DNA of 64,000 nt from positions 39,086 to 103,085 of the forward strand of contig JAFVTS010000022.1 of the NCBI GenBank assembly GCA_017503105.1, in the 5' to 3' direction. The first letter of the stretch is position 1; each line of letters opens with the position of its first letter. The notes under the pieces are model-generated. The model ran no database searches. It saw only the letters and a list, made by a program, of their open reading frames with translations, and was not told where the DNA came from. Positions 1-64,000 of this stretch are shown here, piece by piece. A program made the translations under genes and the position numbers. The DNA is from Clostridia bacterium. Its GTDB lineage: Bacteria > Bacillota > Clostridia > Oscillospirales > CAG-272.

Positions 1-606
1 ATAATGGTCTACAACGGCGACAACCAGGGCAACCCCATCGCAAAAAAGGTCATCTTCGACAACTTCTTTAACCTTATAGTACGCCCCGAGCATAATCTCC
101 GCTGCCCGAAAAAGGCGCAGGCGAGCCTCGCCGAATACGCAAAGACCCTGAAGCTCGGCACCATCTGGGGCGACACCGAGAGCTCTTTTGCGGAAAAGAT
201 CAGCGGCAAGCGCTTTGAGCTCCGCCCGAACAAGATGGGCATTAAGTACGTAAAGGTAACGGTAAACGGTGACGAGGGCACCTTCGAATACGAGAACGAA
301 ACGGGCGAGAAAAAATTCGCCTTCGGTCTTGGAAAGAACGCCTTCGGCAGCTTCCCCGAAGAGGGCTACTCGGACAAGATAGGCTCGGAATACGCGCCCG
401 GCAGATTCTACAAGTGTGCAGTAAGTGCCGCTTGGGTCGAAGAGCAGAAGCTCTTCATCCACGTTCAGGCCATCGACGATTACTTCGGCAAGCTCAACAT
501 CACTCTCGGCTGGAAAGATGAAAACACTCTCGGTATTGATATGACGAAAACGGCGGAGGACTTCTTCAGAGAGTACGAGGGATACGCCGAAGGCTATGCC
601 GAATAA
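1..606 (+). CDS. C-terminal part of a serine-hydrolase (beta-lactamase-family) protein, 5' truncated by window edge
   Basis: The reading frame is open from base 1, and the ATG at position 4 has no ribosome binding site before it, so the true start lies outside the window. About 200 residues are visible. The end, with AVSAAWVEEQKLFIHVQAID and then MTKTAEDFFREYEG, resembles the beta-barrel-like C-terminal extension found in class C beta-lactamase-related serine hydrolases of Clostridia. The catalytic SxxK/YxN part is not in the window, so activity cannot be judged. The gene ends 42 bases before an amidohydrolase on the same strand, which suggests one transcript. The family assignment rests on recall of the C-terminal pattern only. 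Confidence 0.55.
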   Translation: MMVYNGDNQGNPIAKKVIFDNFFNLIVRPEHNLRCPKKAQASLAEYAKTLKLGTIWGDTESSFAEKISGKRFELRPNKMGIKYVKVTVNGDEGTFEYENETGEKKFAFGLGKNAFGSFPEEGYSDKIGSEYAPGRFYKCAVSAAWVEEQKLFIHVQAIDDYFGKLNITLGWKDENTLGIDMTKTAEDFFREYEGYAEGYAE

Positions 607-648
607 TAAAGAAAAAAGAGGGCATACCAAATAAAAAAAGGCAAAATT

Positions 649-1443
649 ATGGTTATAGATTTTCATACTCACGCATTCCCCGACGCAATCGCCGAGCGAG
701 CCATCAGCGGTCTTGTAAAAGCGGCGAACGGCGCGTTTTTGCCCTGCTCGGACGGCACGATAGCGGGTCTTATCGGAAAAATGGACGAAGCAGGCGTTGA
801 CGTGTCCGTCCTTCAGCCCGTAGTTACCAAGCCGAGCCAGACGGAGAGCCTTAACAGATGGGCGAAATCCGTCGAATCGGACAGAATCGTGCCCTTCGGC
901 GGCATTCATCCCGAAACTGACGATTACAAGCGCGATATTGATTTCGTTGCGAGCCTTGGCATAAAAGGGCTTAAATTCCACTGTGAGTATCAAAACTTCG
1001 TTTTAGACGACCCGAAGATGCTTCGCATATACGATTACGCGTTTGAAAAGGGCTTGATGGTGCTTCACCACGCAGGATTCGACCCCGCGTACAAGCCGCC
1101 GTTTCGCTCGTCTCCGAGGCAGTTCAGAAACGTAGCGAGGCAGATGAAGGGCGGGACATTGATAGTCGCGCACTTCGGCGGTCACGCCCAATGGGACGAC
1201 GTTGAAAAGTATCTCGTCGGCGAGGACGTATACCTTGATACCTCAATGGGACAGAAATATTATCCCCCCGAGCAGTTTATTTCAATCGTCAGAGCCCACG
1301 GCGCCGACAAGATCCTTTTTGCCACCGACGCCCCCTGGAGCCGCGCCGACGAGGAGATAAGAATGATAAAAGAATCGGCGCTCACGGACGCCGAAAAGTC
1401 AAGTATACTTTACAAAAACGCACAAAAGCTTTTAGGTTTGTAA
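649..1443 (+). CDS. Amidohydrolase family protein (COG2159-like, TIM-barrel metal hydrolase)
   Basis: A 264-residue cytosolic protein with metal-dependent amidohydrolase signatures: the N-terminal DFHTHAFP metal motif, GLKFHCEYQ near residue 111, LHHAGFD near residue 141, VAHFGGHAQWDD near residue 175, and FATDAPWS near residue 227 supplying the late aspartate. The set fits the amidohydrolase_2 group, which covers decarboxylases and hydrolases of small carboxylates; the substrate cannot be predicted. The ATG at 649 follows a weak AAAAAGG box. It lies 42 bases after the serine-hydrolase-like gene and is closed by a terminator, so it is probably the last gene of that transcript. Confidence 0.85.
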   Translation: MVIDFHTHAFPDAIAERAISGLVKAANGAFLPCSDGTIAGLIGKMDEAGVDVSVLQPVVTKPSQTESLNRWAKSVESDRIVPFGGIHPETDDYKRDIDFVASLGIKGLKFHCEYQNFVLDDPKMLRIYDYAFEKGLMVLHHAGFDPAYKPPFRSSPRQFRNVARQMKGGTLIVAHFGGHAQWDDVEKYLVGEDVYLDTSMGQKYYPPEQFISIVRAHGADKILFATDAPWSRADEEIRMIKESALTDAEKSSILYKNAQKLLGL

Positions 1444-1481
1444 GCTTTTACCCCATACCCGTGTTAAATTTAACACACAAA

Positions 1482-1522
1482 ACAGAGCCACGGCGAGCAA
1501 AATCGCCGCGGCTCTGTTTTTT
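1482..1522 (+). terminator. Rho-independent terminator after the amidohydrolase gene
   Basis: GAGCC-A-CGGCGA pairs with TCGCCG-C-GGCTC, with one A-C mismatch in the stem, followed by TTTTTT. Just upstream, 1461-1476 is a perfect 16-bp palindrome (GTGTTAAATTTAACAC). Confidence 0.85.
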
Positions 1523-1732
1523 CTGCCGCGGGCGGCTTCGCCCACGCGAAGCCGCTCATCGTGCCGACCGTCGGAGTTGTCACAAATCGCCTTAATTTCG
1601 CATTTTACGCCTTACGTTTTGCAAACTTCATTCGGTTTGCAAGCGGTTTATAAGCTTTAAAGAAACTTTAATGTTCTATGAAAAACGTTAAAATGTAATT
1701 TTGAGGACTGTGAACTTTTTTCTTAGTAATTA
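1523..1732. other. Intergenic region without a recognised gene
   Basis: Between the terminator at 1482-1522 and the promoter at 1733 there is a GC-rich hairpin (GCGGCTTCGC...GCGAAGCCGC, about 1531-1553) and then AT-rich sequence. No ORF with a ribosome binding site was seen on either strand. Confidence 0.5.
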
Positions 1733-1761
1733 TTGACAAATTTAAATGTAAGTGTTATAAT
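1733..1761 (+). promoter_or_regulatory. Sigma-A promoter of the first triple-sandwich secreted protein
   Basis: TTGACA at 1733-1738 and TATAAT at 1756-1761 are separated by exactly 17 bp, a perfect consensus promoter. The start codon follows about 50 bases after the -10 box. Confidence 0.9.
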
Positions 1762-1811
1762 GTTTTTGATGCGAGAGCATTAAAATTTTGAAAAGAAAGG
1801 AAAAACACACT

Positions 1812-4800
1812 ATGAAAAAGAGAATAATCTCTCTTCTTCTCGCGGTTGTAATGCTGTTCTCGTGCCTGTCGTTGAACGTCTTTGCAACCGAAGAAAACGC
1901 TGTGAACGGCGGTGCAGCAGAGGCATCCGTTGTCTCCGACACATTCACCGATCACGACAGCACGGATATCTCAGCGGCAATAAACGCTGCAAAGATCCCG
2001 AACTCTCCCCACTCCTACTCTGACGGTACCTCGGGTATCTCAGGTGGCAACAACGTATCTATCAAATACGAAAACGGCAAGATCGTAAAGATTGCAGGCA
2101 ACAATTCTCAGTCCCGTGTCGAGCTCTCCGGCCACACGAACCTCAACGGACGCTATATCCTTCAGAACTACACCGCGTCCAACGTTGCAATCGGCAAATC
2201 CTTCGTTCTTCAGGCGACTTGGGAATTCACCGACGCCTTCGTCAACAAAACCGAAAGCTTTTTCCAGATCTCCGACTACGTCGCGACGAACTTTGGTGCA
2301 GGTTACAGCGGTAATCCCTACTGCTACACGACTGACGGAGTTTTCCCCACTCTTCTCAGCGTTAACAGCTCGATGCAGCTCACTGCAAGCGTTGCGGGAA
2401 CGAACAACAGCCGTACGAACGTTGTAATTGCGCAGCTTTCAAGGAACGTTGAGTACACCTTCTCCGTGTTCGTCAACCCCTCTTACGTTGACGAGGCGAC
2501 CGACACCTACGGCACCTTTGACGTTTACGTAAACGGCGAGCTTGTGGAAGGCGGCCTCAAGTTCTGCAACAAGCATATGAACGACGGCAACTTCACCTTC
2601 GACGAGAAGATCCCTTACGCTAACCAGGATCAGTGGTCTAATCTTGGCGGCAAGGTTCTTAAGGACGGCGCTACCATCTACTTCTTCTCCGAGACTGTTC
2701 CCGAGAACGTTGACGAGATCCTTGCCAACTGCGGCATCACCTGTGCAGGTACGTATACCGCAAAGGCAACGGGCAGAACCAAGACGGGCGTTAAGGACTA
2801 CTCTCTCGGCTTCATCCGTTTCCAGATGAGCTCAACGACCTATTCCGATACTCCCTTCTACATCGACAACCTTATGTGCTACTACACCGACGAGTTCAAG
2901 GGTACCTTTATTGAGCACGAGCTCACGAGCACTCACGCTCACGACTTCACCAAGGATACCGTTGAGGTAGTTACCACCTGCGCGCTCTGCGACGGCAAGA
3001 GAGTAGAGACCGCCGTCATTGATGCAAACGGCGACAAAGTCTGCGACGTCTGCGTCGGCGAGCTTCCCGTCGGCGGTCTTATGACCCCCACCGAAATAAA
3101 GGAATCGGGCATCAACTACGTTATTTCCACCGAGCTTGACGCCAACAGCTCTTGGGTAGATCAGGTAAAAGGCACCGCCAACGGCAACCAGAACGGCTCC
3201 ATAAGCCTTCGCGAGACCGATGACGGCAACGTCTACATTGCGTACGGTAAGCCCACCATTCCTGACGCGAACGGCGCTTACGCTCAGGCAGGCACCTTGG
3301 CGGGCGGACGCGAGTCGGCTTTGCAGAACCGCGCAACTCTCGCAGGTCAGGCTTACACGATCGCGTTTGATATGATGCACGACGGAACGATCAACTATCC
3401 CTTCCTTCTCGACCTTTATTCCTACACCGCGGTTGCGGGAACGAAGGATGAGAACGGTATTTATACCACTATCTCTCAGACCAACGCCATCAACTGGCAG
3501 CCCATAAAGATGAACTCCGACGGAGCTCTCTATTACAGAAACGGTGTTACGGACTCTTACGTTTACACAGGCGTTAAGATCCCCACGGACGAGTTCCACA
3601 ACATCGTCTTCTACCACAATCCCGCGGACAACACCTTCTCGCTTTACTACGACGGCGAGTGCGTGGCTTCAGACGTTCAGGCACTTCCCTCGACACAGAT
3701 AGCTGCTTCAACCTGGACCGCAACCGAGGCTGCAATGAGAGCAAGATACGGCTCTTACGTTCAGGACTCCTACTTCAAGGACGGCTACTTCACTATGAAC
3801 GGTGCCGCTGACTTCACTCTCGGATTTGCAAGATTCCCGCAGTTCAACTCTCACGGTGCAAAGGCTATCGACGGCACGAACGTCATCCTCAGCGAGGACG
3901 GCAAGACCGTCACCGAAGGCGAAAACGTCTTTGAGATCGACGGCTTGAAGTACGCGGTCTCCGCAGACGGAAAGACCTTCTTCTATCCCAGAGAGTACCA
4001 CGAGACCGATTACTTCGCTCTTGACAACATTAAGGTTTACTACACCGACGAGTGTGTTGAGTGCGCACACGAGTACACGCTCTCCCACACTCACGATCTT
4101 GAAAACGGCGTAAACAACGTAGCTTACTCCTGCAAGTTCTGCGACAAGGTCGTAGAGGCAAAGGTTGCTATGAGCAACGTCGCGGCATTTGACGGAAGCG
4201 GCAAGATCCTTTCCGTTTCCGAGATCAAGGATCTCCTTGGCGAGGACGTGCTCTACACCAACGACCTTGAGTCGGGCGCGCACGGCTTCAACGGAAACTA
4301 CGTTAACAACGGCAATATCCTTAACCTTATAAAGGATAACGACAACACCTACCTTTCTCTCGGTAAGGGTACGGACGGCGCAGCGAAATATCAGGGCTAC
4401 ACTCAGTACAACCTTATGGGCAGCGGTACTTACAACGAGCTCAGACAGTATCCCGCTCAGCACTTTGACGAGATCAAGGGTAAGGCTTACGTGCTCTCCA
4501 CTGACGTTTGCATTCCCGAAAATTCCGCAATAGCTCTTAATCCCGAAAGTTACGGAAAGCTCTTCGTAACGATGTCCTACGCGTCGGGTACGAACGGCTG
4601 TACCACGCTTGCCACGGGCGTTGACGTCATAAGATGGAACCCCATTTTGCTCGGTGCCGACGGTTCTCTCAAGTACTATAACACCGCGACCTACGTTGAT
4701 TCCGGCTTTGATCTTACGGTCGGCGAATTCCACACGGTTGCAATCCATCACACTCCCAAGGGCGACGCTAACTCCCCCATCAACACCTACGACGTATATG

Positions 4801-5981
4801 TTGACGGCGTGATGAGAGTTGAAAACGCAACGGCACTCTCCTCCGCGGAAGGCGCTAAGCTCGTTTACACCTCGGGTGACATCGTGATCGGCGACAAGAC
4901 CTACAACATCACGGCTACGGGCGCTCAGGACTACATCCCCGGCGCTGTTCAGTCTATGCAGCCCAACGTTACCACCAACTTCACGAGCGACATCATCTAC
5001 ACCGATAACTACAAGGCTTATTACGCAGACAGCTACACCGAGTGCGCTCACAAGTACACCGATTCCACCGCTTGCGATTGGTGCGGCAAGACCGTAGAGC
5101 TTACTCACTGTGACATCTGCGACGGCAAGGCTATCTCCGAGAACGCAGCAGTAGTCGGCAAGTCCGTTTCTCTCGGCGAGCTCATCGATATGAACATTTA
5201 CGTTAAGTATCTTGGCAACACCGAGGGCGTCTATGCAAATCTCTTTGCAGGTAACAAGGAAGTTTCCGTTGCTCTTGACGAGCTTACCGCAGACGAAAAC
5301 GGCATCTACAAGTTCTCCATCGCTCTCAACTCCATTATGATGGCAAGCGACGTTACCCTCACGCTTGACGACGGCGAATACAAAACGAGCGTTATGGAAT
5401 ACGCCGCAGAGCTTATCGAAATAAGCGATAACGACACCGAAATAACTCTTGCAAAGGCACTTCTTAACTACGGTGCTTACGCACAGGTCTACTTCGCAGA
5501 AAAGAACGAGGACGCATTCATCGCCGAGCTTCTTGCAAACTCAGTACTCGACGAGGCTGACAAGGGATTGCCCGAGCTCAACGTAGAGACTCTTGAGCAG
5601 TTCGCATTCTCCACCAAGGGCGCAGCGCAGAACGTAACGTTCACGGCAGTATCCCTTACTCTTTCCGCAAAGACCTACGTTAACCTTTACTTCACCGCAC
5701 CCGAGGGTGCTACCGTTAAGGTCAACGGCAAGACCTACACACCCGCAGACGCAGACGGCGAATACTGTGTAACTCTTACCGTATCAACCCCCGACAAGGT
5801 AATTGACGCCTTTGAGGTCGCAGTTACCGACGGTGAGGAAACTGTATACGCTTACGTTTCCGCGGCGAGCGCAATATATGCAGCTCTTGCAAATAACGCC
5901 TCGAGCGAAAACCTCATTAACCTTCTCGCGGCTTATGCAGCATATGCGGAATGCGCTGTTGCATACGTAAGCCTTAAATAA
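1812..5981 (+). CDS. Large secreted protein with three beta-sandwich-like units, Cys/His linkers and a shared C-terminal domain
   Basis: A protein of 1,389 residues. The ATG at 1812 is preferred over an upstream TTG at 1788 because GAAAGG lies 11 bases before it and the signal peptide (MKKRIISLLLAVVMLFSCLS, cleavage near FA-TEE) starts there. Three similar units of about 300 residues follow (about 30-365, 425-745 and 790-1075). They look like concanavalin/LamG-type beta-sandwiches: each has a YDVYVNG- or FSLYYDG-like strand and an FYIDNL- or FALDNI-like ending. Units are separated by linkers with HxHD and two to four CxxC pairs. The last 270 residues form a domain with AKALLNYGAYAQ, also found in the next paralogue and in the BspA-like protein at 54.8 kb. 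No LPxTG, dockerin or SLH motif was seen. A 41-residue peptide gene follows after 19 bases. Glycan binding is an inference. Confidence 0.85.
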   Translation: MKKRIISLLLAVVMLFSCLSLNVFATEENAVNGGAAEASVVSDTFTDHDSTDISAAINAAKIPNSPHSYSDGTSGISGGNNVSIKYENGKIVKIAGNNSQSRVELSGHTNLNGRYILQNYTASNVAIGKSFVLQATWEFTDAFVNKTESFFQISDYVATNFGAGYSGNPYCYTTDGVFPTLLSVNSSMQLTASVAGTNNSRTNVVIAQLSRNVEYTFSVFVNPSYVDEATDTYGTFDVYVNGELVEGGLKFCNKHMNDGNFTFDEKIPYANQDQWSNLGGKVLKDGATIYFFSETVPENVDEILANCGITCAGTYTAKATGRTKTGVKDYSLGFIRFQMSSTTYSDTPFYIDNLMCYYTDEFKGTFIEHELTSTHAHDFTKDTVEVVTTCALCDGKRVETAVIDANGDKVCDVCVGELPVGGLMTPTEIKESGINYVISTELDANSSWVDQVKGTANGNQNGSISLRETDDGNVYIAYGKPTIPDANGAYAQAGTLAGGRESALQNRATLAGQAYTIAFDMMHDGTINYPFLLDLYSYTAVAGTKDENGIYTTISQTNAINWQPIKMNSDGALYYRNGVTDSYVYTGVKIPTDEFHNIVFYHNPADNTFSLYYDGECVASDVQALPSTQIAASTWTATEAAMRARYGSYVQDSYFKDGYFTMNGAADFTLGFARFPQFNSHGAKAIDGTNVILSEDGKTVTEGENVFEIDGLKYAVSADGKTFFYPREYHETDYFALDNIKVYYTDECVECAHEYTLSHTHDLENGVNNVAYSCKFCDKVVEAKVAMSNVAAFDGSGKILSVSEIKDLLGEDVLYTNDLESGAHGFNGNYVNNGNILNLIKDNDNTYLSLGKGTDGAAKYQGYTQYNLMGSGTYNELRQYPAQHFDEIKGKAYVLSTDVCIPENSAIALNPESYGKLFVTMSYASGTNGCTTLATGVDVIRWNPILLGADGSLKYYNTATYVDSGFDLTVGEFHTVAIHHTPKGDANSPINTYDVYVDGVMRVENATALSSAEGAKLVYTSGDIVIGDKTYNITATGAQDYIPGAVQSMQPNVTTNFTSDIIYTDNYKAYYADSYTECAHKYTDSTACDWCGKTVELTHCDICDGKAISENAAVVGKSVSLGELIDMNIYVKYLGNTEGVYANLFAGNKEVSVALDELTADENGIYKFSIALNSIMMASDVTLTLDDGEYKTSVMEYAAELIEISDNDTEITLAKALLNYGAYAQVYFAEKNEDAFIAELLANSVLDEADKGLPELNVETLEQFAFSTKGAAQNVTFTAVSLTLSAKTYVNLYFTAPEGATVKVNGKTYTPADADGEYCVTLTVSTPDKVIDAFEVAVTDGEETVYAYVSAASAIYAALANNASSENLINLLAAYAAYAECAVAYVSLK

Positions 5982-6000
5982 TCCAACGGAGGTAATAAAA

Positions 6001-6126
6001 ATGAAAAAGTATAATGCTCCCGAGATTGAAATAATCGATTCTCCCGACGTTGTCGTTACCTCCCCCGAGGTAGAAACCGAAAGGATTCCTCTTACGGCTA
6101 CAAACGATACTCTTTATGAAGTATAA
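6001..6126 (+). CDS. Small MKKY..PE peptide 1 (41 aa)
   Basis: A 41-codon ORF with a strong GGAGG ribosome binding site, starting 19 bases after the stop of the secreted protein and followed by a terminator. The peptide begins MKKYNAPEIEI and contains SPDVVVTSPEVET and then RIPLTAT. It has no signal peptide and no membrane segment, and is acidic. Peptide 2 (10628-10756) shares the same start and the SPDVVVTSPEVETE block; peptides at 11051 and 57978 are more distant relatives. The spacing Y-x-x-P-x-I near the N terminus matches the YxxPxL leader element known from lasso-peptide precursors, but no maturation genes lie nearby. Its function is unknown. Confidence 0.85.
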   Translation: MKKYNAPEIEIIDSPDVVVTSPEVETERIPLTATNDTLYEV

Positions 6127-6146
6127 TTAAGTCGGCACACCGACTG

Positions 6147-6182
6147 CCGCCCGAGGCTGAAAAAGCCTCGGGCGGTTTTTTT
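6147..6182 (+). terminator. Rho-independent terminator after peptide 1
   Basis: CCGCCCGAGGC and GCCTCGGGCGG form a perfect 11-bp stem around TGAAAAA, followed by TTTTTTT. Confidence 0.95.
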
Positions 6183-6183
6183 A

Positions 6184-6349
6184 CCTTCCCCTTTTTGGGG
6201 AAGATGGATTTTGGCGCAAGCCAAAAGACGGATGAGGTTCAGGATTACTTTTTCGCAAACTCGGCGGTTTAAAACTCGGCACTTTATAAGAATGTTTTAC
6301 TGAAACCTCATCCACCACTTCGTGGTCCCCCTTCCCCAAAGGGGAAGGC
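6184..6349. repeat. MITE-like inverted-repeat element
   Basis: The left end (CCTTCCCC...GGGGAAG, then GATGAGGTT) is matched in inverse at the right end (AACCTCATC, then CTTCCCC...GGGGAAGG), so the whole of 6184-6349 can fold on itself; each end also has its own short hairpin. The middle holds no ORF. Elements of this general type are common in gut Clostridia intergenic regions (from memory, not searched). No transposase is present. Confidence 0.65.
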
Positions 6350-6391
6350 TAAGAGAGCAACGCCCTACGGGAGGATTTTAATTTCGCACTT

Positions 6392-6447
6392 CGCATTCCG
6401 CATTCCGCATTCCGCATTCCTAATTCCTAATTTCGCATTCCGCATTT
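6392..6447. repeat. Short tandem heptamer repeat (GCATTCC/TAATTCC)
   Basis: Several units of GCATTCC followed by TAATTCC and again GCATTCC occur head to tail. It is a low-complexity tract just right of the inverted-repeat element. No gene is seen in 6350-6550. Confidence 0.8.
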
Positions 6448-6550
6448 GTAAAATCGTCCGACGTTTTAGAAATAACGCCCAAAGCGCGTTACATTTTGCA
6501 CAAAAATAACATTTTTTATTTGTATATATTGCTATTTTTTGTTTTTTTTA

Positions 6551-6579
6551 TTGATTTTTTTAAAATACAATGATATAAT
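6551..6579 (+). promoter_or_regulatory. Promoter of the second triple-sandwich secreted protein
   Basis: TTGATT at 6551-6556 and TATAAT at 6574-6579 are spaced by 17 bp, about 50 bases before the start codon. Confidence 0.8.
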
Positions 6580-6629
6580 TTACTTGATGTTAATACATCA
6601 AATAATTATAAAGAAAGGAAAAACACACT

Positions 6630-9600
6630 ATGAAAAAGAGAATAATCTCTCTTCTTCTCGCGGTTGTAATGCTGTTCTCGTGCCTGTCGTTGAACGTTTT
6701 TGCAACCGAAGAAACCGCATCGGACGAAACCCCCTCGGTTGGCACCACGGTCGCCGACACCCTTAAGGCTCACACCGATGCAGAAATCAAAGCGTACATC
6801 GATGCGCTTACGGACTCCGCGTTTATGTTCCACGACGGAACGACGAGAAGCCTCAACGGTACTAACCTCAACGACTCCGGCACGCGCTTCACCGTTACGG
6901 AGGACGGCAGACTCGTTGTAGGTCCCGCAGTTACCGCAGGATACGAGGCACACTTCAACCTCACAGGTCACTCCGTCCTTGACGGACGTACGAACATACT
7001 TAAAAACTATAAGGCGAACGACGCCCTTCACGGACAGAGCTTCGTTGTACAGGCAGACATAGAGCTCACCGATTACTTTATCGGTCTTAACACCTCGCAG
7101 CGCCTTCTTCAGATCACCTCCTACGCAGGCTACGGTACGTATAACAATACTACCAGCAGACCCAAGGCGCTTCAGCTTCAGCTCCTTCAGATAGCGGGCA
7201 ACAAGCTCCAGGCGAACATCAGAGGCAGCGGCTACCAAAGCGTTGCTGAGCTTAAACCTAACACCGTTTACAGCATTGCAGTGCACGTAAATCCCCAGGA
7301 TATTGATTTGGCAACGAAATCTTACGGCTCCTATGACGTTTACGTAAACGGAAGCCTCGTTGCCGAAAGACTCGGCTTCTTAAGTGAGGGTGCCAACAAA
7401 GGTATCACAATGCCCGAGAACCAGCCTTTCTTCCCTGACGGCGTTTTCAGCGATAACGCGAACTCCATCCTTAAGGCGGGTCAGACGGCGTACTTCTTCA
7501 CCGACACTATGCCCGACGTTACCACCGACACGGATGCTGACGGAATTCCCGACATTTACGAGGGCGTTTGCGGCATTACCGCAGAGACCGTTCCCACCAA
7601 GGTTGAGCTCATCGGCACCGCAAAGGGCGTGCAGGACTTTGCTCTCGGCGGTCTCAGATTCCTTCAGATGGGTACGAACATCGTTCACACCGAGAACGCG
7701 TTCTACCTTGACAACGCTTTGGTATACCGCGCTGACGAGTACGTAAACGTACTTGAGCACGCACTTGTGAAGGGTGAGCACACTCACGACTTTACCAAGG
7801 CTACCACCGACGTTACTTACACCTGTGCAGTTTGCGACGGCTATAAAGTAGTCACCGAAGCTCTCGATGCTAACGGCGACAGAGTTTGTGACGTTTGCGT
7901 AGGCGAGCTTGACGAGGGCGGAATCCTTTCCACCGACGAGCTTGCAAATTACGCGGACTCCGTTCCCTTCTCCTCGAACACGGGTAGGGGTAACGGCATT
8001 ACTGACTATCGCGGCGCTATCTCTCAGGTCACCGATGATAACGACAACACCTACACCAAGGTAGGCGCACCCACTAAGGAGCCTACCACTATAGACACGG
8101 CTTATATGAACCTCGTACAGTCGGGCTTCGGCTATCCCTACCAAGGTCCCACCCTTAACAACTTCGAAGCCCTCAAGGGTAAGTCCTACGTCGTTTCCGC
8201 TGATATGAAGCTCTACGACACGATCGACGAGAGCATCGGACACCTCAACGTTCTCGGAACTATGTCCTATCTTCAGGGCTCCGACGGTTGCACCGCTCTT
8301 AACGCTCTTAACGTAGTATTCTTCCTCCGCATCAACGTAAAGACGGGCGTGGTCGAATACCTCGACGCTGCAAAGGGCGCGAATTCTTACGTTTCTACGG
8401 GTATAAGCATTAAGGACGGAAAGTTCCATACTCTTGCCGTTCATCACACTCCCGCAGAAGTGGGTGCTGAGAACACCTACGACGCTTACATCGACGGAAG
8501 ACTCGTTGCGTCCAACGTTCAGGCTCTTACGAACGATCAGAACAAGCAGATGACCTTTACCTCGGGCGAGCTTAATTACGCCAACTCTACCGTTAAGCAG
8601 ATAACCGTTAACGGTGCTGTCGATTTCTTCCCCGCTCTTGCGAGAACTCATCAGCTCTCCGATTCCATCGTTGCCAAGCTCACGGCAGATCAGTACGCTT
8701 GGGATAACCTTAAGTTCTACTACGCAGACACCTTCTTTGAGCACATTCACGATTACGAGCTGACCCATCAGCACGATCTTGAAAACGGCACGAACCACGT
8801 CACCTACACCTGCTCCGTTTGCGGACTTACGAAGGAAGCGACCGTTGTGATGTCCGACCGCGCACAGAGCGGCGTTCTTACTCCCGACGAGGTTGCGGCT
8901 CTTGCAGGTGCTGAGAATATGCTCGCATACGGCGAGTGCACGGATGACAATCCTTTCGCAGGACTTAAAGAGTCCGACTCTTGGGAGGCAATAAGTGTCG
9001 TAACCGACGAGGCGACGGGCAATAAGTACATCAAGTACGGCGCGTCTACCGCCACAGGCAATGGCGGATGCTACATCCAGAAGACGACTTCTTTGTCGGG
9101 CAGAGGCACCGTTCCCAAATATATGGATCAGGCGGGCAGGGCGTACGTAATAAGCGTTGACGTTATGCACTACGGCGCGGCTAGCTTGAGCCTTTTCGAG
9201 ATTATCTCCTACACGGCAGGTACCGACGGTATTTCCGACGGCTCGAAGATGGACACCGTTAAAATTCACCCCGCAAAAATCTTTGCGGACGGTACTCTTC
9301 AGTACGACACGGACGGAACCCAGTCGTACACGCCAGCAAAGCACGCTGACGGAACGGACGTCGTTCTTGACGCAGGCAAGTTCTACACCGTAACCCTTCA
9401 TCACACTCCCGCGACCAACACCTTCGACCTCTTCGTTGACGGCGAGTGCGTTGCAAACGACATAAAGGCGCTCGGCGACGCAGGCCACGCGGCTTCCTCT
9501 TGGACCAGCTCGGCTCTTATCGAGGGCAAGACCATCACTATGGAAGGTGCTAAGCACTTCACCCCCGGTATTATGAGATTCACTCAGCTTGGAAATACCA

Positions 9601-10607
9601 CCGCGGGTCCCGACAAGGATTACATCGCGTTCGACGCACCCAAGCTCTACTACTCCGACGTTAACTACGAGTGCGCTCACAGCTTCGTTAACGACACCTG
9701 CGAATGGTGCGGCAAGTACGAGCCCCTCACTCACTGCGACATCTGCGACGGCGAGGTTATCTCCGAGAACGCAGCAGTAGTCGGCAAGTCCGTTTCTCTC
9801 GGCGAGCTCATCGATATGAACGTTTACGTTAAGTATCTCGGCGACACCGAGGGCGTATACGCAAATCTTGTTGCAGGCGCTAAGGAAGAAGCGATCGCAC
9901 TTGACGAGCTTACCGCAGACAAGGACGGCACATACAAGCTCACCCTTCCTCTTAACTCCGTTATGATGGCAGAGGACGTTACCCTTTACCTCGACGGCGG
10001 CGAATACACCACGAGCGTTAAGGAATACGCAGAGGAGCTCATCAGCATCACTACCGACGAGGTAGAGAAAAAGCTCGCTAAGGCACTTCTCAACTTCGGC
10101 GCAGCAGCTCAGGAATACTTCGCTGTAAAGAACGACGACGCGGCTCTTGACGACGTCCTTGCAAACGCAGGACTTGCCGAGGCTGACAAGACCGTTACCG
10201 ACGTAACGGCAAGCGACGCCTTCGCGGCTATTGAGTTCGCTCCCGTTGACTCCGATGCAAACGACAACGTTGCCTTCACCGCAGCTACTCTCACCTTCTC
10301 CTCCAAGACCCACGTCAAGATATACTTCACCGCATCCGAGAACGTGAAGGTTACCTTGAACGGAAGAAATCTCACTCCCGTGGAAGAGAACGGCGAGTAT
10401 TACATCGCTTATACGGTTACGAGCCCTGCTGACCTTATGAAGGTTTCCACCATCGTTATCACCGACGGCGACGCAAGCTATCAGGCTGACGTCAGCGCAG
10501 CACTCCTCGTTAAGCTCGGCGTTGAAAACGCAGCCGACGCAGACCTCGTTCCCCTTCTTAAGGCGTTTGCGTATTACGCAACTTGCGCGGCTGAGTACGT
10601 AGCTTAA
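6630..10607 (+). CDS. Large secreted protein, paralogue of the 1812-5981 gene
   Basis: A protein of 1,325 residues with the same plan as its upstream neighbour: a signal peptide (identical at the amino-acid level through residue 25), three beta-sandwich-like units (about 30-370, 432-700 and 745-1010), Cys/His linkers at about 376-430, 704-744 and 1014-1054, and the AKALLNFGAAAQ-type C-terminal domain. The first linker holds DANGDRVCDVCVG, which combines a calcium-loop-like DxNxD pattern with CxxC. The 5' leader, ribosome binding site and signal-peptide DNA (6610-6709) match 1792-1891 almost base for base, and a second near-identical patch lies at the start of the C-terminal domain (about 9755-9820 against 5133-5200). 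It has its own promoter and is followed after 20 bases by peptide 2. A surface or extracellular role is inferred. Confidence 0.85.
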   Translation: MKKRIISLLLAVVMLFSCLSLNVFATEETASDETPSVGTTVADTLKAHTDAEIKAYIDALTDSAFMFHDGTTRSLNGTNLNDSGTRFTVTEDGRLVVGPAVTAGYEAHFNLTGHSVLDGRTNILKNYKANDALHGQSFVVQADIELTDYFIGLNTSQRLLQITSYAGYGTYNNTTSRPKALQLQLLQIAGNKLQANIRGSGYQSVAELKPNTVYSIAVHVNPQDIDLATKSYGSYDVYVNGSLVAERLGFLSEGANKGITMPENQPFFPDGVFSDNANSILKAGQTAYFFTDTMPDVTTDTDADGIPDIYEGVCGITAETVPTKVELIGTAKGVQDFALGGLRFLQMGTNIVHTENAFYLDNALVYRADEYVNVLEHALVKGEHTHDFTKATTDVTYTCAVCDGYKVVTEALDANGDRVCDVCVGELDEGGILSTDELANYADSVPFSSNTGRGNGITDYRGAISQVTDDNDNTYTKVGAPTKEPTTIDTAYMNLVQSGFGYPYQGPTLNNFEALKGKSYVVSADMKLYDTIDESIGHLNVLGTMSYLQGSDGCTALNALNVVFFLRINVKTGVVEYLDAAKGANSYVSTGISIKDGKFHTLAVHHTPAEVGAENTYDAYIDGRLVASNVQALTNDQNKQMTFTSGELNYANSTVKQITVNGAVDFFPALARTHQLSDSIVAKLTADQYAWDNLKFYYADTFFEHIHDYELTHQHDLENGTNHVTYTCSVCGLTKEATVVMSDRAQSGVLTPDEVAALAGAENMLAYGECTDDNPFAGLKESDSWEAISVVTDEATGNKYIKYGASTATGNGGCYIQKTTSLSGRGTVPKYMDQAGRAYVISVDVMHYGAASLSLFEIISYTAGTDGISDGSKMDTVKIHPAKIFADGTLQYDTDGTQSYTPAKHADGTDVVLDAGKFYTVTLHHTPATNTFDLFVDGECVANDIKALGDAGHAASSWTSSALIEGKTITMEGAKHFTPGIMRFTQLGNTTAGPDKDYIAFDAPKLYYSDVNYECAHSFVNDTCEWCGKYEPLTHCDICDGEVISENAAVVGKSVSLGELIDMNVYVKYLGDTEGVYANLVAGAKEEAIALDELTADKDGTYKLTLPLNSVMMAEDVTLYLDGGEYTTSVKEYAEELISITTDEVEKKLAKALLNFGAAAQEYFAVKNDDAALDDVLANAGLAEADKTVTDVTASDAFAAIEFAPVDSDANDNVAFTAATLTFSSKTHVKIYFTASENVKVTLNGRNLTPVEENGEYYIAYTVTSPADLMKVSTIVITDGDASYQADVSAALLVKLGVENAADADLVPLLKAFAYYATCAAEYVA

Positions 10608-10627
10608 TTCAGGCGGAGGTGATTATA

Positions 10628-10756
10628 ATGAAAAAGTACAACACTCCCGAACTTGAAATAATCGTTTCTCCCGACGTCGTAGTTACTTCTCCCGAAGTCG
10701 AGACGGAAATCATTCCGATCAACGGCACTTCGAGCGGTAGCCTTTACAACACATAA
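10628..10756 (+). CDS. Small MKKY..PE peptide 2 (42 aa)
   Basis: A 42-residue ORF starting 20 bases after the paralogous secreted protein, with GGAGG at 10615-10619. It begins MKKYNTPELEI, an exact YxxPxL arrangement, then SPDVVVTSPEVETE, IIPINGTS and a C-terminal SLYNT. It shares about two thirds of its residues with peptide 1. It has no signal peptide and no Cys, and no Lys beyond the N-terminal pair. It is probably co-translated with, or expressed from the same mRNA as, the upstream gene. Function unknown. Confidence 0.85.
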   Translation: MKKYNTPELEIIVSPDVVVTSPEVETEIIPINGTSSGSLYNT

Positions 10757-10767
10757 TAAATAAGCTC

Positions 10768-10828
10768 CGACCGATGCCCGTGTCACAAAATCGCGGGCAT
10801 CGGCACGGACAGGCGAGGTCTGTTTTTG
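10768..10828 (+). terminator. Probable terminator after peptide 2
   Basis: CCGATGCCCG pairs with CGGGCATCGG (10771-10803). A T-run follows only after a second weak hairpin (ACAGGCGAGGTCTGTTTTT), so termination strength is uncertain. Confidence 0.5.
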
Positions 10829-10899
10829 TTGAAACAGCACAAAATATTACGTGTTTTCTTCCATTTTATACTACTTTTGTAAGAAAATTTTGTGATATA

Positions 10900-10928
10900 T
10901 TGACAAACGCTATTTTTAGTGGTATAAT
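10900..10928 (+). promoter_or_regulatory. Sigma-A promoter of peptide 3
   Basis: TTGACA at 10900-10905 and TATAAT at 10923-10928 with a 17-bp spacer, a perfect consensus. A leader of about 115 bases follows, holding a hairpin at 10986-11008 (TCTGCCAA / TTGGCAGA). Confidence 0.9.
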
Positions 10929-11050
10929 AGTTTTACACTATTATTTTCAGCCGAAGCGTTTGCTCGCCGACTTGAAAATGCCGTTTCTGCCAAGAACCTT
11001 TTGGCAGAGGGCGGTAGATATGTTGTTGATTACGAGAAAGGAAAGGCGCT

Positions 11051-11224
11051 ATGAGAGAAAAATACGTTTCACCCGAAATCGAGTTCGCAAGCTCTTCAAA
11101 CGACATAGTCGCAACCTCCGCTTCCGTAGAAACCGGAAGAATACCCTTCTCCGCAACGCAGGCTTACAACGAGCTTGATATCAATACGGAAAGCCCCGAG
11201 GATACGAACTACAACGTAAACTGA
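11051..11224 (+). CDS. Small MREKY..PE peptide 3, stand-alone (57 aa)
   Basis: A 57-residue ORF with GAAAGG upstream of ATG 11051. It begins MREKYVSPEIE and contains SNDIVATSASVETGRIPFSAT, which aligns with the SPDVVVTSPEVET..IP block of peptides 1 and 2. The C-terminal tail is acidic and Asn-rich (NTESPEDTNYNVN). Unlike the other three copies it has no large secreted protein in front of it; it has its own perfect promoter, a structured leader and a strong terminator. A larger antisense-free reading frame at 10774-11178 overlaps it but lacks family resemblance and a ribosome binding site. Confidence 0.8.
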   Translation: MREKYVSPEIEFASSSNDIVATSASVETGRIPFSATQAYNELDINTESPEDTNYNVN

Positions 11225-11241
11225 GTTTGATTTTCCGAACG

Positions 11242-11281
11242 AAACAAGGCATCCCACAGCTGTGGGATGCCTTGTTTTTTA
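11242..11281. terminator. Bidirectional terminator between peptide 3 and the DMT transporter
   Basis: A perfect 34-base palindrome at 11243-11276 (AACAAGGCATCCCACAG and its complement), flanked by TTTTTT on the plus strand. It can serve both converging genes. Confidence 0.9.
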
Positions 11282-11299
11282 TTATTATAATTTCGCCGT

Positions 11300-12247
11300 T
11301 TATTTTTTCTCTTCTTTCTTAAAGTTAAGAAGGATTATTCCCGCGCAAACGAGGAGCAAGGACAAAACGACGTTCAGGACCTCAACGTTCGACGATTCCG
11401 TGAGCATAAGCCACGAGAGAAGGACGCCGAAAACGGGTGTCATAAAGTTGTATATCGAAACCTTCGACACGGGGTTATACTTGAGAAGAATACCCCAAAG
11501 CGAGTACGCGAGAGCCGAGAGAAGAGCAAGATACACGAGCATAAGCACCGCTTGCCACGAGTTTACGGTAACGCGTCCGCCGAAAGCAAGTCCGCCTAAA
11601 ATCATCACGGCTCCGCCGACAATGAATTGGTAGCCGCTTATAATAACGGGATCCTCGTGCTTTGAAAAGCGCTTCATCAGAACGGTAGAGGTCGCGTACG
11701 CTATCGCGGAAATTATGACGAGCAGATCTCCTATTTCCGCCGTAAGCTCAAGACCGTTAAGGTTTATGACAACTATTCCCGCAAAGCCGAGCACGCAAGC
11801 GAGGAGCTTTTTCCAACCGAGCTTTTCCTGTCTGAAAACGAGGCTTGCGATAAGGATGGCGAAGAACGCGCCCGAGCCGCTTGCGATAGTGCCCTTTACA
11901 CCCGAGGTGTAGGAAAGACCGAGATAGAAGAATATGTACTGAAGAACGGTCTGGAAAAGGCTGACCGTGAGAATGCGTCCCGTATTTGACAGACGCGGAT
12001 AAAGAAGCCTTCCGCGAGCCACACTGAATATAATGACGGTGAATATTCCCGCAAGGAAGAATCTGAGTCCCGCGAAGAGCACCGTCGACGGAACGCTCGA
12101 ATCAGGACGCATCAGCTGATAGCCTATTTTTATACACGGGGTGGCACTTCCCCAAAGAGCGCAGCAGAAAATCGCAATAATAGCAATTACGACGGGCTTG
12201 CGCATATAAGGGGCGAAAAAGCCCTCGCTGCTTTTTTCGTCAAGCAT
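11300..12247 (-). CDS. EamA/DMT-superfamily transporter
   Basis: About 315 residues with ten hydrophobic segments arranged as two EamA repeats (residues roughly 10-150 and 160-310). It has GSATPCIKIGY in the first helix, SYTSGVKGTIASGSGAFFAIL in the first repeat and the matching SVSIYNF-like segment in the second; the tail is Lys/Glu-rich. The family exports or exchanges small metabolites; the substrate is unknown. ATG at 12247 lies one base after the stop of the upstream oxidoreductase gene (TGA-A-ATG), pointing to translational coupling; a GTG at 12259 overlapping that gene is an alternative start. Confidence 0.85.
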   Translation of the reverse strand: MLDEKSSEGFFAPYMRKPVVIAIIAIFCCALWGSATPCIKIGYQLMRPDSSVPSTVLFAGLRFFLAGIFTVIIFSVARGRLLYPRLSNTGRILTVSLFQTVLQYIFFYLGLSYTSGVKGTIASGSGAFFAILIASLVFRQEKLGWKKLLACVLGFAGIVVINLNGLELTAEIGDLLVIISAIAYATSTVLMKRFSKHEDPVIISGYQFIVGGAVMILGGLAFGGRVTVNSWQAVLMLVYLALLSALAYSLWGILLKYNPVSKVSIYNFMTPVFGVLLSWLMLTESSNVEVLNVVLSLLLVCAGIILLNFKKEEKK

Positions 12248-12248
12248 T

Positions 12249-13463
12249 TCAAAGCTCACTTTCGTGAAGTTTTACGCCGCGTGCGCAGAGCTCACTCTGA
12301 AGAGCCGCAACGTCAAGTTTTTCAAAATCGTCCGTCATTGCCGCCGCAAGACCCGCAGCCTCGCCCGTTACGGCGCAGTCGGGAATTACGCGCGTGATGT
12401 CCCACATCGCGTCGGTTACGGAAATACATCTGCCCGCGGTGATAAGATTCTTCACGTCCCCACCGTAAAGGGCGCGGAAGGGAATCTCAAATACGGGTCC
12501 TCTTTTACGCCAATCGGAGACCATTCCGACAGAATCCTCAAAGCGCGTGTGAACCTCGGACTCGTCAAGCACGTATTTTCCGACGATCTTTCTCGTCATT
12601 CTGATCTGCGGTATCGTCGCTATTGTAACGGGCAGAATATCGGGCTGCTCCCCACGTCTTTGAAGTAAATTGTTAAGAAGGGATCTGTGCGACATTTCGG
12701 TCATTTCGGAAAGCTCCTCTCCGTCAACACCGAAGAAACGCTTATCCGCAAGAAGCTTTACCTTGTTTTCGCTGCGGTTGCCGTCGTCGGGCACGTCGCA
12801 GAAGCCGAGCATATTAAGCTTGTATTCACCGCCCGCGACGAAGTAATACCACGCCGCAAGGACGTTACCCTTGTTGTGAATGGCACACTCAGCCCCCGCA
12901 AGATTGCATATATCGGCGTCACCCGTGGCATCAACAACACTTCCGACCTCAATCGCCTGTCTTCCGCTCTTGCTTTCAACCGTAACGTGGGTGATCTTGC
13001 CGTTTTCCTTCCTCACACCCGTTGCAAGGTATCCGTAAAGGATCTTTACACCCTCGCCGAGGAGAAGCTCCTCTGCCGCAAGAGCAAAGAGCTGAGCGTT
13101 GAACTGCACCTCGTATCTTCTTCCGGACGCACGCTCCTCAACACTCGCCTCTCGACCAAGCCAAAGCTCGGGATACCTGCCCTCGTAGCCATACTTAATA
13201 GAAAGCTTTAAAAGCTCCTCTGCAAGTCCGAAGGACACCTGTCTGCCCATACCGTCGCAAAGAGGAAGATATATCGTTACAAGACCCGACGTTGCGAGTC
13301 CGCCGAGAATAAAGGATTTTTCAAGCAGGATTACCTTTTTGCCGCTTCTTCTTGCCGCAAGTGCCGCCGCTACTCCCGCAACACCGCCTCCGCATACGAG
13401 CACGTCACATTCGTGAGCCGTTTTCACAACGAGCTGTTCGCTAAACTCTTTAACATCAGACAT
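12249..13463 (-). CDS. FAD-dependent oxidoreductase (FAD_oxidored family)
   Basis: A protein of 404 residues. An N-terminal Rossmann motif (VCGGGVAGVAAALAARRSGK, with LLEK about 30 residues later) binds the ADP part of FAD. GGLATSGLV follows, and DATGDADICNLAGAE near residue 195 is the second FAD-contact segment typical of FAD_oxidored proteins; NLITAGRCISVTDAMW near residue 335 is the third. Such proteins are often annotated as glucose-inhibited-division-like or fumarate-reductase-like flavoproteins; the substrate is not evident. AAGGGGAA precedes ATG 13463. It forms a two-gene operon with the DMT transporter. Confidence 0.85.
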   Translation of the reverse strand: MSDVKEFSEQLVVKTAHECDVLVCGGGVAGVAAALAARRSGKKVILLEKSFILGGLATSGLVTIYLPLCDGMGRQVSFGLAEELLKLSIKYGYEGRYPELWLGREASVEERASGRRYEVQFNAQLFALAAEELLLGEGVKILYGYLATGVRKENGKITHVTVESKSGRQAIEVGSVVDATGDADICNLAGAECAIHNKGNVLAAWYYFVAGGEYKLNMLGFCDVPDDGNRSENKVKLLADKRFFGVDGEELSEMTEMSHRSLLNNLLQRRGEQPDILPVTIATIPQIRMTRKIVGKYVLDESEVHTRFEDSVGMVSDWRKRGPVFEIPFRALYGGDVKNLITAGRCISVTDAMWDITRVIPDCAVTGEAAGLAAAMTDDFEKLDVAALQSELCARGVKLHESEL

Positions 13464-13495
13464 TTTCTGTTCCCCTTGATTTTTATTTGTACCCT

Positions 13496-13524
13496 ATTAT
13501 ACTATAAATATAAATAAAAGTCAA
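13496..13524 (-). promoter_or_regulatory. Promoter of the FAD oxidoreductase/DMT operon
   Basis: On the minus strand, TTGACT (13524-13519) and TATAAT (13501-13496) with a 17-bp spacer. Confidence 0.85.
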
Positions 13525-13543
13525 GCACAAAATGCGTAGCCGC

Positions 13544-13572
13544 TTGACAAACGCTCCATAAAATGTTAAGAT
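13544..13572 (+). promoter_or_regulatory. Promoter of the membrane-anchored hypothetical gene
   Basis: TTGACA at 13544-13549 and TAAGAT at 13567-13572, 17-bp spacer. It is back to back with the oxidoreductase promoter, with only 19 bp between the two -35 boxes. Confidence 0.85.
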
Positions 13573-13600
13573 AGAAGAAAACCCGATACGGAGAAATGCT

Positions 13601-14572
13601 ATGCACACGTTTAAAATATGTATGACCGTTTTTACGGTAGTTCTTTTGTGCCTGTTTATCGCCTTAGCGCTTGTAAACGGCGTTTTTCACCTCGTTTATC
13701 ACGATTTTTACAAGAATGCCGAGCGTGATTTCAAGATCCCGGGGCTGAACTCGGGCTTCGTTCCGCAAGGAATAGAGGAAACGCCTTCGGGAATTCTCAT
13801 CTCGGGATATATGACGAAGGACAGAGCCTCGCGCATTTACGTTTTGAAAGACGGCGACGCCTCGGCAGTCGAGCTCTTCAACCCCGACGGCACCCCGTAC
13901 ACAGGGCACGCGGGCGGTATAGACGCCTATTTTAACACGGTTTTCATCACGGGCGATATGACGACCGAGGTCCTCTCCCTCTCCGACCTGACGGACGGTG
14001 ACGGCAAGGCAAAGGTCATAGGCTCGTTTGACCCGGGTCTTGACCCCGCGTGGTGCACCGTTTGGGGTAAATATATCCTTATGGGCTCATTCGCCAACTC
14101 CGAGAGCGACGACTATCCCCCCGACGCGGGCGAGATATTCACAACTCCCTCGGGCGACAGAAACACCTCGCTCATAAAAGCGTTCAGATTAAACAGCTCC
14201 TTCCCCCTCGGCATCGACCCCACCCCTGCTTTCGCTATATCGTCGGGCGAGAAGGTGCAAGGACTCTCTTTCGTAGATGATAAGACGCTCGTCCTCTCCA
14301 CCTCCTACGGACTCGGCTCATCAAAACTCATATTCCACTCGGTCGACAAGATGAAGGAAAAGAGCGGAAGCTATTCCCTCTCGGACGGCACGACCGTTCC
14401 CCTATATTACCTCGACAAAGAGAGCGAAACGCGAAGCGTAAAGGCACCTCCGATGTCCGAAGAGCTTATGATAAAGGACGGATATATCTACGTCCTCAAC
14501 GAATCCGCTTGCAATAAGTACGTTTTCGGCAAGCTGCTCGGTCAGTATAGAATTTATCGCTATAAGATCTGA
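13601..14572 (+). CDS. Membrane-anchored hypothetical protein (possible beta-propeller)
   Basis: A protein of 323 residues with one N-terminal hydrophobic helix (residues about 8-30) that anchors an extracytoplasmic domain. The rest has recurring patterns of the type VPQGIEETPSGILISGYM, GGIDAYFNTVFITGD, AWCTVWGKYILMGSFAN and VQGLSFVDDKTLVLSTSYG. These are spaced like blades of a propeller, where each starts with a recognition or evaluation strand followed by a small loop. No catalytic motif is recognised. It stands alone between its own promoter and a bidirectional terminator. The fold is inferred; no family name is claimed. Confidence 0.7.
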   Translation: MHTFKICMTVFTVVLLCLFIALALVNGVFHLVYHDFYKNAERDFKIPGLNSGFVPQGIEETPSGILISGYMTKDRASRIYVLKDGDASAVELFNPDGTPYTGHAGGIDAYFNTVFITGDMTTEVLSLSDLTDGDGKAKVIGSFDPGLDPAWCTVWGKYILMGSFANSESDDYPPDAGEIFTTPSGDRNTSLIKAFRLNSSFPLGIDPTPAFAISSGEKVQGLSFVDDKTLVLSTSYGLGSSKLIFHSVDKMKEKSGSYSLSDGTTVPLYYLDKESETRSVKAPPMSEELMIKDGYIYVLNESACNKYVFGKLLGQYRIYRYKI

Positions 14573-14583
14573 TTTTTCAAAAG

Positions 14584-14632
14584 AAAATCCGAAGATACCC
14601 CACCCCGTGTGAAGGTTTCTTCGGATTTTTTA
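14584..14632. terminator. Bidirectional terminator
   Basis: AAAATCCGAAGA pairs with TCTTCGGATTTT around a 24-base loop that contains CCCGTGT, with A- and T-runs on both sides. It separates converging genes. Confidence 0.8.
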
Positions 14633-15139
14633 TATTTTATCTTTCAGGCGCGCGACCAAAAGACCCGACGCGACACCTATAACGACGCCTGCGACGGTGC
14701 CCGAAACGAGAAGGACGGGCAGATAAAAAGTCACGAGCGAGAGCGTTTCCATTACAAGAGAAGCGGCGATTATCTGCGCGACGTTATGTAAAACGCCGCC
14801 GACCACGCTGACACCTACGGCGGAAAAGACACGGCACTTTTTCAAAAGGATCATTCCGACAAGTGCCAAGGCGGCACCCGAGGCGGAATAAAGAAGTCCG
14901 AGCACGTTTCCGAAAAGCAAAGCCGAAAGTACCACGCGCACACCCGAAACGACAGCGGCATACCACGCACCAAGCGTGTAGAGCGCAAAGACCGTCGCGA
15001 CGTTGGCGAGTCCGATCTTCACCCCCGGGATAGGAATGAAAACGGGCAAAAGATGTTCGACGTAGGAAAGAAGCATCGCCACCGCAACGCAAAGGGAGAG
15101 GACGGTGAGCGTTTTAACGTTTTTCTTGGAGGTGTTCAT
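14630..15139 (-). CDS. Gx transporter family membrane protein (HepS component I-like)
   Basis: 169 residues with five to six hydrophobic segments, typical of the Gx transporter / heptaprenyl diphosphate synthase component I family. It contains PGVKIGLANVATVFALYTLG, a conserved block of the family, and GGVLHNVAQIIAAS. The family is related to ECF-type substrate-binding membrane proteins; the ligand is unknown. The gene overlaps the NusG-II gene upstream by four bases (ATGA), so the two are translated together. This pair often sits near rnf or flavin-transfer genes in Clostridia (general knowledge). Confidence 0.85.
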   Translation of the reverse strand: MNTSKKNVKTLTVLSLCVAVAMLLSYVEHLLPVFIPIPGVKIGLANVATVFALYTLGAWYAAVVSGVRVVLSALLFGNVLGLLYSASGAALALVGMILLKKCRVFSAVGVSVVGGVLHNVAQIIAASLVMETLSLVTFYLPVLLVSGTVAGVVIGVASGLLVARLKDKI

Positions 15140-15525
15140 CGCTCGCCACCTCCGAATATCTCCACTCTGACGCGGTTAGGCAAGCAGGTTATGGTTTCTC
15201 CGTCGTAGGAGATGCCCGTCCTGTGCCTCGTTATGCAGGTCTTGTCGGGGCAGGAGGCTTCCTTCATATACGCCGCGCCGTCCTTTATGACAAGGACGTT
15301 AGTGCCGCCGTTCAGGGGATATTCGCCGTTTTCCGAAAGCGAGTATTCCGCAACGACCTCTCCTCCCACCGTCACCCGTGCGTAGGCTCCGCCCTTTCGC
15401 GTGAGCCTGAAAACGAGAAAAACGGAAAGCGCTACGGCAAGAATTACAAGCACGAGAAGCGCGTCAAAGAATAAGGTCTTGTTCCTTTTTCCAAAAACGA
15501 CTCCCTTGTCACTCATTTTTGCCAA
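15136..15525 (-). CDS. NusG domain II-containing protein
   Basis: 129 residues: a basic cytosolic start, one transmembrane helix (about 18-40) and an extracytoplasmic NusG_II-type beta domain. Visible features are GGEVVAEYSLSENGEYPL and a paired-cysteine stretch CPDKTCITRHRTGI followed by ITCLPNRVRVEI, all diagnostic of the family. Proteins of this type occur with Gx transporters and redox membrane complexes; their biochemical role is not settled. The stop codon overlaps the start of the Gx transporter. It lies downstream of rnfB in the same direction, beyond a 480-base repeat region. Confidence 0.85.
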   Translation of the reverse strand: MAKMSDKGVVFGKRNKTLFFDALLVLVILAVALSVFLVFRLTRKGGAYARVTVGGEVVAEYSLSENGEYPLNGGTNVLVIKDGAAYMKEASCPDKTCITRHRTGISYDGETITCLPNRVRVEIFGGGER

Positions 15526-15603
15526 TCAGCCTTTCCGTTTTTTCGGTTAAAAATGTTTTTTAGTAAATAATGCGCAAAATTGCGTTTTAACGAAGCTCTG
15601 CCG
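15526..15603. other. Leader region of the NusG-II gene
   Basis: AT-rich sequence with no ORF. No clear minus-strand -35/-10 pair was identified, so the NusG-II/Gx pair may depend on read-through from rnf. Confidence 0.4.
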
Positions 15604-16010
15604 AATCAATGCGCGAGCCCAAGATTCCTACGGCAAGCCGCCGATTCTAAGCAAATACGCAAAATGGGTTTTTGATGAAATTGAGTCGGTTCAAAATGCC
15701 ACGCCCAAGATCCCTACGGCGGCATTGCAGAAACGGCTCAAGTTTGCAAAATGGAATTTTGATGTAGTTGCAACTAATCAAGGCGCAAGCCCAAGATCCC
15801 TACGGCAAGCCGACGATTCTAAGCAAATACGCAAAATGGAATTTTGATGAAATTGAGTCGGTTTAAAATGCCAAGCCGTAGATACCTACGGCGGCATTGC
15901 AAAAATGGCTCAAGTTCGCAAATGGAATTTTGATGTAGTTGCAACGAATCAAGGCGCAAGCCGTAGATACTCTACGGCAAGCCGACGATTCTAAGCAAAT
16001 ACACAAAATT
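15604..16010. repeat. Tandem 172/171-bp repeat array (about 2.4 copies) with hairpin sites
   Basis: Copies begin with AATCAA(T/G)GCGC at 15604, 15776 and 15947; the last is cut by the rnfB stop codon. Each copy has two half-units, each with a CTACGGC site and a CAAAATGGAATTTTGATG-like block. At 15875-15892 and 15960-15978 the site is a clean hairpin (GCCGTAGA-TAC-TCTACGGC in the latter); at the other three sites the left arm reads GCCCAAG and pairing is lost. No ORF is seen on either strand. It has no CRISPR geometry, since the repeats directly abut. Confidence 0.85.
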
Positions 16011-16827
16011 ACTCGAAATGCGAGCCGCAAAGGAAGCAACCCTCGTGTATACATCCCACAGGACAAACGTCCTTGCAGGTTCCGCAACCCGTGCACTTGT
16101 CGTAATCTATTACGGCAAGATTGTCTACGAGAGTTATTGCACCCTCGGGACAGTTCTTCACGCACTTTCCGCAGGCTATACAGCCGTTGGAGCAGTATTT
16201 ACGAACGTCGGCACCCTTTTTGCGGCTGTTGCATTTTACTACAACACGCTCGGTGTCCTTGATGAGATGAATAAGTCCGTTGGGACAAACGTCAACGCAT
16301 ATGCCGCATCCGATGCATTTGGTCGGATTTATGTCGGCAACGCCGTTTTCGTTTATCTCTATCGCGCCCCTCGGACACGCCTTCATACAGTCGCCGTAGC
16401 CAAGGCAGGCATAGATGCAGAATCTGTCACCCGAGAAGCTCATATTTGCCGCGTGACAGGTCTTGGGACCTGTATAGATATACTTCTTCTCCTCGGGACG
16501 GCAAGCACCGTTACAAGCAACGTAAGCCACGCGCTCGACAACGTCAGCCGCCTCGACTCCGAGAATTGCGGCAACGTTCTTCGCCGTTCCGTCACCACCC
16601 GGGATACAAAGGCTCGGATTCGTTTCCTCACCCTCGGCAAGCGCCTTGGCGTAAGAATCACAACCCGAATATCCGCAGGCACCGCAGTTAGCACCGGGAA
16701 GACACTCTCTTATGGGTGCGAATTTTTCATTTTCCTTTACCGCGAAGAATATCGACGCGACCGTAAGAAGGACGGCGCAGATCACCGCAGTAGCAAGAAG
16801 GATCAGTACGGGAATTAAAATTTCCAT
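16009..16827 (-). CDS. rnfB: Rnf complex subunit B, multi-cluster ferredoxin-like protein
   Basis: 272 residues. After one N-terminal membrane helix comes the [4Fe-4S] motif GANCGACGYSGC (near residue 48), then ferredoxin-type modules: CIYACLGYGDCMKACPRGAI, CIGCGICVDVCPNGLI, CIACGKCVKNCPEGAI and CTGCGTCKDVCPVGCI. RnfB takes electrons from reduced ferredoxin and passes them into the membrane part of the Rnf complex. It is the last gene of the rnf operon, 23 bases after rnfA. The protein ends CFLCGSHFE with two more cysteines. The subunit type is beyond doubt. Confidence 0.97.
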   Translation of the reverse strand: MEILIPVLILLATAVICAVLLTVASIFFAVKENEKFAPIRECLPGANCGACGYSGCDSYAKALAEGEETNPSLCIPGGDGTAKNVAAILGVEAADVVERVAYVACNGACRPEEKKYIYTGPKTCHAANMSFSGDRFCIYACLGYGDCMKACPRGAIEINENGVADINPTKCIGCGICVDVCPNGLIHLIKDTERVVVKCNSRKKGADVRKYCSNGCIACGKCVKNCPEGAITLVDNLAVIDYDKCTGCGTCKDVCPVGCIHEGCFLCGSHFE

Positions 16828-16850
16828 AGCTTTTCACTACCTCCTTTCCA

Positions 16851-17450
16851 TCAGGCGAGCAGCGTTTCAAAAACGCCGCTGAAGCCTAAGAAGGCAAGAG
16901 AAACGATAGACGCCGCAACAAGCGTGACGGGCAAGCCCTTCATACACTCGGGCGCGGGGCAATTCTCTATTCTTGAACGAACGCCCGCGAAGAGCACCAT
17001 CGCAAGAAGGAAGCCGATTCCGACGCCGAGGGAGGATATCATTGATTCAAGGAAATTATATCCGTCGGTGATGTTGTTGAGCGTTACGCCGAGAACCGCG
17101 CAATTCGTGGTTATAAGAGGAAGATAAACTCCGAGAGCCGCGTGGAGGGCGGGAATAAACTTCTTCAGCACTATCTCAACGAACTGAACGAGAGCCGCGA
17201 TAACGAGAATGAAGAGTATCGTTTCAAGATATTCAAGCTTGTTGGGAACGAGCAGATAGAAGTAAAGAGGATAAGTCACCGCCGTTGCAACGAGCATAAC
17301 GAAGGTAACGGCGATACCCATACCGAAGGCTTGATTGAACTTCTTGGAAACGCCGAGGAAGGGGCAGATTCCGAGGAACTTCTGAAGCACGTAGTTATTG
17401 ACGAGCACACCCGCCATAAGAATGAGAGTCAGCTGTTTTAAATATTCCAT
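16851..17450 (-). CDS. rnfA: Rnf complex subunit A
   Basis: 199 residues, six membrane helices, with ALVNNYVLQKFLGICPFLG-type N terminus (here MAGVLVNNYVLQKFLGICPF) and TTNCAVLGVTLNN near the middle, both hallmarks of RnfA/NqrE. The conserved cysteines in these two half-repeats hold an intramembrane [2Fe-2S] cluster in the family. Its start codon shares one base with the stop codon of rnfE (TAATG), so translation is coupled. Confidence 0.97.
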   Translation of the reverse strand: MEYLKQLTLILMAGVLVNNYVLQKFLGICPFLGVSKKFNQAFGMGIAVTFVMLVATAVTYPLYFYLLVPNKLEYLETILFILVIAALVQFVEIVLKKFIPALHAALGVYLPLITTNCAVLGVTLNNITDGYNFLESMISSLGVGIGFLLAMVLFAGVRSRIENCPAPECMKGLPVTLVAASIVSLAFLGFSGVFETLLA

Positions 17451-18205
17451 TATGCTTCACCTCCCTCTGCTTCTTTTCCCGCGGGTGCGGACACCTGATC
17501 CGCGTTTGCGGTGAGCTCAGCGGTCTCGCTGCAAGCAGTCTTTCCGCAAATGCCCGCGGAGGGACAGCCCTCACAGCCCGCAAGCTGCTTTCTCTTTTCC
17601 TTACCCTTGTTAACACCTATCTTATTTATAATTGCGATAAGAATACCGAAGACGAGGAAGCCGCCCGGTGCTTGAGTAAGAATGGGAAGATAATATCCGT
17701 TTTCATTGAAGAAGGGTATCTTGTAGCCCGCGAAGGTAGCCGCGCCGAGCACTTCTCTGACAGTTGCCATAGCGAGAAGGGCAAGAAGGAAGCCAAGACC
17801 CATTCCAAGTCCGTCAAAAGCGGAATCCACGACGCCATTTTTGCTTGCAAACATCTCCGCTCTGCCGAGTATGATGCAGTTAACGACGATAAGCGCAAGA
17901 TAAACGCCCATCATATCGTAAAGAGATGGCAAGTAAGCGTGCATCAAGAGCTGAACCGCGGTAACGAAGCCCGCTATAATAACGATATAGCAAGGGATTC
18001 TGACCGTGTCGGGAATGACCTTCCTGAGCGCGGAGATAACCACGTTTGAGCAAATAAGAACTATCGTTGCCGCAACACCCATACCGAGAGCGGAGATAAC
18101 GCTGTTGGTCATTGCGAGGGTGGGGCAAGTGCCGAGCACGAGCACGAGCACGGGGTTTTCAAGAATCAGTCCTTTAAGAAGGAGCATAAGCTTGTTGTTT
18201 TTCAT
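17450..18205 (-). CDS. rnfE: Rnf complex subunit E with a Cys-rich C-terminal tail
   Basis: 251 residues. The first about 200 form the six-helix RnfE/NqrD fold (ENPVLVLVLGTCPTLAMTNS and VVNCIILGRAEMFASKNG carry the conserved cysteines that share the membrane iron-sulfur cluster with RnfA). The remaining 40 residues are an extension with CEGCPSAGICGKTAC and then a Ser/Ala/Glu-rich end; typical RnfE proteins stop near the last helix. The start overlaps the rnfG stop by four bases. Confidence 0.95.
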   Translation of the reverse strand: MKNNKLMLLLKGLILENPVLVLVLGTCPTLAMTNSVISALGMGVAATIVLICSNVVISALRKVIPDTVRIPCYIVIIAGFVTAVQLLMHAYLPSLYDMMGVYLALIVVNCIILGRAEMFASKNGVVDSAFDGLGMGLGFLLALLAMATVREVLGAATFAGYKIPFFNENGYYLPILTQAPGGFLVFGILIAIINKIGVNKGKEKRKQLAGCEGCPSAGICGKTACSETAELTANADQVSAPAGKEAEGGEA

Positions 18206-19422
18206 TTACGTCTCCTCCTTTGGAAATAGATAGCAACACCCAAAGCGGCGATGCCTATAACGATCACGGAAGCTCCGATGGCTTGGTACGTCTTTACTTC
18301 CTTTTCATACTCCGTGTCAACGTACTCAAGAGCGGCAAATACCGCGTCCTCGATACGCACGGAAGTTACCGTTGCTTTGGTGACGAGATCGGCTTTCGTG
18401 CTGAAGTTCATTCTGTTTATACCGACAAAGCTCTCTTCGAGTCTTTTTACGGCGGGGGTGTTAAGATAAATGTGCACGCCCTCGGTCTTTCCGTCGCCCT
18501 CTTGCCAGGACGGGCTGAGCGACCACGAGAGAAGGTCGAAGCCGACGACCGTGAAATCGTTGTCAACGGCAAACACGAAGTTCGACTCTATCGCGCCAAA
18601 GCCCCAAGGGTTGAAGGTCTCGCCGTAAACGGCGTAGCCCTTTCCGCTCTTTTCCTTATAAACTGCAATTTTATAAGGTACCCAATTCTTGTCGATGGAT
18701 TCACCCTCGAGAGCGACGCCACTCTTCTTTGTGAGGAGCTCAAAATCGCCTGCACCGACGAGCATTTCCTTTGCGTGGTTGAATATTTCTTCCTCAGTAA
18801 GCGGAAGTATCACTTTAGGATCGGACTGCTCGGCTGCGTCACCCGCGTCAAGAGCAGTGAGACGGGCGGTCGGAATAGCGTCGGCCTTTGCGGCGAGTAT
18901 AAGCTTCACAGCCGCAAGCGCGTCGGAAACAGCCTTTCTTACAGCCGTTGACGAATACGTAGCACCCGTAACGAGAGCTACGTCATCGACGGAATCCTTG
19001 CCGACGAAGTTGTTAACGGCGTCTGGCATTTTATCCTTGCCGATCGTGTCCTCGTATTTTGTTATATATACACCCTTGACCTTTCCGTCCATACCTACTC
19101 CGACGGTGAGGTCTATCTCAGCCTCAAAGCCTTTAGGAATAACGAGCGTTACGGCGTAGCCCATTCCGTGCTTCTCCTCGTAGACCTCGGAAACGTAGCT
19201 GTCCTCTCCGAAATCGGGAAGCCCCTTCATAGGGTCACCGAAATCAGCACCCGATTTATCACCGCCGAACACCGCTCTCAAAGACTCGGTTCTGGCAAGT
19301 CTTTCGTTTTCGGCAATTTCGGGAGCCGTGAAGTGGTTGATAGTTGCGAGAAGCGCCGCGACTATCAGGCAAATCGTGCCAAGAACTATGGCGGGGGTAA
19401 AATTCTTTAATTTCAATTTCAT
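18202..19422 (-). CDS. rnfG: Rnf complex subunit G, double-length with two FMN_bind-like domains
   Basis: 406 residues, about twice the usual RnfG length of around 200. Residues 1-170 are a normal RnfG: an N-terminal membrane helix, the AVTLVIPKGF region, and VTGATYSSTAVRKAV, where the Thr of the (S/T)GAT(Y)(S/T)S motif carries covalent FMN. After a linker (about 175-205) a second domain (about 210-375) has the same layout, but its motif reads TKATVTSVRIEDAV, with Lys in place of the Gly before Ala. A second membrane helix and RRRRK close the protein. The second domain may be a structural or inactive copy. Start and stop overlap the neighbouring rnf genes by four bases each. Confidence 0.93.
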   Translation of the reverse strand: MKLKLKNFTPAIVLGTICLIVAALLATINHFTAPEIAENERLARTESLRAVFGGDKSGADFGDPMKGLPDFGEDSYVSEVYEEKHGMGYAVTLVIPKGFEAEIDLTVGVGMDGKVKGVYITKYEDTIGKDKMPDAVNNFVGKDSVDDVALVTGATYSSTAVRKAVSDALAAVKLILAAKADAIPTARLTALDAGDAAEQSDPKVILPLTEEEIFNHAKEMLVGAGDFELLTKKSGVALEGESIDKNWVPYKIAVYKEKSGKGYAVYGETFNPWGFGAIESNFVFAVDNDFTVVGFDLLSWSLSPSWQEGDGKTEGVHIYLNTPAVKRLEESFVGINRMNFSTKADLVTKATVTSVRIEDAVFAALEYVDTEYEKEVKTYQAIGASVIVIGIAALGVAIYFQRRRRK

Positions 19423-20369
19423 TTCTCCGCACCTCCGAGGGGACGCTTAAGGGTCCATTTTTCGATATAGGGAGAAAGGATGTTCATTATAAGGATAGAG
19501 AACGAAACACCCTCGGGATAAGTTCCGTAAAATCTGATGAGCACGGTTATGAGCGCGCATCCGAAGGCGAATATCATCTTACCGAGCCTCGTAATGGGGG
19601 TGGTCACGTAGTCCGTTGCCATAAATACGGCGCCGAGAAGAAGACCGCCCGAGAGGACGTGATAAAGAGAAACGAGGGGGTTGCCCGTTATCGCAAGCGA
19701 GAGCACGAAAACTCCGCCGACGAAGATAAGGGGAACCTCAAAATGGATTACGCGTCTTATAACGAGATAAAGGAATCCGAGAAGGATAGCCGCGCCGCAG
19801 ACCTCGCCTATCGCGCCCGACTTGAAGCCGAGGAACATATCAAGAAGCGAGGGGAGCGCGTCGGACTCCTTGGAAAGGAGCTCAAGAGGCGTTGCTGACG
19901 TCGTAAGGTCTGCCACCTCGGGCTTTCCGAACGCGAGAGATGCTCCGCCGCCGACGGACGCGGTAAAGCAAAGAGTCATAAAGATACGGCCCGTGATGGC
20001 GGGGTTAGCAAAATTACAGCCAATGCCGCCGAATAGGCACTTTACTACGATTATCGCGAAGAGCGAGCCGATAACGCATTGCCAGATAGGAACGTCGGCG
20101 TGCAAATTAAGGGCAAGCAAAAGACCCGTAACTACCGCGGAAAGATCTCCGACGGTCTGCGGTTTTTTTGCGATAAGATTAAAAAGAAATTCACCGAGTA
20201 CGGCACTTACGACGCAAGCGGCAATGACCGCGAGAGCGCGGATGCCGAAAAGAAGCACGCCCATCACCGTCGTCGGAACGAGGGCGATTATCACGTCAAG
20301 CATAATGCGAGACGTGGACGCTGTCGAGCGGATATGAGGAGATGATGAAATTACAAGCTGCTTATCCAT
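19419..20369 (-). CDS. rnfD: Rnf complex subunit D
   Basis: 316 residues with eight to ten membrane helices. The sequence DLTTSATPLELL near residue 170 contains the SAT motif whose Thr bears covalently bound FMN in RnfD/NqrB. GGIGCNFANPAITGRIFM and FMATDYVTTPIT are further family blocks. The subunit forms part of the Na+ or H+ channel. It starts one base after the rnfC stop codon. No flavin transferase (ApbE) gene is present in the window, although RnfD and RnfG both need one. Confidence 0.97.
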   Translation of the reverse strand: MDKQLVISSSPHIRSTASTSRIMLDVIIALVPTTVMGVLLFGIRALAVIAACVVSAVLGEFLFNLIAKKPQTVGDLSAVVTGLLLALNLHADVPIWQCVIGSLFAIIVVKCLFGGIGCNFANPAITGRIFMTLCFTASVGGGASLAFGKPEVADLTTSATPLELLSKESDALPSLLDMFLGFKSGAIGEVCGAAILLGFLYLVIRRVIHFEVPLIFVGGVFVLSLAITGNPLVSLYHVLSGGLLLGAVFMATDYVTTPITRLGKMIFAFGCALITVLIRFYGTYPEGVSFSILIMNILSPYIEKWTLKRPLGGAEK

Positions 20370-20370
20370 A

Positions 20371-21720
20371 TTATTTATCTCCTCCCTTCTTGCCCGCAGC
20401 GGCGGTGCTTGTTTTGTATTCTCTTACTGCCGCCTTTGCAAGACGGTTGTTTTCAACGAGCGGACGCTTCGCGGGGCATACGAACGAGCAGCAGCCGCAT
20501 TCGATGCAAAGTCCGATCTTCTCGTCCTCGAGTCTTTCGCACATCTCACGCTTGTCGGAAATGTTAAGCGCTCTTGCGAAATAGGTGGGCTGAAGACCCA
20601 TCGGACACGCACTGACGCATCTGCCGCAGTGAATGCACGCGGTGGACTTAGGCGGTGCCGCATCACGCTCGGAGAGGACCGTTATCGCGTTCGTGGTCTT
20701 CAAAACGGGGTGCGCGTCAGTCCAGACCGCAACGCCCATCATAGGACCGCCGAGGAGGATCTTTCCGATCTCACACGACGTGCCGCCAACGAACTCTATG
20801 ACCTCGCCAAGGCTCGTGCCTATGGGAGCTATGACGTTTGCGGGAGAGGCTATAGCGGAGCCGTCAACGGTTATCACCTTTTCTACAAGAGGCATACCCG
20901 TCTTAACGTAGCTCGCAAGGAACGCAAGCGACGTGACGTTCATAACGATAACGCCGACGTCCGCAGGCAGCTTTCCTTCGGGAACGACAAGACCCGTCGT
21001 ATTGTATATCAGAATCTTTTCTCCGCCTTGAGGATAAGTAGAGGGCATCGGGCATATTCTGACCTTTGGCATATCGGCGAACACGTCTTTGAGCTTTGCG
21101 ATAGCCTCGGGCTTATTCTTTTCAATTCCGAAAACGACCTCTTCAAAATCGCAGAAGCGGCATAACAGCTCCACTCCCTCTCGGAGAAGATCCGATTTTT
21201 CGACCATCGTCCTCGTGTCGGACGTGATATAAGGCTCACATTCCGCTCCGTTTAAGACAAGGCGCTTGATGATCCCCTTACCTATCGCATCGAGCTTCAC
21301 CGAAGTCGGGAAGCCCGCGCCGCCGAGTCCGACAAGACCGGAGGCTCTTACCGCCGCGCTGAAGGATGCGAAGTCCGTGATCTCGGGTACGCGAAGATCG
21401 GGGTCGGGGGTCATCTCACCGTCCGATTCTATTACGACGGAGTCTATTTCCTTTCCCGCCGAGACGAGTGTCTTTTCAATTTTCTTTACCGTTCCCGAAA
21501 CGGATGAATGTACGGGTGATGAAACGTAACCCGCCGCTTCTCCGACGAGCGTGCCGACGTATACCTTATCACCGGGCTTTACGACGGGGGTCGCAGGCGC
21601 GCCGATATGATGAAGCATAGAGATCGACACCTGAGCGGGCGCAGGCATTCTCACGGGGATCGCCTCAGCCGTATTCTTTCTGTGCGGAACGTGTACTTTT
21701 CCAAGCTTGAATAACGACAT
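20371..21720 (-). CDS. rnfC: Rnf complex subunit C, NADH-binding
   Basis: 449 residues, soluble. It has an N-terminal barrel-sandwich part, GLVGLGGAGFPTSVKL near residue 137 (NADH/FMN site), then two [4Fe-4S] motifs, CIHCGRCVSACPMGL and CIECGCCSFVCPAKRPL, in the last 90 residues. RnfC exchanges electrons with NAD+/NADH. It is the first gene of the operon, preceded by GAAAGGAATT and a consensus promoter. The order C-D-G-E-A-B matches clostridial rnf operons. Confidence 0.97.
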   Translation of the reverse strand: MSLFKLGKVHVPHRKNTAEAIPVRMPAPAQVSISMLHHIGAPATPVVKPGDKVYVGTLVGEAAGYVSSPVHSSVSGTVKKIEKTLVSAGKEIDSVVIESDGEMTPDPDLRVPEITDFASFSAAVRASGLVGLGGAGFPTSVKLDAIGKGIIKRLVLNGAECEPYITSDTRTMVEKSDLLREGVELLCRFCDFEEVVFGIEKNKPEAIAKLKDVFADMPKVRICPMPSTYPQGGEKILIYNTTGLVVPEGKLPADVGVIVMNVTSLAFLASYVKTGMPLVEKVITVDGSAIASPANVIAPIGTSLGEVIEFVGGTSCEIGKILLGGPMMGVAVWTDAHPVLKTTNAITVLSERDAAPPKSTACIHCGRCVSACPMGLQPTYFARALNISDKREMCERLEDEKIGLCIECGCCSFVCPAKRPLVENNRLAKAAVREYKTSTAAAGKKGGDK

Positions 21721-21775
21721 CTTAATTCCTTTCTTGATTACTCCTTTAGTTAGGGAGCCAATATTTTACATACTA

Positions 21776-21804
21776 ATTATAACACGCGGAAGCTTCAAAG
21801 TCAA
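21776..21804 (-). promoter_or_regulatory. Promoter of the rnf operon
   Basis: On the minus strand, TTGACT (21804-21799) and TATAAT (21781-21776), 17-bp spacer, about 55 bases before rnfC. Confidence 0.88.
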
Positions 21805-21882
21805 TATAAAAAGATCGTTATAAAAATAACTATTGACGCCGTGCGTTTTCACACTTTTTCCGTAAATACGTGTGCACCGCGA

Positions 21883-21911
21883 TTGACATTTGAGCGCGTG
21901 AATGCTATAAT
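21883..21911 (+). promoter_or_regulatory. Promoter of the alpha/beta-hydrolase gene
   Basis: TTGACA at 21883-21888, TATAAT at 21906-21911, 17-bp spacer. It is divergent from the rnf promoter, about 80 bp away. Confidence 0.88.
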
Positions 21912-22015
21912 ATTGAAAGAGCCCTCGCACGGGAATAAGCAATTTTTCTCCGAGGGGCGACTTTTTATTCAAAAAACGAGCATAATCTCAATAAAAAATG
22001 AAAGGACGCGTAAGT

Positions 22016-22951
22016 ATGCGGCTTTTTACCGTCTTTGCGGCAGTTGCGGCTGTCGCGATGATCTTGGCCTTATATTGCGTTTACCGCAAGGTCTTTTACA
22101 ATTCGCGAAAAAACAGGTCGAGCGACCCCTACGCAGCTCTTTCAAGCCCCTATCTTGAAGGAATGCGCGACGTCGTAAGGCAGCAGATAGACGACCTTAG
22201 TATGTACCCGTGTGAAGAAATCCGTATAAAAGCAAAAGACGGCAAGATGCTTTACGGAAGGTATTACAAGGGGGAGGACACAGCACCCGTGTGCATTCTT
22301 TTTCACGGGTACAAGGGCTCGTCCCACACCGAGCTCTCGGGCGCGGCTCTTATGATGCTCTCACACGGCATCGGCGCGGTAGTCGTCGACCAAAGAGCGC
22401 ACGGAAACAGCTGCGGCGTCACGGTGTCGTTCGGTATAAAGGAGCGCTTCGACTGCCTTCGGTGGGCAGATTACGTGAAAGAGCGCTTTGGAGAGGACAG
22501 AAAAATAATTCTTTACGGCATTTCTATGGGCGCGGCGACCGTCCTTATGTCGACGGAGCTTGAATTGCCGAGGGGAGTTTGCGCGGTAATTGCCGACTGC
22601 CCCTACTCCGAGCCGTCCGCGATAATCAAGCGGGTCCTCAAAAACAGAGGGCTTCCGCCGAAAGCCGTATACCCGACGGTCTATCTCTCTGCACTCGTCT
22701 TCGGACGCTTTGATCTCTCCGCCGCCTCACCCCGTCTTGCGGTCAAAAACGCAAAAGTGCCCATTCTCTTGATCCACGGCGACGCAGACGATTTCGTGCC
22801 GCACTCGATGAGCGAGGATATATATAACGGCAATACTCTGATAAGCAGGCTCTTCACCGTCGGAGGGGCAAAGCACGGTGCAAGCTTCGCCGTCGGGCAG
22901 GAGCGTTACGTGCGAGAGGTCTTATCCTTTATAGATGAAAAAACGCGCTGA
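22016..22951 (+). CDS. Membrane-anchored alpha/beta hydrolase
   Basis: 311 residues. An N-terminal helix (about 3-22) followed by Lys/Arg-rich sequence anchors the protein with its catalytic part probably outside. The fold signatures are ILFHGYKGSS (oxyanion-hole region), YGISMGAAT (nucleophile elbow, GxSxG), LLIHGDADDFVP (acid) and GAKHG (histidine). These are all elements of the serine-hydrolase triad seen in the BAAT/Abhydrolase group often called alpha/beta hydrolase with cap. ATG 22016 has AAGGA nine bases upstream and is preferred over ATG 21998, which has none. The stop overlaps the start region of the M16 peptidase gene within about 20 bases. Confidence 0.88.
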   Translation: MRLFTVFAAVAAVAMILALYCVYRKVFYNSRKNRSSDPYAALSSPYLEGMRDVVRQQIDDLSMYPCEEIRIKAKDGKMLYGRYYKGEDTAPVCILFHGYKGSSHTELSGAALMMLSHGIGAVVVDQRAHGNSCGVTVSFGIKERFDCLRWADYVKERFGEDRKIILYGISMGAATVLMSTELELPRGVCAVIADCPYSEPSAIIKRVLKNRGLPPKAVYPTVYLSALVFGRFDLSAASPRLAVKNAKVPILLIHGDADDFVPHSMSEDIYNGNTLISRLFTVGGAKHGASFAVGQERYVREVLSFIDEKTR

Positions 22952-22970
22952 GCAAACGAAAGGAAACGAT

Positions 22971-25862
22971 ATGAAAACAGGAGAAACACTTCACGGCTTC
23001 AAGGTCGAATCATTCGAAGCCATACCCGAGGCAGAGGGCGTGCTTTGGCTCTTAAAGCACGAAAAACTCGACACGCCCCTCGCCTTTCTCGAAAGAGCTG
23101 ACTCAAACAAGAGCTTTTATATAGCCTTCAGAACGCCCCCGAAGGATGACACGGGCGTCTTTCATATAATCGAGCACTCGGTTCTTTGCGGCTCAAAGAA
23201 ATTCCCCGTCAAGGAGCCCTTCGTAGAGCTTCTCAAAAGCTCTCTTAAAACCTTCCTTAACGCGATGACCTACCCCGACAGAACCGTCTACCCCGTTTCG
23301 TCACGCTCCGACAAGGATTTTCTCAACCTTATTGACGTTTATATGGACGCCGTTTTTCATCCTTTGATGCTCGAAAACGAGAGCATTTTTATGCAAGAGG
23401 GACACAGATATGAGCTTGACGGCCCCGACTCGCCTCTTACGCTGAACGGCGTCGTTTACAACGAAATGAAGGGAGCTATGTCGTCTGCCGACGAGATCTC
23501 GTCCGAAAAGCTCCTTGAGATGCTTTACCCGAACAGCCCGTTCGGAAAAAATTCGGGCGGCGATCCCGAGGCGATATGCGATCTGACATACGAGGGCTTC
23601 CGTGCCGCGCACAAGGAGCATTATCACCCGTCAAACGCTTATATTTTTCTTGACGGCGAGGTCGATCTCGACGCCGTTTTGCCCCTCCTCGACTCTTATT
23701 TGAGCGAGTATGAAAGAAGGGACGACTGCCCCTCGGTCGGCGAAGATACCGCCCCCGAAAACGTCACAAAAACCCTCGAATACGAGATTGGCGCAGAGGA
23801 AAACGAGGACTCTCGCACACGCGCTTACATCGGTGTCAGGACCTTCGATTTTGACGACGTAGACTCGGGGCTTGCGCTCTCCGTCCTCTCGGACGCCATA
23901 GCCGGAAACAACGAGGCTCCGCTGACGAAAGCCTTTCTCGACGCGGGGCTTTGCGAGGACGTTTCGGTCTTCTCCCTCGGCGACGGAATAAAATACGGCT
24001 CTTACGCCGTTGAACTCAAAAACCTCTTCTGCTCTTCTGACGAGGCTTTTGAGTTTTTATCGAAGACTCTTGCAAAAATAGCGGAAAACGGAATAGGGAA
24101 AGAGCGCCTTGAAGCTTCGTTGAACGCAAAGGAATTCAAGCTGCGCGAGAAGGACTTCGGTTCGATGCCCAAGGGACTCATCTTCGGGCTTGCTATGCTT
24201 GACACGTGGCTCTACGGAAACGATCCGTCGCTCGGTCTTAAATACGAGGACGCTTTAAGGTCGGTAAGAGCAATGCTCCAAACGGACGCCTCCTTTGAGC
24301 GTATGCTTAAAGACGTGTTTATAGATAATGAAAGAAAAGTACGCTTGATACTCAAGCCGTCGAAGACCCTCGGTAAGCAAAAAGAAAAGGACGAGCAAGA
24401 AAAGCTCGCGACGATAAAATCGGAAATGACAGAGGAAGCTCTTGCCCTCCTTTGTGAGAAGAACGAGCGCTTAAAGCTTTGGCAAGCGAGCGAGGACACC
24501 GAAGAAGATCTCAAAACGCTCCCTACCCTTGAGGTTTGCGACATACCGAAAGAGGGGTCGTGGACGCCGACGCAGGCGAAAGAAATAGCCGAGGTACCCG
24601 TCCTCGTTCACGAAATTCCGACGGGCGGGATATCTTACGCGGAGCTTTTGTTCGACGTGTCCGATCTTGACGGAGAAGAGCTGTCGCTTATCGCCTTCCT
24701 CTCCTCTCTTCTCGGAAGGTGCGCCACCTCTTCTCACTCCGCTGACGAGCTTGCTCAGATCAAAAAGCTAAAGCTCGGCTCCTTCGCGGCAAGTGCTGCC
24801 GTTATAGCGCGAGATAACGTGCCGAAGCCATATTTCTACGTTACGGCAAGCGCTCTTGACTCGGAGCGTCAGAGCCTTGCGGATATCGTTGGCGAGATTT
24901 TAAACGAAACGGTATTCACCGACAAAAAAGCCGTCAAAAATCTGCTGACGCAAAAGCTCATCTCGGCAAAGGAAGCCTTCGTCACTTCAGGACACGCCGC
25001 CGCTGTAAGAAGAGCAAGGGCATACGTCAGCTCTCTCGGTGTCTTGGCAGAGCATATCTTCGGCTTTGAAATGTACAAAAGGCTGAAGTCGGCAGTGGAA
25101 GACTTTGACAAAACGGGTGACGCGCTTGCCGAAAGGCTTGCGTCGCTTTTAAAGAAGATCGTCACGAAAAAAAGGCTCACCGTGGCTCTTACGGGCACCC
25201 CGTGTGACGCTTTTATCGAAAATCTCACCGATATTCCCCGTGAGGTGGGCACGGCGCCGACGGCTAAAAGCTTTGCGCCCTTTGGGTATCTCAACGAGGG
25301 GATAGTCATTCCCTCTCGCGTTTCGTATATATCGAAATCCGCTACTCTCACGGGTACGGGCGAGTCATTCACGGGCTCTATGCACGTGCTTTCAAACATC
25401 CTCTCCTACACCCATCTTTGGAACAGCATAAGAGTCAAGGGCGGCGCTTACGGAGCGGGCTTCACGATGCGTCAATCGGGCGATGCCTCGACTTACTCGT
25501 ACAGGGACCCTAACCCGAGAGCGTCGATAGAGGCGTGTGACGAATCGGCAAGCTTTTTACGCGCGCTTGCCGAAGAGGAGGACTCTTTCGACAATTATAT
25601 AATCGGCACCTTTGGCGACTACGACTCGCTGAACTCCGCAAGAAGCGCAGGCGCTGAGGCAACCACGATCTATTTGATGGGGAAAACGAAAAGCGACGAG
25701 CAGCTCATCAGGAAAAGTATGCTTGAATTTGACAAGAGTGAGCTTTTAAGGCTCGCGGACATCGTAGAGGGCTTGATGAAAAACGGCGGCATTTGCGTTG
25801 TCGGACCCACCGAGCAAATAGACGCTTGTATGGACGTTCTGAAATCCAAGGTTGAAATTTAA
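22971..25862 (+). CDS. M16C-family metallopeptidase (presequence-protease-like)
   Basis: 963 residues with no signal peptide, so cytosolic. The inverted zinc motif HxxEH is HIIEHSVLCG near residue 68, and the distal glutamate lies in VVYNEMKGAMSS near residue 165. The C-terminal half ends in the RVKGGAYGAGF segment that carries the conserved Arg/Tyr substrate pair of the family (as in PreP, SPD1-type insulinases). The length and order match M16C peptidases, which form a closed chamber and degrade peptides. ATG 22971 with AAAGGAAA is chosen over ATG 22935, which lies inside the preceding gene. It lies 19 bases downstream of the hydrolase and ends in a shared terminator. Confidence 0.93.
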   Translation: MKTGETLHGFKVESFEAIPEAEGVLWLLKHEKLDTPLAFLERADSNKSFYIAFRTPPKDDTGVFHIIEHSVLCGSKKFPVKEPFVELLKSSLKTFLNAMTYPDRTVYPVSSRSDKDFLNLIDVYMDAVFHPLMLENESIFMQEGHRYELDGPDSPLTLNGVVYNEMKGAMSSADEISSEKLLEMLYPNSPFGKNSGGDPEAICDLTYEGFRAAHKEHYHPSNAYIFLDGEVDLDAVLPLLDSYLSEYERRDDCPSVGEDTAPENVTKTLEYEIGAEENEDSRTRAYIGVRTFDFDDVDSGLALSVLSDAIAGNNEAPLTKAFLDAGLCEDVSVFSLGDGIKYGSYAVELKNLFCSSDEAFEFLSKTLAKIAENGIGKERLEASLNAKEFKLREKDFGSMPKGLIFGLAMLDTWLYGNDPSLGLKYEDALRSVRAMLQTDASFERMLKDVFIDNERKVRLILKPSKTLGKQKEKDEQEKLATIKSEMTEEALALLCEKNERLKLWQASEDTEEDLKTLPTLEVCDIPKEGSWTPTQAKEIAEVPVLVHEIPTGGISYAELLFDVSDLDGEELSLIAFLSSLLGRCATSSHSADELAQIKKLKLGSFAASAAVIARDNVPKPYFYVTASALDSERQSLADIVGEILNETVFTDKKAVKNLLTQKLISAKEAFVTSGHAAAVRRARAYVSSLGVLAEHIFGFEMYKRLKSAVEDFDKTGDALAERLASLLKKIVTKKRLTVALTGTPCDAFIENLTDIPREVGTAPTAKSFAPFGYLNEGIVIPSRVSYISKSATLTGTGESFTGSMHVLSNILSYTHLWNSIRVKGGAYGAGFTMRQSGDASTYSYRDPNPRASIEACDESASFLRALAEEEDSFDNYIIGTFGDYDSLNSARSAGAEATTIYLMGKTKSDEQLIRKSMLEFDKSELLRLADIVEGLMKNGGICVVGPTEQIDACMDVLKSKVEI

Positions 25863-25890
25863 AGCAAACTAAAGTTTACAAAAAGCAAAA

Positions 25891-25935
25891 AAATCCCCCG
25901 AATATTTTGACACGGGTCAAGGTATTCGGGGGATA
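25891..25935. terminator. Bidirectional terminator
   Basis: ATCCCCCGAATA pairs with TATTCGGGGGAT. The loop contains TTGACACGGGTCAA, itself an inverted repeat. A-run at the left and mixed T-run at the right; shared by converging genes. Confidence 0.88.
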
Positions 25936-25938
25936 TCT

Positions 25939-26628
25939 TTATATTTCCGTTTCTTCGTAAGGAGAAAGGATGAGAGCGTCGTCGAAATCAAACGCGTCGG
26001 GAGTAAGGTCGTCAAAGAGCCCGTAATGAAGCGGTACTGCGCACTTTGCTCCTATCTCGTAGGCAAAGTCCGCCGCGTCCTTTGCGTTCATATTGTTGCC
26101 GACGCCGTTTATCGGGACGAAGGCGTAATCAACTCCGTCCTCGACAAGATCAAGCACGTCGTCTATAACGTCGTAATTGTAAAGCGTGTCGCCGCTTACG
26201 TAATAAGTTTTCTTACCGTCGTCAAGAATGAATCCCGCCGCGGTAGGGTCACTGTGCTCCGCCTTTACGGAATAGAAGGTCACGCCGCCCTGACTCCATA
26301 CGGTATGGGGTGAAAGACGAATGTAATTATGTCCGTTCTTATACTTCACGAGCTGTCTGTAAGCCGCCTCGGGAGCCATTACGGCTATGGATTTCTCGGT
26401 ATCCGAAAGGAAACGTTCGAGCGTTTCGGGGTCAAGATGGTCAAGATGGTCGTGCGTTATAAGAATAACGTCGGGCTTTACGTCAAAAAAGCTCTCGTCG
26501 ACGGGGATGCGCCTGTGCTTCGTTTCGTTTATCTTTCCCACCGAATCCGAAAGGTACGGATCCACCATTATTTTTATCTTTCCCGTATCAAAAAGCAGTC
26601 CTGCCTGCGTCAACCACGTTACTTTCAT
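25939..26628 (-). CDS. Metallo-beta-lactamase-fold hydrolase (UlaG-like)
   Basis: 229 residues. The metal motif is THDHLDHLD near residue 58, with further ligands in AEHSDP near residue 128 and SGDTLYNYDVIDD near residue 150, and the C-terminal PLHYGLFDDL. The arrangement resembles MBL-fold proteins of the L-ascorbate-6-phosphate lactonase (UlaG) group, but no other ascorbate genes are near, so the substrate is open. GGGAGG lies seven bases before ATG 26628. It is the last gene of a three-gene operon with PAP2 and SEL1-repeat proteins. Confidence 0.85.
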   Translation of the reverse strand: MKVTWLTQAGLLFDTGKIKIMVDPYLSDSVGKINETKHRRIPVDESFFDVKPDVILITHDHLDHLDPETLERFLSDTEKSIAVMAPEAAYRQLVKYKNGHNYIRLSPHTVWSQGGVTFYSVKAEHSDPTAAGFILDDGKKTYYVSGDTLYNYDVIDDVLDLVEDGVDYAFVPINGVGNNMNAKDAADFAYEIGAKCAVPLHYGLFDDLTPDAFDFDDALILSPYEETEI

Positions 26629-26646
26629 AAAAACCTCCCAAATAAT

Positions 26647-27171
26647 TTAAAAACGAAATAAAAGCTCTCCGAGAACCCCTGCGCACACGCCTATCGCGGC
26701 ACCGCAAAGCACGTCTTTTATAAAATGTATTCCGAGAAGCACCCTCGCCGCACACATCAATGCGGCAAGCCCCCACAAAACGCCGCCCGCCGGCGGACAG
26801 GCGAAAAAGACGAGCGTTGCTATAACGAACGCGGAATACGCGTGTCGGCTCGGGAAGGAGTCAGAGCCTTCCGAGGCGCGAATATCCGAAAAAGCCTTTT
26901 TCCTCGGTGAGCTCTTGTAAAAATCAAAAACCTCATACGGGCGCGGCGCCTTTATTATACTTCTCGCCGCTCCGACCGCGAAAAACGGAATACCTGCCGC
27001 TATCAGAAGCCTGAGAATTTCAAGATACCTTCCGTCCTTGAGATTCATAAGCAAAAGCGTGCCGTATGCCAAAACGCAAAGAAGAGATACGAAATGCGAG
27101 AAAACGCCAAGGGAGCGATACAAGAGCTTCCTTTCGTATATTTTCCTCAAAAATTTCTCTCGCGCACTCAT
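26647..27171 (-). CDS. PAP2-family membrane phosphatase
   Basis: 174 residues and about five membrane helices. The phosphatase signature is complete in outline: KAPRPYE (first motif, Lys and Arg), SFPSRHAYSAF (second, catalytic-His region) and ARVLLGIHFIKDVLCG (third, Arg, His and Asp). Likely substrates are lipid phosphates such as undecaprenyl pyrophosphate or phosphatidylglycerol phosphate. Start and stop overlap the SEL1 gene by one base (TGATG). Confidence 0.9.
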   Translation of the reverse strand: MSAREKFLRKIYERKLLYRSLGVFSHFVSLLCVLAYGTLLLMNLKDGRYLEILRLLIAAGIPFFAVGAARSIIKAPRPYEVFDFYKSSPRKKAFSDIRASEGSDSFPSRHAYSAFVIATLVFFACPPAGGVLWGLAALMCAARVLLGIHFIKDVLCGAAIGVCAGVLGELLFRF

Positions 27172-28913
27172 CAGCGTACCATTTTAAGAACCACGAGCTT
27201 ATAGCTTTGTCGGGGATCGCGGAAGCCTAGGCCGTACGCGCGCTCATAAAGATTATATGCTCTGTCGCGGTCGGTGTTAACACCGAGACCGAACTCCAAG
27301 AGGCATCCAAGGGTATATATTCCCCTTGCGTGACCGATCTTTTCGCAAAGCTCGAGTATATCAAGCGCGGGATCGATCTTTCTCTGATGGAGCAGGCGCA
27401 TAGCCCGTGAGAACATCCCTCTCGTCAGCTTGCGCTTTTTACGGTCAAGAAGATGCACGACGCGCGCCTTTACCGCGTCGGGTGCGGCGTTGGAGCTGAT
27501 GAACAGGTCTATTGCTTTTTTATAATCAAACGCGACGCCTATGCCCTCGGCATAACATCTTCCGAGATCGAACAGCGCCGACTTGTCGCCTTTTTCCGCC
27601 GCGCTCTCATACCAATAAAACGCAGCGCATCTGTCCTTAGGCGTGCCGACACCGTGCTCGTAGCAATAAGCGAGCCTTCTTTCGGCGGGGAGATAACCCA
27701 TCGCCACCGCTATTGCGTACGCCTTGTAAGCCTCGGCGGGCGAGGTCTGCTCAAGAGCCGTTCCTCTGTCAAAGAAGTCCTCTCTCCTTCGCTTCAGCTC
27801 CGCCGCCTTCTGGGCGCCGCTCTGCGAGCCGAGCTCCTTTGCAAGGTCGTAGTATTCTATCGCTGCGGCGGAATTCTTCTCAACCTCTTCCCCGCTTCTG
27901 TAAAGGTCGCCGAGTATCTCGTACGCCTCAGCGCTTCCGCACTCTCCCGCACGGATAAAGCAGCGCACCGCCTCGTCAATATTCTTTTCAACGAACTCAC
28001 CGCTAAGATAGATGCCGGCAAGATAAGCGTAAGCGTCGCTGCTGCCGTGAGCGGCGGCGTTATCGAGATATTTTATGCCCTTTACCGCGTCCTTCTCGCA
28101 TCCAACACCCTCAACGAGGGCGGCGCCGACCGATACGGCGGCGGAAACGTCACCCCGTCTGACGAGCATCTCATTCAAATGTAAAAACGCCGTATCTATA
28201 CCGTACTTACGGGCGTCTTTGGCAAGGTCACGCAATATCCCGTCGTAATTTTCGGGTGCGGGAACTGGGGGCTCCTTTGCCTGGACGGAGCGAAGCTTGT
28301 ATATCGTTTTTATGGCGTAGATGGGCGGAACGAAGAATTTATCAAAGTACCACTTTGCGTAAGCCTCCGACTGCGGTGCTCCGACGCCGTTGCAGTATCT
28401 CATCGCAAGCTCGGCGGTGGATTCCTTATCCTCACAAAGCGCGGCGAGGTAATAATAATACGTAGCAAGCTCCTCGCGTCCTTCGGACGAAAGCTGCTTC
28501 GCAAGGGCGGGATAGGCGAGCTCGCATCCGAGAACCGCTGAGTAAAACAGCCAGAAACGGGCAACCTCGTCACTCACTCTTCCCGCAAGTCTTGAATATC
28601 TGTACGCCGCCTTTGCGTCGTTCTTTTTAGCCGCACGGAGAAAAAGCTCCATCGCCTCGTCAAGATCGCGCGTAACGAAGGTTCCTCTCTCGAGTATTTC
28701 TCCGAACTCACGCTCAGCCTCTGTAAACTGCATATCGGAAAGCATAAGATAAAGCTCAACGGCTGTGTCGTATTCTTTTTTCTTTACAGCGCTCCTGGCT
28801 CTTATCAAAGCCTCCTGCATCTGTCCTACGGAATAAGTTATGCGTCTTCCGCAAGCCGGGCATACGAGCTTGGTATATTCCCCGACGTAATCGCAATGAT
28901 TGCACTTAATCAA
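27171..28913 (-). CDS. SEL1-repeat protein with N-terminal zinc ribbon
   Basis: About 580 residues. It starts with a small zinc ribbon (CNHCDYVGEYTKLVCPACGRR), then many SEL1/TPR-like helical repeats, for example AVRCFIRAGECGSAEAYEILGDLYRSGEEVEKN and AAFYWYESAAEKGDKSALFDLGRCYAEGIG cut to their cores YEILGDLYRSGEEVEKN and ALFDLGRCYAEGIG. It lacks membrane segments and a signal peptide. TTG at 28913 is preferred as start because AAGGAG lies nine bases upstream of it; the upstream GTG at 28943 has no such site. SEL1 proteins act as scaffolds; the partners here are unknown. It is the first gene of the operon with PAP2 and MBL proteins. Confidence 0.8.
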   Translation of the reverse strand: MIKCNHCDYVGEYTKLVCPACGRRITYSVGQMQEALIRARSAVKKKEYDTAVELYLMLSDMQFTEAEREFGEILERGTFVTRDLDEAMELFLRAAKKNDAKAAYRYSRLAGRVSDEVARFWLFYSAVLGCELAYPALAKQLSSEGREELATYYYYLAALCEDKESTAELAMRYCNGVGAPQSEAYAKWYFDKFFVPPIYAIKTIYKLRSVQAKEPPVPAPENYDGILRDLAKDARKYGIDTAFLHLNEMLVRRGDVSAAVSVGAALVEGVGCEKDAVKGIKYLDNAAAHGSSDAYAYLAGIYLSGEFVEKNIDEAVRCFIRAGECGSAEAYEILGDLYRSGEEVEKNSAAAIEYYDLAKELGSQSGAQKAAELKRRREDFFDRGTALEQTSPAEAYKAYAIAVAMGYLPAERRLAYCYEHGVGTPKDRCAAFYWYESAAEKGDKSALFDLGRCYAEGIGVAFDYKKAIDLFISSNAAPDAVKARVVHLLDRKKRKLTRGMFSRAMRLLHQRKIDPALDILELCEKIGHARGIYTLGCLLEFGLGVNTDRDRAYNLYERAYGLGFRDPRQSYKLVVLKMVR

Positions 28914-28984
28914 AACCGCTTTTCTCCTTTTCTCCGCACGCACTCTCTTTTTCGGCGAATAACGAATATTTCTTTACAACTAAT

Positions 28985-29013
28985 ATTTTACAACACCTCG
29001 CGCGTTTTGTCAA
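28985..29013 (-). promoter_or_regulatory. Promoter of the SEL1/PAP2/MBL operon
   Basis: Minus strand: TTGACA (29013-29008), TAAAAT (28990-28985), 17-bp spacer. Confidence 0.85.
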
Positions 29014-29116
29014 CTATACTTAAAAAAATATTTTCATTTTCACGCGCCGTTATCAAAAGCGCTTACGAAAAAACTCTTTTTTCACTTTTTTGCCAAGCGT
29101 CTTTTTCTCCGACGCA

Positions 29117-29150
29117 CAAATATTTTCTTCTCCGAGGGAAAAAATATTTG
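29117..29150. promoter_or_regulatory. 10-bp inverted repeat before the 57-residue membrane protein
   Basis: CAAATATTTT (29117-29126) and AAAATATTTG (29141-29150) are perfect inverse copies separated by 14 bp, just upstream of the small gene's ribosome binding site. It could be an operator or an mRNA hairpin; the choice is open. Confidence 0.45.
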
Positions 29151-29184
29151 CGAAGGCTTAAAAAGCCCGAAGAAAGGAGAAAAA

Positions 29185-29358
29185 ATGTTTTTTAAAAAGC
29201 CTGATATGAAATGCGCTCACCCCTGCCTTTACGTTGCGGTGGGAATGATAGCAGCGCTCGGCGCCGTTGCCTGCACGAAGCCCGGCAGACAGTTCATTAA
29301 ATCGAAGATCAAATGCGTGGAGAACAAGCTCGAAAATTGCGGTGCTCTTTCCTCGTAA
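29185..29358 (+). CDS. Small membrane protein (57 aa)
   Basis: 57 residues, ATG 29185 with AAAGGAGA seven bases upstream. It reads MFFKKPDMKCAHPCLYVAVG at the start, with one hydrophobic segment (about 13-29), then a basic/amphipathic part (KPGRQFIKSKIKCVENKLEN) and an end with Cys. Four cysteines are present. Short proteins of this pattern (MFxKK...HPxL...membrane helix...) occur in many Clostridia as conserved hypotheticals (from memory). A short hairpin at about 29365-29381 (CCGCTCTGCGG then CTTTTT) may terminate it. No function is assigned. Confidence 0.7.
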   Translation: MFFKKPDMKCAHPCLYVAVGMIAALGAVACTKPGRQFIKSKIKCVENKLENCGALSS

Positions 29359-29481
29359 AGAAAACCGCTCTGCGGCTTTTTGCGCTCGCGACGTGAAAAG
29401 CCGCGTTGCGCTCGGTAAGGTACATACGGCGGCTTTGAACACAATAAATTTATTTTTTATTTCACTTCCGTAACAAAATTC

Positions 29482-29510
29482 TTCACATCCATTTCACAAA
29501 ATAATATTAT
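29482..29510 (+). promoter_or_regulatory. Promoter of the HtrA-like protease gene
   Basis: TTCACA at 29482-29487 and TATTAT at 29505-29510, 17-bp spacer, about 60 bases before the start. Confidence 0.65.
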
Positions 29511-29572
29511 ACTTTAATTGAAAATACGTTGCGATACTGCAAAAGCCGTCTAACGGCAGATCGGAGTTTTCT

Positions 29573-30811
29573 ATGAATTTTATAAAAAGAAGATTCTTCC
29601 CCGCGGTTCTCGTTTTTGCCTCGCTTTTGACCGTAATCTCCCTCTCGTCCTGTTTTACCGTCGAGGACATACCTCAAGAGCTCTCGCAAAAGGACCCCGT
29701 AATACAGGGCGGCGACACCAATACCATCTACATCAGCACCTCGGACAGCGCTCAAAGCGTTGCGGCGGCGAAGGGGCTGCTCAGTGCCGTCAGCATCTCG
29801 TCTACCTTTGAAATAGAGTACGAGTCCTTCTGGGGTCCGTACGTCCAGGATGCTAAATACTCCGGCTCGGGCGTGATATACAAGCTCGACAAAAACGCGG
29901 GCGACGCTTACGTCATAACGAACTACCACGTCGTGTATAACTCGGCTTCAACGTCGGAAAACGGGATCAGCAATGACATATCAGCGTTCCTTTACGGACA
30001 GGAAACGTCAAAATACGCAATGAAGGCTGAATACATCGGCGGCTCTATGCTTTACGATATCGCCGTTTTGAAGATCAGCGGCAGCCGCGTCTTGACGGAA
30101 AGTTGTGCCGCGCCCGTCTCGCCTTCGAATTCCGACGAAATAAGCGTGCTTGACACCGCCATAGTTATCGGCAACCCCGCGAGTCTCGGCATCTCGGCAA
30201 CGACGGGAAGCATCAGCGTCGACAGCGAGTATATAACGATGACGGCGCCCGACGATAAGACGCAGACCGCGATGCGCGTCATAAGGACCGACGCGGCGGT
30301 AAACGGAGGAAACTCGGGCGGAGGACTCTTTAATACCAAAGGAGATCTCATCGGAATAGTCAACGCAAAGATCACCTCCTCGTCAATAGAGAATATCGGA
30401 TACGCGATCCCCGCAAACGTCGCGGTCGGAATAGCCGAAAATATAATCTCTCAGTATGACGGAGCGGAGCCCGTCACTCTCAAAAAGTGTATGCTTGGCA
30501 TAACGAGCGGCGTAGCGGCGCAAAAAGCGGTGCTTGACAGCGAAACGGGCAGGATAAAGAGGACTGAGACCGTTGCGATAGCCGATATAACAGAGGGCGG
30601 ACTTGCTGACGGGATCCTTGCGGTCGGCGACATCGTAAACAGCGTAACGGTGGGCGCGATGACCGTGAATATAACGAGGGCACATCAGCTCTCCGAGCTT
30701 ATGCTGAGCGCCCGCGCGGGTGATACGGTAACGTTCTCACTTGTGCGCGAGGGAAAGCCGTTGAGCGTCAGCATCACTCTCACACCCGAATGCGTAACGG
30801 AGATCCAATAA
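29573..30811 (+). CDS. HtrA/DegP-like S1C serine protease, lipoprotein
   Basis: 412 residues. It has a lipoprotein signal peptide with lipobox LSSC (Cys near residue 27), so it is attached to the outer face of the membrane. The trypsin-like triad is visible: NYHVV (His), YDIAVLK (Asp) and GNSGGGLF (Ser, motif GNSGG). A single PDZ domain occupies the last 100 residues (ITEGGLADGILAVGDIV, then LSELMLSARAGD). Such proteases monitor and degrade misfolded exported proteins, a sensible companion for the giant secreted proteins that follow. GGAG lies eight bases before the ATG. Confidence 0.92.
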   Translation: MNFIKRRFFPAVLVFASLLTVISLSSCFTVEDIPQELSQKDPVIQGGDTNTIYISTSDSAQSVAAAKGLLSAVSISSTFEIEYESFWGPYVQDAKYSGSGVIYKLDKNAGDAYVITNYHVVYNSASTSENGISNDISAFLYGQETSKYAMKAEYIGGSMLYDIAVLKISGSRVLTESCAAPVSPSNSDEISVLDTAIVIGNPASLGISATTGSISVDSEYITMTAPDDKTQTAMRVIRTDAAVNGGNSGGGLFNTKGDLIGIVNAKITSSSIENIGYAIPANVAVGIAENIISQYDGAEPVTLKKCMLGITSGVAAQKAVLDSETGRIKRTETVAIADITEGGLADGILAVGDIVNSVTVGAMTVNITRAHQLSELMLSARAGDTVTFSLVREGKPLSVSITLTPECVTEIQ

Positions 30812-30857
30812 GTAAATTATAGTTGACATTATTTAAAACAAACCCACACCCGTGTTG

Positions 30858-30920
30858 AAAAACGCGCGGGCGGCGCCTTCTCTTTTTTCGGAAGCGGCGT
30901 CGTCTCTGCGCGTTTTTTAT
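30858..30920 (+). terminator. Terminator after the protease gene
   Basis: AAAACGCGC at the left pairs with GCGCGTTTT at the right, with an inner GGCGCC-TTC / GAAGCGGCG stem; TTTTTT follows. The rest of 30921-31128 holds no recognised gene. Confidence 0.75.
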
Positions 30921-31128
30921 TTTGTGTCGCCCTGCGATCCGCTCAAATTTTGACCGATTTGCTTAAAGCGCTTCAATTTGCACGAAAAATTAAACATTGA
31001 ACGGTAATTTAAGCAATGATTATTGAAAGCAAAACGCGAAAGTTCCGAACCGCGTTGGTCATTTTGTACAAAACCCCTTTTCCTAATTTAGGCAGAACGC
31101 TATTTTTTATTATTTTGATTTAAAAAAA

Positions 31129-31157
31129 TTGACACTTTATTTAAATTATGTTATAAT
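31129..31157 (+). promoter_or_regulatory. Promoter of lyase-like giant A
   Basis: TTGACA at 31129-31134 and TATAAT at 31152-31157, 17-bp spacer, perfect consensus; leader of about 115 bases. Confidence 0.9.
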
Positions 31158-31276
31158 GTTGATACTAAAGCGGCATTATCCTTTTCAGAGGCTCAAATCG
31201 TTTTGAAAAAATAACGGAACCGCATTTAAACGCTATGAATTACAATAAACATTTAACAACACAAAAGGAGTACAAA

Positions 31277-34200
31277 ATGAAGAAACGTATCGTTTATCTT
31301 ACATTATTCACGGTGATGACCGTAGTCGCCGCATTACTTTCTCTTTCGCCGTCCGTAACCGTCGAAAGGGAGCAAGCCGAGCAAAGCGCGGTCCTTTTGT
31401 CGGAGGAAGCCAAGAGAGTGGTGTTAGCCGACGAAAGCGGCACGGACTTCACCCTTTATTTCAGCTCCGACGCGATGCAGGCGGACCAGGCGTTGACGAG
31501 CGAGATATCAAAGCTTGTGTACGACTTTTACAGCGTGCGTATGCGCGCAAAGTCCGACGCTGCGTCAAAACCGGCCGAAAACGAAATACTTATAGGAAGG
31601 ACCAACAGACCCGAATCCGAGGAGTTTTTAGAGGCAATTACAGCGTCTGTGGCAAAGGAAGAGGATCTTGCCTGGGGCTTTGCTTTTATAAACGGCAAGC
31701 TCGTTTATACCGCGAACAGCACGCTCGCCTTCGATTACGGTAAGGACGAGTTCCTGAATTATCTTATTGAAAACGATTTTACCGTTTCCGAGGACCTTTT
31801 CCGCGTCAGTATAAAAACGAGAGAAGAGTACGACGCCGAGATAGAGGCGGACGAGGAGCTCAAGCGTCAGAAGATATTGAACGAGCTCAAGGAGAAGAAC
31901 GCGGCGTTCAAGCAAAGCGACTTCGGCGGCGCGCCGAAGTCTATGGGCACCTCCCCCTATGCGCCCCCCGTTCTTTACCCCGTCGAGGGAATGCATCCGA
32001 GAATATTTATCACCGAGGACAAAATAGGCGACGTCCTTGAGATTATGAAGGACCCCGCTTACGCAGGCCTTGTCGATACGTTTTGGATAGACGTGAACAA
32101 AAGCGGCTGCACGGACGGATTCCCAACAGTTGAGTTCAAAGACCCGAACGACGAATACGAGGATGATTATTACCGCTACGACGTTAAAATCATCTCGGCT
32201 CTTCAGAACAAAGCGTTCGCATACCTTCTGACGGGTGACGAGATCTACGGCTACGAAGCAATAGTCGGCGCGAAAAATATGATAATCACCCTGAAGTATT
32301 CCACCTATATACATATGGACCTTTACCACGGCGCATCTCACGTTATGGACGCCTTGGCGAAGATATACGACTGGTGCTACGACCTTCTCACCGAAGAGGA
32401 CAAGAATCACTTCGCTGCAGGCGTTTCCAACGTTCTCGGTCCGCAGATGGAGGCGGGAATGCGCTTCCCGCCCTCGGGAATGAACGGCGTTTCGGGTCAC
32501 GGCACAGGCCCCCAGCTCCTTCGCGACTGGATAATGATATGCATTGCCTTCTTTGACGAGATGCCCGATTGGTGGGAGTTCGTCGGAGGCAGATTCTTTG
32601 AAGAATACGTGCCCGTCATAAACGAGCACACCAAGAGCGGTTGGGTCACTCAGGGAACGGCGACGTACGGTCCGGGAAAATTCTCCGAGGCTATGTCGGC
32701 GGCGTGGCTGCTCTACCTTTCCACAGGTCAGCTCCCCTACAACGAGGACGGACTCAAGCTCGCTCCTTACTACGTCATAAGCCACCTTCAGGCAAACGGC
32801 AAATACTTCCAGACGGGTGACGGCGCGAGAAACGTAGCGGGCGGCTCGCTTGATTACGCTTATCTTTACGACGTCGCGGCGATATTCGGAGATTCCACCC
32901 TTACGGGTTATCTTTACAGCATAACGGACGGCTTGAACAGCGCGGCAAAGCCCGATTGGGGCAACGACGCCCCTGCGGCAAAGGTGCTTGCTTACATCTC
33001 CTATCTCCCCGAGCCCGACGAAAACTTCTTTGACTCCATTGATACTATTCAGTATTTCGCGCATCCCGCAGGCACGATGACGGCGAGAAACTCGTGGGAT
33101 GAGGACGGAGCCGTTGCTTATATGAAGATCGGAACGATGACGATGGCAAACCACGACATCTACGACCACGGCACCTTCCAGATATACTATAAAGGACTCC
33201 TCGCGGCTACGTCGGGCACGTACAACAAGTACGGCTCAAACGTACACAGATATTACCTTCAGTCAACCGTTGCGCACAACGGTATTCTCGTATTCAATCC
33301 CGCGTTTGCCTCAGCCACCCCCGAACTCGGAACAGACCCCGAAACGGGTGAGCCCAATCCCCTTGACGTCACGAACGGTCAAAGATATTTCTACTCGGGC
33401 AGCCAGAAGCGCCGCGGCGAAGCGGGCACTATCGAGAATTGGCTCGGCGGAAACTACAATATGGGCGAGATAACGGGATACGATATCGGATATTCCTATG
33501 AGGACGGCTCGGCGGAATTCGGATATATAGCGGGTGAAATATCGAGCTCGTACGATGTGGAAACGGTCAAATACCTTGAGCGCAGAATGCTCACGCTCTT
33601 CACCTCCGACCCGAATTACCCTATGCTCTTCTTCACCTTCGATACCGTCGAAGCAACGGACGCCGCATTCTCAAAAACATACCTTCTTCACACGACGAAG
33701 GAGCCCGTGATAGATGAGGAGAATATGAGCGCCGATATAAGAGAGGGAGAGGGACGGCTCTTCGTTCAATCGCTCTTCGGCGCTGACGTTATAGAAAAAA
33801 TAGGCGGCGAGGGACGCGCGTATTGGATCAACGGATACTACGATACGGACGGAACATACGTAGAGGGCAAGAACTGCGTCGATACGTACGCCCCGCACGA
33901 CAACTTCAATCGATTCTGGGGAAGAATGCAGCTTCGCGCCTCGGGTGACGCTACGACCAGGATGCTCACGGCAATGTTCGTCACGGACGCCGAGAACGAA
34001 GAAACACCACTCTTTGAAAAATTCTCAAGCGATGCGGTTTACGGCGCTAAGTTCCGAGATATTTACACTGTATTCCTTACTACGCGTGAGCGCGCTTACC
34101 AATCCTTCTCATTTGAAACCGATGGCGTAGGACTTTCAAAATACTACGTAAGCGGTATCGAAGCCGGAACGTGGAAAGTCTCCGTTGACGGCGTTACCGT

Positions 34201-37200
34201 CGCGACCGTCGCGGTGGATGAGGAAAGCGGATTCGCAAGCTTCACAGCCCCCTCGGGCAACGTCCTCTTCACTCCCACCGAAAACGTAATCGGCGCAAAC
34301 GGCGGCAAAATAAGCTACGTAACGGGCGGAGGCATACTCGGACTCAACGTCCCGTATTCTTACAGAAACGAAACGGCAACACCCCTGACGACCGACGTTA
34401 CTCGCGGCGTTGACACCTTCCTCGGCTGGTATACGACACCCACCTACGACGAGGGCACCGAAATAAAGGAAATCCCCGCAGGACACACCGGTACGGTGAA
34501 GATATACGCGAAGTGGCTCTCCGTGTTCCTTGACGAGGACTTCTCCGAGAGTAAAATAAACCTCTTTGAAAAGAACCAGACGATAGGCGGAATAGGTTAC
34601 ACGGCTCGTTCGAAAAAGGGTGCATCCTTTATAACCAAAACGGATGCAAGCGGAACACCTTATCTTGAGTGGACGGAGGGTTCTGCCGATCCGCTTATAA
34701 CCGTGACCGATACCGTAAAGAACTTTGCCGCTATGAGCACGGATGACGAAACCGTCTCATACGAGCTCTCCTTCTCAAGAGACGGTGATAATCCTATAAT
34801 TCCCTTCCATCTTCGCGTGATGTCAAACGTTGAATACGGAACGGGTGCACTGCGCGTGTTCGGAGAGACCCGAATCTTCAACGTTTCGGGTGACGGAAAG
34901 GTAAGGCTCGGCTCGTCGGGTCCCATAATCGGCGATATTTCGACAGGAGATATACTCACCGTCCGCATCGCGCTTGACTTCAAAAACGAAACCCTTACGG
35001 CATACGACGAAAACGGTGCGGAGATACAAAGCATCAAATTCACAGTTCCCGAGAAATCGGGCGCTCCGAACGGCATAGAGTGGCGCAAGCTGATGAAGCA
35101 ATACCTCGCTTATATGTATCCCTCGGGAGCGTCGGACCTTGGCGGTTCTTTGAGAATATACGGCATTAAGATCTCCGAGAGCAACACCCTCTACAACCCC
35201 GAGCTCGCAACTCGAGCTATAGAATATGACACGGCAGGAGGCACCCTCGCCCCCGACGCGCCGTTCTACTATTCAAACGAAGTTGACACGCCCCTACCTG
35301 AGATAAGCAAGAAAAACGCGCAGTTCCTTGGCTGGTATACCACGAAAACATTTGACACGGGTACCGAGATAACCGTGATTTCAAAAGATACCGAGGGTCC
35401 CGTAAAGATCTACGCCAAGTGGCTGATGTCCTTCATCGATACGGACTTTTCCGACAATACTTTAGCTGCCAACGACACCAAGAACGGCTCGGCTGACGGT
35501 GTAGACTTCCTCACCACGGGCAAGACGGGAGCCTCTGCCGTTACCAAAACGGACGCAAACGGAAAAACTTATATCGAATGGGTCAAGGGCTCAAGTGACA
35601 CTATTATGAGAATAATCAATAACAACGATAACTTCTCAAATATGGCTTCGGGCAAAGTAAGTTACTCCCTCCGCCTTTCAAAGAAGGTCGGCGCACCCAT
35701 TCTGTCAACGTCCCAAATCGTTCTTCAGTCAAACGTCGCGGCGGACGGAACGGACAGAGTCTTCGGAGGCTTAACGCTCTTCACTATCGATAAGAACGGC
35801 GGCGTTATAGCGCCGAACGGTGCGGAGATAGCGAAACTTGAAGATAACGTCATATCACACGTGAACTTTACCCTTGACTTTGAAAACGGGCTTCTTACTT
35901 ATTACGACGCCAACTACGCGGAGGTTGCTTCGTACAGCTTCACGGCGCCCAAAAAATCGGGAGCCGCAAGCACCGCGGAGTGGCAAAGACTCATAAGGCA
36001 ATATCTACTTTACTTCCGCGCGAACGACAATTCCATAGATCCCACGAGTACCCTGCTCATTTACGGCGTCAGCATTAAGGAGGGCGACCTCTTTAAAAAC
36101 GCAGAGCTGCCCGACGGAAACGGCATAATCTACAAGACGAACGGCGGCACGCTTCCCGACGGCGCACCCGCAGAATACGACCCCGCGCACGGTACGCTGC
36201 TGCCCACCGACCTTCACCGTGAAGGTTACGTCTTCGGCGGCTGGTATCAGAGCTCAAGCCTCACGGGTGAGCGCACGGATTATATCCCCGCAGGCTCAAC
36301 GAAGCCGATCATCGTTTACGCTAAGTGGATAAAGGTCGTAGTAAACGAGGATTATTCCTCCAGCGACGTTGACGTTCCCGAATCCACGACCAAGGACGTC
36401 GCAGGGATCAAATACAACGCGGGAAGCGCCGGCGAGGCAAAGCCCGGCTCCTTCCATATAACGGAGCGTGACGGAAACGGAAACGTCTATTTAAGATCCG
36501 CGACGAAGGGCAAGGCAACTATCGTTTGCATACTGTCCGACAGCTACAACCTTTCGCACTTCGCGACCCCTGAGATCTCGTTTGAATTCGACCTCGGCGC
36601 ACCCGAGGGCGCGAAGCTCGCAAGCTACACTTTACGGCTTGCGACAAGCGGAGGAAACTTTGGCGAAAAGCAGCTTCTTTCCTTGAACGGAGCAACGGGC
36701 GAGGTGAAGCTTATAAACTCTGACAAAGTCATCGGTACGGTCGGCGAGGGCTTTACACGCCTGCGCATCTGCGTAAGCTTCAGCGCGGAAACGGTAAGCG
36801 CATACGACGAGGGAGGCAAGCTCATCGACAGCATATCACTTGGAAGCGTTCCCACGGCAAAAGAGAACCAAAAGCAACCCGAGAGCTGGGTCGAGTGGCA
36901 AAAGGTCGCGGTAAAATATCTCTTCTACGGTATGCTCTCCCGCGCTTCGGGCGTTCCGAGCACGGAAAGCTCCGAGCTCCTCTTTGACAACCTGAAGATA
37001 TACGACGGAAATCCGTTTATAAGCTTCGCGCAAAGCATTCCCAACCCTAATTTCATAAGCTACGTGACGGGCGGCGGCACTCTTCCCGAGGGTGCGCCTT
37101 GGGAATACGACCCTGCGGTAGATACCGTCCTGCCGACGCCCGAAAAATCGGGCTCCGTATTCGGCGGATGGTACACCTCCTCCACCTTCGAAGAGGGTAC

Positions 37201-37942
37201 CCGTGTTGAGAAAATAGCCGTCGGAACGGAGGGCGAATACAAAATATTCGCAAAATGGCACGGGGCGTTCGTCGCTACGGATTTCAAGGGCGCTGACATT
37301 AACGCGACGTCCGAAGCAAGTGACACGCACGGCAGCATCAACTTCGTTACCAAGGGCAAGGCAGGCGCATCCTTCAAGTCAACTGTTGACAGCGAGGGCA
37401 GACCTTATCTTGAATGGGTAAAGGGCTCGGCGGACTCGTTGTTCAGCGTTTACAACGAGAAAAGCAATTTCTCAACGATGGAAAAAACATCGGCAAGCTA
37501 TTCGCTTCGCCTCGGGAAAAAAGCAGGTGCGCCCGTAATTGCGAGCTCACAGATCGTTCTTGAATCAAACACCGCCGCTGACGGCACGCAAAACGTCTGG
37601 GCAACGCTGAATCTTCTGGAAATAGACGCAGCGGGCAACGTCATATGTGCTTTAGGCGAAAAAACCGTCCTTGCTGCCCTTGACGAGGAGGGGATAACCG
37701 ACGTCAATTTCGTCATCGACTTTGAAAACGGCGTCATAAGCTTCTATTCCGAGACGGGCGAGATATATCACTCCGTTTCCTTTGAAGCTCCCGCAAAGTC
37801 GGGTGCCGAGAGCACCGCGGAATGGCAAAAGCTCATTCAAAAATATATGCTCTATTTCAGAGCGAACGACAATTCACAGTCGCCCGAAAGCGCCCTGCTT
37901 ATTTACGGAATAACGGTCGCCGAGGGAAATATATTCGAATAA
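31277..37942 (+). CDS. Giant secreted heparinase II/III-like protein A with four B-repeats
   Basis: 2,221 residues. ATG 31277 has AAAGGAG eight bases upstream and opens a signal peptide (MKKRIVYLTLFTVMTVVAAL); ATG 31235 lacks such a site. After an N-terminal region (40-235) comes a lyase-like part (about 239-995): HPRIF, the all-alpha segment with LYHGASHVMDALAKIYDWCY, GHGTGPQ near 407, then the beta-rich part with NHDIYDHGTFQIYYKG near 624 and HNGILVFNP near 667, as in heparinase II/III-superfamily polysaccharide lyases. Four InlB-type B-repeats ending in YAKW/FAKW (about 1010, 1312, 1616 and 1927) alternate with four roughly 220-residue beta-sandwich-like domains. There is no LPxTG; it ends EGNIFE. 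A role in degrading uronic-acid glycans is inferred; the polysaccharide is unknown. Confidence 0.82.
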   Translation: MKKRIVYLTLFTVMTVVAALLSLSPSVTVEREQAEQSAVLLSEEAKRVVLADESGTDFTLYFSSDAMQADQALTSEISKLVYDFYSVRMRAKSDAASKPAENEILIGRTNRPESEEFLEAITASVAKEEDLAWGFAFINGKLVYTANSTLAFDYGKDEFLNYLIENDFTVSEDLFRVSIKTREEYDAEIEADEELKRQKILNELKEKNAAFKQSDFGGAPKSMGTSPYAPPVLYPVEGMHPRIFITEDKIGDVLEIMKDPAYAGLVDTFWIDVNKSGCTDGFPTVEFKDPNDEYEDDYYRYDVKIISALQNKAFAYLLTGDEIYGYEAIVGAKNMIITLKYSTYIHMDLYHGASHVMDALAKIYDWCYDLLTEEDKNHFAAGVSNVLGPQMEAGMRFPPSGMNGVSGHGTGPQLLRDWIMICIAFFDEMPDWWEFVGGRFFEEYVPVINEHTKSGWVTQGTATYGPGKFSEAMSAAWLLYLSTGQLPYNEDGLKLAPYYVISHLQANGKYFQTGDGARNVAGGSLDYAYLYDVAAIFGDSTLTGYLYSITDGLNSAAKPDWGNDAPAAKVLAYISYLPEPDENFFDSIDTIQYFAHPAGTMTARNSWDEDGAVAYMKIGTMTMANHDIYDHGTFQIYYKGLLAATSGTYNKYGSNVHRYYLQSTVAHNGILVFNPAFASATPELGTDPETGEPNPLDVTNGQRYFYSGSQKRRGEAGTIENWLGGNYNMGEITGYDIGYSYEDGSAEFGYIAGEISSSYDVETVKYLERRMLTLFTSDPNYPMLFFTFDTVEATDAAFSKTYLLHTTKEPVIDEENMSADIREGEGRLFVQSLFGADVIEKIGGEGRAYWINGYYDTDGTYVEGKNCVDTYAPHDNFNRFWGRMQLRASGDATTRMLTAMFVTDAENEETPLFEKFSSDAVYGAKFRDIYTVFLTTRERAYQSFSFETDGVGLSKYYVSGIEAGTWKVSVDGVTVATVAVDEESGFASFTAPSGNVLFTPTENVIGANGGKISYVTGGGILGLNVPYSYRNETATPLTTDVTRGVDTFLGWYTTPTYDEGTEIKEIPAGHTGTVKIYAKWLSVFLDEDFSESKINLFEKNQTIGGIGYTARSKKGASFITKTDASGTPYLEWTEGSADPLITVTDTVKNFAAMSTDDETVSYELSFSRDGDNPIIPFHLRVMSNVEYGTGALRVFGETRIFNVSGDGKVRLGSSGPIIGDISTGDILTVRIALDFKNETLTAYDENGAEIQSIKFTVPEKSGAPNGIEWRKLMKQYLAYMYPSGASDLGGSLRIYGIKISESNTLYNPELATRAIEYDTAGGTLAPDAPFYYSNEVDTPLPEISKKNAQFLGWYTTKTFDTGTEITVISKDTEGPVKIYAKWLMSFIDTDFSDNTLAANDTKNGSADGVDFLTTGKTGASAVTKTDANGKTYIEWVKGSSDTIMRIINNNDNFSNMASGKVSYSLRLSKKVGAPILSTSQIVLQSNVAADGTDRVFGGLTLFTIDKNGGVIAPNGAEIAKLEDNVISHVNFTLDFENGLLTYYDANYAEVASYSFTAPKKSGAASTAEWQRLIRQYLLYFRANDNSIDPTSTLLIYGVSIKEGDLFKNAELPDGNGIIYKTNGGTLPDGAPAEYDPAHGTLLPTDLHREGYVFGGWYQSSSLTGERTDYIPAGSTKPIIVYAKWIKVVVNEDYSSSDVDVPESTTKDVAGIKYNAGSAGEAKPGSFHITERDGNGNVYLRSATKGKATIVCILSDSYNLSHFATPEISFEFDLGAPEGAKLASYTLRLATSGGNFGEKQLLSLNGATGEVKLINSDKVIGTVGEGFTRLRICVSFSAETVSAYDEGGKLIDSISLGSVPTAKENQKQPESWVEWQKVAVKYLFYGMLSRASGVPSTESSELLFDNLKIYDGNPFISFAQSIPNPNFISYVTGGGTLPEGAPWEYDPAVDTVLPTPEKSGSVFGGWYTSSTFEEGTRVEKIAVGTEGEYKIFAKWHGAFVATDFKGADINATSEASDTHGSINFVTKGKAGASFKSTVDSEGRPYLEWVKGSADSLFSVYNEKSNFSTMEKTSASYSLRLGKKAGAPVIASSQIVLESNTAADGTQNVWATLNLLEIDAAGNVICALGEKTVLAALDEEGITDVNFVIDFENGVISFYSETGEIYHSVSFEAPAKSGAESTAEWQKLIQKYMLYFRANDNSQSPESALLIYGITVAEGNIFE

Positions 37943-37951
37943 TGAAGTAAG

Positions 37952-37992
37952 GATCGGCAGCGCGGAGCTTTCGTCCGCTCTGCCGATCTTTG
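37952..37992 (+). terminator. Terminator after giant A
   Basis: GATCGGCAG-C-GCGGA pairs with TCCGC-T-CTGCCGATC; only a short T-run (TTT) follows. Confidence 0.75.
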
Positions 37993-38106
37993 CAATTTCA
38001 AAAACGGCTTTTGCGTTTTGCACAAAAAGTTTTTTTAATTTTAGTACAATATGCACAAGCGATTTGTAAATAAATAAAAATTTGAAAATTTTTTCTTTAT
38101 TTTATA

Positions 38107-38135
38107 TTGACAAAGCGTTTTAAATATAATACAAT
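38107..38135 (+). promoter_or_regulatory. Promoter of lyase-like giant B
   Basis: TTGACA at 38107-38112 and TACAAT at 38130-38135, 17-bp spacer; an overlapping TATAAT at 38125 would be too close to the -35 box. Confidence 0.75.
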
Positions 38136-38223
38136 ATTAACACCGATAAGCAATTGTGGATATGCACTTATTTTTATACAATCGCTTGCAAAAAAATATA
38201 TAATATAAAAGGAGATTTTCAAA

Positions 38224-41200
38224 GTGAAAACGAGAATCAAAAGCTTCGCGTCCTTATTTACCTCACTCGTTCTCGTCCTTGCTGCCGCTATCGCGGTGGG
38301 ATACTTCGCATTCGCGGACGGTATCACGGATGAAGACGAATGCCGCGACGTGATAATTCAAACTGTATCGGACGATGCGGAAAGGATAGTTATAGCAAGC
38401 TCCGACGGAACGGAGTACGAGATGTATTTCAGCTCCGATGCGATGCAGGCTGACCAAGCGTTGGCAAGTGATATATCTAAGCTCGTGTACGAGCTTTACA
38501 AGGTCAGACTTCGCGCAAAATCCGACGCGGCAGGCGCCGTCTCGGATAAAGAAGTGCTGATAGGAAGCACTAACCGCCCCGAATCGGAGCAGTTTCTTGA
38601 GATGCTCAACGCCTCGGTAGAGCTTCCCGAGGATCTTGCGTGGGGTTATGCCGTCATAAACGGCAAGCTCCTCTATAACGCGAACAACGCGACAGCCTTT
38701 AATCACGGCATAGAGGAATTTATTTCCTATCTTACGGAAAACAATTTCACCGTTGACTCCGACCTCTTCGTTTTAAACACGAAGACGCGCGCGGAATACG
38801 ACGCGGAAATAGAGGCTGACGCGGAGCTGAAGCGTCAGTTGCGCATCAAGGAGCTCATCGCCATAAATTCCGCCTTCACGCAAAGCGACTTCGGCGGCGC
38901 CTTCAAGGAGATGCAGACCGACAGATACGCCGACCCCACGTATTATCCCGCACCAAATCAGCATCCCCGTCTTTTCTTCACGGCGGATAAGATAGACGAG
39001 ATATACGACAACCTTATGAACAACCCCGATTTCAAAACCCTAAGGGAAATGTTCTGGAACTTTGCAAACGCAGAGAACTTCACAGGTATATTCCCTGCAG
39101 AATATAAAAACGGCGTAGAGTATCACTTCAATGCCACCATTCTTGCGCAGATGGAAGCAAAAGCGCTCGCTTACATCCTCACGGGTGACGAGATCTACGG
39201 CTACGAGGCTATAATCGGAGCAAAGAACGCGATGCTCACGCTTCATTACATTCCCGAGCTTCATCAGGACACATACCACGGAGCAAGCCAGGTTATGGTC
39301 AATGTTGCAAGAGTCTACGACTGGTGCTACGACCTTCTCACAGAGGATGACAAGAATCAGATAATTGCAGGTGTTTCCAACGTCCTTGCTCCTCAGATGG
39401 AGAACGGTATGCAGTTCCCACCGTCGGGAATGAGCGCCGTTTCGGGTCACGGAACGGGACCGCAGTTCACAAGAGACTGGGTGACTATTTCGCTTGCGTT
39501 CTACGATGAAGCGCCCTCTTGGTGGGAATTCGTCGGCGGAAGATACTTTGAGAAGTACGTTCCCGTCATCGACTACTGCTACCAGGGCGGTTACGCCTCT
39601 CAGGGAACTACCACCTACGGCGACTCGAAATACTTCACCAAGGGCTGGGCAGCCTGGCTCATAAAGATGGCGACGGGTGAGTTCCCCTACGTTGAGAATT
39701 TCCACCTCGGCGCTTACTATTACTTCAGCCATTTTCAGCCAAACGGCTATTACTTCCAGACGGGTGACGGCGGAAGAAGTGCAAAGGGCTGCGGCATTGA
39801 CCCCGCCTTTATGTTCATCTCAGCAGCACTGTTTGACGATCCTGTAATCGCAAATATGGCTAAGAAATATTCTAACGATTACACCAAATTCTCTTATGCG
39901 TTCACAATGGAATACACCGTGTGCACCGTGCTCATCTGGCACACCTACGGTCCCGACCTCTCGGAATACGACGAGGAAGAATTAAAGATAGACCTTATTC
40001 AGTACCTCGACTTCCCCTCGGGAACGATGACCGCAAGAAACTCGTGGGATAATGACGGCGCGGCGGCTCTTATGCGTATCGGCGAAATGACGATGGCAAA
40101 CCACGACCTTAACGACCACGGAACGTTCCAGATCTATTACAAGGGGCTTCTTGCAGGCACGTCGGGAGCTTACAAGGAGTACGGCTCTTACGTTCACAGG
40201 TATTACCTTCAGGCAACGGTTGCGCACAACGGTCTTCTCGTATTCGACCCCGCGCTTGCAGACGCTGATCCGATATACGGCACTAAAGCCCCCTGCAACG
40301 AAGATGGGTGTGACCATACAGAGTGTACGGTAGACCGCGACAACATCTTAAACGCAAAGCGTTACTACTACTCCGGAAGCCAGCGCGCCAGGGGAGAGGC
40401 AGGAACTATTGAAAATTGGCTCTCAGGCGAATATAATATGGCGGAGGTCTACGGTGCCGATTGGGGCTACGACCTTATCGACGGCGCGGCAGAATTCGCT
40501 TATATTGCGGGAGATCTTACAAGCGCGTACGATCTCCAAACAGTCAAATACGTCGGCAGAAAGATGCTCACCGTCTTTACCGACGACCCGAATTATCCTA
40601 TGCTCTTCTTCACCTACGACCAGATGACGAGCGTCGAGGGCGGCGAGAACTTTACTAAAACCTTCCTTCTTCACACAGTAAAAGAACCCGTGATAGACGA
40701 GGAAGCGCTCACTGCGGTCATAACGCAGGATCAGGGCAGGCTGTTTATGCACTCGCTCACAGGAGCGCAGAACATAACCAAAATTGGCGGCGAGGGCAAG
40801 GCTTATTGGGTAAACGGGAAGAACTGTACCGACCAATATTCCCCCACGGACAACGCCAACGTTATCTGGGGAAGAATTGAGCTTTCGGCTACGGGAAATC
40901 TCTCCGACAACTTCCTTACCGCGATGTACGTTTCCGACGCAACGAACGACACGCCCCTTGAGGTTGGCAAGATCTCAAGCGACTACGTTGACGGCGCGGT
41001 CATTAAGAACAAGGTTATCGCCTTCACCAAGACCGATATAAACGCACAACAGTATAAGGAATTCTCCTTCACCACGGAGGGGCAGGGACTTTACGACTAC
41101 TACGTTGCGGGAATCGAGACGGGAACGTGGAGCATCAGAGTCGACGGTGTTGCCGTTGCTACCGCTTATTCTAACGAAGGCGGCTCTATCATCACGTTCA

Positions 41201-44200
41201 CAGCACCCGCAGGTAAAGTAACCCTCGTTCCCGGAAGGGACGTTATCGGTGCAAACGGAGGAAAGATCAAGTACAACGCTCTTGGCGGAAAAGTGCCGGA
41301 CGACGCGCCTCTTGCTTACAACAACGAAGAGATCACACCTCTTCCTCAGAATATAGTAAGAGGCTCCGACACCTTCCTCGGCTGGTATACATCTCCCACA
41401 TACGAGCCGGAAACGTACGTTACGGAAATTCCTATGGGACTTTCCGGCGCCTTCGTCGTTTACGCAAGATATCTCTCTACGCTTGTGGACGCCGATTTCA
41501 CCGATCCCGACTTCAAGCTTGACGTTACGGAAGGAAACGCAGCAAACATTATTAACTTCCAAGCCTCGAAAAAGGCAGGCGCATCCTTCATCACGAAGAC
41601 CGACGAAAACGGCGTTCAGTACGTCGAATGGACGGAAGGAAGCCAGGACCCGTTAATTAACTACTCAAACAAAACGTCGAATTTGTCAACGATGAGCTCA
41701 GATGACGAGTGCGCGACCTTCACCATCACGCTGTCCAAAAACGGCGACGAAGCGATGATTGGGTCGCAGTTCAGAATCTACACGAAGAAGACGGTGTCCG
41801 GAGCCAGCGTAACGACAAGACAGTACATCTTCACCACCAGCACGGCAGGTGAGGTAAGGCTTGGAGATTCGATCACAGGACCTCTCGTTACCACACTTAC
41901 CGACGAAAAGACGACGCTTAAATTCGTTATGGACTTCAAGAACGAGGAGATCCGCGCGTTTGACGAGCAGAACAATCCTCTTGCCTCTATCAAGGTCAAG
42001 GTAAAAGCTGCATCCGAGGCGGCAAATATGTCCGAGTGGCGCAAGCTTCTTAACGAAGTCGTCCTCTATTGGTACGCGGCATCTCCCGAAGACGCCGACG
42101 CGTCTATGCGTATCTACGGCATTAAGATAGAGGAAGGCGACAGAGTCGCGGCGGCTCTTCCCGAAAACGCCATACTCTACTCTCACGGCGGCGGAAAGCT
42201 CCCCGAGGATGCTCCCAAAGAATACTCCAAGCAAACACCTACTCTTCTCCCCATACCCACCAGAGAAAAAGCTGTATTTGAAGGCTGGTATACTACGCCT
42301 TCCTTCGAAAACGGAACAGAGATAACCGAAGTTCCGATAAGCACCGAGGGTCCCTTCACCGTTTATGCTAAGTGGACGTTGATTCCCGATGACGGCTCTA
42401 TCGTATATCACGTAGGAGACGGCAAGCTTCCCGAAGGAGCTCCCACCTTCTTCTCGAAGGATTCTCCCACCAAGCTTCCTACTCCCACTACCAACAGAGC
42501 GAGGTACACCTTCGTCGGCTGGTTCACAAGCCCCGACTTTAAGGATAAGACCCTCGTGACTGAGGTTCCCACGGACACCGAGGGCTGGTTCGAGGTCTAC
42601 GCGAAATGGCGCTTTGAGCTCTTCGAGGACTTCACCGAGGTCGACGTTGATGCAGCCGAGGAAAACACTACGCTTGAAAACGGCTTGACGCTCCGCGCAA
42701 ACGCCTGCCCCGGTGCAACGTTCATTACAAAGACCGATGAAAGCGGTAAGAAGTATCTCGAATTCAACAAGGGCACTAAAGACCCTGCAATAATTATGAC
42801 CACGGGCAATATCGCCAAGTCCGCCAACACCTCCGTAAGCTACGAGATAGTGATAGGCGTAAACGGCGATGCTCCCATTGTAAATTACACCTTCCGTACG
42901 CTTGCAAAGGTTGACGTAAACGGAGACAAACTTGGCTCCAACAATCAGCTTTATATGTTCGGACTCAGATCCGACGGAGCGTACCTTTCAGCCGACGGAT
43001 CAAACAAAATTCCTGCGGATGAGACCGCCAGATTCGCCGAGTTCAAGGACGGAAAGATCACGATAAGAGTCGAAATAGACTTCAAGAACGAGCTCATAAT
43101 CGGTTATCGTGACGACGGCACGCTCGTAACGTCTCCCCTTGTAATTCCCGAATCCTCGGGCGCTAAGAACGGTCTTGAGTATATGAAGACGTTCACGGAC
43201 TACGTGATGTATCTTTACTCTCAAGGAGATTCCTCGTCCTCTGCCCGCATCTACTCTATAAAGATAGTTGACGACAAGATATTCGGCAAGGATGTGAGCA
43301 GCCTTATCAATTACAATATGAACGGCGGCACTCTTCCCGAGGGCGCTCCCGAGAATTACGACCCCGATCAGGCGACCGTCTTGCCCACTCCTTCGAAGGA
43401 CGGGTCGACCTTTGAGGGCTGGTACACGACGGCTGACTTTGAAGAGGGCACGCTTATCACCGAGATCCCCGCAGGAAAGTCGGGAATCTTCGCCGTATAC
43501 GCGAAGTGGACCGAAAACGGTAAGATCAACTATAACCTCGGCGGCGGCACTCTTCCCGCGGGAGCTCCCGAAAGGTTCGATCCCGACGGTGTGACCGTCC
43601 TCCCGATACCCGAAAGAGCTAACGCAAGCTTTGGGGGCTGGTACACGAGCGAAAGCTTTGATGCCGCCACCCTTGTTACGGAAATTCCCGCAGGACTTAC
43701 GGGAGAATACACCGTTTTCGCAAAGTGGAACGTCGTCGTCTTTGACGAGGACTATTCAAAAACCGTCATTGACGTTACGGAAAGCACCTTTAAAAAAGAC
43801 GGAATAACCTATAACGGCGGCACGGAAAAGGACCCGAGAGAGGGTGCATCCTTCAAGACCGAGGAGGACGAGAGCGGTAACAAGTATCTCGTTTGGACCA
43901 ACGGTACGGAGGACCCGATGATCACAGCCACGGGCGGCGCGATAGCTTCGATGGCACAGCCGTTCGTAAGCTACGAGATCCGCATCAGAAGAAACGGCGA
44001 CGCGCCCTTTATGCAAACGGGCGCCACCGTAAGAGCGCAGTTCGACGTCAGCGGAAATAAGCTCAGCCCCAGCGCACAGATTCCCCTGTTCGGCACGAAA
44101 AAGGACGGTGGCGTTTATCTTGCAGGCACCGAGCTCCTCGGCACGGTTTCCGCGGACGGTTCCGAATTCGTTATCAGAATTGTGATAGACTTCGCAAATC

Positions 44201-44409
44201 TCAAGCTCTACGGTTATACCGACGGCGGTGAAAGAGTCGAAAAGAGCTTCTCCATTCCCGCGAAAACCGGAGCTTCAACAGGTGAGGAATTCCAAGACCT
44301 CTTCACGACTTACGTCCTCTATTGGCAGGGCGGAACGACAAACTCCGAAGAGGGCTCGTCTATGATCGTTGAAGGCTTAAGGATCGCCGAGGGCAATCTC
44401 TTCGAATAA
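38224..44409 (+). CDS. Giant secreted heparinase II/III-like protein B with five B-repeats
   Basis: 2,061 residues, GTG start at 38224 with AAAAGGAGA upstream. It has a signal peptide or N-terminal anchor (about 8-32). The N-terminal 1,000 residues run parallel to giant A: LTGDEIYGYEAIIGAKNAML, GHGTGPQF near 408, NHDLNDHGTFQIYYKG near 625 and HNGLLVFDPAL near 668. Unlike A it carries a small cysteine cluster (CNEDGCDHTEC, about 690-700). Then follow B-repeats at about 1009, 1316, 1391, 1693 and 1766, two of them as direct tandems, alternating with three beta-sandwich-like domains; the end is EGNLFE. It follows A in tandem but has its own promoter, so A and B may be regulated separately. Confidence 0.82.
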   Translation: MKTRIKSFASLFTSLVLVLAAAIAVGYFAFADGITDEDECRDVIIQTVSDDAERIVIASSDGTEYEMYFSSDAMQADQALASDISKLVYELYKVRLRAKSDAAGAVSDKEVLIGSTNRPESEQFLEMLNASVELPEDLAWGYAVINGKLLYNANNATAFNHGIEEFISYLTENNFTVDSDLFVLNTKTRAEYDAEIEADAELKRQLRIKELIAINSAFTQSDFGGAFKEMQTDRYADPTYYPAPNQHPRLFFTADKIDEIYDNLMNNPDFKTLREMFWNFANAENFTGIFPAEYKNGVEYHFNATILAQMEAKALAYILTGDEIYGYEAIIGAKNAMLTLHYIPELHQDTYHGASQVMVNVARVYDWCYDLLTEDDKNQIIAGVSNVLAPQMENGMQFPPSGMSAVSGHGTGPQFTRDWVTISLAFYDEAPSWWEFVGGRYFEKYVPVIDYCYQGGYASQGTTTYGDSKYFTKGWAAWLIKMATGEFPYVENFHLGAYYYFSHFQPNGYYFQTGDGGRSAKGCGIDPAFMFISAALFDDPVIANMAKKYSNDYTKFSYAFTMEYTVCTVLIWHTYGPDLSEYDEEELKIDLIQYLDFPSGTMTARNSWDNDGAAALMRIGEMTMANHDLNDHGTFQIYYKGLLAGTSGAYKEYGSYVHRYYLQATVAHNGLLVFDPALADADPIYGTKAPCNEDGCDHTECTVDRDNILNAKRYYYSGSQRARGEAGTIENWLSGEYNMAEVYGADWGYDLIDGAAEFAYIAGDLTSAYDLQTVKYVGRKMLTVFTDDPNYPMLFFTYDQMTSVEGGENFTKTFLLHTVKEPVIDEEALTAVITQDQGRLFMHSLTGAQNITKIGGEGKAYWVNGKNCTDQYSPTDNANVIWGRIELSATGNLSDNFLTAMYVSDATNDTPLEVGKISSDYVDGAVIKNKVIAFTKTDINAQQYKEFSFTTEGQGLYDYYVAGIETGTWSIRVDGVAVATAYSNEGGSIITFTAPAGKVTLVPGRDVIGANGGKIKYNALGGKVPDDAPLAYNNEEITPLPQNIVRGSDTFLGWYTSPTYEPETYVTEIPMGLSGAFVVYARYLSTLVDADFTDPDFKLDVTEGNAANIINFQASKKAGASFITKTDENGVQYVEWTEGSQDPLINYSNKTSNLSTMSSDDECATFTITLSKNGDEAMIGSQFRIYTKKTVSGASVTTRQYIFTTSTAGEVRLGDSITGPLVTTLTDEKTTLKFVMDFKNEEIRAFDEQNNPLASIKVKVKAASEAANMSEWRKLLNEVVLYWYAASPEDADASMRIYGIKIEEGDRVAAALPENAILYSHGGGKLPEDAPKEYSKQTPTLLPIPTREKAVFEGWYTTPSFENGTEITEVPISTEGPFTVYAKWTLIPDDGSIVYHVGDGKLPEGAPTFFSKDSPTKLPTPTTNRARYTFVGWFTSPDFKDKTLVTEVPTDTEGWFEVYAKWRFELFEDFTEVDVDAAEENTTLENGLTLRANACPGATFITKTDESGKKYLEFNKGTKDPAIIMTTGNIAKSANTSVSYEIVIGVNGDAPIVNYTFRTLAKVDVNGDKLGSNNQLYMFGLRSDGAYLSADGSNKIPADETARFAEFKDGKITIRVEIDFKNELIIGYRDDGTLVTSPLVIPESSGAKNGLEYMKTFTDYVMYLYSQGDSSSSARIYSIKIVDDKIFGKDVSSLINYNMNGGTLPEGAPENYDPDQATVLPTPSKDGSTFEGWYTTADFEEGTLITEIPAGKSGIFAVYAKWTENGKINYNLGGGTLPAGAPERFDPDGVTVLPIPERANASFGGWYTSESFDAATLVTEIPAGLTGEYTVFAKWNVVVFDEDYSKTVIDVTESTFKKDGITYNGGTEKDPREGASFKTEEDESGNKYLVWTNGTEDPMITATGGAIASMAQPFVSYEIRIRRNGDAPFMQTGATVRAQFDVSGNKLSPSAQIPLFGTKKDGGVYLAGTELLGTVSADGSEFVIRIVIDFANLKLYGYTDGGERVEKSFSIPAKTGASTGEEFQDLFTTYVLYWQGGTTNSEEGSSMIVEGLRIAEGNLFE

Positions 44410-44430
44410 AGCTTAAAATTTAACACGGGT

Positions 44431-44466
44431 ACGGCTCGGAAAGCACTTTCCGAGCCGTATTTTTGC
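44431..44466 (+). terminator. Terminator after giant B
   Basis: ACGGCTCGGAAAG pairs with CTTTCCGAGCCGT around a short loop, then ATTTTTG. Confidence 0.93.
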
Positions 44467-44507
44467 AAAAAATAATCGGGCAAGCCTTTTTCAAGGCTTG
44501 CCCGATT
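44466..44507 (-). terminator. Terminator after giant C
   Basis: AATCGGGCAAGCCTT (44474-44488) pairs with AAGGCTTGCCCGATT (44493-44507); the A-run to its left is the T-run of the minus-strand transcript. Confidence 0.92.
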
Positions 44508-44526
44508 TGGGTCGTTTTCGCGTATT

Positions 44527-47500
44527 TTATTCAAAGAGATTGCCTTCCGCAACGGTTATTTCGTAAATGCGGAGCGACTGTGATTCGGTGCCCGAGTTGC
44601 TGTACCAATAGAAGTGATATTTAGTAAGACACTTCTTCCACTCGGAGGCACTGAGGCTGTCTGCCACACCGTCGCCGTCGACGTCAATGGACGGCGGGGT
44701 GAGCGCTTTGCTTGCCGTTACCGCGCCCGACTCGTCGTAGATCTTGATAAGGGCGTTCGCAAAATCAAACACCACTCTGGCGGTGAAGATCTCACCGTCC
44801 GAAATATTTCCTATCTCAGTCGACGTGCCCGAAAGAACGATCTTCCCCGTGCTTGAGATCGTGAATATCGTAACAGAGCCCGACGTAGCGTTCGTCACGG
44901 GAGAGGTGGAATTTATGCGTATATGTCCGCCGATGATACCGTCCGTTCCGTTTTTCGAGAAGGAGAACAAGAGACTCACCTCGTCTTTGTCCGTCGTGGC
45001 GAAGTTATCGGTCACGCTTGTGGAGCTGAAATGCGAATCCTTCGTTCCCTTAGTCCATTCAAGATAAGACTTGCCGTTCTCGTCCGTCTTTGTCACGAAC
45101 GACGCACCGCCCTTTCCCGAGGACGTGAAAGCCAATGTTTGATACGAAGCGTTTTTCGTGTCGTCAGTGCTGATACTGACTCCCGTAAAGTCCGTGTTGA
45201 CGTACGTGTAATTCCATTTTGCAAAGACGGTGACGTCCTGACAGAATTCTCTTCCGACTATCTCGGAGATCTCCGTACCGTCGTTGAACGTCGGAGTCGT
45301 GTACCAGCCTCTGAATATGCTTTTATCCTTCGTAGGCGTAGGAAGAATAAGCCTGTCGCTGCTTGCGTAAACGTCAGACGTTCCCTTAGGAAGAGTGCCG
45401 CCGTTCGTAACGTAACTTATTTTAGCGACGGAGGTGGGTGCAAACGAGTTGCCCTCGTCTATTTTAACGCCGTAAATCTTAATGATACTGTCATCGTCGC
45501 TCTTCGAGCTGGTCCAGAACTGAGCAAGAGCCTTGTTATGGCACTTCATAAATTCAAGTCCGTCCTCGGCAAGCGACTCTGCGGGAACGGCAAACGCAAC
45601 CTTCCCTATCACCTCACCGTCCGCGTTATAAGCTCGCATCGTAAGGTCGGAGAAGTTCACAGCTATGCGCACCGTTGTTATCTCGGAGGGAGTGATAGTT
45701 CCGATGGCCACGGAGCCGCCGAGCTTCACCGTTCCGTCTGCGGCAACGGTCAGCATATTGGTCTTGATGCTGGTGCTGAGCGCCGTTCCGTCCGCGGTCA
45801 GATAAGCAAGAAGTCTGAGCGTCGTCACGGGCAAGCTCTTTCCTGCTTCAGCGGAGAAGCGGAAGGTGTAGGAAACCTCGCTCGAAGAAAGATCCCGAAG
45901 AGCCTTATTCGCAGGCATAAAGGACATTCCGGGGTCGGACGAGCCCGTTATCCATTCAAGATAATTGCGTCCCGACGCGTCCGTTTTCGTGGTGTACGAA
46001 GCACCCGCCTTGGAGCCGCCTCCGTAAGCTATCTGATTAAGAGTCTTCGACGCCTCAAAGAGGCTTACCTCGGTTTTTGAATAGTCCTCACTCAAGAGCA
46101 CGCTATACCACTTCGCGTAGACCGTGAACGTACCCGAACAATCTGCGGGAACCTCGGTCACCTTAGAGGAGAGCTCAAGATCAGATGACGTATACCAGCC
46201 CTCAAAGACGCAGCCTTCCTTTTCGGGCGTAGGAAGAGGTGTCGGCGCGTCGGGATTGTAGTTCTCGGGCGCACCCTCGGGAAGCGTGCCTCCGTCGGTT
46301 ACGTATTCAATGACCGTTCTCGGAGAGAGCGTTACGTCGCCCGCAGGAGCGGTAAAGTTAAGGAATTCTCCGTCCGCGTCTGCCCTGACGCTTGCCACGG
46401 TGACTCCGTCAACGACGACGTCCCAAATACCCTTGCAAACGCCGCTTACATAGTAATCAAGCAATGCGCCGTCCGAGCCCGTATCTGCGCTGAATTTCTT
46501 ATACGTCGGCTCCCTGTCGTCAACGAACAGAGCGACCGTATTTTTCACTCTCACACCCGAGATGCCCGTATCCGTGTTAAGTTTTTCGACCTTCAGGCTC
46601 ACCCCGTCCTCCGTGTCGGAAACGTACATAGCCGTCAGAAGATTGTCGGTAATATTGCCCGTCATATCGATCTGAAGACGTCCCCAGATCGTCTTATAGT
46701 TATCGCTCGGAGCGTATTGGTCGGTGCAGTTCTTGCCGTTTATCCAATAAGCATACCCATCTCCGCCGATCTTTTCTATTTTTTCGGCACCGGATATGAG
46801 ATTTACGCTGAGCTTACCGCCGTAAGCGCCGTATACCTCCGCGCTTCTTCCGTCATCCGAGATAACGGGCTCGGAAACGGTGTGAAGAAGGAAGCTCTTC
46901 GTGAAGTCCGCGCCCTTTGAGGTTATGGAATCGAAGACGAAGAACATCATCGGCGCTTGTTCGTCGCCCGTGTAGAGCGTGAGCATTCTTCTGCCGACGT
47001 AATCGGCGGGACTGTGCCCCGTGTAGGGGTCATAATAAGCCTTTGTGACGTCGCCCGCGATGTAAGCGTATTTAGACGAGCCGTCCTCGTTATAGGCGTA
47101 AGAGTATGCCATGACGGTACCCGTGTCGTAATTTCCGCCGAGCCACGAGTCAAGCGAGCTCGTTTCGTTTCTGTGGACCTGGCTGCCCGAGTAATAATAG
47201 CGCGCGGCGTTCGTGATGTTGTTATAATCTACGGTACAAGTCTCGTGAGTGCAAGCTTCATCCGAGCACTGTGCCTTCGTTCCGTATATCGGTTCGTCGT
47301 CCGCGAGTGCAGGATCGAACACGAGAAGACCGTTGTGCGCGACAGTTGCCTGAAGATAATACTTATGCACGTACGAGCCGTACTTGTTGTAAGTTCCCGA
47401 GGAGCCTGCGAGCATACCCTTATAGTATATCTGGAAGGTTCCGTGGTCGGAGATGTCGTGGTTGCCCATCGTCATCTCACCGATCTTCATAAACGTGACA

Positions 47501-50500
47501 GCCGCATCGGACTCCCAAGAGTTTCTCGCGCTCATAAATCCGTTTCTGTCACCGAAGTATTGGATCATATCAATTCCGTCACCGCGAGTCGCATACTCTT
47601 CTTTGGTTTCAGCAGGGATATAGGAAGAATAGATAAGCGTCAGAGGCGCCGTGATCTCGTCGGCGGAATTATAGAAGAATCTCGTAAATCCGTTTGAATA
47701 ATGCCTTGCCGCCGCGTATAGCGCGGGGTCGTTGTAAAGTGCCGCACCGAGAAGCATATACTCGTGCGTAACGCCCGAGCCCTGCGCGCCTCGTCCTCCG
47801 TCACCCGTGGAGAAGTACTTATCAGCGCCGTTTACGTGGCTAAGGAGGAAGTAAGCGCCCTTTTGCGCATCTTCCTTGTGGGCGGGGTAAATTCCTGTCG
47901 AATTGTTGATAATGAACGATGACAAAAGAGCGTAGAAATACTTGGAAAGACCGTATCCCGCCGTTCCTTGCGATACCCAACCGGACTCGTACATTACCTC
48001 CCATACCTTTACGTACTCAGCAAAATACTTGCCTCCGATATAGTCCCACCAGCTCGGCTCCTCGGTGTAGAAGCAAAGAGCTATGCAAAGATAGTCCTTG
48101 ACGAACTGCGGTCCCGTTCCGTGACCGGAGATGTAATTCGTGTTTGCTATGGAGCTTGAGAGCCCTTGCTCCTTGCGGAAGAAATTATATTCCATCGCGG
48201 GGCAAAGTCTGTTCTGCACACCGAGCACGAGCTGCGTTTTATCGGTCTCCGTCAGAAGGTCGTAGCACCAGTCGAAGACTTTGATCACGGTCATAAGAAC
48301 GTGCGAGGGACCGTGATAAGGATCGGTATGCTGCTCCGTGGTGTACATTATAGTCAAGATGGCATTTTTCACGGCGATGATAGCCTCATAGCCGTAAGAC
48401 GCGTCACCCGTTAAAACGTAAGCGAACGCCTTCGCCTCAATTATCGCAAGAGTATCGACGTCGTATCTGTAAGTAACGCCGTTCTTTTCGTTCGCTTCAA
48501 ATACGCCCGTGAAGTTCTGAGTGTTGGCGAAAGTCCAGAGAAGAGAGACCGCCGACTGCATTTCAGGGTCACTCAGCAGCGCCTTTATAGCGGGAAGCTG
48601 ATCCTTTGTGAAGTAAAGATACGGATGCGACTTGCCTGCGGGCGTTGCGAGCGGATCAGGATAGGTGTTGGCGGGAAGCTTTGCGTACTCACTCATAGTG
48701 ACAAGGGCGCCGTAATCAACGTTCTTGTAATTGTCCTGCTTTCCTACAAGCGGATGTTCGAAATCGGATTTGTTCGTCGAGGTGCCGCCCGTATAGCCGT
48801 CGTAAAGACCCGTAGCGCCGTCGATGTACTGATTTGACGGGAGGTTGTATTGGTTGGTCGTGTCAACTACGTAGAAATCGTCCGTGGCAAAGGTGGAATT
48901 CACGCCTTTCAGCTCATCTATATATTCACCCGTAGCGGTGAACTTCGCATAGACGGTAACGACACCCGCCTTGATCGGCGGAATCTCGGTTATTTTCGTT
49001 TCGTAGCTCTGAGAGGTGAACCAGCCGTCAAAGGTATAGCCCTCCTTCTCGACTACGGGAAGCGGCGTCGGCTCGTCGTAAGAATATCTTGACGGAGCGT
49101 CAAGAGGCAGCATCGCGCCGTTCGTGTCATAATTAAGGATTCCGCCCGAATACTCGCACACGGGAGTCGCGCCGAGGTAGACCGAAACGTCGTCGAACAA
49201 GAGCTCGCCTTCCTTCGTTCCGGAGGTCCAGAAGTTGATAATTATTCTTTCTTTATCCTTGCCCGCATCCGTGAACTTGACGTAAAGGTCGGTATTTAAC
49301 TCGGAAATTCTCGTGCTTGCCATAAGATGCCCGTCGCGATAAGCGTGGACGTTGTCCTCCCCGGGAATATCTCCCGCGCCAAAATCAACGACGAAGGAAT
49401 ATTCCTGCCACTCGGAGGTCAGCGTTCCTATCGTATAAGTACCGCCGAGCTTGACGTTTCCGATAGAATTCAAATTGAAAAGAGTTGCCGTCTGATCAGC
49501 CGAGCCCTCGGCGGGATAGTGCCTGAGTCTGAAGTTTGCATCGGCAACGTCAGCTTCCGTTCTCGCGAGCTTAACGGTATAAGTCAAGACCTTGCTCGCG
49601 TAGGTGCCCGTCGCGGGGTCATACATATGCGGCTGGGGATCAAAGGTGTTGTTCGAATCGCTTTGAGAGTCGGTTCCTGTGCCCGACGCCTTATAATGCT
49701 TGACGTAATATCCGCCCTCGCCGTCATCTACGAGCTCGTAGGTAGATCCGCCTTTACCGCCGAGATTAAGTCCCTCACCGATTTTTTTACCGGAATCGAA
49801 GTTCGTGTTCATTACGCAAACAGTAGGACTCAACGTGAAATTGGAATCGAGCGCCTCTATTTCCTCGGGGGTGAAGAAAACGCTTTTTCCGTTGTTGCCG
49901 ACGGAATACCAGCGCACGTCAGCCCCGTTTACGAGCGGTGTTACAAGGCTCGTCGCGCTGACGCTCTCACCGGGCTTGAAGACGCCGACCTTCGTTCCGT
50001 CCTCGAAAACGCCGTTCTTAAGATTTGCGATAACGTAATCCCCGTCGGCAAGTCTGTCCGTTCTGTAATCAAAATACTCCTGTGCCCTCGCTCCGTATCC
50101 TCGAAGAGCCGTCAGAAGCGCTCTGTTCGAATCGTTGAGAGCCGAGCCTATGGTGTACTGAAGTATACTGTACTTGCTGAGTGAGCTGTAAGTATATTCC
50201 GTATCTCCGACGTTTTTGATATACGCCACCGAATAGACGTAATCCGTCATCTGCTTTGCCGCAAGCCCGCTGTACGTGAAGATCTGACACCTCGTGCCCC
50301 CCACGTTCTGCCAGCCCGCGCTTTTAAGATCCACAGCGCTCGCCGCGCTCTCGTGCGTGAAGCTTGAGGGAAGCGCTTTTCCCTCCTCCGCCTCCCAGAC
50401 GAGCATTCCGTATTCGGCTCCCGCCGGAATTTCTCCAAAATCGACGGCGTAAAGAAGGTATACCGTTTCCTTAAGAGATAGCGTGTTCGCCTTTATCTCA

Positions 50501-50610
50501 GGCGCGCGCGTTCCCGTATTCTCCGTTTGCGCCGATGCCGTGAACACAGCGATAAGCACGGTCAGAACCAACGTTATAATTACGCTGAATATCCTGTATC
50601 TTCGCTTCAT
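44527..50610 (-). CDS. Giant secreted heparinase II/III-like protein C with N-terminal accessory domains
   Basis: 2,027 residues; ATG 50610 with GGAGG upstream and a clear signal peptide (about 5-27, ending TASAQ). Order: an N-terminal domain (about 30-180) with LTALRGYGARAQEYFDYRTD, related to the C-terminal domain of the 1812 and 6630 proteins; a beta-sandwich-like domain (270-490); a B-repeat (490-560); the lyase-like part (560-1430) with GHGTGPQF near 828, NHDISDHGTFQ near 1050, HNGLLVFDPAL near 1092 and the cysteine cluster CSDEACTHETC near 1115; then two B-repeats (about 1432 and 1727), each followed by a beta-sandwich-like domain; end EGNLFE. A and B lack the first modules, so the architecture has been reshuffled. 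Exact substrate unknown. Confidence 0.82.
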   Translation of the reverse strand: MKRRYRIFSVIITLVLTVLIAVFTASAQTENTGTRAPEIKANTLSLKETVYLLYAVDFGEIPAGAEYGMLVWEAEEGKALPSSFTHESAASAVDLKSAGWQNVGGTRCQIFTYSGLAAKQMTDYVYSVAYIKNVGDTEYTYSSLSKYSILQYTIGSALNDSNRALLTALRGYGARAQEYFDYRTDRLADGDYVIANLKNGVFEDGTKVGVFKPGESVSATSLVTPLVNGADVRWYSVGNNGKSVFFTPEEIEALDSNFTLSPTVCVMNTNFDSGKKIGEGLNLGGKGGSTYELVDDGEGGYYVKHYKASGTGTDSQSDSNNTFDPQPHMYDPATGTYASKVLTYTVKLARTEADVADANFRLRHYPAEGSADQTATLFNLNSIGNVKLGGTYTIGTLTSEWQEYSFVVDFGAGDIPGEDNVHAYRDGHLMASTRISELNTDLYVKFTDAGKDKERIIINFWTSGTKEGELLFDDVSVYLGATPVCEYSGGILNYDTNGAMLPLDAPSRYSYDEPTPLPVVEKEGYTFDGWFTSQSYETKITEIPPIKAGVVTVYAKFTATGEYIDELKGVNSTFATDDFYVVDTTNQYNLPSNQYIDGATGLYDGYTGGTSTNKSDFEHPLVGKQDNYKNVDYGALVTMSEYAKLPANTYPDPLATPAGKSHPYLYFTKDQLPAIKALLSDPEMQSAVSLLWTFANTQNFTGVFEANEKNGVTYRYDVDTLAIIEAKAFAYVLTGDASYGYEAIIAVKNAILTIMYTTEQHTDPYHGPSHVLMTVIKVFDWCYDLLTETDKTQLVLGVQNRLCPAMEYNFFRKEQGLSSSIANTNYISGHGTGPQFVKDYLCIALCFYTEEPSWWDYIGGKYFAEYVKVWEVMYESGWVSQGTAGYGLSKYFYALLSSFIINNSTGIYPAHKEDAQKGAYFLLSHVNGADKYFSTGDGGRGAQGSGVTHEYMLLGAALYNDPALYAAARHYSNGFTRFFYNSADEITAPLTLIYSSYIPAETKEEYATRGDGIDMIQYFGDRNGFMSARNSWESDAAVTFMKIGEMTMGNHDISDHGTFQIYYKGMLAGSSGTYNKYGSYVHKYYLQATVAHNGLLVFDPALADDEPIYGTKAQCSDEACTHETCTVDYNNITNAARYYYSGSQVHRNETSSLDSWLGGNYDTGTVMAYSYAYNEDGSSKYAYIAGDVTKAYYDPYTGHSPADYVGRRMLTLYTGDEQAPMMFFVFDSITSKGADFTKSFLLHTVSEPVISDDGRSAEVYGAYGGKLSVNLISGAEKIEKIGGDGYAYWINGKNCTDQYAPSDNYKTIWGRLQIDMTGNITDNLLTAMYVSDTEDGVSLKVEKLNTDTGISGVRVKNTVALFVDDREPTYKKFSADTGSDGALLDYYVSGVCKGIWDVVVDGVTVASVRADADGEFLNFTAPAGDVTLSPRTVIEYVTDGGTLPEGAPENYNPDAPTPLPTPEKEGCVFEGWYTSSDLELSSKVTEVPADCSGTFTVYAKWYSVLLSEDYSKTEVSLFEASKTLNQIAYGGGSKAGASYTTKTDASGRNYLEWITGSSDPGMSFMPANKALRDLSSSEVSYTFRFSAEAGKSLPVTTLRLLAYLTADGTALSTSIKTNMLTVAADGTVKLGGSVAIGTITPSEITTVRIAVNFSDLTMRAYNADGEVIGKVAFAVPAESLAEDGLEFMKCHNKALAQFWTSSKSDDDSIIKIYGVKIDEGNSFAPTSVAKISYVTNGGTLPKGTSDVYASSDRLILPTPTKDKSIFRGWYTTPTFNDGTEISEIVGREFCQDVTVFAKWNYTYVNTDFTGVSISTDDTKNASYQTLAFTSSGKGGASFVTKTDENGKSYLEWTKGTKDSHFSSTSVTDNFATTDKDEVSLLFSFSKNGTDGIIGGHIRINSTSPVTNATSGSVTIFTISSTGKIVLSGTSTEIGNISDGEIFTARVVFDFANALIKIYDESGAVTASKALTPPSIDVDGDGVADSLSASEWKKCLTKYHFYWYSNSGTESQSLRIYEITVAEGNLFE

Positions 50611-50672
50611 TTTTTTGCCTCCGTTTACGTCCTTAAAGATTTTTATGAAAATTAAACAAATACCATATTAAC

Positions 50673-50701
50673 ATTTTAACACTAATTTATACTTTTGTCA
50701 A
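50673..50701 (-). promoter_or_regulatory. Promoter of giant C
   Basis: Minus strand: TTGACA (50701-50696) and TAAAAT (50678-50673), 17-bp spacer. Confidence 0.85.
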
Positions 50702-50868
50702 CTATTGACACAAAAAATCAAGAGTTTTGACGCAGCTTGGCATAGTCAAGCGCGGACTTTACAAAACGAGCTGCGGTAAAAGACGCATAAAAGTACCGCC
50801 GCAGGACTTATTTATTCTATTCCGCCGCGGCCGCTCTTTCCCGCCGTTTCATAATTTGAAATAAACTC

Positions 50869-50896
50869 TTGACTTTTTCAAAATTTATGCTATAAT
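50869..50896 (+). promoter_or_regulatory. Promoter of the T-box/ileS transcript
   Basis: TTGACT at 50869-50874 and TATAAT at 50891-50896, 16-bp spacer. 50702-50868 holds no recognised gene. Confidence 0.85.
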
Positions 50897-50934
50897 ATAG
50901 TAAAATAATAACTGCAAAACTTACAAAAACCGTG

Positions 50935-51170
50935 ACGAAGAGAGTAGCCTCGCAAGACGGGCGTCCTAAAGAGAGTCGGGATGGTGGGAACCGACGGAGC
51001 TTATGCGATACTTGGCGAAGATCACTTCCGAGTTGCTTCCCGAAAGGCGTTATGCCGAGTAGAAGAAGACGTCCGCGCGAGCGTAATACGCGCGCATATT
51101 GACACAGATATGTTGACGGTGGTTTGATTTTTCCGTTTCCATAGGGGACGGATTTTTTATTTTTCGGTTA
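50935..51170 (+). ncRNA. T-box leader controlling ileS, isoleucine specifier ATC
   Basis: Stem I begins GACGAAGAGAGTAG and includes AGAGAGTCGGGATGGTGGGA, the conserved AG-bulge/distal loop block of T-boxes. The specifier region GGCGAAG-ATC-ACTTCCGAG places an isoleucine codon (51021-51023) before the conserved purine. At the 3' end, GACGGTGGTTTGA (51115-51127) offers UGGU for pairing with the tRNA ACCA end, and ACGG/CCGT can form an antiterminator helix; the usual ACCGCG half of the T-box is not kept. The terminator is TCCGTTTCC-ATA-GGGGACGGA followed by TTTTTT (51131-51158). Uncharged tRNA-Ile would thus allow ileS transcription. Confidence 0.85.
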
Positions 51171-51195
51171 ATATTATCCTAAAGGGAGATTTGAT

Positions 51196-54100
51196 ATGGC
51201 GATTTACGAAAAGGTTTCCACAGACCTCGGCTTTGTGGAAAGAGAAAAGGCGACGAGGCGCTTCTGGGAGGAGAACAAGATCTTCGAGAAGAGCATCGAC
51301 GAAAGAAAAAACGGAAAGAATTATACGTTCTTTGACGGGCCTCCCACGGCAAACGGAAAGCCTCACATCGGTCACGTGCTCACACGCGTTATCAAGGATA
51401 TGGTTCCGAGATACAGAACGATGAAGGGTGATAAGGTGCTCCGTAAAGCGGGCTGGGACACGCACGGTCTGCCCGTTGAGCTTGAGGTCGAGAAGAAGCT
51501 CGGCATCGACGGCAAGGAGCAGATCGAGGGCTACGGTCTTGAGCCGTTCATCGGTCATTGCAAGGAATCCGTTTGGAAATACAAGGAGATGTGGGAGGAC
51601 TTTTCCGCGACCGTCGGCTTCTGGGCTGATATGGACGACCCCTACGTCACCTACACCAACGATTTCATAGAGTCCGAGTGGTGGGCACTCAAGCAGATAT
51701 GGGACAAGGGTCTTCTTTACAAGGGCTTCAAGATAGTTCCCTATTGCCCGAGATGCGGCACTCCCCTTTCCTCCCACGAGGTTGCGCAAGGATATAAGAC
51801 CGTTAAGGAGCGCTCTGCCGTCGTTCGCTTCAAGTGCATCGGTGAGGACGCATACTTCCTCGCTTGGACGACGACCCCCTGGACGCTTCCGTCAAACGTC
51901 GCGCTTTGCGTAAATCCTACTGATACATACTGCAAGGTCAAGGCTGCCGACGGTTACACCTATTATATGGCGAAGGCTCTTCTTGACAAGGTCCTCTCCC
52001 CTCTTGCAAAAGAAGGCGAGGCGGCTTACGAGATAATCGAGGAGATGGTCGGCCGCGACCTTGAGGGCAGAGCTTATATGCCTCTGTTCGATTACACGGG
52101 CAAGGAAGCCGAAAGACAGAAGAAGAAGGCTCACTTCGTCACCGCCGACTCTTACGTTACTATGTCCGACGGTACGGGTATAGTTCACATCGCTCCCGCC
52201 TTCGGTGAGGACGACTCGAGAGTCGGAAGAAATTACGACCTTCCCTTCGTTCAGTTCGTTGACGGCAAGGGCGAGATGACCAAGGAAACTCCTTACGCGG
52301 GCGTTTTCGTGAAGAAGGCGGATCCGCTCATTCTCACCGAGCTCGAAAAGGACGGAAAGCTCTTCGACGCGCCGAAATTCGAGCACGATTATCCCCACTG
52401 CTGGAGATGTAACACCCCTCTTATCTACTACGCTCGTGACACCTGGTTTATCAAGATGACCGCAGTGCGCGAGAATCTTATCAGAAACAATAACACCGTA
52501 AACTGGATCCCCGAGAGCATCGGTAAGGGCAGATTCGGCGATTGGCTTGAAAACATTCAGGATTGGGGTCTTTCGAGAAACAGATATTGGGGAACGCCCC
52601 TTAACATCTGGGAATGCTCTTGCGGACACAAGCACTCCATCGGCTCCATCGCAGAGCTCAAGTCTATGTCCCAAAACTGCCCCGACAACATTGAGCTTCA
52701 CCGCCCCTTCATTGACGCGGTTACGATCAAATGCCCCAAGTGCGGCGGCGAGATGAAGAGAGTCAGCGAGGTTATCGACTGCTGGTTCGACTCGGGCTCT
52801 ATGCCCTTCGCGCAGTGGCACTATCCCTTTGAAAACGAGGAGCTCTTCAAGAGCCAATTCCCTGCGGACTTCATCTCCGAGGGCGTTGACCAGACTCGCG
52901 GATGGTTCTATTCGCTTATGGCGATCTCAACTCTCATCTTCGACTGCGCCCCCTATAAGAACGTCCTCGTCCTCGGTCACGTGCTTGACAAAGACGGACA
53001 GAAGATGTCGAAATCCAAGGGCAACGCCGTAGACCCGTTCGAGGCGCTTGAGGCTTACGGTGCCGACGCTATACGCTGGTACTTCTATTCCAACTCCGCC
53101 CCCTGGCTTCCCAACCGCTTCTTCGGTGACGCCGTTATCGAAGGACAGAGGAAGTTTATGGGCACGCTTTGGAATACTTACGCGTTCTACGTTCTTTACG
53201 CGAACATAGACGGCTTCGATCCCACGAAGTATACTTTAAACAAAAACACCCTCTCCGTTATGGACAAGTGGGTGCTCTCAAAGCTCAATTCCACCGTCAA
53301 GACGGTCGACTCCTGCCTTGAGAATTACAAGATCACCGAGGCGACGAGAGCTCTTGAGAGCTTCGTTGACGCTCTTTCCAATTGGTACGTGCGCCGCTCA
53401 AGAGAGCGCTTCTGGGTCAAGGATATGCCCGAGGACAAGGTGAACGCTTATATGACCCTCTACACCGCCCTCGTCACCCTTGCGAAGATCTCCGCGCCTA
53501 TGGTGCCATTTATGACCGAGGATATTTACAGAAACCTCGTTTGCTCCGTTGACAAGAGCGCTCCCGCTTCCGTCCACCTTTGCGACTTCCCCGTGGCGGA
53601 CGAGAGCCTTATAGACAAGTCGCTTGAAGAGAATATGGACGAGGTCATCGACGTCGTCGTTCTCGGACGCGCTTGCAGAAACGCAGCGAGCATCAAGAAC
53701 CGTCAGCCCGTAGCTAAGATGTACGTCAAGGCCGAAAAGGCTCCCGAGGAGAGCTTCGTTTCCGTTATCGCAGAGGAGCTTAACGTCAAGTGCGTTGAGT
53801 TCACCGACAACGTCCGCGAGTTCACCACCTACTCCTTCAAGCCTCAGCTCCGCACCGTCGGACCTAAGTACGGCAAGTACCTCGGCGCTATCAAGAACGC
53901 CCTTTCGACCCTCGACGGCAACGCCGCAATGGACGAGATAGACGCGACAGGCGCATTGAAGCTCGACCTCGGCGAGACCGTCGCAGAGCTCACGCGCGAG
54001 GACCTTCTTATAGAAATGACGAAGAAGGAAGGCTTCGAATCCCTCTCCGATAAGGGCGTCACCGTCGTTATCGACAAGAATCTCACCCCCGAGCTCATCG

Positions 54101-54351
54101 AGGAAGGCAACGTGCGCGAGATCATCTCCAAGATCCAGACGATGCGTAAGGATTCGGGCTTCGAGGTTATGGACAACATCAAGGTCGCCTTCTCGGGCAA
54201 CGCCGCTATTGCGGGCATCGCAGAGCGCAACAAAGCCGAGATAATGGACGAGACCCTCGCTGTCGAGATCCTCTTCGACACCACGCTTACCCACGCAAAG
54301 GAATGGGGTATCAACGGCGAGAACGTCACCGTTTCGGTTGAAAAGATCTGA
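51196..54351 (+). CDS. ileS: Isoleucine-tRNA ligase (IleS2-type)
   Basis: 1,051 residues, cytosolic class I aminoacyl-tRNA synthetase. It has the HIGH box in GPPTANGKPHIGHV near residue 50, KMSKS in GQKMSKSKGN near residue 600 and the editing (CP1) domain between (TTTPWTLPSN near 219). The anticodon-binding part starts around 690. The length and N terminus resemble the eukaryote-like IleS2 class, which in several bacteria is less sensitive to mupirocin; sensitivity here cannot be read from sequence. ATG 51196 follows AAAGGGAG. Regulation is by the T-box leader upstream. Confidence 0.96.
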   Translation: MAIYEKVSTDLGFVEREKATRRFWEENKIFEKSIDERKNGKNYTFFDGPPTANGKPHIGHVLTRVIKDMVPRYRTMKGDKVLRKAGWDTHGLPVELEVEKKLGIDGKEQIEGYGLEPFIGHCKESVWKYKEMWEDFSATVGFWADMDDPYVTYTNDFIESEWWALKQIWDKGLLYKGFKIVPYCPRCGTPLSSHEVAQGYKTVKERSAVVRFKCIGEDAYFLAWTTTPWTLPSNVALCVNPTDTYCKVKAADGYTYYMAKALLDKVLSPLAKEGEAAYEIIEEMVGRDLEGRAYMPLFDYTGKEAERQKKKAHFVTADSYVTMSDGTGIVHIAPAFGEDDSRVGRNYDLPFVQFVDGKGEMTKETPYAGVFVKKADPLILTELEKDGKLFDAPKFEHDYPHCWRCNTPLIYYARDTWFIKMTAVRENLIRNNNTVNWIPESIGKGRFGDWLENIQDWGLSRNRYWGTPLNIWECSCGHKHSIGSIAELKSMSQNCPDNIELHRPFIDAVTIKCPKCGGEMKRVSEVIDCWFDSGSMPFAQWHYPFENEELFKSQFPADFISEGVDQTRGWFYSLMAISTLIFDCAPYKNVLVLGHVLDKDGQKMSKSKGNAVDPFEALEAYGADAIRWYFYSNSAPWLPNRFFGDAVIEGQRKFMGTLWNTYAFYVLYANIDGFDPTKYTLNKNTLSVMDKWVLSKLNSTVKTVDSCLENYKITEATRALESFVDALSNWYVRRSRERFWVKDMPEDKVNAYMTLYTALVTLAKISAPMVPFMTEDIYRNLVCSVDKSAPASVHLCDFPVADESLIDKSLEENMDEVIDVVVLGRACRNAASIKNRQPVAKMYVKAEKAPEESFVSVIAEELNVKCVEFTDNVREFTTYSFKPQLRTVGPKYGKYLGAIKNALSTLDGNAAMDEIDATGALKLDLGETVAELTREDLLIEMTKKEGFESLSDKGVTVVIDKNLTPELIEEGNVREIISKIQTMRKDSGFEVMDNIKVAFSGNAAIAGIAERNKAEIMDETLAVEILFDTTLTHAKEWGINGENVTVSVEKI

Positions 54352-54363
54352 TTTTTTGAATAA

Positions 54364-54396
54364 CAAAAAGCGAACGCTTCGGCGTTCGCTTTTTGT
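54364..54396. terminator. Bidirectional terminator between ileS and the XRE gene
   Basis: AAAAAGCGAACGC-TTCG-GCGTTCGCTTTTT, a perfect stem with a stable tetraloop-like centre and T-runs in both directions. Confidence 0.95.
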
Positions 54397-54414
54397 TCGT
54401 CCCTTTTTTGTTAT

Positions 54415-54657
54415 TTACTCGTTTCCAAGCAGCCAATCTGTGCTGACTCCGAGGCACTTGGCAATCAGCATAAGCTCGTAATCCGCAACGAAGCGCGTGC
54501 CGATCTCGATTCGGCTGATGCTGTCGCGCTCGATTATCACACCCGCCACCTGCAGCCTTGCCGCAAGATCGGTCTGCGAGAGCCTTTGCTTCTGCCGCGC
54601 CTCGCGCATTCTGTCGCCGCAGACGTTTTTCTTTCCCATATAATCGTAGATTTTCAT
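54415..54657 (-). CDS. XRE-family transcriptional regulator
   Basis: 80 residues, almost only a helix-turn-helix of the HTH_3/Cro-C1 type: RMREARQKQRLSQTDLAARL, DSISRIEIGTRFVADYELML and LIAKCLGVSTDWLLGNE. ATG 54657 is chosen because AAGGAG stands seven bases upstream; the longer reading frame to 54723 has no site. It is divergent from the BspA-like gene, and two 18-bp direct repeats lie in the shared region, so it may control itself and that gene. It has no sensor domain, so any signal is unknown. Confidence 0.85.
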   Translation of the reverse strand: MKIYDYMGKKNVCGDRMREARQKQRLSQTDLAARLQVAGVIIERDSISRIEIGTRFVADYELMLIAKCLGVSTDWLLGNE

Positions 54658-54688
54658 TTTTCTCTCCTTTTTCATTAAATAGCTTTTT

Positions 54689-54758
54689 GTGTTAAAGTTA
54701 GGAATTATTCTTGACTTTAACATATTTTTATGCTAAAATTGTGTTAAAGATAAGAATT
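54689..54758. promoter_or_regulatory. Direct repeats bracketing the BspA promoter (candidate XRE operator pair)
   Basis: 54689-54706 (GTGTTAAAGTTAGGAATT) and 54741-54758 (GTGTTAAAGATAAGAATT) agree at 16 of 18 positions. They are 52 bp apart, about five helical turns, and flank the -35 and -10 boxes of the rightward promoter. Confidence 0.6.
54711..54739 (+). promoter_or_regulatory. Promoter of the BspA-like gene
   Basis: TTGACT at 54711-54716 and TAAAAT at 54734-54739, 17-bp spacer. Confidence 0.8.
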
Positions 54759-54812
54759 CGGGGAAATTTTTACCTTTTCTTGTCAATTTTTTGAAAAAAG
54801 GAGATTTTTAAA

Positions 54813-57800
54813 ATGAAAACCGTATCAAAGCGCCTCTTCTTGGCGCTTGTATTGCTTTTTGCGCTTCTCGCACTCCTGACAGGAATAAGCACCGCCCTCC
54901 CCGAGCACGAAGAACCGCAAGCGAAAGCACAAATTCCCACCGTAAAAGCGGAGCTCTCCTTGGAGGAAACATCTGCGGCAAGCATAAGCTACGGAAGTTT
55001 AGTAACGTCTTGGGATGTTTCCGCTACGAGCCAAGATAAGGTAAAAGCTACCCTTTATAACGATCCTAAAACATACGGATACCAAGGATATTACATTCTT
55101 GCAATTTCGGGCGCGGGAAATATGAAGGATTGGAGCCCGTCTTCCTCTTGCCCTTGGTACGGTTCATATTCCGATAAGATAAAATATGCCGTAATAGAAG
55201 ACGGCGTTACCACTATAGGAGATTCCACCTTCTATAACTGCGCTACCCTCTCGGACGTCACAGTCCCAGAGAGTATAACCTCGGTTGGCAACAGCGCCTT
55301 TTACGGTTGTGAAAGTCTTGAATCCATAAACATTCCGGAAGGCGTCAGCAGAATAGGCGGTTACGCGTTTTACGGCTGCCTGAATCTCACAAGCGTTTCG
55401 ATTCCTTCGACGGTAGCTTCCATCGGTAGCTGCGCGTTTAAAAATTGCTCAAGATTGAGCACTCTGAATATTGGAAACGGCGTGAACTATGTAGGTTCTT
55501 CTGCATTTGACGGATGCGACTCGCTTTCCTATAACAAATACGACAACGCGTTTTATCTCGGCAATTCGGAAAATCCTTACACCGTGCTTGTAGAGGCGAA
55601 ATCTTACGCGATAACAAGCGTTTCCATTCACGAAAATACTAAAGTTATATGTGACAATGCGTTTTACAGTTGCCAGAGCCTTACAACTGTAAATTCGCCT
55701 GCGGGACTGAGATTTATCGGATATAACGCTTTTGCTTATTGCGGTGCGCTTTCAGAATTTGATATCGGTAAGGAAGTACATTATATTGATATAAACGCGT
55801 TTCTGAATTGTACCAACCTCAAGAGCATCGTTATTCCACTAAGTGTTATTACGATTAACAAAAACGCGTTTCTGAATTGTACGGGGCTCGCAATTTATTG
55901 TGAATCGGATTCCAAACCCGAAAAATGGGATACCGATTGGAATCCCGATCAAAGACCCGTTACGTGGGGATATACGAGCGATCCCAACGGAAAAGCCGCC
56001 AATGAATGGAACATCTCCGCTACCGCATCCGATAGCGTTATCGCAAGGCTCTACGCCGACCCCGCAAACGAGGGCTATTATAAGCTCGTTATCTCGGGCT
56101 CAGGAGAGATGAACAGCTTCGCTCCTCCCGATTATGCGCCTTGGTATTCGTCTTACAAAAGCACTATAAAATCCGTTATAATTGAGAACGGCGTGACCTC
56201 TGTCGGAAAATTTGCGTTCTATGATTGCGAGAGCCTTTCGAGCGTTGTAATTTCCGACAGCGTAACGATCGTCGACGATTTTGCATTTGAGCTTTGCACG
56301 GGCCTCGCAAGTGTGACTCTCGGAAACGGAGTGAGCACTATCGGCGAGTGGGCATTCTATCTTTGCAAAAGCCTTCCGAGCATTACAATTCCCGCAAGCG
56401 TAACGACCATCTGTGATTATGCGTTCTGCCTTTGTTCGACTCTTGCGAACGTGACAATTCCTAACAGCGTTATCTCTATCGGCTCCGAAGCCTTCTCAAG
56501 TTGCACCGCTCTTACGAGCGTGACAATTCCTAACAGCGTTACCTCTATCGGCTCCGAAGCCTTCTCGGGCTGCACCGCTCTTACGAGCGTGGCAATAGGA
56601 AACGGTGTAACGACGATTGGAGATAAAGCGTTTGAAAACTGTCGGAGTCTTGCGGGCGTGACTATCGGAAACCGTGTGACCTCTATCGGCAAACACGCGT
56701 TTTACAATTGCGATAATCTTACAGATATTGTGATTCCCGACAGCGTAACGATTATCGGCGATTTTGCATTCGAGCTTTGCACGAGTCTCACGAGCGCGGC
56801 TATTGGAAACGGCGTAACTACTATCGGTGAGTGGGTATTCGAATCTTGCACGAGCCTTGCAAGCGTGACAATAGGAAACAGCGTAACGTCTATCGGAGCT
56901 GATGCTTTCTCCGGATGCACGAGCCTTACGAGTATTATAATTCCCGACAATGTAGAGTCTATCGGCTTTTGGGCATTTAAGGATTGTACAAATCTTAGGG
57001 TTTACTGCGAAGCTGCGAGTCAGCCGGAAGGCTGGAATGCAGATTGGAACCCCGTTCCTTGCCCCGTCGTTTGGGGCTACGTCAGAGCCAACGTCCTCAC
57101 CAACCTGACCCTTGGCTCTATGCTTTCGGTCAACGCGTTCGTGAACGTGGATGACGCCGAGGGCGTTACCGTGCGCTTCACTATGGGTGAAAAGATTGCA
57201 ACTGTCGGCGGTGTTTACGACGCGGGCACGGGCAGATACAAGTTCACCTTCGAGGGCGTTTGGCCCACCAATATCGGTGACACTATTGTGATCGAGGTCT
57301 TCAAGGACGGTGCTCTTATAGCTTCCGTCAACGATTACAGCGTGAAGGGGTATTGCGAAAACCTGCTCGGAATGAGCAAGGAAGAGCTCGGTCTTTCCGA
57401 TGCGAAGTATGCGGCGATAAGAACTCTTATATGCGACCTGCTTGACTACGGCGCGGCAGCACAGAAGTACACGGACTACAAGACCGACGCTCTTGTAAAC
57501 GAGGGCATTGAGGGCTCAAGCGAGTTCACGCCCCTTACTTGGACGGATATGAAGGTGAGCTACCATAAGACGGTGGACGGCACAAGATTCACCGCGGCAA
57601 ACCTCTACTTTAACAACGCGAATCAGCTAATCTTCAAGTTCCGCGCGGCAGACGTGGAAAAGCTGACGCTTCGCCTCTTTGTCAACGGCGTTATCACGTA
57701 TTATACGGCAGATGACTTTGTAAACAACGACGGTGTCTACTCGTTCTATACCGACAAGATCCGCGCGACGGAGTTTGACGACGTTTACTACGCGACGCTT

Positions 57801-57953
57801 ATATACGACGGTGTAGAGGTGCAGACGCTTGCTTACAGCGTCAGGTCTTACGTATATTCGAAGCAAAGTGCGTCAAATACGACCCTTGCCGAGCTTGTCA
57901 GAGCGACTTACAAGTACGGACTTTCGGCAAAGGCCTACGCACAGGCAAACTGA
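54813..57953 (+). CDS. BspA-type leucine-rich-repeat secreted protein with shared C-terminal domain
   Basis: 1,046 residues, AAAAAGGAG before ATG 54813, signal peptide about 5-30. Two blocks of LRR_5 (BspA/TpLRR) repeats of about 23 residues, for example VTIPNSVTSIGSEAFSGCTAL, occupy roughly 120-370 and 440-740; each block opens with a W-x-(V/I)-SAT-x-S-D-x-V segment and closes with a C-E-x-x-S-x-P-x-x-W-x-x-D-W-N-P segment. The last 290 residues form a domain with CDLLDYGAAAQKYTDYKTD, like the C-terminal domain of the 1812 and 6630 proteins. BspA proteins bind host matrix or other bacteria; here an adhesion role is inferred. It is followed after 24 bases by an MKKY peptide. Adjacent 69-bp units at 56451-56588 are almost identical. 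Confidence 0.88.
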   Translation: MKTVSKRLFLALVLLFALLALLTGISTALPEHEEPQAKAQIPTVKAELSLEETSAASISYGSLVTSWDVSATSQDKVKATLYNDPKTYGYQGYYILAISGAGNMKDWSPSSSCPWYGSYSDKIKYAVIEDGVTTIGDSTFYNCATLSDVTVPESITSVGNSAFYGCESLESINIPEGVSRIGGYAFYGCLNLTSVSIPSTVASIGSCAFKNCSRLSTLNIGNGVNYVGSSAFDGCDSLSYNKYDNAFYLGNSENPYTVLVEAKSYAITSVSIHENTKVICDNAFYSCQSLTTVNSPAGLRFIGYNAFAYCGALSEFDIGKEVHYIDINAFLNCTNLKSIVIPLSVITINKNAFLNCTGLAIYCESDSKPEKWDTDWNPDQRPVTWGYTSDPNGKAANEWNISATASDSVIARLYADPANEGYYKLVISGSGEMNSFAPPDYAPWYSSYKSTIKSVIIENGVTSVGKFAFYDCESLSSVVISDSVTIVDDFAFELCTGLASVTLGNGVSTIGEWAFYLCKSLPSITIPASVTTICDYAFCLCSTLANVTIPNSVISIGSEAFSSCTALTSVTIPNSVTSIGSEAFSGCTALTSVAIGNGVTTIGDKAFENCRSLAGVTIGNRVTSIGKHAFYNCDNLTDIVIPDSVTIIGDFAFELCTSLTSAAIGNGVTTIGEWVFESCTSLASVTIGNSVTSIGADAFSGCTSLTSIIIPDNVESIGFWAFKDCTNLRVYCEAASQPEGWNADWNPVPCPVVWGYVRANVLTNLTLGSMLSVNAFVNVDDAEGVTVRFTMGEKIATVGGVYDAGTGRYKFTFEGVWPTNIGDTIVIEVFKDGALIASVNDYSVKGYCENLLGMSKEELGLSDAKYAAIRTLICDLLDYGAAAQKYTDYKTDALVNEGIEGSSEFTPLTWTDMKVSYHKTVDGTRFTAANLYFNNANQLIFKFRAADVEKLTLRLFVNGVITYYTADDFVNNDGVYSFYTDKIRATEFDDVYYATLIYDGVEVQTLAYSVRSYVYSKQSASNTTLAELVRATYKYGLSAKAYAQAN

Positions 57954-57977
57954 TTTTTAAAAAAGGAGAAAAGAAAA

Positions 57978-58142
57978 ATGAAAAAGTACGTATCCCCTAA
58001 AGCATATATAACGGGCGCCGATGAGCTTGCCGACGTTATCAGAACGTCGGGCATAGAAGGCGATGACGACGAGATCGGCGGCGGAAGCTCGGGCGGCGAC
58101 GTTGAAACGCCCCCTACAAGCTCGGGACTTTATAATTTTTAA
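57978..58142 (+). CDS. Small MKKY..P peptide 4 (54 aa)
   Basis: 54 residues, AAAAGGAGA ten bases before ATG 57978, 24 bases after the BspA-like gene. It starts MKKYVSPKAYITGADELADV, then IRTSG, an acidic run (EGDDDEIGGG), SSGGDVETPP and a C-terminal SGLYNF. It shares the YVSP start with peptide 3, DVET with peptides 1 and 2 (VET), and SLYN/GLYN at the end with peptide 2. No signal peptide and no Cys. Confidence 0.8.
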   Translation: MKKYVSPKAYITGADELADVIRTSGIEGDDDEIGGGSSGGDVETPPTSSGLYNF

Positions 58143-58143
58143 G

Positions 58144-58180
58144 CAAAACGGACTCGGCGAAAAACCGAGTCCGTTTTTTA
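58144..58180 (+). terminator. Terminator after peptide 4
   Basis: AAAACGGACTCGG and CCGAGTCCGTTTT around CGAAAAA; T-run follows. Confidence 0.95.
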
Positions 58181-58221
58181 CGTCTGAGCTCGGACGGATG
58201 GAAAAAGTGTTGTCAGCGGTC

Positions 58222-58262
58222 AAAGAAAAAAGACAGGAGCACGGAATCCGTGCTCCTGTCCC
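58222..58262 (-). terminator. Terminator after giant D
   Basis: GACAGGAGCACGGA and TCCGTGCTCCTGTC form a perfect 14-bp stem; the AAAAAA to its left is the T-run of the minus strand. Confidence 0.93.
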
Positions 58263-58329
58263 TTGAAAACAAGTTCTTGCGGAGAAGTTTCGGGTACAGC
58301 CCTCCGAGATTCTCCGTTTTTATTTAGTT

Positions 58330-61300
58330 TTAAAACAGCCTGCCCTCGACGATCTTGATGTCATCAACGATTATCGAAGATGCGGGATCGCGATCCGACT
58401 CGGGGTTGGAATAACTGATATAGAAGAGATAGTTCTGCGCTATCTTCTGCCATTCGGCAAGCGTTGTCGGCTGCGTGCCCGTCTTTACCGTCGGGACGGT
58501 GGGCGTTACCTGCGCGAGGACGTTGCCGAGAGCATCGTAAGCGTATATCTTACCTGCCGCAAAATCAATCGTGATCTTGAGAGTAACGAACGTCTTTTCA
58601 TTCACCGTTCCGAGAAGGGTGGAAGAGCCCGAAAGCCTCAGCTCACCGTTTTTGTTCATCGAAAGAATTGAAACGATGCCCTGGTTACCGCCCGACGACG
58701 GCAGACTCATACCCAAGGTCGAAAGAGGCACGTCCTTAGCCTTCCTAAGCTTAAGCTCGTAGGAAATAGCCGTTTCGGTGAAGTGAGTGAGGTTATAGGA
58801 ATTGCTTCCGTAAAAGACTATGCCGTTGGTATTGCCCGTCTTTGTCGAATAGCTGTTCGTTGCCACGAGGTAGGTGTTGCCGTCCGCGTCGAACACGGTC
58901 TTCACCGAGCAACCTGAATTGTTCGCGTTATAGGTGTAGGGTCCGACGGCCTTTAAGCCTTCGGCAAAATCAAGCTCTGTGACGTCAAAGGTCTCAACGA
59001 GCATAGGGTCTATCCATTTTGCGTAGAGAGTGACCACTCCGCTCGTTCCCGCTGCGATTTCCGTCACACGGGTACCCGCATCGAAGGTCGGTGTGGTGTA
59101 CCAGCCGCCGAAGATCTTATCGCCGTTCTTAATGTTGGTGGGAAGTGCGGTCGTCTCGGTCGAGGAGTAGATTCCCATTGCGGTAGCGTCGAGCGTGCCG
59201 CCGTTCGGAACGTATTTGATATAATTCTTAAGCTCGGAGGCTTCGGACTTCGCAAATGCCCTGCCCTCCGTGACCTTGATATTGTCAAAGGCAAGCGCGC
59301 AACTCGTGCCCTCCGAAGACTGGTTTACCTCTACGCGGAAGAATATCGGCTTGGCAAGCTTTTGCCATTCCGCAAGATTTGCAGGCTGCGTATATCCCGA
59401 AGCTGCCGTGGGAACGGAAAGTGCCGCGCTCGCGAGCACCGAACCGTCCGCGTTATAAAGATAGACCTTGGATTCCGCAAAGTCGATAGTCATACGGATG
59501 GTCGTGAAGCTTTCCGAGACAGTAATGCCGCTGACGGTCGTACCGCTAAGCTTGACGGTCGTTACGTAATCGCCGAAGAACGAATATTTTTTCGCCGTTG
59601 TAAAGGTGAGAATATCACTCAGCGTTCCGTAACTTCCTCTGCTCGTCGTGATCATCATCGTAAGATTTCCCGTCGAATAACCGGCAAGCTTCGCCACGTC
59701 AAACTCATAAGAAACGGCGGTTTCGGTGAAGTTCGTAAGATTATAACCCGAGCTCGATGCGTAAACGCAAGAGTTCTTGCCCGTTGAGGTGACTCTCAGG
59801 TAAGTGTTGTTGCCCGAGGTGACCGTATAGTGCGTAGAGCCTGCCTTAAGCTCTCCCGACGAGCCCGCGTTATAAGTAATTGATCCGATAGTTGACGTCG
59901 TGCTTTCGGGAACGGCAACGCTCGTGCTGTCGTATCTTTCATTTATCAGCACCTTGCGCCATTTCGCGTAAAGCGTAACCGTGCCGCCGCCAAGACCTGC
60001 GGGGAGCTTGGATACGAGCTCTCCGTCCGCACAGCTCTCGGATGCGTACCAGCCGAGGAACTCGTCAATACCTCTGGTGGGTACTGCCGTGATAGGCGTT
60101 TCCTCGTTTACCGAATAATACTCGACAGCGTCCGCGGGAAGAATACCGCCGTTCGTTACGTAATTTATCTTTCCGTACTCGACACCCTCGATCTCGGGAG
60201 TCAGAGTGACCTTTCCGCCGGGTGCTTTAAAGTTCGCGATGCCGCCCTCTTCGCTGACCGTGACGGATGCAACGGTCACTCCGTCAACTCTGACGGTCCA
60301 CGTGTCCGCCTTAAGTCCCGAGATATAATACTCGTAAAGTCCGTCACCCATAACGCCGAGGGAGAACTCCGTCATTCTTTCCTCCGTCGAGTCGATAAAT
60401 CCGACGACGGTTTCGTGGATGACCGCGAATTTAAGAACGTCCGTTTCATAGCCGCGAACGTCAAGCTGCTGCTCGTTTTCAGCGTCCGTGACGTACATCG
60501 CGGTAAGGAAGCTGTCTGAGAGATCGCCAGTGGCGTTAAGCTCTATGCGTCCCCAGATATTGTCGTAATTGTCCGAGGGTGCGTATTGGTCAAGACAGTT
60601 TTTGCCGTTTATCCAATAAGCGTATCCCTCTCCGCCGATCTTTCTGATGCTGTCAGCACCCGAGAGCGAATGAAGAACGAGCTTACCTTCACCGTCCGTG
60701 ATAAACGCAGTCTTTGCCTCGGTATCGACCTCGGGCTCCTTCATCGTATGAAGAAGGAAGGTCTTGGTAAAGTTCTCGCCGCCCGTGACGCTCGTCATCT
60801 GATCAAAGGTGAAGAAGAGCATCGGGTAATCGGGATCACCCGTATATACGGTGAGCATTCTTCTGCCGACGTATTTGACTGTCGCGGAGCTGTACGAGGG
60901 CGTAATGTCACCCGCGATGTACGCGAATTTGGACGAGCCGTCCTCGTTATAGGCGACCTCGTGTCCGTAGACCTTGCCCGTAGTTGCTCTTCCGTCCGTC
61001 CATTCGGAAACGCTGTTACCCATACTCGGGAACGCCTTCTGGCTGCCCGAGTAATAATAGCGAGCAGCGTTTGTGATATTGTCGTAGTCTATGGTGCAGG
61101 TTTCGTGCGTGCAGGTTTCATCCTTGCACTGCGCCTTCGTGCCGTAAACGGGCTCGCTGTCGGCAAGAGCGGGATCAAACACGAGAAGTCCGTTATGCGC
61201 GACGGTTGCCTGAAGATAATACTTATGCACGTAAGAGCCGTACTTTTTGTAAGCTCCCGAGGAGCCCGCAAGCAAGCCCTTATAATATATCTGGAACGTA

Positions 61301-64000
61301 CCGTGATCGGCAATATCGTGGTTCGCCATAGTCATCTCGCCGATCTTCATAAACGTAACTGCCGCGTCGGAGTCCCAAGAGTTTCTCGCGCTCATAAAGC
61401 CGTTGGGGGAGGAGAAGTACTGGAGCATATCGACTCCGTCACCGCGGTTTTCATATTCACCCTCGGGAACGTCCTCGCAGAAGAACGAGCCGAAGACGAG
61501 AGTCATAGGTGCCGTCATCTCCTCCGTGAAGCTATAGCTCCACTTGGAATAACCGTTGGTATAATATTTTGCGAACGCCTCAAGAGCAGGATCCTTGTAG
61601 AACGCCGCCGCGAGAAGCATATATTCGTAATTTATGGACGAGCCGTTAGGATATCTGCCGCCGTCACCCGTGGAGAAGTAACGATCGTTGCCCATTATAT
61701 GGCTGTTAATGAAGTACGCGGCCTCGCGTCCGCCTGCGCCGTCGTCGACGGCGTACGAGGGTGTAAGACCCGTGGAAGAGCGAATGACCCACGCCGCCCA
61801 CATATTGATAAAGTACTTGGACGTGCCGTACGTCGCCGTACCCTGCGATGCCCACGCGCCGTTATAAGCGTAGTCCATTACGGGCGCGTACTCCGCAAGA
61901 TACCTGCCGCCGATGAAGTCCCACCAGCTCGACTCTTCCGTATAGAAGGCGAGAGCGACGGTTACGTAATCTCTTATAAACTGCGGACCCGTGCCGTGAC
62001 CGTTGACCGCGCTGGGAACGGGGTTGTTTGCAGCAAGCCCCTGCTCCTTCTGGAAGAGGTTATACTCAAGCGTCGGACACATAAGGTTCTGCACGCCGAG
62101 AACTATCTGAAGCTTATCCGCATCGCTCATAAGATCGTAGCACCAGTCAAAGACCTTTGCCACGGTGACCATAGTCTGGCTTGCGCCGTGATACGGGTCC
62201 ATATGGATGCGGGGAGAATAATCAAGAGTAAGCATTGCGTTCTTCGCGCCGATTATTGCCTCGTAGCCGTAAGACGGGTCACCCGTAACAATGTACGCGA
62301 ACGCCTTTGCCTCAAGCACGGCAAGAACGTCGGTCGACCATCTCTCGGGTCCGTCATCCGCGACAGCACCCGACCACTGCGGGAACTCGCCCGTGAAGTC
62401 CTTGGTGTTTGCATACGACCAGAATTTTCCTGCCGTAGCGTAGAATTCCGACGAATTGAGCGTTTCCAGCAGCTTGCCTACATCGTCCGCGGTAAAGAAG
62501 AGATAAGGATGACTCTTGCCCGCAGGTGTTGCCGAGGGCTCGTAAGAGCTCGTATTCATCGTGACGATGCGGTCAAGATAAACCTCCTCGCCGTAGTCAA
62601 CGAGCGCGTATTTATCTCCGTTTCCGCCTGCAGAGACAGAAAGATTGTACTCGTTATCCGTATCTACTCTGTAAAAGTCCTCCGTTGCGAAAGCGTCGTT
62701 TGCCGCTTTTAACGAGTCGATATACTCCGCTTTGGGGGTGAACTTAGCGTAAAGCGTCACCGTCTTATGCTCGTATTCAACGAAGCTTTCGATTTTTGCA
62801 TCCTCGTCAAATGCGGAGGACGTATACCAGCCCACGAAATCATAATTTTCCTTCTCGGGGATGGCGAGATCGTTCTCTTCTCCGATCTCGTAATCAAAGA
62901 CCGTATCGATCGGAAGCTTTCCGCCGTTAAGAACGTAATTTATAACGCCGCGCCGAGTCGGGCTCACGGGAGTCTTGCCGAGGTTTATCCTTATATCGTC
63001 GAAGAGAAGCTCACCCTCTCGCGTGCCCGTGGTATGGAAGTTTACTATCACTCTGTCCGCAGGGTCGGTATAAACGAGGAATTTTTCGGTGGTGAAATCC
63101 TCTACGCGAACGGAGCCGATAAGAAGACCGTTCCTGTAAGCGAAGAGGTTGTTCGTCTCGGGAGCGTCACCTGCTCCGAAATCGACGACGAACGAATATT
63201 CCTGCCACTCCGAGGAGAGGTTTCCGACGGGAAGCTTACCGCCGAGCATCACCGTTCCCGTGCTGTCAAAGGAGAAAACGTTGGTTGTATAATCCGAATG
63301 TCTGACAGACGAATCCGCCGAATAAGGCTTATAGTGACGGAGATTGAATTTAGCCGTCGCGACGTCCGCCTCCGTTCTGGCAAGCTTTACGGTAACCGTA
63401 AGCTTTTTGTCAGCGAAGCTTGTGTCGGCGGAACTGTAAACGTACTCCTGAATGTCGAAGCTGTTATTCGCCGAATCCATTTGAGAGTCGTGTCCGCTCT
63501 CGGGCGCTTTGTAATGCCAAATATACTTTCCGCCGTTTCCGTCATCCCGGAGAACGTAAGAGGAATCACCCTTATTATTAGGAGAGAAAACTCCCGCACT
63601 CGAGCATTCTCCCGAGGAATTGTTGTTTCGTGAATCAAAATCCTCGTTTACTATCATAACGGTAGAGGTAACGGTGCAGTTTTCGGTGGGAGCCGTGAAC
63701 TGTCCGCCCTCGTAAAACTGTCCGACACCCTCGGAGGTGGAAACGTACCACTGCTTCTGTGCCCCACTTACGAACGAAGTCGCAAGGCTCGTAGCGCTGA
63801 CGCTCTCACCGGGCTTGAAAACGCCGACCTTCGTTCCGTCCTCGAAAACGCCGTTCTTGAGATTTGCGATAACGTAATCCCCGTCGGCAAGTCTGTCCGT
63901 TCTGTAATCAAAATACTCCTGTGCCCTCGCTCCGTATCCTCGAAGAGCCGTCAGAAGCGCTCTGTTCGAATCGTTGAGAGCCGAGCCTATGGTGTACTGA
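58330..64000 (-). CDS. Giant secreted heparinase II/III-like protein D, N terminus beyond the window
   Basis: About 1,889 residues visible; the frame is open to base 64000 and continues outside. An ATG at 63657 is internal, because the sequence before it (ALRGYGARAQEYFDYRTD, then VFKPGESVSATSL) matches giant C. Order: end of the ARAQEYF domain, a beta-sandwich-like domain, a B-repeat, the lyase-like part with GHGTGPQF, NHDIADHGTFQIYYKG, HNGLLVFDPAL and the cluster CKDETCTHETC, then two B-repeats each followed by a beta-sandwich-like domain; end EGRLF. It is closest to giant C, and 63783-64000 is almost identical to 49944-50161. Start and promoter are unknown. Confidence 0.82.
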   Translation of the reverse strand, partial: QYTIGSALNDSNRALLTALRGYGARAQEYFDYRTDRLADGDYVIANLKNGVFEDGTKVGVFKPGESVSATSLATSFVSGAQKQWYVSTSEGVGQFYEGGQFTAPTENCTVTSTVMIVNEDFDSRNNNSSGECSSAGVFSPNNKGDSSYVLRDDGNGGKYIWHYKAPESGHDSQMDSANNSFDIQEYVYSSADTSFADKKLTVTVKLARTEADVATAKFNLRHYKPYSADSSVRHSDYTTNVFSFDSTGTVMLGGKLPVGNLSSEWQEYSFVVDFGAGDAPETNNLFAYRNGLLIGSVRVEDFTTEKFLVYTDPADRVIVNFHTTGTREGELLFDDIRINLGKTPVSPTRRGVINYVLNGGKLPIDTVFDYEIGEENDLAIPEKENYDFVGWYTSSAFDEDAKIESFVEYEHKTVTLYAKFTPKAEYIDSLKAANDAFATEDFYRVDTDNEYNLSVSAGGNGDKYALVDYGEEVYLDRIVTMNTSSYEPSATPAGKSHPYLFFTADDVGKLLETLNSSEFYATAGKFWSYANTKDFTGEFPQWSGAVADDGPERWSTDVLAVLEAKAFAYIVTGDPSYGYEAIIGAKNAMLTLDYSPRIHMDPYHGASQTMVTVAKVFDWCYDLMSDADKLQIVLGVQNLMCPTLEYNLFQKEQGLAANNPVPSAVNGHGTGPQFIRDYVTVALAFYTEESSWWDFIGGRYLAEYAPVMDYAYNGAWASQGTATYGTSKYFINMWAAWVIRSSTGLTPSYAVDDGAGGREAAYFINSHIMGNDRYFSTGDGGRYPNGSSINYEYMLLAAAFYKDPALEAFAKYYTNGYSKWSYSFTEEMTAPMTLVFGSFFCEDVPEGEYENRGDGVDMLQYFSSPNGFMSARNSWDSDAAVTFMKIGEMTMANHDIADHGTFQIYYKGLLAGSSGAYKKYGSYVHKYYLQATVAHNGLLVFDPALADSEPVYGTKAQCKDETCTHETCTIDYDNITNAARYYYSGSQKAFPSMGNSVSEWTDGRATTGKVYGHEVAYNEDGSSKFAYIAGDITPSYSSATVKYVGRRMLTVYTGDPDYPMLFFTFDQMTSVTGGENFTKTFLLHTMKEPEVDTEAKTAFITDGEGKLVLHSLSGADSIRKIGGEGYAYWINGKNCLDQYAPSDNYDNIWGRIELNATGDLSDSFLTAMYVTDAENEQQLDVRGYETDVLKFAVIHETVVGFIDSTEERMTEFSLGVMGDGLYEYYISGLKADTWTVRVDGVTVASVTVSEEGGIANFKAPGGKVTLTPEIEGVEYGKINYVTNGGILPADAVEYYSVNEETPITAVPTRGIDEFLGWYASESCADGELVSKLPAGLGGGTVTLYAKWRKVLINERYDSTSVAVPESTTSTIGSITYNAGSSGELKAGSTHYTVTSGNNTYLRVTSTGKNSCVYASSSGYNLTNFTETAVSYEFDVAKLAGYSTGNLTMMITTSRGSYGTLSDILTFTTAKKYSFFGDYVTTVKLSGTTVSGITVSESFTTIRMTIDFAESKVYLYNADGSVLASAALSVPTAASGYTQPANLAEWQKLAKPIFFRVEVNQSSEGTSCALAFDNIKVTEGRAFAKSEASELKNYIKYVPNGGTLDATAMGIYSSTETTALPTNIKNGDKIFGGWYTTPTFDAGTRVTEIAAGTSGVVTLYAKWIDPMLVETFDVTELDFAEGLKAVGPYTYNANNSGCSVKTVFDADGNTYLVATNSYSTKTGNTNGIVFYGSNSYNLTHFTETAISYELKLRKAKDVPLSTLGMSLPSSGGNQGIVSILSMNKNGELRLSGSSTLLGTVNEKTFVTLKITIDFAAGKIYAYDALGNVLAQVTPTVPTVKTGTQPTTLAEWQKIAQNYLFYISYSNPESDRDPASSIIVDDIKIVEGRLF

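What the first reader, a model, noticed from the sequence alone, without database searches (positions are those of the whole stretch)
6001..58142. Family of tiny MKKY..P peptides placed directly behind secreted proteins
Four ORFs of 41-57 codons (6001, 10628, 11051, 57978) share a (M)xxKYxxP start and, in three, a D(I/V)V.TS..VET block. Three follow a large secreted protein after 19, 20 and 24 nt with strong ribosome binding sites. All three of those secreted proteins, and no other gene here, end in the ALLNYGAxAQ-type domain; giants that carry the domain at the N terminus or lack it have no such peptide behind them. Linkage of a C-terminal domain to a companion peptide suggests a dedicated pair, for instance modification, chaperoning or signalling.
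Basis: partly seen in the sequence, partly recalled or inferred. Interest (0 to 1): 0.78.

Follow-up and report, generated by a model that had tools for sequence, protein, structure and literature searches.

The report
Dispersed modified-peptide precursors behind secreted proteins
The tiny genes behind giant secreted proteins look like precursors of chemically modified peptides, scattered around the genome and probably served by one shared peptide-modifying machine, which would tie a recently described peptide family of unknown role to the bacterial surface.

Summary
The window holds four such peptides; the genome gives 22 matches, all in frames of 46-74 codons. Sixteen of the 22 start 12-26 nt behind another gene; in 15 that gene has a signal-peptide-like N terminus. 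The leader recurs across Clostridia as KKYxxPE(I/L)E...EDVITTS, with Y in 57 of 59 and S in 54 of 59 collected peptides. It resembles the YxxP leaders of lasso and LPP (linear polyphosphorylated peptide) RiPPs. This genome encodes matching machinery: a discrete RRE, a signal-peptidase/nucleotidyltransferase fusion and an HprK/ScmC-like kinase. In 147 class-level genomes all 29 peptide-positive ones are among the 48 RRE-positive, against 0 of 99 RRE-negative. Elsewhere the peptide sits in an operon with the gene order of lppAKBSDN. Best explanation: RiPP-type precursors modified in trans by an LPP-like machine. Chemistry and function are inferred. A new variant of the LPP kind: many dispersed precursors, most co-encoded with a secreted protein.

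The parts
6001..6126 (+). Precursor-like peptide 1, 41 aa: leader MKKYNAPEIEIIDSPDVVVTS, then core PEVETERIPLTATNDTLYEV (split inferred)
10628..10756 (+). Precursor-like peptide 2, 42 aa, 20 nt behind the secreted protein
11051..11224 (+). Precursor-like peptide 3, 57 aa, stand-alone, 443 nt behind the secreted protein, own promoter-like and terminator-like sites
57978..58142 (+). Precursor-like peptide 4, 54 aa; near-identical copy elsewhere in the genome (C25:51342)
1788..5981 (+). Secreted protein upstream of peptide 1 (hydrophobic N terminus; YGA-type C-terminal domain about 5277-5969)
6630..10607 (+). Secreted protein upstream of peptide 2 (domain about 9903-10604)
54813..57953 (+). Secreted protein with BspA-type leucine-rich repeats upstream of peptide 4 (domain about 57228-57944)
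6146..6176 (+). Terminator-like stem, followed by a T run, directly behind peptide 1
10900..10928 (+). Promoter-like TTGACA-17-TATAAT (12 of 12) 5' of peptide 3
11241..11278 (+). Terminator-like stem behind peptide 3

Best explanation
The peptides are RiPP-type precursors with a YxxP leader that is bound by a discrete RiPP recognition element (RRE). One set of trans-acting enzymes elsewhere in the genome, of the kind found in LPP (lppAKBSDN) clusters, would then act on them: an HprK/ScmC-like kinase phosphorylates the conserved Ser of the (T)S motif, an archaeal-type signal peptidase removes the leader near that motif, a nucleotidyltransferase may add a further group, and an MsbA-like exporter may send the product out. 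Most copies are placed to be co-expressed with a large secreted protein, so a modified peptide would be made together with each such protein. Shown by sequence: the family, its position behind secreted genes, its co-occurrence and operon linkage with the machinery, and conservation of RRE leader contacts and of the peptidase triad. Inferred: binding, phosphorylation at Ser, the cleavage site, export, and any role with the secreted partner. I claim that it works like an LPP system, not that it is a proven member.
For: Own genome: RRE (PqqD, 56.9 bits, cut-off 23.4) whose stop overlaps the start of a signal-peptidase/NTP_transf_5 fusion (131.8 bits, cut-off 31.2), and a kinase of the operon type at C37:71989-72672, E=4.7e-69, against 22 peptide matches. 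Co-occurrence, class sample of 147: peptide profile A10 positive in 29, all among the 48 RRE-positive genomes, 0 of 99 RRE-negative (Fisher 2.8e-18). For the 15 positives that gave no row to A10: 15 of 34 RRE-positive vs 0 of 99, 7.6e-11. Order sample of 117: short-frame matches in 19 of 33 RRE-positive and 3 of 84 RRE-negative genomes; two of those three carry the kinase. Linkage: in 13 genomes a match lies within 3.6 kb of the RRE on the same strand; 9 of these are among the 29 class genomes, against 0.45 expected for an 8 kb span. Draw by kinase only: of 80 named-genome loci, 58 have the RRE, 44 the signal peptidase, 35 an ABC exporter, 19 the nucleotidyltransferase and 17 the peptide (E<=0.05); 18 of the 19 peptides are on the kinase strand; 0 of 8797 shuffled small ORFs matched at E<=1 against 22 real ones. 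Five loci (L228, L229, L300, L302, L349) have the order peptide-kinase-RRE-SpI-ABC-NTase, that of lppAKBSDN (PMC13381572, section 7). The own RRE keeps LppB N33, D70 and F74; across 79 RREs these are kept in 72, 62 and 74; Ser/His/Asp triad in 62 of 62 signal peptidases. Tyr to Ser spacing is mostly 17 or 19; in LPP it is 18, counted from the numbering in PMC13381572.
Against: G244 has a convincing peptide, but no RRE or kinase was found (90% complete genome); G184 and G228 have peptide and kinase but no RRE at E<=1e-4. 19 of 48 RRE-positive class genomes have no detected peptide, nor has G180 of the own family. The G209 kinase matches HprK_rel_A only weakly (19.1 bits, cut-off 200) and ScmC below cut-off (43.6 of 125); the own kinase matches neither at E<=0.01; Pfam gives nothing and the PDB profile search only a weak phosphoenolpyruvate carboxykinase match (E=0.053), so its chemistry is uncertain. 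The LPP leader block HQxIxFET is absent. In the own genome kinase and RRE lie about 56 kb apart, and an exporter was not looked for. 16 of 59 collected peptides lack the Pro. One own peptide follows a methyltransferase-like gene (C22), not a secreted protein. Three of the 13 linked matches are weak (G007, G015, G051; E 0.004-0.02). No structure prediction could be run. Shared ancestry or gut lifestyle could inflate the co-occurrence, although the positives span many families.
Confidence: 0.84

Rival explanations
1. The peptides are small cytoplasmic chaperones or secretion helpers of the upstream secreted protein and are not modified.
For: Position 12-26 nt behind secreted genes; core class follows the C-terminal class of the partner in G014; the peptide itself has no hydrophobic stretch like a signal peptide (by eye on the sequences).
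Against: Does not predict the strict co-occurrence with the RRE (29 of 29), the operon linkage with kinase, RRE and signal peptidase, or stand-alone copies such as window 11051.
Confidence: 0.08
2. The peptides are precursors of the machinery, but the product is a signal or antagonist released independently of the secreted protein; the position is only a convenient expression site. (A sub-case of the best explanation, so the odds overlap.)
For: Stand-alone copies and copies next to non-secreted genes exist; RiPPs are often signals or antagonists (general knowledge).
Against: 16 of 22 own copies, and 37 of 49 rows listed (at least two rows are duplicates), follow a gene by at most 60 nt; 26 of the 30 such genes read in full there have a hydrophobic N terminus. 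Core and partner classes match in G014.
Confidence: 0.3
3. Lasso peptide precursors processed by a lasso B2/cyclase pair.
For: YxxP leader and a conserved Thr near the leader end (lasso motifs as).
Against: No Transglut_core3 (B2) match over cut-off in the own genome (best E 0.148); in the own peptides the residue behind TS is P, A, L, S or G, with no evident fixed ring acceptor (by eye). Cyclase not searched.
Confidence: 0.03

Closest known systems
Linear polyphosphorylated peptides, LPP (lppAKBSDN; PMC13381572, 2026)
   Same: YxxP leader, conserved Ser near the leader end, discrete RRE, kinase, archaeal-type signal peptidase, NTP_transf_5, MsbA-like exporter, and the same gene order in five loci; LppB contact residues conserved.
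   Different: Up to about 20 precursor-like peptides per genome, most away from the enzymes and behind secreted-protein genes; leader EDVITTS instead of HQxIxFETxxS; in this genome the RRE and the peptidase-NTase fusion stand apart from the kinase. The paper reports one to three precursors per cluster; a term search of its main text found no Clostridia, remote, distal, dispersed, orphan or secreted.
Prochlorosins (solitary ProcM, many precursors; PMC10783134, start of abstract in a search listing)
   Same: Precursors modified by a solitary promiscuous enzyme.
   Different: Lanthipeptides of the Nif11 family with other chemistry; a link to secreted proteins was not seen in the listing.
Lasso peptides / paeninodins
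   Same: YxxP or WxxP leader, discrete RRE, and in some subfamilies kinase and nucleotidyltransferase (passages and sections of PMC13381572).
   Different: No B2 leader peptidase over cut-off in this genome; no evident ring positions.
SynChlorMet cassette (NCBIfam ScmC, ScmD)
   Same: The kinase of G209 matches ScmC (E=2.3e-11, below cut-off) and its RRE matches ScmD weakly (E=0.0016).
   Different: Known here only as NCBIfam names; not compared further.

Membership tests
LPP | Discrete RRE | tested here: met
   PF05402 56.9 bits, cut-off 23.4; LppB N33, D70, F74 kept
LPP | Archaeal-type signal peptidase with Ser/His/Asp | tested here: met
   TIGR02228 E=3.8e-7, 30.1 bits, below its curated cut-off 51.85; triad in 62 of 62
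LPP | HprK-like kinase | tested here: inconclusive
   Homologue of the operon kinase in the own genome, E=4.7e-69; named-family matches weak and below cut-off, none for the own copy
LPP | NTP_transf_5 nucleotidyltransferase | tested here: met
   131.8 bits, cut-off 31.2, fused to the signal peptidase
LPP | MsbA-like exporter | tested here: inconclusive
   Present in operons of relatives; not sought in the own genome
LPP | Precursor motif YxxPxVLxHQxIxFETxxS | tested here: not met
   YxxP, the hydrophobic position and the Ser are there; HQxIxFET is not
LPP | RRE in the LPP clade of the RRE tree | not tested
   No tree built; LppB is only a weak sequence match (9x8z, E=0.33)
LPP | Multiple phosphorylation of the core Ser | not testable with these tools
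   Needs mass spectrometry
Lasso peptide | B2 transglutaminase-like leader peptidase | tested here: not met
   PF13471 best E 0.148, below cut-off
Lasso peptide | Macrolactam cyclase | not tested
   Asn-synthase family not searched

The most novel reading that the evidence does not exclude
The system is a two-part surface module: each giant secreted protein is made together with its own peptide, which one shared machine phosphorylates, trims and exports, and which then docks on the C-terminal domain of that same protein, or links it to surface polysaccharide, as an anchor or ligand. This would give the LPP kind its first biological role.
Probability: 0.25. Interest if true: 0.88.

Novelty: new variant of a known kind. 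Interest (0 to 1): 0.76.

Why it matters
The roles of LPPs and paeninodins are stated to be unknown (PMC13381572, discussion). If many precursors are encoded one by one behind secreted proteins of Clostridia, the role becomes testable, because the locus names the partner protein. It would also mean that searches restricted to biosynthetic clusters miss most precursors of such systems, since they lie far from the enzymes.

Tried and rejected
One C-terminal module shared by other upstream proteins and the YGA domain: profile comparison gave probability 1.4% and 0.2%; dropped. Lasso membership: no B2 over cut-off. A second RRE at C34 (20.2 bits, below cut-off) lies in what reads as ribosomal protein L7/L12 (name recalled from the sequence); dropped. 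Pfam and NCBIfam have no match for the four peptides. The literature search for motif letters found nothing, nor did; the listings show no paper on dispersed precursors behind secreted proteins (listings only; RRE-Finder PMC7470986 and PMC12710340 were searched inside for terms, no occurrences). The library lacks most subscription journals and bioRxiv, so absence there is weak.

Rows left out of counts: 7 of 23 positive genomes (G041, G055, G075, G093, G101, G107, G146) had hits only in long or broken frames and were not counted; 3 of the 7 are RRE-positive. In one search, G174 was not counted (161-aa frame). Some short-frame matches in the order sample were counted by frame length without reading the peptide (for example G208; the script picked a wrong ORF there). 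The Mantel tests used 14 own and 9 G014 pairs, chosen because the upstream gene was readable; G014 has 16 matches. In the own genome the correlation is not specific to the C terminus. The first Mantel run split leader and core badly in several rows and was replaced.
Full report
What is there. The four ORFs exist as described. They share MKKYxxP or a close form and D(V/I)(V/I)xTS, and all four have a Tyr three or four residues from the end. A search of the own genome with one peptide gave 11 matches, with a profile of 11 peptides 22 matches at E<=10, all in frames of 46-74 codons. Sixteen of the 22 start 12-26 nt behind a gene on the same strand. In 15 of the 16 that gene, read in full, has a hydrophobic signal-peptide-like N terminus (six, nine; own simple rule, no dedicated predictor); in one (C22) it reads as a methyltransferase. 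Of the other six, one lies at a contig end (C36:53182), and C14:194601, C32:136727 and C42:4029 stand in front of a gene with a signal-like N terminus (by eye). In the window, the peptide at 6001 lies before a 13-pair terminator-like stem, with none found between it and the upstream stop. The peptide at 11051 stands alone with a 12-of-12 promoter-like site and a terminator-like stem. At 57978 no such stem follows directly on the + strand.

The C-terminal domain. A profile of the last 235 residues or so (A8, 10 rows) has 19 matches in the own genome. One lies at a contig end, and two (C5, C32) are the same gene on duplicated sequence. Of the 17 counted as distinct, 14 are followed by a peptide and three are not (C5/C32, C4:33518, C1:26554). 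In two of the 14 the domain is near the N terminus or the middle (C31, C25:5394), and in one (C33) other sequence follows it. So the domain is a strong marker but not a rule. In the class sample it was found in 5 of 147 genomes, all RRE-positive. In G081, G010, G113 and G091 peptides again follow copies of it (coordinates), though in G091 only one or two of about ten copies and in G113 four of five.

Conservation elsewhere. Profile A5 in 147 class genomes (E<=0.1) gave 23 positive genomes, 16 with short frames; in 117 order genomes (E<=0.01) 23, of which 22 with short frames. Profile A10, of 47 leaders, gave 142 matches in 29 of 147 class genomes, all listed ones in frames of at most 115 codons without stops. 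Copy numbers reach 20 (G000), 17 (G090), 16 (G014), 15 (G013) and 14 (G066). In 59 collected peptides the leader Tyr is Y in 57 (F in 2), the Pro in 43, the Asp in 50 and the Ser in 54; since most were found by profile, these numbers lean upward.

The machinery. The leader recalls lasso leaders (my own recollection first; then PMC13381572, passages and sections 6, 7, 8, 11, 12 and 35). The own genome has a discrete RRE at C37 whose stop overlaps the start of a 525-aa protein with a signal-peptidase part and an NTP_transf_5 part. A kinase of the operon type is on the same contig about 56 kb away. No lasso B2 was found over cut-off. The RRE profile A6 is present at E<=1e-4 in 48 of 147 class and 33 of 117 order genomes. 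All 16 short-frame genomes and all 29 genomes are RRE-positive; 0 of 99 RRE-negative class genomes have such a match. In the order sample 19 of 22 are RRE-positive; of the other three, G184 and G228 have the kinase and G244 has neither. Three RRE-negative genomes of the own family (G162, G212, G252) have neither peptide nor kinase; a fourth relative (G180) has the RRE but no peptide match. NTP_transf_5 is over cut-off in 50 of 147 and in 15 of the 16.

Operon linkage. In 13 genomes a match lies within 3.6 kb of the RRE on the same strand; in nine it lies 1.0-2.0 kb before the RRE, in four behind it. I fetched 20 RRE regions, seven of them chosen for linkage. With the own region and G051 that makes 22; 20 hold the kinase, not the own one and not G197. 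Five loci (L228, L229, L300, L302, L349) have peptide, kinase, RRE, signal peptidase, ABC exporter and NTase in the order of lppAKBSDN; in L228 one further gene lies between peptide and kinase (order). G051 has two YxxP peptides in a cluster with a radical SAM enzyme, RRE, kinase, signal peptidase, exporter and NTase. A draw of 80 named loci by the kinase alone holds the RRE in 58, the signal peptidase in 44, an ABC exporter in 35, the NTase in 19 and the peptide in 17 (19 peptides, 18 on the kinase strand); 14 of the 19 follow an ORF within 120 nt, 9 of the 14 with a hydrophobic N terminus. So a recurrent locus is: secreted protein, peptide, kinase, RRE, signal peptidase, exporter, NTase. In the window's genome the first two parts appear many times without the rest.

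Residues. The PDB entry of LppB with its leader (9x8z; identified) is a weak match to the own RRE (E=0.33; TbiB1 5v1u E=0.008). In an alignment of 79 RREs with that LppB stretch, N33, D70 and F74, which contact the leader around its Tyr and Pro in LppB, are kept in 72, 62 and 74, and in the own RRE all three. The peptidase triad is kept in 62 of 62. The Tyr to Ser spacing in the 51 of 59 peptides with a readable motif is 17 in 11, 18 in 3, 19 in 32, 20 in 3, and 13 and 22 in one each; LPP has 18 by the paper's numbering, where the phosphorylated Ser is core residue 3.

Pairing. In G014 the nine readable units fall in two core classes that match two C-terminal classes of the upstream protein (Mantel r=0.92; r=0.42 for a region further upstream). 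In the own genome r=0.52 for the C terminus and 0.56 further upstream. This fits cognate pairs, but also duplication of gene and peptide as one unit.

Verdict. The peptides are very likely precursors for an LPP-like RRE-guided machine acting in trans. Kinase chemistry, cleavage site, export and function are inferences. The main open point is whether the mature peptide acts on its co-encoded secreted protein.

Noticed in passing
window 31235-37942, 38224-44409, 44527-50610, 58330-63657: Four giant proteins (1775-2235 aa) end alike: three in VAEGN(I/L)FE or IAEGNLFE, one in IVEGRLF, and carry GGWYT stretches. No peptide of the family lies behind them, but one follows a gene with a related ending in C31.
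   Followed up: partly
window about 6181-6350: An inverted-repeat-like stretch (CTTCCCC/GGGGAAG, GGATGAGGTTCAG / CTGAAACCTCATCC) just behind peptide 1, perhaps a small mobile element (read by eye).
   Followed up: no
L101 (G051) about 4700-5260 and 5222-6376: A radical SAM enzyme shares a cluster with the RRE, kinase and peptidase; its two YxxP peptides contain cysteines, a possible differently modified branch.
   Followed up: partly
L305, L315, L344, L359: Kinase loci with RRE and signal peptidase in MAGs titled as Planctomycetes-type bacteria (titles), outside Bacillota; binning error not excluded.
   Followed up: no
L290 and L291 (C5 and C32 of the own genome): The same 1293-aa gene and neighbours occur on two contigs, so the assembly holds a duplicated stretch.
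   Followed up: no
L102, L103, L105 (G013, G044): NTP_transf_5 genes lie among genes that read as glycosyltransferases and other polysaccharide genes, recalling the capsule loci of LPP clusters in Bacilli (names read from sequence, not searched).
   Followed up: no
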